A stretch of DNA of 32,699 nt from Phormidesmis sp. RL_2_1 (lineage in GTDB: Bacteria; Cyanobacteriota; Cyanobacteriia; Phormidesmidales; Phormidesmidaceae). Made by a program: the position numbers and the translations under genes. This document shows positions 1 to 32,699 of the stretch, piece by piece. The DNA is taken from positions 1 through 32,699 of the forward strand of contig JAAUPS010000026.1 of NCBI GenBank assembly GCA_012033015.1, given 5' to 3'. The notes beneath the pieces were generated by a model, which was not told the DNA's origin, did no database searches, and was given only the letters and a program-made list of their open reading frames with translations. How positions within the stretch are numbered: the first letter of the stretch is position 1; every line of letters starts with the position of its first letter.

Positions 1-78
1 AGTAGGCCAATGGATTAGGCCGATGCAGTAGGCCAATGGATTAGGCCAATGAAGTAGGCTGATGGATTGAGCCAATGA
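1..78. repeat. 26-bp tandem repeat, 3 copies
   Basis: Three adjacent 26-bp units begin at 1, 27 and 53. All follow the pattern AGTAGGC..ATGGATT.RGCC.ATG, with a few substitutions in the third. They may continue beyond the left edge. The unit is not found elsewhere in the window. The array ends just before a terminator hairpin. Confidence 0.9.
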
Positions 79-83
79 ATTAA

Positions 84-107
84 GCAGGGTTTCGACCCTG
101 CTTTTTT
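84..107 (+). terminator. Intrinsic terminator
   Basis: A 7-bp perfect stem (GCAGGGT 84-90, ACCCTGC 95-101) with a TTCG tetraloop is followed by six T at 102-107. The T-tract orientation fits a plus-strand gene ending left of the window. It lies 4 bp beyond the dgcN stop and could also slow minus-strand transcripts, although there is no good T-tract on that side. Confidence 0.85.
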
Positions 108-111
108 ATGG

Positions 112-1155
112 TCAATTTTTAAGAATCTCAGCGAGTAAGGTTTGGCCGCCAAAGCGAACCACGTCGTCGCAAGGGCGACCGGTTTGTTGGGCAACCTCGG
201 CTATGGCTCTATGGGCGGAGGCTTCATCTAAGCTAAATGTATTTAACGCAACCCCTACGACGCTGGCTGGGGCAAACGTCCCCCCCGCTGCTGCGATTGA
301 TTCGTACAGATCGATCACTTGAGCAAGCGAGGGAATGGGAAAATCAGGGAAATGCTGAATGTGGGTGAGGTTGGCTTTATGCACCAAAATCAGATGGGTC
401 GGTTGACTGCCTCTGATCAGGGGCAAGGTTGCTGTAGAAGCCGGATTGAGCAAAGATCCTTGGCCTTCTATAAAGAGAATGTCGTGATCATTGCCATGGC
501 GAATCAGGCATTGCTCAATTGCACCCGAGGCGTAGTCTACGCGAATGGCATCGAGAGGAACACCGTCTTCGCCTAGCATCAGGCCGGTTTGGCCCGTGGC
601 GATCAGCTTCGTTCGGAGCCCAGCGGCCTGGGCTGCACGATTGAGTTCTATGCTGGTGGACATTTTGCCCACCGCCATGTCCGTGCCGACGGTGAGCACG
701 CGATCGCACGCCAATAACCTAGCCCTACCGCCGCCAACCGTCAGCCCCTCAGGTTCTTTTCGCATATCCCACACCCATTGATTGGGCGTAATCGCCCCAG
801 CAATATCGGCATCTTCATTCATCTGAGTATGTAGGCCATTCATCACCGAAAGGCCCGCCTTCACGGCCTGCTTAACTTCGGCATACCAAGGCTCAGGCAG
901 CCTCCCCCCTGAAGGCGCTAGCCCAATCGCCAAAACCGTTGGATGAAAGGCCAAAGCAGCCTGCAAAGAAGCCACGATGGGCACATCGCGATCAATTCCG
1001 GTCAGTGCTGGCACCGTTTCGTCTGTGGCCGTTTCATCAATCACTGCAACGATTGGATTTTGGCTATAGCGCAGGAGGGAAGTGCCGGTTTTACCCTTAC
1101 TCCCCTTCAGGCCGTTGTGCATCAAAATGGCAATGCGATCATCACGGTTAAGCAT
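112..1155 (-). CDS. dgcN: DUF1611 / DgcN family protein
   Basis: 347-aa protein of the DUF1611 family. Members named DgcN are D-glutamate N-acetyltransferases that work with the epimerase-family enzyme DgcA in D-glutamate use. The sequence shows an N-terminal alpha/beta domain, then from about residue 150 a P-loop-like C-terminal domain (VGTDMAVGKMST, later IEGQGSLLNPAS). The ATG start overlaps the stop of the upstream epimerase gene by 8 bp (1148-1155), so the two are probably translationally coupled. Length is normal and the frame is intact. The family assignment is firm. The specific reaction rests on knowledge of the pair in other bacteria and is not proven here; cyanobacterial homologues could act on other N-acyl amino acids or peptides. 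Confidence 0.82.
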   Translation of the reverse strand: MLNRDDRIAILMHNGLKGSKGKTGTSLLRYSQNPIVAVIDETATDETVPALTGIDRDVPIVASLQAALAFHPTVLAIGLAPSGGRLPEPWYAEVKQAVKAGLSVMNGLHTQMNEDADIAGAITPNQWVWDMRKEPEGLTVGGGRARLLACDRVLTVGTDMAVGKMSTSIELNRAAQAAGLRTKLIATGQTGLMLGEDGVPLDAIRVDYASGAIEQCLIRHGNDHDILFIEGQGSLLNPASTATLPLIRGSQPTHLILVHKANLTHIQHFPDFPIPSLAQVIDLYESIAAAGGTFAPASVVGVALNTFSLDEASAHRAIAEVAQQTGRPCDDVVRFGGQTLLAEILKN

Positions 1156-2193
1156 GGTGAGAAAGTCCTAGTCCAGGTTGATAGTTGGGCACTAGGCAGC
1201 CATTTTGTAACTGAGCGCCGCTAAACGGATCGTCTTTGAGGTTGAAATGACTGTCGAGATCGAGATGGTCGGCTAGGGGCGAAAGATGGGATAAAGCAGT
1301 ATTGGCGATCGCACTATCTGAATAACAGCCAAACATCACCTGCAAACCACAGGCTCTGGCCGTATGAATCATCCGCCGTGCCTCACTTAGCCCCCCACAC
1401 TTCATCAGCTTAATATTGATACCATCAATACAGTGTGCCAATCGAGGAATATCTGCCCCGGTAAAGCAGCTTTCATCGATAAAATAGGCAAAGGAGATTG
1501 GGCGTGTAGTTGCGCAAGCAAGCCATCATCCGCCACTGCCAAAGGCTGCTCTAGGTAAGTAACACCCCGTTCGGCCAGCCAATCAGCCATAGTCAATGTT
1601 TCCTGCAAGTTCCAGCCGCCATTCGCATCAATGCTGACTTTGGCACCCAAAGGGACTTGAGGCATCAACGCTTCAAACATCGCTTGATCAGCCTCGATAC
1701 CGGCTGGATTTCCTAGCTTGACCTTGACCGAGGCCACCTGCTGCTGAGCGCACCATTTTTTCAGCCGATCAAGTGCAGCTTCGGGTGAACTGATGCCGAC
1801 TGTGACAGCCGTAGGGCTAATCTGCTGAGGATCTAACCCCCATAGCTGCCAGAGGGGAATGCCCATACGCTTTCCTAACCAGTCGTGTAAGGCAACATCA
1901 ATGGCCGCTCGAGCGGCTGAGCAAATATTGAGTTCGGCCAATTGTGATTCTATAGCCTGCTGTTGAAGCGGATGCAGCGATGCTAAAACGGGAATTAAAG
2001 CGGATAACTCTTTTGCTATTTGCCCGTAGGTTTGAGCTGTAGCGCCAATAGAAAACGGTGATGCTTCTCCCCAGCCTTCAATGCCATCGGCTTGAATGCG
2101 TACCCATAGGTTGGTCGAACCTGTATTTGTGCCTCGGCTGATAGTCAAAGGGACACGTTTATGTACCGTAAACGGTTCAAAATTGAGCTGCAT
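1148..2193 (-). CDS. dgcA: Dipeptide epimerase / DgcA-like enolase-superfamily enzyme (frameshifted)
   Basis: Enolase-superfamily epimerase of the L-Ala-D/L-Glu epimerase / N-acetyl-D-glutamate racemase type. It reads in two frames: codons from 2193 down to about 1485, then codons down to the TAA at 1148. Adding one A to the AAAA run at 1481-1484 (plus strand) joins them, giving PIFIDESCF followed by the conserved INIKLMKCGG. The repaired protein is about 348 aa, normal for the family. Visible catalytic signatures are VKVKLG (KxK), SIDANGG, YLEQPL, and the IDES carboxylate at the junction. An upstream TTG at 2310 keeps the frame open, but the ATG at 2193 (MQLNFEPFTVHK) is where family similarity begins. 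Without the repair the catalytic barrel is truncated, so this is either an assembly error or a pseudogene. Confidence 0.8.
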
Positions 2194-2337
2194 TCTGACG
2201 ATAGGGTTTTGAGTGTGTTTTTTGAGTGTCGGTTTAGCATGTGAAAGTGTTTTACCATATTGTCCAAAGGTACGGACATTAAGAAAGCACGCATTTGCTT
2301 GCACCGGCAATGTCCGCTGGGGAAAGGGGTAAGTTGA

Positions 2338-2413
2338 CTATCAGTTTGTTAGCTATCAGTTTGTTGGCTATCAGTAACTAGCTATCAGGTTACTGAAGCT
2401 GGTTACTGAAGCT
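2338..2413. repeat. Two adjoining tandem duplications at the 3' end of the VWA gene
   Basis: Four CTATCAG-initiated units of 14-15 bp begin at 2338, 2353, 2368 and 2382. They run into a perfect 13-bp duplication (GGTTACTGAAGCT at 2388-2400 and 2401-2413). The second 13-bp unit contains the stop codon of the VWA gene (TAA, complement of 2403-2405). Confidence 0.88.
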
Positions 2414-3635
2414 GGGTTTTAGAGGCGATTCGAGTCCGTTTGCGGTCACTCTCTGAGAGCTCATTGCCTGCCTGTAGCTGGGTTACATTTTCCTGCAGTA
2501 CTGTTGCCGCGTTTTGATCTCCCATTTGCAAGGCCGTATTCGCTGCCGACTGCAGCATGGTCACCGCGCCAGTGCGATCGCCTGCCTTCAGCTTATCCTC
2601 CGCAATTTGCGTTTGCCGGTACTTCGCCAACGCCAAAATATTTTGCTGCACGGCCGCGTCCACCTTGGGCACATAATCCGCCTGCGCCGCAATTTCAATG
2701 GGGATAGCGGCAGTGCTTTGGGCCGTTAATCCCAAGCTTGGAGCATCATAGGTAACCTGCAGTTGGCCGATGGTCGCGGTGCCTTCGGCGAGCTGCGGAA
2801 TATACAAATTCAGCAAAATCACCCGAGGCTGATCTTTCATCAAATCACCGAGGCGAACTAGGGCTTGATTGCCCTCTTCTACCACCGGCAACTCAACGGT
2901 TTCAGGCGCTACCTGGGCCACTGGTTTAAGATCCGCAAGGCGGGTACCATCGGCAAGTTCGATATTGAGGTAGGCATTGGTGAAGCCAACCGACTGGATA
3001 CGAGAAAATAAGCGACTAAAGATCGCGATCGCCGCTTCGGCCTGCTCAATATAGTTCAGTGAACCGGCCCCAGCATCGGCAATTTGCTCCAGCACATCTT
3101 GATTCCAATGATCACCAAAGCCCAGGGTATTAATCGTAAGATTATAGCCAACCGCCACATCGGCGAGCTTCAGCGCCCTAGCATTATCACCATGCTCATT
3201 TTCCCCATCGGTTAGCAGCAGTAGCTGAGAGATGCGGTCATCTTTACCCGTTGCCAGGGCCTCAATACCTGCTTTGAGGCCATCATCAATGCAGGTGCCG
3301 CCCCCAGCGCGAAGCCCATCAATACGCTGCTTAATCGCCTCAAGATCATTCGCTGCTTGGTTCGGCACTAATACTTCAGCTTTGTGATCGAAAGCAATAA
3401 TAGAGATACGATCACGCGGCGTCAGCCGATCGACAATACGCTTCGCTGCCTGTTTCACCGTTTTTAGCGGCGTTCCCATCATGGAGCCACTGCGATCCAG
3501 CACAAAACATAAGTTTAAAGGAGCCTGCTCGCCTTCACCGATAGCTGAAACCGACACCGATAGCTGACGCTGAATATTCGCTTGAGTCGAAGGAACGTGG
3601 GCATCACTAAAGGCCCATTGCAAACCAACTTTCAT
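2403..3635 (-). CDS. VWA domain-containing protein
   Basis: 410-aa protein with a von Willebrand factor A domain at about residues 40-220. The metal-ion-dependent adhesion site is complete: DRSGS (DxSxS) at 47-51, a threonine in GGGTCIDDG, and an aspartate in LLTDGENEHGDN. Residues 225-340 look like a beta-rich VWA-associated region, and the C-terminal tail is helical and Q/A-rich. There is no signal peptide or membrane segment, so a cytoplasmic role as an assembly scaffold or MoxR-type partner is possible; no MoxR ATPase gene is visible nearby. The ATG start follows about 420 bp of non-coding sequence shared with the divergent clp cluster. Function beyond metal-dependent protein binding is unknown. 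Confidence 0.85.
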   Translation of the reverse strand: MKVGLQWAFSDAHVPSTQANIQRQLSVSVSAIGEGEQAPLNLCFVLDRSGSMMGTPLKTVKQAAKRIVDRLTPRDRISIIAFDHKAEVLVPNQAANDLEAIKQRIDGLRAGGGTCIDDGLKAGIEALATGKDDRISQLLLLTDGENEHGDNARALKLADVAVGYNLTINTLGFGDHWNQDVLEQIADAGAGSLNYIEQAEAAIAIFSRLFSRIQSVGFTNAYLNIELADGTRLADLKPVAQVAPETVELPVVEEGNQALVRLGDLMKDQPRVILLNLYIPQLAEGTATIGQLQVTYDAPSLGLTAQSTAAIPIEIAAQADYVPKVDAAVQQNILALAKYRQTQIAEDKLKAGDRTGAVTMLQSAANTALQMGDQNAATVLQENVTQLQAGNELSESDRKRTRIASKTQLQ

Positions 3636-3716
3636 GAGTATGACCTAAATTTTCCTAACGGTTTCGTCAGCCCTGATGCAACCATCCGACACAACACCAG
3701 GATGACCCAAATGATT

Positions 3717-3757
3717 TTGATCTACCATCAACTCTTTAAAGAGTAATTCCAGATCAA
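3717..3757. promoter_or_regulatory. Nested inverted repeat between VWA and clp genes
   Basis: A perfect 14-bp palindrome (ACTCTTTAAAGAGT, 3731-3744) sits inside a wider 7-bp inverted repeat (TTGATCT 3717-3723, AGATCAA 3751-3757). It lies about 80 bp upstream of the VWA start and 300 bp upstream of clpR. It could be an operator or a cruciform/hairpin in the 5' leader. No T-tract follows, so a terminator is unlikely. Confidence 0.45.
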
Positions 3758-3784
3758 TCTGTTTATCAGCTTTTTTCACCTCAC

Positions 3785-3842
3785 ATGCCGTGACCTTCAT
3801 GCCGTGACCTTCATGCCGTGACCTTGAATGCCATGCCCTTGA
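3785..3842. repeat. 14-15-bp tandem repeat, 4 copies
   Basis: Units of the form ATGCCGTGACCTTC begin at 3785, 3799, 3813 and 3828, with the last two drifting (CTTGA endings). Confidence 0.88.
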
Positions 3843-4058
3843 ATGCCTGCTCTCAAGCTGTTTTGCTCACGCTCCGTAACGCCCCATCTCGCGCGCTTCC
3901 TTGTTACCCCTAATTGCGCCGAGCCCACTGCGTTAGCAGGTAGGGTTATCCGCCAAAAACAGCCCAAAAACCCCAATCTATTGGCAGCGCAGCAAGTTCG
4001 CTGGCGAGCTACTATGTAAAGCATACTATTCTTAAAACCGTAGCAAGCTGAGCCCCTT
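3843..4058. other. Upstream region of clp cluster, no gene seen
   Basis: This 216-bp spacer is GC-rich up to about 4000 and then more AT-rich. I see no convincing coding frame: a 91-codon minus-strand frame crosses it but ends in the tandem repeat and has no family look. It must carry the promoter and leader of clpR. No clear sigma-70 boxes or riboswitch could be assigned by eye. Confidence 0.5.
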
Positions 4059-4748
4059 ATGAGTTCTCCCATTAAAGCCGTCCAAGCGCCCTATGGTGGT
4101 GGTGCCATGGCCTACAAAACCCCACCACCGGACTTGCCTTCTTTGTTATTAAAAGAGCGCATTGTCTATCTGGGAACCCCCTTGGTGTCTTCTGATGATT
4201 TCAAGCGTCAGATGGGCGTCGATGTGACAAAACTCATCATTGCTCAACTGCTTTATTTAGAGTTTGATGATCCTGAAAAACCGATTTTCTTCTACATCAA
4301 CTCTACCGGAACCTCTTGGTATACCGGCGATTCAGTCGGCTTCGAAACGGAAGCTTTTGCCATTTGTGACACTTTAAAATATATCAAGCCACCAGTACAT
4401 ACCATTTGTCTTGGTCAGGCCATGGGTACTGCTGCAATGATTTTATCCTCCGGAGCCAAAGGATCAAGGGCCAGCTTACCCCACGCCACCATTGTGCTCA
4501 ATCAGGCGCGATCAGGGGCACGCGGTCAGGCAACGGATATTCAAATTCGAGCCGAAGAAGTGTTGGCAAACAAGGCGTCTTTCCTCGATATTTTATCGGC
4601 GAATACGGGGCAATCCAAAGAAAAACTCGATAAAGACACCGACCGCATGTTTTATCTCACACCAGAAGAGGCCAAGGAGTACGGCCTGATTGATCGCGTG
4701 CTGAGCAGTACTAAGGAACTGCCAACGCCAATACCAGTAGGGGTGTAG
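4059..4748 (+). CDS. clpR: ClpR, inactive Clp protease core subunit
   Basis: 229-aa ClpP-fold protein of the ClpR class, a structural subunit of the cyanobacterial ClpP3/R core that works with ClpC. All three catalytic positions are lost when aligned to the ClpP encoded at 5516: Gly123 in place of Ser (CLGQAMGTAA), Asn148 in place of His (IVLNQA), and Met197 in place of Asp (TDRMFYL). The oxyanion PGG is replaced by STGT, and an insert of about 8 residues follows (SWYTGDSVGFE), as in chloroplast ClpR proteins. The N-terminus YKTPPPDLPSLLLKERI is typical of cyanobacterial ClpR. First gene of a three-gene plus-strand cluster, with 3 bp to the next gene. Confidence 0.88.
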   Translation: MSSPIKAVQAPYGGGAMAYKTPPPDLPSLLLKERIVYLGTPLVSSDDFKRQMGVDVTKLIIAQLLYLEFDDPEKPIFFYINSTGTSWYTGDSVGFETEAFAICDTLKYIKPPVHTICLGQAMGTAAMILSSGAKGSRASLPHATIVLNQARSGARGQATDIQIRAEEVLANKASFLDILSANTGQSKEKLDKDTDRMFYLTPEEAKEYGLIDRVLSSTKELPTPIPVGV

Positions 4749-4751
4749 CCA

Positions 4752-5420
4752 ATGTCTGTCGATGGAATTTTGCGGGTTCCTTATAATTTGCCCGGTAGCC
4801 GCTCATGGCAGTGGGTGAGCGTCTACACTCGCATGAGTCAAGAGCGCATTCTTTTTATCAATCAACCCCTTACAGACGGGGTAGCCAATTCGATTGTGTC
4901 GGCTTTGCTCTATCTTGATTCTGAAGATCAAAATAAACCGATTTATCTCTATATCAATTCCATTGGCGATCCGGTGATGTCCGGGCGGGCTGATTCCTCG
5001 GCAGGAATGGTTTCTATTCGAGCCGGATTAGCCGTATATGACACCCTCGCTTACATCAAGTCTGAAGTTGTCACGGTTTGTTTGGGGACAGCCTATGGCA
5101 TGGCTGCTGTGTTGCTTTCATCGGGTACCAAGGGTAAACGGGCGGCCTTGCCACACACCAGCATTGCTTTGACCCATCCTCAAACCCTCACTCGGGGTCA
5201 AGCCAGCGATATTCAAATAGAAGCCGAAGAGGTACTCGAAAAGCGAAAGTTGGTTCAGCGTATTTTGGCTGATAATACTGGGCAAACGCCTGAGAAAATT
5301 GCCAAAGATATGGAACGTATGTTCTACCTTTCGCCGGAAGAAGCCAAAGAATATGGTCTGATTGATCGTGTGATAGAAAACCCGGCGCTGGCCAATAAAG
5401 ATTTGGCCAATCAAGCCTAG
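4752..5420 (+). CDS. Second ClpR-like inactive ClpP paralogue
   Basis: 222-aa ClpP-fold protein. Like its upstream neighbour it lacks the triad: Gly116 for Ser (CLGTAYGMAA), Thr141 for His (IALTHP, where a histidine sits one position late), and Met190 for Asp (MERMFYL). A 14-residue insert follows INS (IGDPVMSGRADSS...), replacing the PGGSV oxyanion strand. The rest of the fold is well conserved ([33 protein letters not shown]). An AGGGG Shine-Dalgarno at 4739-4743 lies inside the end of clpR. It is likely a further non-catalytic subunit of the same heteromeric ring. Its N-terminus resembles ClpP3 more than ClpR, which suggests a separate duplication from clpP3. Confidence 0.82.
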   Translation: MSVDGILRVPYNLPGSRSWQWVSVYTRMSQERILFINQPLTDGVANSIVSALLYLDSEDQNKPIYLYINSIGDPVMSGRADSSAGMVSIRAGLAVYDTLAYIKSEVVTVCLGTAYGMAAVLLSSGTKGKRAALPHTSIALTHPQTLTRGQASDIQIEAEEVLEKRKLVQRILADNTGQTPEKIAKDMERMFYLSPEEAKEYGLIDRVIENPALANKDLANQA

Positions 5421-5439
5421 AGCATTCTGCTATATCACC

Positions 5440-5484
5440 CCTGACACAGCAACTCCTGACACAACAACTCCTGACACAAAACCC
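5440..5484. repeat. 15-bp tandem repeat, 3 copies
   Basis: Units CCTGACACARCAACT begin at 5440 and 5455, and a diverged third at 5470. They fill most of the 95-bp spacer between the second clpR-like gene and clpP3. Confidence 0.9.
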
Positions 5485-5515
5485 CCTTACACATCAGTAA
5501 CGAACAAGAGATCTC

Positions 5516-6118
5516 ATGCCTATTGGAACTCCTAGCGTCCCCTATCGCCTTCCTGGCAGCACCTATGAACAGTGGATTGGTATTTACGAGCGGCTGTTTC
5601 GTGAGCGCATTATTTTTCTGACAGAAGAAGTCGATGATGGTATCGCCAATGCCATTGTGGCTTATATGCTGTACCTCGATTCTGAAGACTCAACAAAGCC
5701 GATCTACCTGTATATCAACTCACCCGGTGGCTCTGTAACTGCAGGGATGGCTATCTATGACACCATGCAGTACATCAAGTCTGAGGTGGTGACGATATGT
5801 GTGGGTTTGGCCGCCAGTATGGGTGCGTTTTTGCTGAATGCAGGTGCTAAGGGCAAGCGATTGGCATTGCCACACTCGCGAATTATGATTCACCAGCCTT
5901 CAGGTGGCGTGGGCCGTTCTCAAGCGACAGATATTGAAATTGAAGCGGTACGAATTGTGAAGGTACGCCAAGATCTCAATGAGCTGATGGCCCTGCATTC
6001 GGGTCAAGATATTGCCAAGATTGAAAAAGATAGCGATCGCGACTATTTTATGTCTGCAGATGAAGCCAAAGAGTATGGCCTGATTGACCGCGTGATTGAA
6101 GAGCGGTTACCGGCTTAA
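5516..6118 (+). CDS. clpP3: ATP-dependent Clp protease proteolytic subunit, active (ClpP3 type)
   Basis: 200-aa serine peptidase subunit with an intact triad: Ser101 ([11 protein letters not shown]), His126 (IMIHQPSGG) and Asp176 (DRDYFMS). The oxyanion loop [10 protein letters not shown] is also intact. In cyanobacteria ClpP3 forms a mixed double ring with ClpR and degrades substrates delivered by ClpC/ClpS. Its place directly after two inactive paralogues fits ClpP3 rather than ClpP1 or ClpP2. The ATG is preceded by AAGAGAT, a weak ribosome-binding site. There is no propeptide extension. Confidence 0.9.
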
Positions 6119-6193
6119 TGCGCTACTTAGGGCCTAAAATTGCTCAATGCTTAAACTGAACAAAAGCGAAAAGGCTCTGTTAAAGGCCCAATC

Positions 6194-6226
6194 AAGGCGC
6201 TAGAAAGGCGCTAGAAAGGCGCTAGA
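6194..6226. repeat. 11-bp tandem repeat, 3 perfect copies
   Basis: AAGGCGCTAGA is repeated without change at 6194, 6205 and 6216 in the 235-bp spacer between clpP3 and the J-domain gene. No gene or clear terminator is seen in the rest of the spacer. Confidence 0.92.
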
Positions 6227-6353
6227 AAATAGAAGTAGAAATTTCGAGCCAGATGGGAAAAGATCTCTTATAATCTTTGCCAATCACAAATTGGCTCGGT
6301 TGTCATTTTCACCTCAACTTTAGGTCTTTTCGCTCTTATCTGCCTGTGCTGAC

Positions 6354-7214
6354 ATGACTTTGGCCCACCATTACCGAACTTTAGGATTGCGCCGGGGGGC
6401 TTCTTTTCAAGATGTAAAGGTGGCTTATCGACGATTGGTGCGTGAATATCATCCAGATATCAACCCAGATGAGCAGGCGATTGAGCGTTTTATTAGCATC
6501 AATGATGCCTATACGGTTCTTTCAGAGTTCATGCAGGCTAAGGTGCAGGCTAAGGCTCAGGCCCGTAAGCCAGCCCAAACTAAAGTTGAGCGCAAGCAGG
6601 CAAGTGCATTTTCAGGTTCATCTGGGCCGTTAAATCTAGAAAAACTTAGTGTAGAGAGCTTGAAGCTACAGCTAGACAAGTTAGGTATCGGCAGCTTTAG
6701 TCATCAGCAGATGCCTTTTCCTGCTGGGTGTGATGCCGCTTGTGAAAATGCAACTGAAAATGCAACTGAAAATACAACTGAAAATACAACTGAAAATGTA
6801 ATGGCTGGCAATCCAACGGAGAAAAGTCCTCCCATGCCACCTAATGCCAAAGCATCTCAGGCATTCAAAGTATCACAGGAATTCAAGGCTACTAGCAAAG
6901 AACATATCCTCAAGCAAGATGCTTACCTGCAGCTCAAAGATTTGCTTAGGCAGCAAAAGTTTCCTCGGGCGATCGCACTGGTTGAAGGCTTGGCCCATCG
7001 GATGCCTAACGATCTCGAAATAAAACAGTGGCAAGCCATCGTTTACCAGCGCTGGGGCCGCCAACTGATTGGACAAGGAGAGCCCCAAAAAGCCCGCATT
7101 TATCTGAAAAAGGCTTTACGCACTGATCCTCATAATCCCTCGCTCTGGAGCGAGGTTAGCCGCGACTTTGGGAAAATTGCTCACCTCGACAATTCATCGA
7201 GTTCGGTGATGTAG
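6354..7214 (+). CDS. J-domain (DnaJ-like) protein with TPR-like C-terminus
   Basis: 286-aa protein with an N-terminal J domain (residues 4-60) whose HPD motif at 33-35 (REYHPDINP) stimulates DnaK ATPase. There is no Gly/Phe or zinc-finger region, so it is a type III J protein. A low-complexity linker includes five ENxT units near residues 127-145, encoded by a 12-bp DNA repeat. From about residue 195 two helical-hairpin repeats (LKDLLRQQKFPRAIALVEGL and a second ending ALRTDPHNPSLW) look like TPRs. Its position downstream of the clp genes suggests a link to protein quality control, but a 235-bp spacer makes co-transcription uncertain. Client and DnaK partner are unknown. Confidence 0.85.
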   Translation: MTLAHHYRTLGLRRGASFQDVKVAYRRLVREYHPDINPDEQAIERFISINDAYTVLSEFMQAKVQAKAQARKPAQTKVERKQASAFSGSSGPLNLEKLSVESLKLQLDKLGIGSFSHQQMPFPAGCDAACENATENATENTTENTTENVMAGNPTEKSPPMPPNAKASQAFKVSQEFKATSKEHILKQDAYLQLKDLLRQQKFPRAIALVEGLAHRMPNDLEIKQWQAIVYQRWGRQLIGQGEPQKARIYLKKALRTDPHNPSLWSEVSRDFGKIAHLDNSSSSVM

Positions 7215-7242
7215 AAGTTATTCGATTCTGCGTTATCCGACG

Positions 7243-7278
7243 GTTGTGTAGCTGGTAATGGTTGTGTAGCTGGTGATA
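7243..7278. repeat. 18-bp tandem duplication
   Basis: GTTGTGTAGCTGGTAATG at 7243-7260 is repeated with three changes near the end at 7261-7278, just after the J-domain gene. Confidence 0.88.
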
Positions 7279-7317
7279 TAGCAAAGCAAGGATGCCATAC
7301 TCACTCGACAGAGTCTA

Positions 7318-7447
7318 TATAGCGTGTGCCGGATGCATAACGCCGACAGCGAGGCCACGCCAACGGGTACACGCGCGTTGCTTGGCCCGTTGTCACGTCA
7401 TGGTTTCAACCAACATGCTGTACCTCAGCCAAGCGACCAAAGCTATA
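7318..7447. repeat. 130-bp dispersed repeat with inverted ends, copy 1
   Basis: This 130-bp block starts TATAGC and ends GCTATA. It aligns without gaps to 32037-32166, with about 16 substitutions by hand count. It shares the internal landmarks GTGCCGGATGCATAACGCC, TACACGCGCGT and CCTCAGCCAAGCGA. Internal inverted repeats include CAACGGG/CCCGTTG and GCTTGGC/GCCAAGC, so it can fold. It sits between the convergent J-domain gene and the 7465 gene. No transposase is encoded. Best described as a MITE- or REP-like non-autonomous element or structured repeat. Open frames across it have no protein support. Confidence 0.88.
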
Positions 7448-7464
7448 GAGCCATGCTGGATAGC

Positions 7465-7851
7465 TCATGTCGTTGGCACTCGGCTACTGTCAAAGCTGCG
7501 GCAAAAGCTTTCTACCCCAAACTTGGTCACATAAATTGCAACGGGCGCAGCAACCAACGCTGGACAATCTGTTTCCTGGCTCAGATAGTTAATGAGTGTG
7601 CCTAGCTGATTGGCCGTCAGCGCACCTCGAAACTGCGGCTGGCATACGATGTGACGATAGCGTTTGCTAAAGCCTGCCAGCCACTGCTCGTTAGTATCGG
7701 GTTCTTGCCCAGCTCTTAAGGCCAGTGAAATAGCAGCATCTTCTACATCACCCTCACAGTCTTCAATTTCTTGAAGGGCTATTAGCGCTTCAGGATAGTC
7801 GGCGAGGCAGGCTCTCAACTGAATGATTTCTTGCGGGGTTATGGCAATCAT
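7465..7851 (-). CDS. Conserved-looking hypothetical protein
   Basis: 128-aa acidic, soluble protein that I cannot name. Residues 1-50 form a helical region (PQEIIQLRACLADYPEALIA, then EIEDCEGDVEDAAISLALR) resembling a small helical bundle. The second half carries conserved-looking cysteines (IVCQPQF, TDCPALVA) and ends IYVTKFGVESFCRSF. There is no signal peptide or membrane segment. The composition and choice of codons look like a real gene, and it is convergent with the J-domain gene. The last dozen residues run to the edge of the 130-bp repeat (7447) and may be altered by it. Function unknown. Confidence 0.7.
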   Translation of the reverse strand: MIAITPQEIIQLRACLADYPEALIALQEIEDCEGDVEDAAISLALRAGQEPDTNEQWLAGFSKRYRHIVCQPQFRGALTANQLGTLINYLSQETDCPALVAAPVAIYVTKFGVESFCRSFDSSRVPTT

Positions 7852-7883
7852 GGGTTACGCCTAAGGCGTTAGCTGTCTCCAGT

Positions 7884-7919
7884 ATGGGCGTCTATGCGCT
7901 GATGGGCGTCTATGCGCTG
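7884..7919. repeat. 18-bp perfect tandem duplication spanning a stop codon
   Basis: ATGGGCGTCTATGCGCTG occurs at 7884-7901 and again at 7902-7919. The stop of the glycosyltransferase gene (TAG, complement of 7910-7912) lies in the second copy. Confidence 0.92.
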
Positions 7920-9088
7920 TGATTTTGATTGGAATTTATTTTACTGGAAGCGATTCGATAAAACCACTCTTCAAACCGGTTGCCCCAAGCCGCCAAAGAA
8001 TAGGTGGTTTCGGCCTGTTGGCGGCAGGCTAGCCGATCGATTTGATCAATTTGAGCAATGGCACTGACCAAGCCAGTGACATTGCCTTCTCCCCCTACGT
8101 CCGCATCGACCCAGGGGCCTGGCTTGACTAACCAGCCTGTTTCTCCATGCCGTACGATTTCTGCTAGTCCCCCACGCCGATAGGCAATAACCGGCACGCC
8201 ACAGGCTAACGCTTCGATCGCGACGATGCCAAAAGCCTCGCTCCAGTGCGGTGTGACCAAGAGGGCTCTACAGCGACCTAGCTGCTGTTGCAGTTCATGG
8301 GTCTCTAAAAATCCGCAATATTTGATCGATTGGGGATTAGGGGCGCGTTTAATCTTCTGTTTGATCAATTGCCAGTAACTCAGATCTGATTGCTGACCAA
8401 AAATTCTGAGGGGTTGACCGGCCATCATCGCTGCAGCTATGGCATCTTCTAGTCCCTTTTCAGGAGAAATTCTCCCCACCCATGCCAAGGTATGACCAGC
8501 CGTATCACGGTATTGGTATTGGCTAATGTCAATGGCGCTACCTAAAATCTCCCATTGCATGGGGTCTATGGCTGTGAAGGTATTTGCTTGCGATCGCGTA
8601 TAGGCACCTAGCGTGCCAGGAAACCGTAGCGCTAGATCGGCAATCGCCTGATCCATGGCATTGCTGAGCGAGCCCATGCTGACAAAATGGGCCACTGGTG
8701 TGGTGAGAAAAGGCGTCAGGTAAAAAGGTAGCCAATCGTAGGCAAAATTCACGAGCAAATCATACTGGGCTTGCACTTGGCGGGCATAATCCCAAGCATT
8801 TGCTAAAGCTGAACCAACGACGATAGCTGCAGCCCGCCCTTGGATTTGTGCTACAAGCTGGCAAGCGCCGGGTATTTGAACAATTTTGACTTGGGCTAGT
8901 GCCCTATTGGCCGATGATGTGCCGCCTTGAGGCACGACAGATCCTTGAGGCGCTGCGATCACCACGCTATGCCCTAGCTCAACCAACCGTTGGGTCAAAT
9001 TGATAACCGTTAACTCTACTCCCCCTCCAAGCCCAGAGCCCAAAGGGCCGACCGGGGTAGAAACAAGTAACAGCCGCAACGGCTCCAT
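7910..9088 (-). CDS. GT4 family glycosyltransferase (possibly tetrahydrobiopterin glucosyltransferase)
   Basis: About 392-aa GT-B fold, retaining glycosyltransferase family 4. The N-terminal domain opens with the glycine-rich acceptor-side motif LLVSTPVGPLGSGLGGGVEL. The C-terminal nucleotide-sugar domain has WVGRISPEKGLEDAI and the E-x7-E motif in EAFGIVAIEALACGVPVIAY. Cyanobacterial proteins with this N-terminal motif are often annotated as UDP-glucose:tetrahydrobiopterin glucosyltransferase, a plausible but unproven specificity. The ATG at 9088 directly follows a GTG at 9091, so either could start the protein. No Shine-Dalgarno is obvious. It is a single gene, with 75 bp to the upstream gene on the same strand. 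Confidence 0.82.
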   Translation of the reverse strand: MEPLRLLLVSTPVGPLGSGLGGGVELTVINLTQRLVELGHSVVIAAPQGSVVPQGGTSSANRALAQVKIVQIPGACQLVAQIQGRAAAIVVGSALANAWDYARQVQAQYDLLVNFAYDWLPFYLTPFLTTPVAHFVSMGSLSNAMDQAIADLALRFPGTLGAYTRSQANTFTAIDPMQWEILGSAIDISQYQYRDTAGHTLAWVGRISPEKGLEDAIAAAMMAGQPLRIFGQQSDLSYWQLIKQKIKRAPNPQSIKYCGFLETHELQQQLGRCRALLVTPHWSEAFGIVAIEALACGVPVIAYRRGGLAEIVRHGETGWLVKPGPWVDADVGGEGNVTGLVSAIAQIDQIDRLACRQQAETTYSLAAWGNRFEEWFYRIASSKINSNQNHSA

Positions 9089-9091
9089 CAC

Positions 9092-9136
9092 TGATTGCTA
9101 GAAGGTTGATTGCTAAAAGGCTGATTGCAAAGAAAT
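9092..9136. repeat. 15-bp tandem repeat, 3 copies
   Basis: Units TGATTGCTARAAGG[T/C] begin at 9092 and 9107, with a diverged third at 9122. They occupy the 5' leader of the glycosyltransferase gene. Confidence 0.88.
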
Positions 9137-9163
9137 GGGTTTGTAAGGGTCTGACTCAGGGCC

Positions 9164-10567
9164 TTATTGCTGAGAAGAGCGGCGTAAGGAGGCTTCACTG
9201 GAGAGCAAATCAATCGGGGCTGCTGTACTAGCAGTGCCCGCAAAGGAACGCATATTGGCATCTATATCTTGGCTACGACGAATGCGGTTGAGCTGATCGA
9301 GCGCCCAGGTAGCGGTTTGGCGCACTTCAGGATCTTCATCTTCAGTCGCATGGCCCAGCATCTGGCTAATTTGCACCACTAAATCGTACACCCGAGTGAG
9401 GTCACGAATGGCGTTTTTGCGCACCTCAGGGTTTTCATCTTGCAGTGCGATCGCCAAAGCCCTGCTCATTGGTTTCAGTGAGCGAATGCCAATTTCCGAA
9501 AGCGCCGCTAGCACCAGACTCTTTTCTTTAGAGTCAGCATCTGTCATCGCATCGACTAGGGGCTTCATCGCCAGAGAATTGCCGCGCTGACCCAATTCCC
9601 AAATTGCTCGGCGACGACAGGTCGGATCTGGACTGTGCAAATCGCCAATCAGACCATCTATTACATCGGCCGAAGTAAGCGCTGATGTATCACCCATTTG
9701 GCCGCTCGTGGGCACTGAATTGAGCGTTGTCGTCACCGCAGTACTACTCCCTACAGACCCTGGGGTAGCAGCATGAACAGAAACATTCTGTACACCCGCC
9801 AATTTTGATGGGGCATGAGCGGCACTACCCTTGCTAGATCCCTTGCCAGTCCCATTGCTAGCGCCAATAGGCGTGCCAAAAGCATTGAGTGGCTCTTCGC
9901 CCAACGCCTCATCATCCGCTTCAGATTTACCTTTATTGGCCATAAAAAAACCAACCCCAAAGCTTGCCACAAGAGCAATTATTCCTAGACTCAGCCCTAG
10001 TATCTTGCCAAGATTACCTTGACTATCATCAGGAACAGCAGCGACTTCGGTAGCCTCGTTCTGATTTGTAGTCGGCGGCAGCTCGCTGGCTGTTGGCTCA
10101 GTCGCTGGATTGGCCAGCGCCTGTTCGGTTTCAGCTAAGGCGGCTGTCTCGGCGGAGGTTGATGCATTTTCATCGGAAAGGGCCTGGAGTTGCTCCCAGG
10201 TCTCGTCATTCAAACTCCCCGTTTCTTCCAAACCAGTCTCTGCTTGAAAGGCACTGACCGCCCGTTGAGTAGCGATGCCATACACTCCGTCTATTGGCCC
10301 ACTGTAATAGTTGCTGCTTTGCAAGCGGATCTGGAGTGCTTTAACGGCTTCACCCCTTGCACCGAAGGCTAAAGAACTTGATGTTGGAGAGCTTGCTGTC
10401 GGACTATCAGCAGCTTGAGCCATTAGCATTTGGGAGGCAACCGGCTGATTGATATCACCGACAGATGCCTGAGGCAACAGGGCTAAAGCCGCGCCTTGGG
10501 GGCGCATCGCTGGAACGCTAAATGCGGCCAAGCAGGTGAGAAATATAAATGTAGAACGCCGAATCAT
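9164..10567 (-). CDS. Membrane protein with peptidoglycan-binding domain and HEAT repeats
   Basis: 467-aa protein. Residues 1-29 are a Sec signal or signal anchor (FIFLTCLAAFSVPA). Residues 68-128 are a PG_binding_1 domain (GARGEAVKALQIRLQ, YYSGPIDGVYGIATQRAVSAF). A Ser/Thr/Ala/Glu-rich linker follows, then one membrane helix at about 188-210 (ILGLSLGIIALVASFGVGFF). A Gly/Ser/Ala-rich linker leads to two or three HEAT-like repeats at 300-430 (DPTCRRRAIWELGQRGN, NPEVRKNAIRDLTRV, DPEVRQTATWALDQL). The topology implies a periplasmic cell-wall-binding part and a cytoplasmic HEAT adaptor, which would make it a trans-membrane scaffold. The cytoplasmic partner is unknown. The gene is intact and stands alone. 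Confidence 0.85.
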   Translation of the reverse strand: MIRRSTFIFLTCLAAFSVPAMRPQGAALALLPQASVGDINQPVASQMLMAQAADSPTASSPTSSSLAFGARGEAVKALQIRLQSSNYYSGPIDGVYGIATQRAVSAFQAETGLEETGSLNDETWEQLQALSDENASTSAETAALAETEQALANPATEPTASELPPTTNQNEATEVAAVPDDSQGNLGKILGLSLGIIALVASFGVGFFMANKGKSEADDEALGEEPLNAFGTPIGASNGTGKGSSKGSAAHAPSKLAGVQNVSVHAATPGSVGSSTAVTTTLNSVPTSGQMGDTSALTSADVIDGLIGDLHSPDPTCRRRAIWELGQRGNSLAMKPLVDAMTDADSKEKSLVLAALSEIGIRSLKPMSRALAIALQDENPEVRKNAIRDLTRVYDLVVQISQMLGHATEDEDPEVRQTATWALDQLNRIRRSQDIDANMRSFAGTASTAAPIDLLSSEASLRRSSQQ

Positions 10568-10968
10568 TGCTATCCCTACCTGTTATCGTTGCCGGTATCT
10601 AGTGGCCCTAGATCAAAAGAAAACTGAAAGGAAAGACTCATAGTAAATGCTCTATGAAGACTGCGATGAACTACAGCGTCCATCTTCACGCTACGGATCA
10701 ATAATGATATCTTTCGGATGAAAAGCTTTCCTAAAATAACCCTTCTAGATATTAAAGTTACGACGACTCAGCCATAGAATGCCCGCTTAAACTGCGTCTT
10801 CGCCGCTTAAGAAACAAATTTGCCACGCGCTATACCGCAAAAGATAAGCTGCGAAGCCTTCTATCCTTTTGCTAAAGCCGCCTTCAGAAATTCATCAACG
10901 GATGATGAAAAGGGTGAGAGGTGAATTGCAATTCTATTACCATGAGCTGAGCGACCTCAGTTCCTCAC

Positions 10969-10998
10969 TATGGCCTATTGTCCTATGGCCTATTGTCG
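10969..10998. repeat. 15-bp tandem duplication
   Basis: TATGGCCTATTGTCC at 10969-10983 is followed by TATGGCCTATTGTCG at 10984-10998. Confidence 0.9.
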
Positions 10999-11077
10999 AT
11001 TTACTCTCAGCCTAGCCTATCTGCTTTGCCTAGCAGGCACTTGCTTGGCTTAACCTGGGTTGCCACACCTAGTTTTT

Positions 11078-11113
11078 GCCTAGTTTGCACCTAGTGCCTA
11101 GCTTGCACCTAGT
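11078..11113. repeat. 18-bp tandem duplication rich in CCTAG
   Basis: GCCTAGTTTGCACCTAGT at 11078-11095 is repeated with one change at 11096-11113. Further CCTAG words upstream (from about 11030) suggest older, decayed copies. Confidence 0.85.
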
Positions 11114-11222
11114 TTTGGATAATTTGATCTAGAGCTAGTTGATTGAGAGCTAGTGGGCCTAGTCTAGGACTGATGAGACTGATGGGTCTGCTCTCAACGG
11201 TTTGAATTGGGCCAGCCATTGT

Positions 11223-11292
11223 TGAAACAACCGAATTGAAACAACCGAATTGAAACAACCGAATTGAAGCAATCTAATTGAAACAATCTGAC
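11223..11292. repeat. 14-bp tandem repeat, 5 copies
   Basis: TGAAACAACCGAAT is perfect at 11223, 11237 and 11251, then diverges at 11265 and 11279. Units abut with no spacers, so this is not CRISPR. It is the longest of the private tandem arrays in the window. Confidence 0.93.
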
Positions 11293-11324
11293 TTGGCCTT
11301 ACCTTAACCCTCCCCGTTTTATAA

Positions 11325-11423
11325 GTATTCTCCGTAAGAATACGTATCTTTTGATACGCATTCTGCTTTTCGGGACAATTTATCACCAATTTTGATACTA
11401 AATTTCCAAATAGATGGAAATTT
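11325..11423. promoter_or_regulatory. Three consecutive hairpin-forming inverted repeats
   Basis: GTATTC/GAATAC (11325-11330, 11338-11343) is followed immediately by CGTATC-TTTT-GATACG (11343-11358, perfect 6-bp stem) and then AAATTTCCA/TGGAAATTT (11400-11408, 11415-11423, perfect 9-bp stem). They lie in AT-rich sequence downstream of the minus-strand EamA gene. They could be terminator or RNA-structure elements, or the body of a small RNA. Function unknown. Confidence 0.5.
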
Positions 11424-11633
11424 TAAATAAATATCTTGCGATACGTCCCTGTACCTATTCATTTTCTTTATCTAACATCAACTTTCGTTGTTGTATCTGC
11501 ACCCGTACCCTATTTATACACTTCTCCAATCATATTGTCAGGTATTTTTCTAGGGTATATTCACGGGCTATGGTGACTCATGCCATAAATTTTTATCGAA
11601 ATTTTATTAAATTAAGTCGCTCAGTTAAGTCTT

Positions 11634-12782
11634 TCAGTCAGGGGCTTTTGAAGATACGTTTGCATTAGGTGGCACGGCAATAGCCGGAAGTGCTAGGTGG
11701 GTTGAGAGCCAAGCCGCCAATTGAATGCGCTGATTGATTAGGTAAATGCTGAGCAAGGTGAGCAGCACACCACACCACTGCAACAGACTGAGATTTTCGG
11801 ATAGCAATAAGGTGCTGAAGAGCAAGGCAAATACAGGGGTCAGAAACGTCAGGGCGCTGAGGCTAGTCAGGTTGCCCTGGGCGGCAATGTAAAAGAAAAC
11901 ACCGTAGGCAATAGCGCTACCAAAGACGGTGGCATAGCCCATTGCCAGCCAGCCTGACCATGAAATGCTTTGCCAGGGGGCGAGTCCCTGTTTGATCGGG
12001 TCACTGGCAACGACCCATTCTTGCAAAGCGGCTGCCATGAGAGGTAAGCCTCCTAATACCATGTGCCAGCCCGTGGCTGCGACCGGATCGGCCCAGCGCA
12101 CGACGTAACGAATCAAAATGGTGCCTAGCGCCATCGATAGCGCGGCCATCAGCATCAGCCATTCACCCTGCTGAAAGAGGACAAACCACACGGCTTGCTC
12201 GAATGGAATGGCGTGCCCTAAATCTAGCCAATTGCCTTGAAAGAAGCTGAGAATCCAGTTGTCCGGCAAGCCGATAAAGCTGATACCCGCTAAACCAATG
12301 CCTAGGCCGAGCCAGCCCAATGGGCCAATCCACTCTTGAAACAAAAAACGCGCCATGATGGCCACGGCTAGAGGCTGAGAGTCAATCATCACAGAGCCTA
12401 ATCCCGCCCCGGTGCGTTCTAACCCGAGCGCCAAAAATCCCTGAAACAAGGTGCCATCCACGAATGCAAATAGGCTAATCCATAACCATGCCCGCCATCC
12501 TTGAGGTTGCTGTTTGCCGAGTAATACAGAAACTGCAACGACTAACAGTCCAGCAGGTAGCAAACGAACGCTGGCTAAAAATAGTGGGGTTGTCTCTGCC
12601 ATAACGCCTTTCATGGCGACCATGGCAGTGCCCCACAAAAAGAAGGGCGAAATCAAGATCAGAGGATGGGAGGCGATCGCTGCAAGTGGCTGTCGAATTG
12701 GGATTCGAGGTGCCTTGGTAGCTGCTTTTGGGGTGGTTTGTGGTAAGGCTGTATCGGTCTCAGGAGAGGGGCGAAGATCCAT
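11634..12782 (-). CDS. EamA/DMT family transporter
   Basis: 382-aa drug/metabolite transporter superfamily protein with about ten membrane helices in two EamA halves. The first half begins at about residue 35 (HPLILISPFFLWGTAMVAMK) and the second at about 205 (GEWLMLMAALSMALGTILIR). A 33-residue, Thr/Pro-rich cytoplasmic N-terminus precedes the first helix. Family members export amino acids, nucleotide precursors or other metabolites; the substrate cannot be read from sequence. The gene is divergent from sppA across an 85-bp spacer that must carry both promoters. The frame is intact and the length slightly long because of the tails. Confidence 0.85.
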   Translation of the reverse strand: MDLRPSPETDTALPQTTPKAATKAPRIPIRQPLAAIASHPLILISPFFLWGTAMVAMKGVMAETTPLFLASVRLLPAGLLVVAVSVLLGKQQPQGWRAWLWISLFAFVDGTLFQGFLALGLERTGAGLGSVMIDSQPLAVAIMARFLFQEWIGPLGWLGLGIGLAGISFIGLPDNWILSFFQGNWLDLGHAIPFEQAVWFVLFQQGEWLMLMAALSMALGTILIRYVVRWADPVAATGWHMVLGGLPLMAAALQEWVVASDPIKQGLAPWQSISWSGWLAMGYATVFGSAIAYGVFFYIAAQGNLTSLSALTFLTPVFALLFSTLLLSENLSLLQWCGVLLTLLSIYLINQRIQLAAWLSTHLALPAIAVPPNANVSSKAPD

Positions 12783-12867
12783 TCGTTGCTATATCTAGGT
12801 GCGCAGGGGAGGTCGTATACTTAACTCTAAATTAATGTAAAGCCCAGTGCACCTCTGAGATTGTTTT

Positions 12868-13712
12868 ATGATTTGGCCCTTTAAGCCTCGCTATCGCAAA
12901 CAAGTTGCCCGGATTGAAGTCGCAGGTGCGATCGCAGGTGCAACTCGAAAGCGCGTACTAGAAGCGCTCAAGGAAGTTGAGGAGAAAAAATTTCCGGCGC
13001 TGCTACTACGGATTGACAGTCCGGGAGGCACCGTCGGCGATTCGCAAGAGATTTACAATGCCCTCAAAAAACTCCAGGAAAAGGTCAAGATTGTCGCGAG
13101 CTTTGGCAATATTTCAGCATCGGGCGGGGTTTATATCGGCGTGGGAGCGCATCATATTGTGGCGAATCCCGGCACAATTACCGGCTCGATCGGGGTGATT
13201 CTACGCGGGAATAACATTGAAAAACTGCTGGAGCGGGTCGGTGTCTCCTTCAAAGTGATTAAATCTGGCCCCTATAAAGACATTTTGGCGTTTGACCGGG
13301 CGCTGACACCAGCCGAGGAGACCATTCTACAAGAATTGATTGATACCAGTTACGGACAGTTTGTCCGGACAGTCGCTGAAGGACGTCATTTGTCTGAGCA
13401 GCAGGTACGCGAGTTTGCAGATGGGCGAGTGTTTACGGGAGAACAGGCCCTCGCCTTGGGGGTAGTGGATCGATTGGGTTCAGAGGACGATGCCCGACGC
13501 TGGGCCGCTGAGTTAGGCGGACTCGATCCAGATAAGGCCGAATGCTATACCTTTGAAGAGAAAAACCGTTGCTGAGTCGGCTACTTCCAGGGAGTAGGGT
13601 CGGCGGCCCTTCAGCTTGGGACGTGCTACCAGCCCATATGCCAGCGACGATGGCTCGTTTGGATTTTGAAGTGGCCACTAGTGGGGTACCGCTTTGGCTG
13701 TATCAGCCTTGA
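12868..13712 (+). CDS. sppA: Signal peptide peptidase SppA (frameshifted near the 3' end)
   Basis: Membrane-associated S49 serine peptidase of the short (36K-type) class that degrades cleaved signal peptides. The Ser/Lys dyad is visible: Ser85 in NISASGGVYI and Lys137 in SGPYKDIL. The first frame stops at 13575 after 235 aa with an abrupt EEKNRC ending. Adding one A to the AAAAA run at 13561-13565 restores reading through KPLLSRLLPGSRVGGP to LWLYQP and TGA at 13712, giving 281 aa, normal for cyanobacterial SppA. The core is intact either way, so the truncated form could still be active. It lies upstream of aroH on the same strand with a 97-bp spacer. Confidence 0.85.
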
Positions 13713-13809
13713 ATTGACAGTTCTCTAGTTAGCTCATCAAGGATGAAGTTCAATGGTTAAATGGGAAAACGTTCGATAAAAAGCGTTATATCAAAAGGAA
13801 GAAACCGCT

Positions 13810-14192
13810 GTGGACTGGCAGATACGAGCTATTCGGGGGGCCACCACCGCTTCAGCAAATTCAGTCGAGGCGATTGCTGAAGCGGTCACTGAAATGCTAG
13901 ACGCGCTGGAATCCCAAAATCATCATCTAGATCCAACGCAAATTGTCAGTGCGACCTTCTCGGTAACCCGAGACTTGGATGCTATTTTCCCGGCTGCGAT
14001 CGCCCGCGCTCGTCCGCGTTGGGATGCCGTCCCCTTACTTGATGTCCAACAGATGCATGTAAAAGGGAGCCTCCCCCAGTGCATTCGCCTGATGGTGTAT
14101 GCCTATTTCCCGATCGTGAAAGCGAGGTCAGACATATCTACTTGCGAGATGCCCGTGACCTGCGCCCTGATCTTTGCCTAGCCTCTGATTAG
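13810..14192 (+). CDS. aroH: Monofunctional chorismate mutase AroH (frameshifted)
   Basis: AroH-class chorismate mutase, converting chorismate to prephenate for Phe/Tyr synthesis. Signature segments are IRAIRGATTA at the N-terminus, VSATFSVTRDLDAIFPA, and the C-terminal CIRLMVYAYFP. The raw frame then turns into unrelated sequence and stops at 14181. Adding one C to the CCC run at 14109-14111 restores DRESEVRHIYLRDARDLRPD, which contains the conserved active-site-side RHIYL strand, ending at TAG 14192 (127 aa, the normal length). The GTG start has a good AGGAAG ribosome-binding site 8 bp upstream. Likely the same single-base error type as in sppA and crtR nearby. Confidence 0.86.
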
Positions 14193-14206
14193 ACCTGCTT
14201 TAGCCG

Positions 14207-14253
14207 TAGCAGTTATTAGCTTTAGCAGTTATTAGCATTTAGCAGTTGTTGGC
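14207..14253. repeat. 16-17-bp spaced tandem repeat, 3 copies
   Basis: TAGCAGTTATTAGC occurs at 14207 and 14223, and a diverged form, TAGCAGTTGTTGGC, at 14240. It lies directly after aroH. Confidence 0.85.
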
Positions 14254-14274
14254 ATTTATTAGCATTTATATGTA

Positions 14275-14315
14275 GAAAGTCTGGCCGTATGTGACAGCCA
14301 GACTTTCGTTTGTTT
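14275..14315 (+). terminator. Terminator hairpin after aroH
   Basis: A perfect 11-bp stem, GAAAGTCTGGC (14275-14285) and GCCAGACTTTC (14297-14307), has an 11-nt loop and is followed by the T-rich GTTTGTTT. It sits between convergent aroH and crtR, so it probably ends aroH transcripts. The reverse side lacks a strong T-tract. Confidence 0.7.
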
Positions 14316-14350
14316 AGGTTCGTTTGTTTTAGGTTCGTTTGTTTTAGAGA
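14307..14350. repeat. 14-15-bp tandem repeat, 3 copies
   Basis: Units CGTTTGTTTTAGGTT begin at 14307 (one T shorter), 14321 and 14336 (diverged end). They form the T-rich tail of the aroH terminator. Confidence 0.88.
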
Positions 14351-14389
14351 TTAGGGCCTCAGCCGTTGCTCAAACCTCCTAAGCACAGC

Positions 14390-15306
14390 TTATTTCATTC
14401 GCCCATGGTCGTTGCCATGGTTGGAATGAAAGCGAATCCCCAAAAACAGATCGTACAAAAAACCTAAAAAGTCTTTTGTCTGCATCAGCCCAAGCGATTG
14501 GGGCGAGCCCTTTTCATCCAGCAAAGGCTTCATGACTTCATAGGCAGGCTTGTACTTGTACCAAGGGATAGAAGGCCATAGATGATGCACCAAATGATAG
14601 TTCTGTCCCATAATGAGCAGATTGAGAAGACGGCCAGGATAGACCCGTGCATTTTTCCATCGATGCTGCGTCTTAAAAGGACGATGGGGCAAATAATCAA
14701 AAAATAGACCCAGCGCCAAACCCACGACTAAAGCAGGCGAGAACCAGTAATTGAGGAGATAGTCCATAAAGCCAAACCGAACTGCCGCATAAATCAAGCT
14801 ACCGACAGCGAGCCGACTTAAAGCCCACTCTAATAGCTCGTATTTTTCCATAGCCGCCGTTGGAAAAAATAGATTTCATGGTAAAAGAAGCGGGCTGCAA
14901 TTAACCAAAGCGGCCCCCCAGTAGACACAAAGTGGTCGGGATCATTTTCTGGATCATTGACATGAGCGTGATGCTGCAAGTGAACCCGCGTAAAAACCGG
15001 AAACGTAAATCCCAGCATCAAAGCACTACCGTGCCCCAAAACCGCATTGATCACTGGATGACTATGGGCTGACTTATGAGAAGCATCGTGAATCACCGTA
15101 CCCGCTAAGTGTAGTGCTAGCGTATTCAGTGCAAAACAGCACCAGCTTGGTATGTGCCAGATGAAATATCCAACCGTTGAAAAAAGTACGAGCAAGACAG
15201 CCCCGACAAACATTAACAGATCTGCGCTGAGGCCGCCGTCTGCATCTAGAAACCGCTTAGGGACTTTCCGGGTAACTGTCAGGGGCTCTGCTGCCGCCGA
15301 CACCAT
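14390..15306 (-). CDS. crtR: Beta-carotene hydroxylase CrtR (frameshifted)
   Basis: Membrane di-iron hydroxylase of the fatty-acid-desaturase superfamily that makes zeaxanthin and related xanthophylls. Histidine boxes are clear: HDASHKSAH at 73-81, HLQHH at 109-113, and NYHLVHHLWP in the C-terminal half. The N-terminal frame (15306 to 14830) breaks into KNTSY-stop, and the C-terminal frame opens with MEKYELLEW. One additional A in the run at 14843-14847 (T on the plus strand) fuses them as FFQRRLWKKYELLEW, giving about 305 aa, the normal CrtR length. As printed, the third histidine box is cut off, so the split product could not be active. Divergent from pyk. Confidence 0.88.
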
Positions 15307-15371
15307 ATAATCGCTCCTTCACACCACGTTGTTAACGTTCTTAGGATGACATGCCTATTTGAAGCAGACAT

Positions 15372-15399
15372 ATCTCCGGTAGTATACGCTACCGGAGAT
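15372..15399. promoter_or_regulatory. Perfect 11-bp inverted repeat in the crtR-pyk divergent region
   Basis: ATCTCCGGTAG (15372-15382) pairs perfectly with CTACCGGAGAT (15389-15399) across TATACG. It lies 66 bp upstream of the crtR start and about 127 bp upstream of pyk. No T-tract follows on either side, so an operator or 5'-leader hairpin is more likely than a terminator. Confidence 0.55.
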
Positions 15400-15525
15400 C
15401 AATAATAAAGTTTTGTGACGCTCCCTCAGATGTTTCACATAATTTTCACTGACTCATTCAGCGACTGATGAAGAGGGCCTCACAATGGTATCGTTTGAGC
15501 AGATATTTTCTTGTATTTTCACTGC

Positions 15526-17343
15526 ATGAAGCGTATGCCAGTTTCCGAAGGAAAGGCTCCGCCAGCTCGCCCTGCCCTGCGCCGTACTAAAATTGTCGCT
15601 ACCATTGGCCCTGCCACTGAAAACCCGGATACATTGAGAGCTTTAATTGAAGCAGGGGCGACGACCTTGCGGCTCAATTTCTCCCATGGCACTCAAGAGA
15701 ACCATCAAAAGAATATTAAGCTCATTCGGCAGATTTCCTTTGAGCTGAACCAGCCGGTGGGCATTTTGCAGGACTTGCAAGGGCCTAAAATTCGCCTTGG
15801 AAAGTTTCAAACTGGCTCGATCCAAGTTAATAAAGGCGACAGCTTTATTTTGACCAGTCGTGACATTCCGGGAACCGAGACGGAAAGTTCGGTCACTTAC
15901 GAGCCCTTGGTAGAAGAAGTCCCTGAAGGGGCGACTATTTTGCTAGATGACGGCAAAGTAGAAATGAAGGTGGTTGGCAAAGATTTGGCCCGACGAGATC
16001 TCAAGTGTGAGGTGGTGGTTGGCGGGAAGCTTTCTAACAGTAAAGGGGTTAATTTTCCGGGGGTTTATCTCTCCATTAAGGCTTTAACTGAGAAAGACCG
16101 CAAGGATTTGATGTTTGGGCTGAACCAAAACGTTGACTGGGTAGCCTTGAGCTTTGTGCGTAATCCACAGGATGTTTTGGAGATTAAAGAGCTTATCCAT
16201 CATTCGACTAACCGCCGGGTGCCGGTCATTGTCAAAATTGAAAAGCACGAAGCGATTGAGCAAATGGAGGCCATCCTCTCGCTATCAGACGGGGTCATGG
16301 TTGCTCGAGGCGACTTGGGTGTAGAACTACCTGCTGAAGATGTGCCGATATTACAAAAACGTCTGATTACAACGGCGAATCGTTTGGGTATTCCGGTGAT
16401 TACCGCAACGCAGATGTTGGACAGCATGGTAGATAGTCCTCGCCCAACGCGGGCAGAGGTCTCTGATGTGGCCAATGCCATTTTTGATGGCACGGACGCG
16501 GTGATGCTCTCTAATGAAACGGCTGTAGGGGATTTTCCGGTGGAAGCAGTGGCGACGATGGCGCGCATTGCTCGGCGGGCTGAAAAGGAACAGCTCAAGC
16601 GTGTGACAGAAGATTTTAGTACAAGTCACACGATTCCCAATGCGATTAGCCAAGCGGTAGGACAAATTTCGGCGCAATTGAAGGCTGCGGCCATTATGAC
16701 GATGACCCGCAGCGGAGCGACAGCCCGCAATGTGTCTAAGTTTCGGCCGAAGGCTCCGATTTTGGCCGTAACGCCGCTTGTGGATGTTTCTCGGCAGCTT
16801 CAGCTTGTCTGGGGTGTCAATCCGCTGCTGGTGGTCGATTTACCCTCTACGTCGCAGACGTTTCAGGCGGCGATGAATGTGGCCCAGGAAAAGGAACTGG
16901 TGCGCGATGGGGATCTGGTTGTGATGACGGCGGGCACCTTGCAAGGGGTATCTGGTTCTACAGATTTGATCAAGGTGGAAATCGTGACGGCAGTGCTGGG
17001 CCACGGTCGAGGCATTGGTGAGGGCTCAATCAGTGGGCGGGCGCGGATTGCCCATGACACGGCGGCCATTAAAGATTTTCATCCAGGAGAAATATTAGTT
17101 GTCCCACGGACGAGTGCGGATTACGTGGATGTGATTCGGCGGGCGGGTGGCATTATCACTGAAGATGACAGTATGACCAGTCACGCCGCAGTGCTTGGCC
17201 TCAGATTGGGCATTCCGGTAATCGTTGGGGTAGAGCGGGCGACGGAAGTGATTCGCAATGGCACAATGATCACCTTGGATGTGAGTAAAGGTGAGGTGTA
17301 CTCGGGTGCATTGAATGGAAACAATGAGAGAGCGCTGGTGTAA
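15526..17343 (+). CDS. pyk: Pyruvate kinase with C-terminal PEP-utilizer domain
   Basis: About 605-aa glycolytic enzyme converting PEP and ADP to pyruvate and ATP. The barrel domain shows RRTKIVATIGPATENPDTL, the MVARGDLGVELP loop, ATQMLDSM and NAIFDGTDAVMLSNETAVG. The allosteric C-domain follows (MTRSGATARNVSKFRP). The last 90 residues form the additional mobile PEP-utilizing-type domain (GRARIAHDTA, TSHAAVLGLRLGIPVIVG) found in Bacillus-type and cyanobacterial long pyruvate kinases. A TTG at 15511 extends the frame, but the ATG at 15526 (MKRMPVSEG) or 15535 is more likely; no strong ribosome-binding site separates them. The frame is intact. Confidence 0.93.
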   Translation: MKRMPVSEGKAPPARPALRRTKIVATIGPATENPDTLRALIEAGATTLRLNFSHGTQENHQKNIKLIRQISFELNQPVGILQDLQGPKIRLGKFQTGSIQVNKGDSFILTSRDIPGTETESSVTYEPLVEEVPEGATILLDDGKVEMKVVGKDLARRDLKCEVVVGGKLSNSKGVNFPGVYLSIKALTEKDRKDLMFGLNQNVDWVALSFVRNPQDVLEIKELIHHSTNRRVPVIVKIEKHEAIEQMEAILSLSDGVMVARGDLGVELPAEDVPILQKRLITTANRLGIPVITATQMLDSMVDSPRPTRAEVSDVANAIFDGTDAVMLSNETAVGDFPVEAVATMARIARRAEKEQLKRVTEDFSTSHTIPNAISQAVGQISAQLKAAAIMTMTRSGATARNVSKFRPKAPILAVTPLVDVSRQLQLVWGVNPLLVVDLPSTSQTFQAAMNVAQEKELVRDGDLVVMTAGTLQGVSGSTDLIKVEIVTAVLGHGRGIGEGSISGRARIAHDTAAIKDFHPGEILVVPRTSADYVDVIRRAGGIITEDDSMTSHAAVLGLRLGIPVIVGVERATEVIRNGTMITLDVSKGEVYSGALNGNNERALV

Positions 17344-17435
17344 TTCAGGGATGGCATCAGGGATATCCCCCCTTAAAAAGCTCTGATCTGACGGTTTGCT
17401 CTGTGCGGAAACGCCGTGATCGCCTGTGAAGTGAA

Positions 17436-17461
17436 GGTATACATCGTTGAATTTGTATACC
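17436..17461. promoter_or_regulatory. GGTATAC inverted repeat upstream of the secreted-protein gene
   Basis: GGTATAC (17436-17442) and GTATACC (17455-17461) form a perfect 7-bp inverted repeat with a 12-nt spacer. It ends 25 bp before the ATG at 17487. The spacing suits an operator for a dimeric regulator overlapping the promoter, or a leader hairpin. Confidence 0.45.
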
Positions 17462-17486
17462 CTTTCAATTTACAGAGGAACCCGTG

Positions 17487-17834
17487 ATGAAACGCTTTTT
17501 ATTGGCTTCGACAACTGTATTGACAGCTTTGATTTGCTTAGCCGGTGGTAAACCAGCCCATGCCGATTCTTTAGAGGCTTACTGCGAGTACATTCCTGAT
17601 GATCCAGCGCAGGAAGTTATCGCCATGCCTTGTGTGTTTTCTCAGCAGCAAGGCGTGGTGGGAATTAGTTGGGAAGATGGCGTATACAATCAGTTCGTAC
17701 CCTACGGAGACGGCTCTGGGGTGTATTTAGATGCAAGAGGCGGGCTTGTATATCGCCAATTTGGCCAAGGCGCTGACTTGAGTTTCAAGATGGAAGCAGG
17801 GTCAATAAATGTTTTCTGGGAGGGCGGCTGCTAG
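17487..17834 (+). CDS. Small secreted hypothetical protein
   Basis: 115-aa protein with a clear Sec signal peptide (MKRFLLASTTVLTALICLAG, probable cleavage after AHA). The mature part has about 88 residues with Cys in AYCEY, MPCVF and the terminal EGGC, which suggests a disulfide. It is rich in aromatics and glycine, like a small beta-rich periplasmic protein. The ATG at 17487 is chosen over the GTG at 17484 because AGAGGA lies 7 bp upstream of it. Its 3' end overlaps the convergent carbonic anhydrase gene. I do not recognise the family. Confidence 0.72.
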   Translation: MKRFLLASTTVLTALICLAGGKPAHADSLEAYCEYIPDDPAQEVIAMPCVFSQQQGVVGISWEDGVYNQFVPYGDGSGVYLDARGGLVYRQFGQGADLSFKMEAGSINVFWEGGC

Positions 17835-18585
17835 CGATGATAAAAGGCGGGGGGAACCGCGATAGATGCGATCGCGCTGTCCGTGAGAAAGCCTTGACGA
17901 GCCCTCGTATCTGCGTTGAGTTTGAATAAGATGGCGCTCTGTTGTTGTTGTCGTAATCTTCGAGGGAGCTAAAGGGCGGCACGAAGGTATGGTTTTTACG
18001 ATCGTATGTGAGCACGGAGCCATCTTCGATGTTGTAAATCCAGCCGTGCAGGGCGATTTCGTTTTTGTGCAGATGCGATCGCACCGAAGGATAGGTTCGC
18101 AAATTGTCAATTTGAGTCAGGACATTTTCGGCGACCAAAGTTGCCAGCTTTTCCGGCTTGCCCAGATGACTGTAATGCTCTTCAACCATTTCGCGGGTGG
18201 CCTCAGTGTGCTTGAGCCAGTTGTACACAAGCGGCATTTTATGCTCTAGCTCACCCACCTGTAGCAATCCCTTCATTGCGCCACAAGTAGTGTGTCCGCA
18301 CACCACGATGTGCCGAACTTCTAAAGATTTAATGGCATATTCAATCGTGGCACCTTCCCCACCATTCGTAGCGCCGTAGGGCGGCACAATATTACCCGCA
18401 TTGCGGATAACGAAGAGATCGCCCAAGTCCGACTGGGTGATCAATTCAGGCTGAACCCGCGAATCTGAACAGGTGATAAAGAGAACCCGCGGATGCTGCC
18501 CTTGGGCAAGCTCCTGTAGCAGCGCCTTGTTTTGTGGAACATAGCTGCTTTGAAACTCTCGCAGCCCTTTGATCAGATCTTTCAT
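17785..18585 (-). CDS. ccaA: Beta-carbonic anhydrase, CcaA type (C-terminus probably frameshifted)
   Basis: Beta-class carbonic anhydrase interconverting CO2 and bicarbonate; CcaA is the carboxysomal form in many cyanobacteria. Zinc ligands Cys39, His98 and Cys101 and the Asp41-Arg43 dyad are visible in ITCSDSRVQP and CGHTTCGAMKG. The catalytic domain (to about residue 205) is intact. The raw tail after DYDNNN is unusual, whereas the neighbouring minus frame, ending at 17802, reads LSHGQRDRIYRGSP, similar to the tail I recall from CcaA proteins. A +1 base somewhere in about 17925-17990 would join them. If so, the true end is 17802. Either end overlaps the convergent secreted-protein gene by 33-50 bp. 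Confidence 0.85.
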   Translation of the reverse strand: MKDLIKGLREFQSSYVPQNKALLQELAQGQHPRVLFITCSDSRVQPELITQSDLGDLFVIRNAGNIVPPYGATNGGEGATIEYAIKSLEVRHIVVCGHTTCGAMKGLLQVGELEHKMPLVYNWLKHTEATREMVEEHYSHLGKPEKLATLVAENVLTQIDNLRTYPSVRSHLHKNEIALHGWIYNIEDGSVLTYDRKNHTFVPPFSSLEDYDNNNRAPSYSNSTQIRGLVKAFSRTARSHLSRFPPPFIIASSRPPRKHLLTLLPS

Positions 18586-18697
18586 TGGCTTGGCTCTTAT
18601 CTCACCTACTGTGTCATCTCAATAATCTCATGTTGTGAGGCCCTAGAACGTTCATAGAGGCTGGGAAGCTACCTCTTGGCATGATCGGCTTGCAGCG

Positions 18698-19775
18698 TCA
18701 TGATATAACCGAGCGTAAGATGGGCGTATTGAATTCGATCAACGCTTGAGCCGCTTGAGCCGCTTCGGCTGCCAATGCAGCATTCGTTTCATCCAATAGA
18801 GTCCAAATCGCTCGCAATAATGCCTCTGTTCCCTGTTGAGTGACGGCTGAAAATTTGAAAAACCTTCTTCCCGGTTACGGCAGAAAGCTTGTCGGCTAGG
18901 GCCTCAGCATCTTCATCGAGCAGCGCGTCAATTTTGTTGATAGCAAGGATCTGGGGCTTGTTGGCTAAGCCCTGACCATAGGCGGTAAGCTCTTGTTGAA
19001 TGGTGAGATAGTCGGCCACTGGATCCACGGCATTGCCATCGACAAGGTGCAGCAAAAGTTTGGTGCGCTCAATGTGGCGTAAAAAATCATGGCCCAATCC
19101 TAACCCGGCATGGGCACCTTCAATCAGTCCGGGAATGTCGGCAAAGAGGGTGCCGTCTCCTGTGGGTTTACGGACAACGCCCAGGTTAGGAATAAGGGTG
19201 GTAAATGGGTAGTCGGCAACCTTTGGCTTGGCAGAAGAAAGGGCGGAGATTAAGGTGGACTTCCCGGCATTGGGAAAACCGATAATGCCGACTTCAGCCA
19301 GCAGCTTGAGTTCGAGTTTGATGCGGCGGATAGCACCGGGCGCGCCGGGTTGCGATCGCTCTGGGGCCCGGTTACGGTTACTCAAAAAATGACTATTCCC
19401 TAGGCCGCCTTTGCCGCCGGGCGCGATCACCAACTGCTGACCAGGTTCGGTCAAATCGCCCATGAGCTGTTCTTTCTCAAGATCATGCACGAGAGTGCCA
19501 CAGGGCACCTCAATCAGCAGATCTTTGCCGGTCGCACCAGTTTTATTTTTAGACCCCCCTTTTTCACCATCCTGCGCCTTGAAGCGATGCTTGAACTTAA
19601 AGTCGAGCAAGGTTTGTAAGTTGCTATTGGCCAACAGCACAACGGAGCCGCCATTTCCCCCTGTGCCACCGGAGGGGCCGCCTGCGGGGACATACTTTTC
19701 TCGGCGAAAAGAAGTCATCCCATCACCGCCCGTACCGCCTTCTACTTCTACTTCAGCTTGATCAATAAATTGCAT
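18698..19775 (-). CDS. obg: GTPase Obg/CgtA (frameshifted near the 3' end)
   Basis: Essential ribosome-associated GTPase. The N-terminal glycine-rich OBG fold (RREKYVPAGGPSGGTGGNGG) spans 1-157. The G domain follows with G1 GFPNAGKST, the DIPGLIEGA switch and NKID. The raw frame ends at 18789 in the sequence QIFSRHSTGN. Removing one base from the AAAAA run at 18858-18862 (plus strand) restores KVFKFSAVTQQGTEALLRAI, the G5 SAVT motif, and continues to TGA at 18698, about 358 aa. The restored tail contains AAQAAQA encoded by a 9-bp repeat at 18743-18769. Because obg is essential, a sequence error is the likeliest reason for the break. Confidence 0.9.
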
Positions 19776-19828
19776 AGGACTTCAGACAGCGGTAGGGGGT
19801 AACGTTGATTTAATCTGGATCTTCTCAA

Positions 19829-19880
19829 TATCAATCCATCTATCAATCCACCATTCTAACGCCTAGACTAACGCCTAGAA
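19829..19880. repeat. Two 12-bp tandem duplications
   Basis: TATCAATCCATC / TATCAATCCACC lie at 19829 and 19841, and TAACGCCTAGAC / TAACGCCTAGAA at 19857 and 19869. They are in the leader of obg. Confidence 0.87.
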
Positions 19881-19917
19881 CCGCTTTTCCTCATGAGGTC
19901 TCATGAGGAAAAGCGGT
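19880..19917. terminator. Near-perfect 38-bp palindrome (hairpin)
   Basis: Perfect 18-bp arms (19880-19897 and 19900-19917; ACCGCTTTTCC...GGAAAAGCGGT) are separated by only GT. It lies 22 bp downstream of the DUF4168 gene stop and about 105 bp upstream of obg, all on the minus strand. It most likely ends or processes the DUF4168 transcript, but no U-tract follows on either strand. It could instead be a cruciform or a protein site. Confidence 0.55.
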
Positions 19918-19939
19918 CTACCATGGGCTAATTGGCCAG

Positions 19940-20449
19940 TTAGTTTGCCTCTTGTAGCTCACCCATAGCCGTTTGGATACGGGCTGCTAGCTCAGGCTCT
20001 TCGCGGTGTTCAGCGGTAATACTGTTGAAGCGCTGAGGCGTCAGGTCATTGGCCTCAGCGATTTGGCTGGCTTCGTTGCAAAAGTTGACCAAGGCGGTAC
20101 GCAGATCAACCCGATCGACTCTAGGAATGTCGGGCATGTCAGAGATGCGGGTGGCCGTGCAACTCAGAGGTGTTTCGAGGATATCTGCTTCGCTACCGGC
20201 GGCGACTAAGATATCGCTGGCAGCAGCATAGGTATCTTTGCGGATGACTTCAATATCAATGACAGCGCGGGCGTAGTTGCTGATCTCTTCATCTGAAGTG
20301 GCTTGGGCTTGGGCGGCAGGAACAATGCCTGAAATAGGATGGGGTACGAGTAAGCTGACGGTTTGAACGGTGGCAATGGTGCCTAGGGCAATGAATAGCG
20401 CCGTACGGGGAAGGCGGCGATTTCTTCGCGAGAGATTTGGGTAGGGCAT
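19940..20449 (-). CDS. DUF4168 domain-containing secreted protein
   Basis: 169-aa protein with a basic N-terminus (SRRNRRLPRT) followed by a hydrophobic Sec signal and cleavage near VPAAQAQA. The mature region is DUF4168: DEEISNYARAVIDIEVIRKD near its start, cysteines in LSCTATR and NFCNEAS, then the conserved LTPQRFNSIT and a final helix ARIQTAMGEL. The family is periplasmic and common in cyanobacteria, with no known biochemical role. The start is the first ATG. Same strand as obg, but separated by a strong palindrome and repeats. Confidence 0.85.
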   Translation of the reverse strand: MPYPNLSRRNRRLPRTALFIALGTIATVQTVSLLVPHPISGIVPAAQAQATSDEEISNYARAVIDIEVIRKDTYAAASDILVAAGSEADILETPLSCTATRISDMPDIPRVDRVDLRTALVNFCNEASQIAEANDLTPQRFNSITAEHREEPELAARIQTAMGELQEAN

Positions 20450-20460
20450 GACGATAACCG

Positions 20461-20594
20461 TTGGGCCTATCTATTGGGCCTATCTATAGGATTGGAAGAC
20501 GGGAGGATTGGAAGACGGGCATATTTTTTTATTTGCATATTTTAGAGTAGGACTGTGCTATCTAGAACTGTGCTATCTAGAACTGTGCTATTCA
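20461..20594. repeat. Three different tandem duplications in one spacer
   Basis: 13-bp units TTGGGCCTATCTA lie at 20461 and 20474. 16-bp units AGGATTGGAAGACGGG lie at 20488 and 20504. 15-bp units GAACTGTGCTATCTA lie at 20550, 20565 and 20580, the outer two diverged. They fill most of the spacer between holA and the DUF4168 gene. Confidence 0.9.
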
Positions 20595-20623
20595 AAATAT
20601 GTTTGATGAGATTGCGATAGCCG

Positions 20624-21625
20624 TTAGAAGCAGTTGGCGATTTCAATCATTTTGCTCTGTAGGGTGATGGCTTCGGGGGCACCGCGCTTGAGGCGAAATT
20701 CTAGATCGAGCATAAGTGATAAAGCCTTTTGGAGTTGAGCAGGTGAGCAGCCCCGCACTTGCTTTTGCAAAAAGTAGACGCGTTTGGGATTGCTAATTTC
20801 GGCGGCTTTGGCGATCGCACCTGTGTCCCGCTCACCCTCATCTGTGAGCAAACTGACCCACAGCCATCGCCGAAACTGCCCCACTAGGGTTGCGACCACC
20901 CGCAGTGCAGGTTCGTTGTTAGCCAGTAAGTCGGTTACTAGCCCTAGCGCCTGATCAGATTTGCCTGCAATCAGCGCCTCTGAAAGCTGAAAGCTCGTTT
21001 GGGTGCTGACAGTCACGAGGCGAGTGACCACATCGGCGGGCAAAGGCTCTTTTTTGACTGGGTTCTCCTTCGCACTAGGCTCACTCCAGTAGAGGCAAAG
21101 CTTTTCAATTTCGGTATAGAGCCTGCGGGTATCAGCGCCAACAGCTTCGGCAAGCAGCTCTGCAGCGCGGGGCTCTAGAGTCAGCTTCATATCTTGGGCG
21201 ACACGCTTGACTTGCCCTATGAGTTCATCGATTTGCCACGGTGCGATCGCTGCAAATTCACGCACACTAGCGTACTTTTTCAGCAGCTTGGTTGATTTGA
21301 GTCGCCCGTCTGGCTTACTAGCACTGGTAAAAAGCAGCACAGACGTATCCGGAATAAGCGGCAGGGTACGAGCCATTTCGGCCATGACATTTTCCGGACA
21401 ACGCTGACCTAGGGTCGTATCCGCTAGCCAAATGAACCGCTTTCCCATACCGAAAGGCGGCGTCATGGCTTGGTTGAGCGCTTCCATTGGCCCATCGGCC
21501 ACATCAGGGACAATGCGGTCATAGTTGAAGCTCGCCCACTCAGGATTGAGGGCCTGCTCGCGCAACGTCATCACCGCTTCTTTGAGCCGAAACTCATCAG
21601 CGCCCCAAAAGAAATAAATTGGCAT
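20624..21625 (-). CDS. holA: DNA polymerase III delta subunit
   Basis: 333-aa clamp-loader subunit that opens the beta sliding clamp. The N-terminus IYFFWGADEFRLKEAVMTL and the motif FIWLADTTLGQ belong to the HolA nucleotide-binding-like fold. The middle segment ELLAEAVGADTRRLYTEIEKL is the conserved delta signature. The C-terminal helical domain (LLANNEPALRVVATLVGQFR) is the collar-forming region. Length and frame are normal. It is divergent from the LysR gene across about 310 bp. Confidence 0.93.
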   Translation of the reverse strand: MPIYFFWGADEFRLKEAVMTLREQALNPEWASFNYDRIVPDVADGPMEALNQAMTPPFGMGKRFIWLADTTLGQRCPENVMAEMARTLPLIPDTSVLLFTSASKPDGRLKSTKLLKKYASVREFAAIAPWQIDELIGQVKRVAQDMKLTLEPRAAELLAEAVGADTRRLYTEIEKLCLYWSEPSAKENPVKKEPLPADVVTRLVTVSTQTSFQLSEALIAGKSDQALGLVTDLLANNEPALRVVATLVGQFRRWLWVSLLTDEGERDTGAIAKAAEISNPKRVYFLQKQVRGCSPAQLQKALSLMLDLEFRLKRGAPEAITLQSKMIEIANCF

Positions 21626-21937
21626 AGCCCATTACTGCTGCGAGTTACTGCTACGAGGTTCTCAGGTTCTCCTAACGATACCAAAGGGCAAACGCTGACC
21701 TTCAGCCGTGAGGCATCTCAACCCTGAATGGCTGGGATATATGAATTGCTGATGAACACCTAAGGAGAAAGTTTCCATAGATAAGTTCATGTTTTTTTCT
21801 TTCTTTGATAGACTAAATTCTATGAGATTTTTTATAAAACTTGTCCAAGCCTCCCTTCACCATATTATTTCCTGCCATATTTTTGATTTCGAATTTTCAT
21901 CGCTTCATCTTTAGCAACTCTCAGAGGGACTCCTATT
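21626..21937. other. Divergent spacer between holA and lysR gene
   Basis: No gene seen. It contains a 13-bp duplication (TTACTGCTGCGAG / TTACTGCTACGAG at 21632 and 21645) and then a strongly T-rich tract (about 21790-21850). Promoters for both genes must lie here; TTGATA at 21805 and TATAAA at 21833 are visible, but their 22-bp spacing is too long for a standard sigma-70 pair. LysR-type regulators often bind their own upstream region. Confidence 0.5.
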
Positions 21938-22924
21938 GTGATTCATGCCACGCTCCACCAGCTCAAAGTTTTTGAGGCAACAGCGCGCCACGGGAGCTTC
22001 ACCCGTGCGGCTGAGGAGCTTTATCTAACCCAGCCAACGGTGTCGATTCAAGTCAAGCAGCTCACCAAGGCGATTGGATTGCCTTTGTTTGAGCAAATTG
22101 GTAAGCGTCTGTACTTGACTGAAGCGGGCAAAAAGCTGCTGGAGACTTGTCAAGAAATTTTTAACGGGTTGGAACAGTTTGAAATGTCTGTCGCTGATCT
22201 TAAAGGGATGAAGCAAGGGCGACTGAACTTAGCTGTGATTACCACCGCTAAATACTTTGTGCCTAGGCTGTTGGGGCCATTTTGCAAAAAATTTCCTGGC
22301 ATTGATATTTCACTCAAGGTCACAAACCACCAGCGTCTACAGGAGAGTATGGCCGCAAACGAAGACGACCTCTATATTATTAGCCAAACGCCGACTCAGC
22401 CTGATTTGGACATTCATCCTTTTTTGGAAAATCCATTAATTGTGCTAGCACCGAAGGGGCATCCGTTGGCGCGCAAGCGCAATATTCCGATTGAAATGCT
22501 CAATCATGAGCCCTTTATCATGCGCGAATCAGGCTCAGGCACCAGAGGCGCGGTCGAAAAACTCTTTGAAGAAAAGAATATCAATGTCAAAGTGCGGTTG
22601 GAGTTAGGGAGCAATGAAGCGATTAAGCAGGCGATCGCAGGTGGTCTAGGTATTTCTGTCCTCTCTCAGCACACGATCATTTCCGAAGGCACAAAGGGCG
22701 AGTTCGCCATTTTAGATGTCCAGGGTTTTCCGATTGAGCGGCACTGGTACGTAGCCAACTTAGCGGGGAAACAGCTCTCGGTCGTCGCAGAAACCTTTTT
22801 GCAATATCTTTTAGAGGAAAGCCCAGGCATGGCCAAGCGATTGTTACCAGGGCTTGGGGCCGCTGCGCTCAACGGGGTGGGCGAGTCAATTGCCTTAGAA
22901 AGCACCGCCGTTGCTCAGGTATAG
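21938..22924 (+). CDS. LysR-family regulator, CmpR/NdhR (CcmR) type
   Basis: 328-aa LysR-type transcription factor. The winged HTH at 5-65 (LHQLKVFEATARHGSFTRAA, YLTQPTVSIQVKQL) and the effector domain (ITTAKYFVPRLLGPFC, MRESGSGTRGAVEKLF, LGSNEAIKQAIAGGLGISVL) are very like cyanobacterial CmpR and NdhR/CcmR. Those control high-affinity bicarbonate uptake and NDH-1 CO2 uptake under low inorganic carbon. I cannot separate CmpR from NdhR by eye. The GTG start is supported by GAGGGA 8-9 bp upstream. No cmp, sbtA or ndhF3 genes are adjacent, so its targets are elsewhere. The stop codon lies in an 18-bp tandem repeat. Confidence 0.86.
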   Translation: MIHATLHQLKVFEATARHGSFTRAAEELYLTQPTVSIQVKQLTKAIGLPLFEQIGKRLYLTEAGKKLLETCQEIFNGLEQFEMSVADLKGMKQGRLNLAVITTAKYFVPRLLGPFCKKFPGIDISLKVTNHQRLQESMAANEDDLYIISQTPTQPDLDIHPFLENPLIVLAPKGHPLARKRNIPIEMLNHEPFIMRESGSGTRGAVEKLFEEKNINVKVRLELGSNEAIKQAIAGGLGISVLSQHTIISEGTKGEFAILDVQGFPIERHWYVANLAGKQLSVVAETFLQYLLEESPGMAKRLLPGLGAAALNGVGESIALESTAVAQV

Positions 22925-22974
22925 TGCTTGGCTGAAATATAGTGCTTGGCTGAAATATAGTGCCTAGCTGAAAG
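22921..22974. repeat. 18-bp tandem repeat, 3 copies, spanning the lysR stop
   Basis: ATAGTGCTTGGCTGAAAT is perfect at 22921 and 22939 and diverged at 22957. The lysR-type gene's TAG (22922-22924) lies in the first unit. Confidence 0.92.
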
Positions 22975-23007
22975 CTGCCTTTGCCTTGTGCCCATTCCCC
23001 TCATGGC

Positions 23008-24006
23008 TCATCTCTCTAGCTCTCCCATCCGGGAAATAATCGCCTCGGCAAAGCGCTCGCCGGTAAATCTATCCGCATCTCGCAATCCGCCCGTACTAAA
23101 GACGTTGATTTCGACGAGCTGAGCACCAATGAAGTCGAGCCCGACCAAAAAGAGGCCATCACTCAAGAGCTTGGGGCCAATGGCTGCGACAACTTTGGTC
23201 ATATCGGCAGTGACCTGACCCGGTTGGGCGCTGCCACCTGCATGGATGTTACTGCGAAAGTCTCCGGCTTGAGGAACGCGCTGAATGGCAGCCAGTTTGC
23301 CGTTGATTTCTAGCACTTGGCCGTTAAAAACCACCACGCGCGTATCGCCTGCGGCGGCACCGGGAATGCAGCGCTGCGCCATCACCGGCCCTTGGCGCAA
23401 AATAACGTCAATGATTTGATTGAGGTTGCTGTCTTGAGCGCTGTGGATGAAAAAGACATCGTTGCCTCGGGTGCCTTGGATAGGTTTGAGCACAGCAGGG
23501 GCGTTGAGCGCTTGAATAAAGGCAATAATATCGGCGCGGCTTTGACTGACGAGGGTTTTGGGACGGGTAAAATCTGGCAGGTCTAGCAGGTAGAGCTTGG
23601 TGGCAGCGCGGATCAATCCGTCGGGTTGATTGATGACTTGGACACCTTGAGCTTGGCACAGGCGAGCTAGGTTGAGGGCCAGGTGGTGGGCAGCGGCGCG
23701 ATCGCCCCGAGCCGGATTTGTCCGAATAAATAACCAATCACTTTTGGTTAAGGGGGCTGCAACCGGGGCAGTTTGGGCAATTTGCTGAGTTAGGCTGAGC
23801 AGATCGGCAGATTCGGTGGATTTTGCCAGTTTTTCTGGCAGCCAGCGAATGTGAGCCCAAGGCTGACCGTCTGGCTGTCCGGCTAAATCGCAAATACCTG
23901 TAACAGCAACCTCATGCCCTTGGTTAACCGCCGCGCTAATCAGCATGGCCGTTGTTTGGGTGGGCTGAATGTCTTCAGCATCGTTGACTAAGAAAGTGAT
24001 TTGCAT
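23008..24006 (-). CDS. GshB-like ATP-grasp ligase
   Basis: 332-aa protein of the prokaryotic glutathione synthetase fold. The N-terminal domain has QITFLVNDAEDIQ in the place of the usual GshB opening. The ATP-grasp part shows AVLKPIQGTRGNDVFFI, MAQRCIPGAAAGDTRVVVFN, FRSNIHAGGSAQ and a Mg-binding VEINVFSTGGLRDADRF. The differences from canonical cyanobacterial GshB (for example FSTGG in place of a SPTG-type loop, and TNPARGD in place of the MRTDPP segment) suggest a paralogue with a different substrate. It is the last gene of a minus-strand cassette, 56 bp after a deacylase-like gene. Reaction class: ATP-dependent carboxylate-amine ligation. Confidence 0.8.
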   Translation of the reverse strand: MQITFLVNDAEDIQPTQTTAMLISAAVNQGHEVAVTGICDLAGQPDGQPWAHIRWLPEKLAKSTESADLLSLTQQIAQTAPVAAPLTKSDWLFIRTNPARGDRAAAHHLALNLARLCQAQGVQVINQPDGLIRAATKLYLLDLPDFTRPKTLVSQSRADIIAFIQALNAPAVLKPIQGTRGNDVFFIHSAQDSNLNQIIDVILRQGPVMAQRCIPGAAAGDTRVVVFNGQVLEINGKLAAIQRVPQAGDFRSNIHAGGSAQPGQVTADMTKVVAAIGPKLLSDGLFLVGLDFIGAQLVEINVFSTGGLRDADRFTGERFAEAIISRMGELER

Positions 24007-24062
24007 GGCAGTTGCTGTGGCCCTTATGAATGCCCCTAAGAAATAGCTTTCATCCCCCGGCC

Positions 24063-25125
24063 CTAATGAACAGCGAGATGTTCAAGGGTGGGGACTTGCG
24101 GGGTAATGGCTTCGGCTTGAACGCGGAAGTTGGGTTCGTCGGGCGCGGCGATCGCACCTAAATGCACAATCCGCGAGCCAGTCTGGGCCACAGGATTCAT
24201 ACTCTTACCAATGACAATCCCGTCGTAATGCGCACGGTACTGGCAAATAACCTCGCCAAAAATATTGCGCTGCACCGCGATGACCTCTTCCGCTTGAACC
24301 AAATCTGTGGGTTTTGGCAGCACCTCTAACAAGCCACCATGATCAGCATAGATCCAGCCTGATGTTTTACAGACGACAGGTTGAGGACCCGTTTTTGCGA
24401 TCGCTCGACATCATGCCAATTTCGCCCATCACCCGCCGAATGCCCGTCAGCGAAGCCGCAATCCGCCGGGGCTGAAAAACCTGGGGATTACCAATTTCAA
24501 CCGTAATTGCCGGAATCCCTAGCTCCATCGCCGCCCCGCGCAGCGTCCGATCAGAAGGTGGATTATGCAAAATAATCTGCGGTCTTTGCAGGTAGCCCAT
24601 TTTTGCAGTGATTTCATGGGTCATATCGGTACGCAAATAGAGCGAATTGATATTGCCAAAGCTAGCCGTGTGCAAATCAATCAAATATTCAAAACGGCGG
24701 ACAATGCGATGTAAAAAGCGGTGGGCATAAATTTCAGCAATACTGCCATGGGCCTTACCGGGCATGACATGGTTCATGTCAGTGCGATCGTCAAACGTCC
24801 GCTGATTGTTTAAATAAGCAGGGACATTAACCACAATGACACCGATCACCGTTCCCCGTAGTGCCTGAAGATCGAGGGTTTCAAAAAGCCGATGAATAAT
24901 CGGGATACCATTGAGTTCGTTGCCATGCAAAGCAGCCGTGAGGCCCAAGACAGGGCCAGGGTGTTTCCCTCGGCCAATCATGACAGGCAGGCGCAGCGAT
25001 CGCCCTAACCCGTCATGAATCAAATTCACCATTACTTTGGTACAAGTACCCTGAGGGAGCTGCTCGATATCCAGCTCATCAATAATATAAGCACCGGGAA
25101 AATCAAAAGACGGGCGGCTAGTCAT
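24063..25125 (-). CDS. Succinylglutamate desuccinylase/aspartoacylase-like protein (frameshifted)
   Basis: M14-fold zinc amidohydrolase of the AstE/AspA type. Metal and catalytic residues are visible: His67 and Glu70 in ALHGNELNG, His152 in LIDLHTASFG, Glu210 in ITVEIGNPQ, plus DMNHVMPG. The raw frame stops near 24367. Removing one base from the run at 24392-24396 (A on the coding strand) restores RKTGPQPVVCKTSGWIYADH, joining the frame that ends at 24063. Repaired length is about 354 aa, with the usual C-terminal beta domain. It lies between two ATP-grasp-like genes on the same strand, so it likely deacylates or cleaves an intermediate or product they make or use. The exact substrate is unknown. 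Confidence 0.82.
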
Positions 25126-25169
25126 TACTGTTTAGGGTCACTTGTGCTGAGGAACTTGCAAAGCTAATG

Positions 25170-25195
25170 CTCAATACTCAATTACTCAATACTCA
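25170..25195. repeat. 11-bp duplication ending at a stop codon
   Basis: CTCAATACTCA occurs at 25170-25180 and 25185-25195. The second copy contains the stop (TGA, complement of 25193-25195) of the upstream ATP-grasp-like gene. Confidence 0.8.
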
Positions 25196-26659
25196 AAGGC
25201 CAATATCAGCCACAAAGGCCGGATCCGGGTTGAGTGAAGCAAATAGCTTACGGCGAAAAGTGCCCTTTTGGGTAATCAACTTTTGGGCCATTTTGTCGAT
25301 AGCAATCACCGACAGCACCGTTTGCAAATAGCCCTCAATCAAATCGTCAATGCTAATGCCTAGCTGATTAAAATCGCGACTGTCCATCAGCAGCAGCCGC
25401 TCCGACTGACTAAGCCAAGACCCGTCCTCTTTTTTTACCGATAGATTGGTGCCCAGCATATCCCATGACGCCATAGTGCCATCTAAAGTCGGTGTCAGAG
25501 GCTGGCGGGCACGGCGGGCATAGCTCGCGACCGGATAAGCCCCTGCTGGGCCGATACCGATCATCATTCGCAAATCCGCCACATAAATTGCCTGTCGCTT
25601 ATCGGGCAATGTTCCTAAATGATAGAAACGGCCCTGCTTAGTATCCGAACTCCAGCCAGAATTACCCACCAAACTTTGGACAATAAAGCGATCAAAGCGA
25701 AAGTCTATGTGCATAAAGTCCGCCAGCTCTTTGGCATTGGTGAGGGTATATACCCCTTGACCGGCATTGCTGTAAGGATCTTTGACCACCGCGATGCCGC
25801 CCATCCGCTCCACCCATAGCGGCACCTCATTTTTGTTCACATCCCAAATCGTCTCGGGGGTGCGAATCATCAGCCCCGTAGACTGCAGCTCAGCGTTATA
25901 AAAATCGTAGGCTTTCGCGGCCATCAGCTTATTGCGTCCGCCGCTGAGACACACCAGCACCGGATTTAAAATAGCAGTGCGTGTGAGAATGGGAATGCGA
26001 CTCCAGGGCCTTTGGGTGACGTAGCGAAAGGCAGCGCGAATAGGAATCCACTCAGACTGTGCATCATCTGTTGAGCCATCGGCGGGTGGACGAATTTCGA
26101 GTACGCCATCGGTAAAGCGCACCGGTAAATTTTCATCATCTTGAAAGCAGGGCACAAACCAAACGGGCTCTCCGGTGATGTCAGCTAGCATAGCTGCATA
26201 GCCAGAGGTTTCCATTTCGTTTTTATCGTAAATGACTGCCAATGCACCCTCGGGCAATCCTCGCCGCTTGAGCATGGGTAAAAAAGTGCGCTCTAGCAGC
26301 GTTCGGTAGCCACTATCTTGATGGGCATCTTCACCAAAAGGCATGGACTTTTGGCCGGAAGGGCAAGAGTTGGTTTCAATTACAATGACCCGACGCGAAC
26401 CATCGTCTGTCGTTACCGGAAACAAATCAGCGCCGCCCCAGCGAAAGTATTTGGTTTTGAGGCTTAACACCTGACGTACTGCCTGCGGATCTACTTCGGG
26501 GTGTAGGTGTAGGTAGCGATCGGCAATGCGCTCATTTCCTAAGCTGAAAAAATACTTCACCATGGGGTGCGATCTGGCATTCAGCACCCGCGGATAAAAG
26601 TGGTCTCGATCCTCAAAGCTATTGGGAGCAACCTGTACCACAGACCTTGTATTTGCCAA
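25193..26659 (-). CDS. ATP-grasp-like protein of unknown function
   Basis: 488-aa soluble protein. I do not recognise a named family with certainty, but the layout suggests an ATP-grasp-type ligase. There is a central basic/glycine segment, GGIAVVKDPYSNAGQGVYTL, typical of the nucleotide-binding strand. An acidic strand DRFIVQSLVG follows, and a late NLSVKKEDGSW region. An N-terminal IETNSCPSGQKSMPFG segment with Glu/Asn/Cys is striking and could be part of the active site. There is no signal peptide or membrane helix. First gene of a minus-strand cassette with the deacylase (67-bp spacer) and the GshB-like ligase. It may join amino-acid-like units to make a small peptide-like metabolite. Confidence 0.72.
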   Translation of the reverse strand: MANTRSVVQVAPNSFEDRDHFYPRVLNARSHPMVKYFFSLGNERIADRYLHLHPEVDPQAVRQVLSLKTKYFRWGGADLFPVTTDDGSRRVIVIETNSCPSGQKSMPFGEDAHQDSGYRTLLERTFLPMLKRRGLPEGALAVIYDKNEMETSGYAAMLADITGEPVWFVPCFQDDENLPVRFTDGVLEIRPPADGSTDDAQSEWIPIRAAFRYVTQRPWSRIPILTRTAILNPVLVCLSGGRNKLMAAKAYDFYNAELQSTGLMIRTPETIWDVNKNEVPLWVERMGGIAVVKDPYSNAGQGVYTLTNAKELADFMHIDFRFDRFIVQSLVGNSGWSSDTKQGRFYHLGTLPDKRQAIYVADLRMMIGIGPAGAYPVASYARRARQPLTPTLDGTMASWDMLGTNLSVKKEDGSWLSQSERLLLMDSRDFNQLGISIDDLIEGYLQTVLSVIAIDKMAQKLITQKGTFRRKLFASLNPDPAFVADIGL

Positions 26660-26710
26660 AGCAGCACCCGATTAAAATTGCACCTTACATTAAACGGCAA
26701 ATAAAGGCGC

Positions 26711-26725
26711 TTGTGCTCAGCACAA
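26711..26725. promoter_or_regulatory. 15-bp perfect dyad upstream of the ATP-grasp cassette
   Basis: TTGTGCT-C-AGCACAA (26711-26725) is perfectly symmetric about one base. It lies about 52 bp upstream of the cassette start at 26659 and about 250 bp upstream of the DUF4359 gene. It has operator-like size; the regulator is unknown. Confidence 0.45.
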
Positions 26726-26847
26726 TAGAACTTGTTAAATTCGACACAAAATTAATTGACTGGGCAAAAGTATGTCTATGCGGAAACGGGCCTACGTTCA
26801 CTGGATCTGTTTTTAAGGACACGAAGGTTACATAGGCTTTCTTAATA

Positions 26848-26886
26848 TATTGGCCCTTAATATTGGCCCTTAATATTGGCTCTTAA
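26848..26886. repeat. 13-bp tandem repeat, 3 copies
   Basis: TATTGGCCCTTAA is perfect at 26848 and 26861, with one change at 26874. It lies upstream of the DUF4359 gene. Confidence 0.92.
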
Positions 26887-26937
26887 GACGCTATATTCCA
26901 ATCCTTTTAACACTTCGACCTTTTCGCATCTCACCAC

Positions 26938-26973
26938 CTTTGGAGCAACCTTTGGAGCAACCTTTGGAGCAAA
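26938..26973 (+). repeat. 12-bp tandem repeat carrying a Shine-Dalgarno sequence, 3 copies
   Basis: CTTTGGAGCAAC occurs at 26938 and 26950 and, with a final A, at 26962. Each unit contains GGAG. Only the last, at 26966-26969, is correctly spaced (6 nt) from the ATG at 26976. The frame is open through the repeat from a TTG at 26940, which would add EQPLEQPLEQ, but this is probably untranslated. Confidence 0.85.
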
Positions 26974-26975
26974 TG

Positions 26976-27419
26976 ATGAAACTTTCAGAGACTCTTCGCA
27001 AAGCCCAGACATGTGTTGTCAGCAAAGCATCCCATTTAAGTAAAAAAGACAAAATCATTTTCAGTTGCCTCATCGCAGGCACTTTGGGCTTAATGCTGAC
27101 AAATCCAAATAAAGCAGCTTATACAGAATATGCTGCTACTTGGCTACCTGAGCAAGTAAAAAAAGAGTGTGACAGAGTCCACGAAAACCTTGAAATTACA
27201 CCGCCTTTTGCGAGAATGCCTGCTCAAGATGCCTGCAAATCTTTTGTTTCTGGAGCTGGCAAGGTTCTGAATCCTGTTCTTAAAGGGGTGACGAATATGA
27301 GCACTGATGATCGCACAAATCTACTGCTATGCAGTGTTTATACGACCCGGATAGGTAACTTCAAAACATTCAGAACTATCGGGATTGGCGGTCAGTTTAT
27401 TAGGCTACCTGGAGAGTAG
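26976..27419 (+). CDS. DUF4359 domain-containing protein
   Basis: 147-aa protein with a basic N-terminus, one membrane helix or signal anchor at about 24-42 (KIIFSCLIAGTLGLMLTNP), then the DUF4359 signature NPNKAAYTEYA. The mature domain has cysteines in KKECDRV, QDACKSF and LLLCSVYTT. It ends in the conserved IYxT-type strand and IGIGGQFIRL. The family is cyanobacterial and uncharacterised. The start is set by GGAG six bases before the ATG at 26976; a second ATG at 26973 is only three bases from it. Convergent with the CysQ-like gene across 29 bp. Confidence 0.8.
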   Translation: MKLSETLRKAQTCVVSKASHLSKKDKIIFSCLIAGTLGLMLTNPNKAAYTEYAATWLPEQVKKECDRVHENLEITPPFARMPAQDACKSFVSGAGKVLNPVLKGVTNMSTDDRTNLLLCSVYTTRIGNFKTFRTIGIGGQFIRLPGE

Positions 27420-27448
27420 CGATCGCACCTTTTGGCCCACGCTTTGGC

Positions 27449-28423
27449 CTACTCTTGGTCTATAAGGGCGGCTAAAACCTGGTCATGAATTTCGCCATTA
27501 CTGACAACGACACCGGTTGTCTCTAATCGGTCGGACTTTGAAAAGTCCAGCGGCTGACCATACATATCTGTCACCCGACCCCCAGCTTCTTCTACCACGA
27601 TCACACCCGCCGCATGATCCCAAATTTTCTCTCGGTAGCCTGGATACTTGGGCGAAGGCAGGCGCAGATAAAGCACGGCATTGCCTGAGGCGACTGCGCC
27701 ATATTTGGCCTGAGAGTCCATCCTCATAGAGTCGGTGGTGATGCCAGCGGCCTGGGCTATTGCGCTTTGCAAGCTCTGATCACCATGCCCTGCTTCGACA
27801 CTTTCGACAAAGCGAAAATGCGCCGTATCGCTAGAACTAGTCACCCTAATCGGTTCGGGACTACCGCCATGGATCGCCTGCATGGTTGCCCCTTCTCCGC
27901 GCACGGCCACAAACAAAATACCGGTTGCAGGTCCCTCTTTTAGCGTTAGCGTCAGTGCCGGACAGGCCAATACCCCGACTTGAATATCGCCATCAGCCAC
28001 CATGGCCAAAGCCACCGCATATTGATCCTTGCGTAAAAAGCCTTTGGTGCCATCGATCGGATCCAGCGTCCAATAGCGACTGGCAACCTTGCCATTGCCA
28101 TGGTCAATCCACCGGGTGACGGCTTCAGGCGTGGCCGCCGGTATGACCTGCTTGACATAGTCACTCACCTGCTGCAAACGGGCGGCCATTTCAGGGGTTT
28201 TGAGTTCGCCTGCGTCTTCTTCGCCCACGACCGGATCATCCGGAAACGCCTCAGCTAGAGCCTTGCACACCACTGCCTGAGCACCAAAGTCAGCCACCGT
28301 TACCGGACTTTTGTCTTTTTTTTCTATGGCTTCAGGCACCATGGTCTGACGCACTTGCTCGCAAATAGTGGCAGCGTGAAGGGCGGCGGCGATCGCAACT
28401 TCTTTTTCTTTCTCAAATGGCAT
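27449..28423 (-). CDS. cysQ: 3'(2'),5'-bisphosphate nucleotidase (CysQ/SAL1 type)
   Basis: 324-aa inositol-monophosphatase-superfamily enzyme. It removes the 3' phosphate from PAP/PAPS, a by-product of sulfate assimilation. Metal-site motifs are complete: SPVTVADFGAQ, PVVGEEDAG, WTLDPIDGTKGFLR and WDHAAGVIVVEEAGGRVTD. The DPIDGTKGF form and length match the plant SAL1/yeast HAL2 subgroup found in cyanobacteria more than the short E. coli CysQ. It is inhibited by Li/Na in characterised relatives. Same strand as the PfkB gene, with an 84-bp spacer. The frame is intact. Confidence 0.87.
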   Translation of the reverse strand: MPFEKEKEVAIAAALHAATICEQVRQTMVPEAIEKKDKSPVTVADFGAQAVVCKALAEAFPDDPVVGEEDAGELKTPEMAARLQQVSDYVKQVIPAATPEAVTRWIDHGNGKVASRYWTLDPIDGTKGFLRKDQYAVALAMVADGDIQVGVLACPALTLTLKEGPATGILFVAVRGEGATMQAIHGGSPEPIRVTSSSDTAHFRFVESVEAGHGDQSLQSAIAQAAGITTDSMRMDSQAKYGAVASGNAVLYLRLPSPKYPGYREKIWDHAAGVIVVEEAGGRVTDMYGQPLDFSKSDRLETTGVVVSNGEIHDQVLAALIDQE

Positions 28424-28507
28424 AGCGATAGTTTCCGTTACTCTTAAGCCCGAATAATCTTAGGACACTCTACAGGGCAAAAGCCCCCATTGCCGGATAG
28501 ACAGACA

Positions 28508-29482
28508 CTAATTTGCGCTTGCTTCATCTGGCCCATCAGCTTCATCTGGCCCATCAGCTTCATCTGGCCCATCAGCTTCATCTACCGCCGCATCTGTGAT
28601 CCGATAAATTTTGGTCCAGTCACGCGTACCCCAATGTTGACAGGCAAAAGCAGCACTCCGACTGGCCTTGAGCAAAGCCTCTTGGAAACGATGGCTCAGA
28701 TAAAAGTGGCAAAATGCACCGTGAAAAATATCGCCAGCACCCAGTGTATCTACAGCCTTGATCTGAGGTATCTCAATTTCGCCGCTTTCGTGAGCACAGC
28801 GGTACAAAATAGGATCGCTCCCTCGGGTAATGGCCATTTGGGGCACAGCCAAGCACTGCAAGTACTCAAAGACATCGTCAGTACTCAAACACTCTGGCGG
28901 GAAAAAGTTGGCCGAGGCCACCACCACATCGGCCAGCGCCAACACTGATTCAAAGTCAGGTTTCCAGCTACCGGCATCAATCACCACAGGAATTTGCTTA
29001 GCCTTAGCCCATGCAGCGATCTGGGTACTGACCGCCATTTGATGCCCGTCGATCAAAACCACGTTGACCCCCTCTAAAATCTCAGCGGATACTGGGCTAG
29101 GCTCTACCTGCAAAGTTGAGGTATGACTGGCGACAACCGCTCGCTCTCCTGTGGTGGCGGTAACGACAATCGATGAGACCGGGGGGGGTTCAAGTCGCAT
29201 GGGGGATAAATCTGTCAGCGTTACCCCGTATGCTTGCAAATCTTCTAGGAGCAGCATGGTGAGGGGATGCCTGCCTAGTGCAGAAACTAGCGTAGCGGTG
29301 TTGCCACCGGCTTTACTGCTACCGAGTTGGGCAAAGGCAACCGCTGCATTGGTCGCAGGGCCGCCCGCAACCAGGAGGTTTTTATCGGCAGTGACTTTTT
29401 CATCGGCAGCAGGCGGATGCTCGGCCTGATAGATACAGTCGAGGGTGGTCATGCCGACAAAGAGTCCGTGCTTTTTGGCCAT
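28508..29482 (-). CDS. PfkB-family carbohydrate kinase with acidic repeat tail
   Basis: 324-aa ribokinase-like sugar kinase. The N-terminus GLFVGMTTLDCIYQ and the GGPATNAAVAFAQLG glycine motif bind sugar. The C-terminal signature DTLGAGDIFHGAFCHFYL holds the catalytic Asp and anion hole. The substrate is unknown. After the end of the fold (TKIYRITDAAV) there is an acidic tail of DEADGP units, encoded by an 18-bp DNA repeat, which is unusual for the family. Upstream (28424-28507) is a short spacer to the CysQ-like gene. The gene starts 112 bp from divergent rsmI. Confidence 0.85.
   Translation of the reverse strand: MAKKHGLFVGMTTLDCIYQAEHPPAADEKVTADKNLLVAGGPATNAAVAFAQLGSSKAGGNTATLVSALGRHPLTMLLLEDLQAYGVTLTDLSPMRLEPPPVSSIVVTATTGERAVVASHTSTLQVEPSPVSAEILEGVNVVLIDGHQMAVSTQIAAWAKAKQIPVVIDAGSWKPDFESVLALADVVVASANFFPPECLSTDDVFEYLQCLAVPQMAITRGSDPILYRCAHESGEIEIPQIKAVDTLGAGDIFHGAFCHFYLSHRFQEALLKASRSAAFACQHWGTRDWTKIYRITDAAVDEADGPDEADGPDEADGPDEASAN
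28519..28581 (-). repeat. 18-bp in-frame tandem repeat, 3.5 copies
   Basis: GCTTCATCTGGCCCATCA (plus strand) is perfect at 28519, 28537 and 28555, and partial at 28573. On the coding strand each unit is read as DEADGP at the C-terminus of the PfkB kinase. Confidence 0.95.
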
Positions 29483-29529
29483 AGCTGCCTTTTGTTGTGC
29501 TCTTGCTTTGGAGTAATTGCTTGCTGCGG

Positions 29530-29557
29530 TAGGATTTCACTATTAGGATTTCACTAT
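29530..29557. repeat. 14-bp perfect tandem duplication
   Basis: TAGGATTTCACTAT occurs at 29530-29543 and 29544-29557 in the divergent spacer between the PfkB kinase and rsmI. Confidence 0.92.
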
Positions 29558-29594
29558 AAAGCTTACTTGCCAAATCGCTGGAAGCGCTGACGCT

Positions 29595-30467
29595 GTGATA
29601 GATTTTGAGCCTGAAAATGGCGGGATTCAACCCGGCACGCTGTACTTAGTGGGCACCCCCATTGGCAATTTGGAAGACATCACGTTGCGGGCCATTCGCA
29701 TTCTCAAAAGTGCTGATGTGATTGCGGCTGAAGATACTCGCCATACGGGCAAGCTGCTGCAACATTTTCAAATTACCACGCCTCAAATCAGCTATCACGA
29801 TCACAACCGGCAGCAGCGAATTCCCCAACTAGTGGCACGGTTAGTGGCGAAAGAGGCCATAGCGCTGGTCAGCGATGCCGGAATGCCCGGAATTTCTGAT
29901 CCTGGCTATGAGCTGGTTTGTGCCTGCGTTGCCGAGGGCCTCTCCGTTGTGCCCGTTCCGGGGCCATCAGCCGTTATCGCGGCGATCGCATCTGCCGGAT
30001 TACCGTGCGATCGCTTTGTCTTTGAAGGGTTTTTGCCCAGCAAAGGCAAAGTTCGCAAAGAACGGATCTGCGCGCTTAAAAGCGAATCTAGAACAGTTGT
30101 GCTCTACGAAAGCCCCCATAGGCTGATCAAAACCCTGACAGAATTGGCAGCCGCACTGTCTTGCGATCGCTCAGTCACCTTGGCCCGTGAATTGACCAAA
30201 CGCTACGAAGAGTTTTGGCGAGGCACCCTTGCCGAAGCGCTACAGCATTATCAGACGGTTGCGCCCAAAGGAGAATTTACAGTGGTCATCGCCCCTTCCC
30301 CCCTGCGCCGCCTCACCCTGTCAACCGCCGAAATGACCGCCGAACTCCATCACCTCCTTGCCCAAGGGCTCTCCCGCGCCGAAGCTAGCCGCCAACTGGC
30401 CCAGCGCACCACCCTCTCCAAACGCGACATCTACCAAATTTCTCTTGAAATAGGCCACGATGATTGA
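29595..30467 (+). CDS. rsmI: 16S rRNA (cytidine(1402)-2'-O)-methyltransferase
   Basis: 290-aa tetrapyrrole-methylase-fold enzyme that methylates the ribose of C1402 in the 30S decoding centre. Diagnostic segments are LYLVGTPIGNLEDITLRA near the N-terminus, AAEDTRHTGKLL, VSDAGMPGISDPGYEL and VPVPGPSAVIAAIASAGLP. The C-terminal RsmI helical part is present (GLSRAEASRQLAQRTTLSKR). The GTG start is supported by GGAAG 10 bp upstream. The stop (TGA 30465-30467) directly abuts the murE stop on the other strand. Confidence 0.93.
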   Translation: MIDFEPENGGIQPGTLYLVGTPIGNLEDITLRAIRILKSADVIAAEDTRHTGKLLQHFQITTPQISYHDHNRQQRIPQLVARLVAKEAIALVSDAGMPGISDPGYELVCACVAEGLSVVPVPGPSAVIAAIASAGLPCDRFVFEGFLPSKGKVRKERICALKSESRTVVLYESPHRLIKTLTELAAALSCDRSVTLARELTKRYEEFWRGTLAEALQHYQTVAPKGEFTVVIAPSPLRRLTLSTAEMTAELHHLLAQGLSRAEASRQLAQRTTLSKRDIYQISLEIGHDD

Positions 30468-31997
30468 CTAAATCTGGGCTGCAAGCCTTTGGCTAAGAGC
30501 GGCTCTCGCCTGTTCTCGATCGTCAAAGTGAATTTTTTCAGTGCCCAAAATTTGATAGTCTTCGTGGCCTTTGCCTGCAATGATGATGCCATCGCCCGGT
30601 TGGGCTTGAAGAATAGCGCTGTAGATTGCTTCAGCGCGATCGCACACCACCTGCTCACTGGCCAACGGCCCATCAATTCCGGCCACGACATCTTTTAAAA
30701 TTTGCTCAGGATCTTCAGTGCGAGGATTGTCAGAAGTAACCACCGCCCGATCGGACTGCTCGTAAGCAATGCGCCCCATTTGAGGCCGCTTGGTGCGATC
30801 GCGATCGCCGCCACAGCCAAAGACACAAATCAACTGCCCACGAATAAAAGGGCGCGCTGCTTTCAGGGCATTTTCCAAACTATCAGGGGTGTGAGCATAG
30901 TCCACAATGACACTAATGTCTTGCTCAGCGCCCACTTGAACCCGTTCCATGCGACCCGGTACACCTGTGAAATTAGGCAACGCGGTGACAATATCGGTCA
31001 GCGCCATGCCCAAATGCAGGGCCGCTCCGACTGCCGCCATCAGGTTCTCTAAATTAAATTGGCCGACCAAGGGTGAGGTAAATCGAGCCTGCCCCTTAGG
31101 CGTACACAACATACCGCTCACCCCAGTTGGCCCATAGCTGAGATCCTCGGTGTACAGGTCAGCGCTCGGGTTATCAGTGCTGTAAGTCCATACCTGATCG
31201 GGGCTCAGCCGCTCAATCAGCCTTTGTCCGTAGGCATCTTTTTGATTGATAATGGCACGCCCCTGCAAATAATTAGGGCCAAAGAGCAGCGCTTTTGCTT
31301 CAAAATAATCATCCAAATCTTTGTGATAGTCGAGGTGATCTTGGGTGAGATTGGTGAAAACAGCAACTTCAAAGGGAATGCCCCAAGCCCGGTGCTGGGC
31401 CAAGGCATGGGAACTTATTTCCATCACTGCGTTTTGGCAGTCTGCCTGATGGGCACTCGCCAGCTCTTTTTGAAGATCAATAGAAAAAGGCGTGGTGTGG
31501 ACAGCCGTTTTTTCGTATCCAGGCCAGCGGGTGTAGAGCGTTCCTAAGAGGGCTGTTTTTTGTTGGCCCTGATTTAAAAAGTACTCAATCAGATGGGTGG
31601 TGGTGGTTTTGCCGTTGGTGCCAGTGACGCCAACCATATTCATCGCTTGAGCAGGCTGGCCATAGAAGGCGGCAGCCAGATCGGCGCAAAACTGAGGAAT
31701 GGCCTCAGGATCCGCAGGAGTGGGGATGACAAGCGCGCCATTGGTCACCGGTTTGGCACTGAGCGCTTGGGGCGAGATCAAGGCGGCGATCGCACCTTTT
31801 TCGATGGCGCTAGGCCAAAACTCACCCCCATCTACACGAGTACCCGGCATCCCAATAAACAGATCTCCCGGTGCGATCGCCTGAGAATTAGCCGATAGGC
31901 CAGTGACTTCCTGCTCCCAATTAGGATGGTTTGCCACGGCCTCAGACACCGTCAACCCCATTGGCGTCAAACAGGACAATAGATCTTTTAGCAGCAT
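30468..31997 (-). CDS. murE: UDP-MurNAc-L-Ala-D-Glu:meso-DAP ligase
   Basis: About 509-aa Mur ligase adding meso-diaminopimelate to the peptidoglycan precursor. It has the P-loop GVTGTNGKTTTTHLIEY, the central NLTQDHLDYHKDLDDYF, VIVDYAHTPDSLENAL and the DNPR motif (VTSDNPRTEDP) that marks DAP specificity. The frame is open upstream to 32255, but that extension crosses the 130-bp repeat and has no family similarity. The ATG at 31997 (MLLKDLLS) follows GAAGAGAG at a usable distance and gives normal length. The stop is adjacent, with zero gap, to convergent rsmI. Confidence 0.93.
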   Translation of the reverse strand: MLLKDLLSCLTPMGLTVSEAVANHPNWEQEVTGLSANSQAIAPGDLFIGMPGTRVDGGEFWPSAIEKGAIAALISPQALSAKPVTNGALVIPTPADPEAIPQFCADLAAAFYGQPAQAMNMVGVTGTNGKTTTTHLIEYFLNQGQQKTALLGTLYTRWPGYEKTAVHTTPFSIDLQKELASAHQADCQNAVMEISSHALAQHRAWGIPFEVAVFTNLTQDHLDYHKDLDDYFEAKALLFGPNYLQGRAIINQKDAYGQRLIERLSPDQVWTYSTDNPSADLYTEDLSYGPTGVSGMLCTPKGQARFTSPLVGQFNLENLMAAVGAALHLGMALTDIVTALPNFTGVPGRMERVQVGAEQDISVIVDYAHTPDSLENALKAARPFIRGQLICVFGCGGDRDRTKRPQMGRIAYEQSDRAVVTSDNPRTEDPEQILKDVVAGIDGPLASEQVVCDRAEAIYSAILQAQPGDGIIIAGKGHEDYQILGTEKIHFDDREQARAALSQRLAAQI

Positions 31998-32036
31998 ATC
32001 TGTCACTCTCTTCTGTAAGTTTAAATGCCGTCGGTT

Positions 32037-32166
32037 TATAGCATGTGCCGGATGCATAACGCCGACAGCGAGACTACGCCAACGGATACACGCGCGTCGC
32101 TTGGCCCATTGTCCCCTAGTGGTTTCAGCCAGTATGCTGGACCTCAGCCAAGCGAACAATGCTATA
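32037..32166. repeat. 130-bp dispersed repeat with inverted ends, copy 2
   Basis: The ends form an 8-bp perfect inverted repeat (TATAGCAT ... ATGCTATA). It aligns without gaps to 7318-7447. It contains an internal 9-bp perfect stem, TCGCTTGGC / GCCAAGCGA, where copy 1 keeps pairing through a wobble, and CCAG-TATG-CTGG. It starts 40 bp upstream of the murE ATG, so it lies in the murE promoter/leader region. Confidence 0.88.
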
Positions 32167-32271
32167 GATGCCATAGATTTAAAAGCTGTAGGCTGCATCG
32201 AAGAGAGACACTGCAAGCTCATCGGCCCTCCAGCGTCAATCCCCCTCCTCAGCAATCAAATTCACCTGAGA

Positions 32272-32534
32272 TTATGCCTCAAAGGGGCCTATCTGTGTCT
32301 GTATTATTTGCGCCACCTGCTGGGTTGAAGCCCGAGGCGATATCCGTGGCAGCAGCCGTTCTGTAGCTTGGCTCAAATGACAGAGTACAGGCACCTCGTA
32401 CTGGTATTTTGAAACCAAGTTTCGTTTTCAGTAATATTTCGCACCTCCAACTGAAGGGGCAGAGTCTCTAGCTTTTCTTGCAATCCTTCACACAGATGGC
32501 ATCCTGGCTTGCTGTACAAAATAAGCGTTTGCAT
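32272..32534 (-). CDS. Glutaredoxin-like (DUF836 type) protein, frameshifted
   Basis: Small thioredoxin-fold protein absent from simple frame scans because it is split. The ATG at 32534 reads MQTLILYSKPGCHLCEGLQE, with the CHLC redox motif of the DUF836/glutaredoxin-like group. The frame then derails after NETWFQ. Adding one A in the coding-strand run (TTTT at 32407-32410 on the plus strand) restores KYQYEVPVLCHLSQATERLL, with the cis-proline-like VPVL strand, and runs to TAA at 32272. Repaired length is 87 aa, normal for the family. It lies upstream of murE on the same strand with the 130-bp repeat between. Confidence 0.8.
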
Positions 32535-32699
32535 CCAATTTTTGGCTCCTATAAGCCTCTGTCGAGTTAGCTAGGACAATAGTAATCGCTAGAAGCCTGG
32601 ACTAGCAGCGGCTAACTCACCAAGACAGCGGTGAGACCCTGCGTCGCTTGGCGGCGCTAAGGAATGCTCACCAAGATCAAAGCAAGAATGCATCCATTA
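32535..32699. other. Right-edge spacer with inverted repeats
   Basis: No gene is seen up to the window edge. GAGTTAGC (32564-32571) and GCTAACTC (32611-32618) form an 8-bp inverted repeat, and CTCACC / GGTGAG (32616-32635) an adjacent 6-bp hairpin. CTGCGTCGCTTGGC near 32640 recalls the core of the 130-bp repeat but does not align beyond that. Confidence 0.5.

What the first reader, a model, noticed from the sequence alone, without database searches (positions are those of the whole stretch)
1..29557. Almost every spacer carries its own private short tandem duplication
I count over twenty loci with 2-5 abutting copies of a 9-26-bp unit: 1, 2338, 2388, 3785, 5440, 6194, 7243, 7884, 9092, 10969, 11078, 11223, 14207, 14307, 19829, 19857, 20461, 20488, 20550, 21632, 22921, 25170, 26848, 26938, 29530, plus in-gene cases. 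Units differ at every locus, so this is not a dispersed repeat family or the known heptamer STRRs of heterocystous cyanobacteria. It suggests an ongoing process that duplicates about 11-18 bp locally, biased to non-coding DNA: slippage, fill-in of staggered breaks, or an unknown enzyme.
Basis: partly seen in the sequence, partly recalled or inferred. Interest (0 to 1): 0.72.

Follow-up and report, generated by a model that had tools for sequence, protein, structure and literature searches.

The report
Short tandem duplications in cyanobacterial spacers
The spacer DNA of this cyanobacterium is full of private head-to-tail duplications of about 9-18 bases, and the ends of many of them tend to carry the cutting signature of DNA topoisomerase I, which suggests that this everyday enzyme helps to create new tandem repeats in nature.

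Summary
In detail: 22 arrays in 5.8 kb of spacer, where shuffles give 0.02. "Almost every spacer" is too strong: 17 of 25 in the window, 290 of 525 in a 1.0 Mb sample. Perfect duplications are 36 times denser than in 53 mostly proteobacterial loci; 242 of 276 have periods 9-16. In genes, 150 of 169 arrays keep frame, so assembly artefact is unlikely.

Two-copy duplications form two classes. Of 164, 54 extend by 3 or more bases, as slippage predicts. The other 110 need little or no homology and show a sequence preference at both unit ends. It resembles the E. coli topoisomerase I cleavage motif (C at -4). The published motif peaks at the breakpoint and recurs in coding DNA and other cyanobacteria. 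Against this: no motif in phage contigs, no significance in imperfect duplications, no C-4 excess in one congener.

E. coli topA R168C makes repeat-independent 2-19 bp tandem duplications (PMC6954433), though its authors matched no cleavage motif. My reading: staggered TopA-type cleavage, fill-in and rejoining, then slippage. Strand geometry, joining step and the cause of the high rate are inferred.

The parts
1..82 (.). multi-copy array, 13/26-nt unit, in the spacer at the contig start
   Evidence: TRF score 116
2338..2375 (.). 15-nt unit, 2.5 copies, spacer
   Evidence: TRF
2388..2415 (.). 13-nt perfect two-copy duplication (extension 2) across the end of the VWA-domain gene 2403-3635(-)
   Evidence: neither end has C-4 or G+3
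3784..3847 (.). 14-nt unit, 3 perfect copies plus decayed copies
5437..5493 (.). 15-nt array between two clpP-like genes
   Evidence: gene families
6194..6228 (.). 11-nt unit, 3.2 perfect copies
6532..6555 (+). in-frame 12-nt two-copy duplication in the DnaJ-domain gene; neither end has C-4 or G+3
6743..6798 (+). in-frame 12-nt array, 4.7 copies, same gene
6848..6886 (+). in-frame 18-nt duplication, imperfect, same gene
7243..7278 (.). 18-nt imperfect two-copy duplication not listed by TRF
   Evidence: sequence printed
7884..7919 (.). 18-nt perfect two-copy duplication (extension 0) at the end of gene 7910-9091(-)
   Evidence: left end has C-4 and G+3
9091..9128 (.). 15-nt unit, 2.5 copies
10968..10997 (.). 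15-nt perfect two-copy duplication, extension 0
   Evidence: C-4 at one end
11077..11113 (.). 18-nt unit, 2.1 copies
11222..11286 (.). 14-nt unit, 4.6 copies
14207..14269 (.). 17-nt unit, 3.1 copies plus decayed copies
14305..14347 (.). 15-nt unit, 2.9 copies
18743..18765 (.). 9-nt unit, 2.6 copies, microhomology class (extension 5)
19829..19852 (.). 12-nt imperfect two-copy duplication
   Evidence: sequence printed
19856..19879 (.). 12-nt perfect two-copy duplication, extension 0, C at -4 at both ends
20461..20487 (.). 13-nt perfect two-copy duplication (extension 1), abutting the next array
20488..20519 (.). 16-nt perfect two-copy duplication, extension 0; C-4 at the left end, G+3 at the right end
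20548..20591 (.). 15-nt unit, 2.9 copies (extension 10)
21632..21671 (.). 13-nt two-copy array followed by an 8-nt two-copy array
22920..22973 (.). 18-nt unit, 3.0 copies, starting in the last codons of the LysR-family gene 21938-22924(+)
25166..25196 (.). short-period array (TRF period 7, 4.3 copies)
26841..26886 (.). 13-nt unit, 3.1 copies (extension 8)
26936..26972 (.). 12-nt unit, 3.1 perfect copies
28521..28583 (-). 18-nt in-frame array, 3.5 perfect copies, at the C-terminal end of the ribokinase-like gene 28508-29482(-)
29530..29557 (.). 14-nt perfect two-copy duplication, extension 0; C-4 or G+3 at both ends

Best explanation
The arrays are scars of a homology-independent short tandem-duplication process, later amplified by ordinary slippage. 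Most likely DNA topoisomerase I (type IA, TopA) or an enzyme with the same cleavage preference cuts an underwound, AT-rich stretch at two points about 9-18 nt apart, four bases downstream of a C. The free 3' ends are extended over the exposed stretch (fill-in) and the ends are rejoined, by the covalently bound topoisomerase or by ligase, without Ku. The stretch between the cuts then stands there twice. Existing copies seed further copies by slippage, giving arrays of 3-7 units. In genes mainly frame-keeping duplications survive; in spacers they accumulate. Shown here: the repeats, their size limits, two classes, the end preference and its match to the published TopA motif. Inferred: that TopA itself makes the cuts, the strand geometry, fill-in and rejoining, and why this lineage has so many.
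For: (1) Excess and size: perfect spacer duplications (period 9-80) at 20.1 per 10 kb in G000 against 0.56 in 53 mostly proteobacterial loci; 242 of 276 have period 9-16, 10 have period above 24. (2) No homology needed: of 169 two-copy duplications 68 have extension 0 and 32 extension 1; after removing a dispersed family, 110 of 164 have extension 0-2. (3) End preference around the unit ends beyond a null of synthetic duplications placed in the same spacers and filtered alike: 0 of 300 as extreme. A matrix trained on G000 spacers scores held-out G001 (n=22) and coding duplications (n=50) above all of 500 jittered controls each. (4) Match to a motif taken from outside: E. coli TopoI, TCNTTA/T, cut 4 nt downstream of C (PMC9352719, passages; C at -4 in bacterial topoisomerase I, PMC6101483, passages). 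The score built from it is highest at offset 0 of 25 offsets in all five blunt sets and 7th in the microhomology class. Permutations exceeding: G000 0/2000, window alone (n=7) 14/2000, G001 25/2000, coding 1/2000, other cyanobacteria 0/2000. With period >=11, G001 spacers plus other cyanobacteria (n=52) 0/3000. At exact ends outside G000 spacers (97 duplications, 194 ends): C at -4 70 against 49.7 expected, G at +3 (C at -4 on the other strand) 81 against 49.7. (5) Blunt units are AT-richer than flanks (GC 0.400 against 0.442, p=0.008), microhomology units are not. (6) Experimental precedent: E. coli topA R168C gives de novo tandem duplications of 2-19 bp independent of existing repeats (PMC6954433, abstract, Results and Discussion read). 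(7) No Ku in 58 of 58 relatives, so Ku-dependent end-joining is not available as far as that search sees.
Against: Phage contigs (80 loci, 1.23 Mb) show no motif: 26 blunt duplications, offset 0 ranks 24 of 25, C-4 2 of 30 and G+3 2 of 30 ends (5.1 expected); 22 of the 31 two-copy ones have period 9. Imperfect, older duplications do not confirm it: 159/2000 permutations exceed for period >=14 (n=41), 336/2000 for 11-13 (n=63). G001 has no C-4 excess (5 of 28 against 5.8), only G+3 (10 of 28), and ranks 3rd of 25 when limited to period >=11; period 9-10 duplications of G000 rank 6th. At most about a third of exact ends are explained: 184 of 296 have C-4 or G+3, 125.8 expected. Co-occurrence of the marks at both ends does not pick opposite-strand over same-strand cuts. 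Bachar et al. compared their hotspots with known TopA cleavage motifs and found no match. The TopA1 N-terminal part of G000, G001 and G006 keeps the residues equivalent to R35 and R168, so the E. coli mutator change is not present, and the low-duplication G006 has nearly the same sequence. Number of TopA-family genes does not follow the rate.
Confidence: 0.5

Rival explanations
1. Replication slippage (strand misalignment between short direct repeats) makes all arrays; the lineage is merely slippage-prone, for instance through weak exonuclease or Pol I functions.
For: 54 of 164 two-copy duplications have extensions of 3 or more, against about 6% expected for a blunt process (one search gives 0.545, 0.285, 0.112 for extensions 0-2). 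Extension grows with period (means 1.14, 2.13, 3.68, 5.54). Arrays of 3-7 copies need slippage or recombination. In G000 the polA reading frame (576 aa against 979-998) and both recJ-like frames are interrupted.
Against: 110 of 164 have extension 0-2 and carry an end preference that the microhomology class lacks in the mean score (matched null for 27 of the class: mean 348/400, maximum 124/400). The interrupted frames fit the general indel rate of this assembly (10 of 47 orthologous genes against 2 of 135 in six congeners). MutS is intact.
Confidence: 0.22
2. Another nicking enzyme (restriction, transposition, RNA-guided or repair endonuclease) makes two staggered nicks; fill-in and joining give the duplication. 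TopA is only similar in preference.
For: All the blunt-class evidence fits any enzyme with C at -4; small tandem duplications from filled-in staggered breaks are known in mammalian cells (PMC8355091, passages). Abutting arrays are commoner than random placement (23 gaps of 5 nt or less, 8.1 expected, maximum 18 of 200 simulations).
Against: No such enzyme was identified. The combination T-5, C-4, T-1 fits bacterial topoisomerase I, which every genome searched has (58 of 58). Ku is absent.
Confidence: 0.2
3. Sequencing or assembly artefact of a draft genome.
For: The genome is a 436-contig draft with 6.98% contamination and many one-base frameshifts (10 of 47 orthologous genes). Reads were not available.
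Against: Coding arrays keep frame in 150 of 169 (G000) and 61 of 70 (G001). G001, with 1 of 31 genes shifted, has 18.9 arrays per 10 kb of spacer. Samples from assemblies with contigs of 4.4-5.5 Mb (G039, G057) also show arrays.
Confidence: 0.03
4. The arrays are kept for a function (binding sites, RNA structure, spacing).
For: They are fewer in the last tenth before start codons (9 of 257 positions), so position matters to the cell.
Against: Units are private to each spacer and differ between species in the same spacer. Density is similar in codirectional, divergent and convergent spacers (28.6, 32.6, 25.6 per 10 kb). The depletion near start codons is what removal by selection would give.
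Confidence: 0.05

Closest known systems
Tandem-duplication mutator phenotype of E. coli topA R168C (Bachar et al., PMC6954433; abstract, Results and Discussion read)
   Same: De novo head-to-tail duplications, 2-19 bp in galK, independent of existing repeats.
   Different: That is a laboratory mutant enzyme with no cleavage motif found; here natural genomes with unmutated R35 and R168 equivalents in the TopA1 part read, a standing load of duplications, and a TopA-like end preference.
Small tandem duplications from filled-in staggered breaks in mammalian cells (PMC8355091, passages)
   Same: Homology-independent duplication of the stretch between two cuts on opposite strands.
   Different: There CST, Pol alpha-primase and Ku-dependent end-joining; overhangs of 43-50 nt were induced. 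Here no Ku, units of about 9-18 nt.
Heptamer STRRs of heterocystous cyanobacteria (Mazel et al., recalled)
   Same: Short tandem repeats in cyanobacterial spacers.
   Different: Period 7 and shared units there; here period 9-16 and private units.
Intergenic TAACTGA direct repeats (PMC4679880, passages)
   Same: Abundant direct repeats in bacterial spacers, cyanobacteria included.
   Different: One heptamer shared over the genome; here units differ at every window locus.
Bacterial VNTRs and microsatellites made by replication slippage
   Same: Copy-number growth of existing units; the microhomology class here.
   Different: The blunt class starts without a repeat and has an end preference.

Membership tests
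Heptamer STRRs | Unit of 7 nt, shared between loci | tested here: not met
   Period 7 in G000 spacers 17 against 7 in one shuffle; the same count is 60 against 8 in cyanobacterial loci L004-L030; units private in the window.
Slippage-born tandem repeats | Short direct repeat at the junction (extension of 3 or more) | tested here: not met
   Met by 54 of 164 two-copy duplications, not by 110: a part, not the whole, belongs here.
TopA-linked de novo tandem duplication | Duplication independent of existing repeats, roughly 2-19 bp | tested here: met
   110 of 164 with extension 0-2; periods 9-19 in that class, shorter ones not separable from chance.
TopA-linked de novo tandem duplication | Breakpoints at TopA cleavage sites (C at -4) | tested here: inconclusive
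   Enriched in most sets but only about a third of ends explained, not significant in imperfect duplications, absent in phage contigs.
TopA-linked de novo tandem duplication | Altered topA (R168C) as the cause | tested here: not met
   Equivalents of R35 and R168 are kept in the TopA1 N-terminal parts of G000, G001 and G006; the rest of the gene was not read.
TopA-linked de novo tandem duplication | Rate depends on TopA activity | not testable with these tools
   Needs an experiment.
Ku-dependent break fill-in duplications | Ku present | tested here: not met
   PF02735: 0 of 58 genomes, control positive in Bacillus subtilis.
Dispersed repeat family | Same unit at many loci | tested here: not met
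   288 of 388 spacer arrays have no partner sharing the set number of 9-mers; the exception is a 19/51-nt family.

The most novel reading that the evidence does not exclude
In cyanobacteria, and perhaps more widely, the first step of tandem-repeat birth is paired cleavage by topoisomerase I at sites 9-18 nt apart, a route that needs neither repeats nor Ku. Two lineages (G000, G001) run it at a rate that makes it a main shaper of their spacers. The end signature seen here would be the first sequence evidence for that route in natural genomes.
Probability: 0.42. Interest if true: 0.85.

Novelty: new variant of a known kind. Interest (0 to 1): 0.68.

Why it matters
How tandem repeats start from non-repeated DNA was called unknown by the E. 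coli topA study. A natural genome with hundreds of young, exact duplications gives enough junctions to read a breakpoint signature, which a few laboratory mutants could not. If TopA makes them, a housekeeping enzyme feeds new repeats into spacers and, in frame, into proteins, and the question becomes testable with a cleavage map and mutation-accumulation lines.

Tried and rejected
Mismatch-repair loss: MutS is over the cut-off with one 950-aa open frame in G000; rejected. Ku-dependent joining: no Ku in 58 genomes; rejected. Loss of Pol I or RecJ: their frames are interrupted in G000, but 10 of 47 orthologous genes are shifted in this assembly and 2 of 135 in six congeners, nine of ten by one base gained or lost (read by eye); set aside as likely base-level errors, not excluded. 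A 1-bp polA shift cannot explain G001, whose polA frame is 993 aa.

TopA copy number and TopA2: the number of TopA-family genes does not follow the rate (G004, G013, G039 and G057 have one match each, G006 and G018 two). In my notebook I wrote that TopA2 has H at the R168 position; the E. coli alignment shows this was a wrong mapping, corrected.

Geometry: pairs of marks at both ends did not exceed independence clearly (3'-overhang 28 against 22.3, 5'-overhang 16 against 19.6, same strand 24 and 25 against 19.3 and 22.7). A melting limit with longer units more AT-rich: no correlation of GC with period (blunt rho 0.14, p 0.15). A 'maximum' score for the microhomology class looked strong (0/2000) but its null ignored the shared sequence at both ends; with a matched null it vanished (124/400). 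Divergent spacers are only slightly denser than convergent ones (ratio 1.27, z 1.7). Ancestral states by alignment to other species failed for nearly all spacers (89 alignments, the 70 shown being mostly the dispersed family).

Rows dropped: arrays of the dispersed family were removed before and from the G000/G001 sets used later; duplications with further copies (multi) were left out of the junction tests; identical duplicates were dropped from the 'other cyanobacteria' and phage sets. Some loci of the cyanobacterial set come from the same genomes.

Full report
What was checked. The window is one whole contig (C31) of a 5.56 Mb, 436-contig draft genome, G000. The closest named match of its ObgE among the genome contigs returned is Phormidesmis priestleyi ULC027bin1, 85% identical. 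Six further genomes share its genus in the tool's terms, G001-G006. Genes in the window include clpP-like genes, obgE, holA, a LysR regulator, pyruvate kinase and glutathione synthase.

The repeats are real and far beyond chance. TRF gives 27 arrays at score >=45; 22 lie in 5,837 nt of spacer, where 50 shuffles give 0.02 on average. The rest of the genome is alike: 388 spacer arrays in 137 kb of spacer (28.3 per 10 kb) against 18.9 in G001. In the first, smaller sample the other congeners had 11-16 per 10 kb, G006 1.7, other cyanobacterial samples 0-23, and 51 loci (L033-L083, mostly gammaproteobacteria) 2.4. Counting only perfect duplications of period 9-80, the rates per 10 kb of spacer are 20.1 (G000), 11.7 (G001), 6.2 (G002-G006), 3.2 (other family members), 5.7 (other class members), 2.3 (L004-L030) and 0.56 (L031-L083).

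They are private. In the holA-lysR spacer G001 has a 19-nt unit twice, where the window has a 13-nt unit; in the next spacer G001 has an 11-nt unit six times, where the window has three arrays of 13, 16 and 15 nt. G006 has none in the three spacers compared (window).

They are not an artefact and not spacer-specific as mutations. In coding DNA 150 of 169 arrays have a period divisible by 3 (61 of 70 in G001), in spacers 155 of 388 (43 of 131). An assembler does not know the reading frame; selection does. Arrays are about equally dense in codirectional, divergent and convergent spacers and become rare only in the last tenth before a start codon.

Size. Perfect spacer duplications rise from 9 to 13-15 nt and fall sharply after 16: 45 at 15, 23 at 16, 6 at 17, none at 21-24. 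For two-copy duplications alone the spectrum is nearly flat from 9 to 16 (15, 5, 18, 13, 16, 16, 15, 15), then 3 at 17 and 11 at 18; multi-copy ones make the peak at 12-15. Periods below 9 cannot be told from chance.

Two classes. If a duplication needs no homology, the match beyond two copies should be short: 0.545, 0.285 and 0.112 for 0, 1 and 2 extra bases. Of 169 two-copy duplications 68, 32 and 14 have these values and 55 have more. After removing the dispersed family, 110 have 0-2 and 54 have 3 or more. The second class is what slippage predicts.

End preference. In the blunt class base composition departs from background only near the unit ends, with both ends read in the same sense, towards the unit. 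In 110 duplications the strongest positions are -5 (T), -4 (C), -3 (not G), -1 (T) and +3 (G, not C). A null that puts random duplications into the same spacers and filters them alike never reaches the observed departure (0 of 300). A matrix trained on G000 spacers works in G001 and in coding duplications (0 of 500 controls each), and the trained score is not raised in the microhomology class (133 of 500). In 97 exact duplications outside G000 spacers only -4 (C), -1 (T) and +3 (G) clearly stand out (p 1e-4, 0.0015, 1e-6; position 2 gives p 0.04).

Match to topoisomerase I. Published work gives E. coli TopoI a motif TCNTTA/T, cut four bases downstream of a required C (PMC9352719, passages), and C at -4 for bacterial topoisomerase I generally, not topoisomerase III (PMC6101483, passages). 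I met this motif after seeing the preference, but the score was built from the paper. It is highest exactly at the breakpoint among 25 offsets in five blunt sets: G000 spacers (88), G001 spacers (22), coding (50), other cyanobacteria (74) and proteobacterial loci (20); in the microhomology class it ranks 7th. With periods of 11 or more, where chance duplications are negligible, it ranks 1st in G000 and in other cyanobacteria, 2nd in coding and 3rd in G001. G at +3 is C at -4 on the other strand, so both strands seem to be cut at such ends. About a third of exact ends can be explained in this way.

Results against it. Phage contigs have no motif; they also have almost no duplications of 11 nt or more, so they may lack the process. 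Imperfect, older duplications give only a weak trend in the same direction. G001 lacks the C-4 excess. The strand geometry is unresolved. The E. coli study with topA mutants found no match of its hotspots to known cleavage motifs.

Precedent and mechanism. E. coli topA R168C produces tandem duplications of 2-19 bp independent of repeats (PMC6954433). Its authors name direct involvement of the enzyme, single-strand breaks and supercoiling as possible routes and call the mechanism of de novo repeat formation unknown. Topoisomerase I leaves a free 3' end and stays on the 5' end. Two such cuts on opposite strands, 9-18 nt apart in an underwound stretch, would allow fill-in and rejoining by the enzyme itself. 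This would fit the lack of Ku and the AT-rich units. These last steps are inference.

Why so many here is open. MutS is intact. TopA1 of G000, as far as read (first 276 residues), keeps the residues equivalent to R35 and R168 and is close to that of the low-rate G006. Differences in supercoiling, in repair of trapped topoisomerase or in the strength of selection on spacers are untested.

Print search. I saw no report of short tandem-duplication load in this lineage, or of a TopA signature at natural tandem duplications, in the listings; these searches cover only the held open-licence library and few term sets.

Noticed in passing
G000, e.g. L220:72, L138:29, L224:10640, L256:12193, L134:1742: A dispersed repeat family of a 19-nt module (AAGGAATGCTCACCAAGAC) and a 32-nt module, together 51 nt, occurs near contig ends and inside contigs of this genome.
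   Followed up: partly
window 14830-14869 and 13560; L194, L152, L255, L196 (polA), L263 (recJ): One-base frameshifts interrupt many conserved genes: 10 of 47 orthologous genes against 2 of 135 in six congeners. Sequencing error or a true indel mutator cannot be told apart without reads.
   Followed up: partly
L276 (G000:C44): A second type IA topoisomerase keeps the R168 equivalent but has T and K where E. coli has R169 and R173, which by analogy with the mycobacterial enzyme read the C at -4 (TopA2 aligned by eye). Its cleavage preference may differ.
   Followed up: partly
window 20461-20519 and genome sample: Arrays abut each other more often than random placement gives: 23 gaps of 5 nt or less against 8.1 expected, maximum 18 in 200 simulations. 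Existing arrays or their sites may attract new duplications.
   Followed up: partly
L004-L030: Heptamer repeats (60 perfect ones against 8 in a shuffle) stand out in these other cyanobacterial loci, while G000 has few.
   Followed up: no
window 19889-19915: A spacer hairpin CCGCTTTTCCTCATGAGGTCTCATGAGGAAAAGCGG, which TRF lists as a 10-nt tandem repeat, looks like a palindromic stem-loop and not a duplication (read by eye).
   Followed up: no
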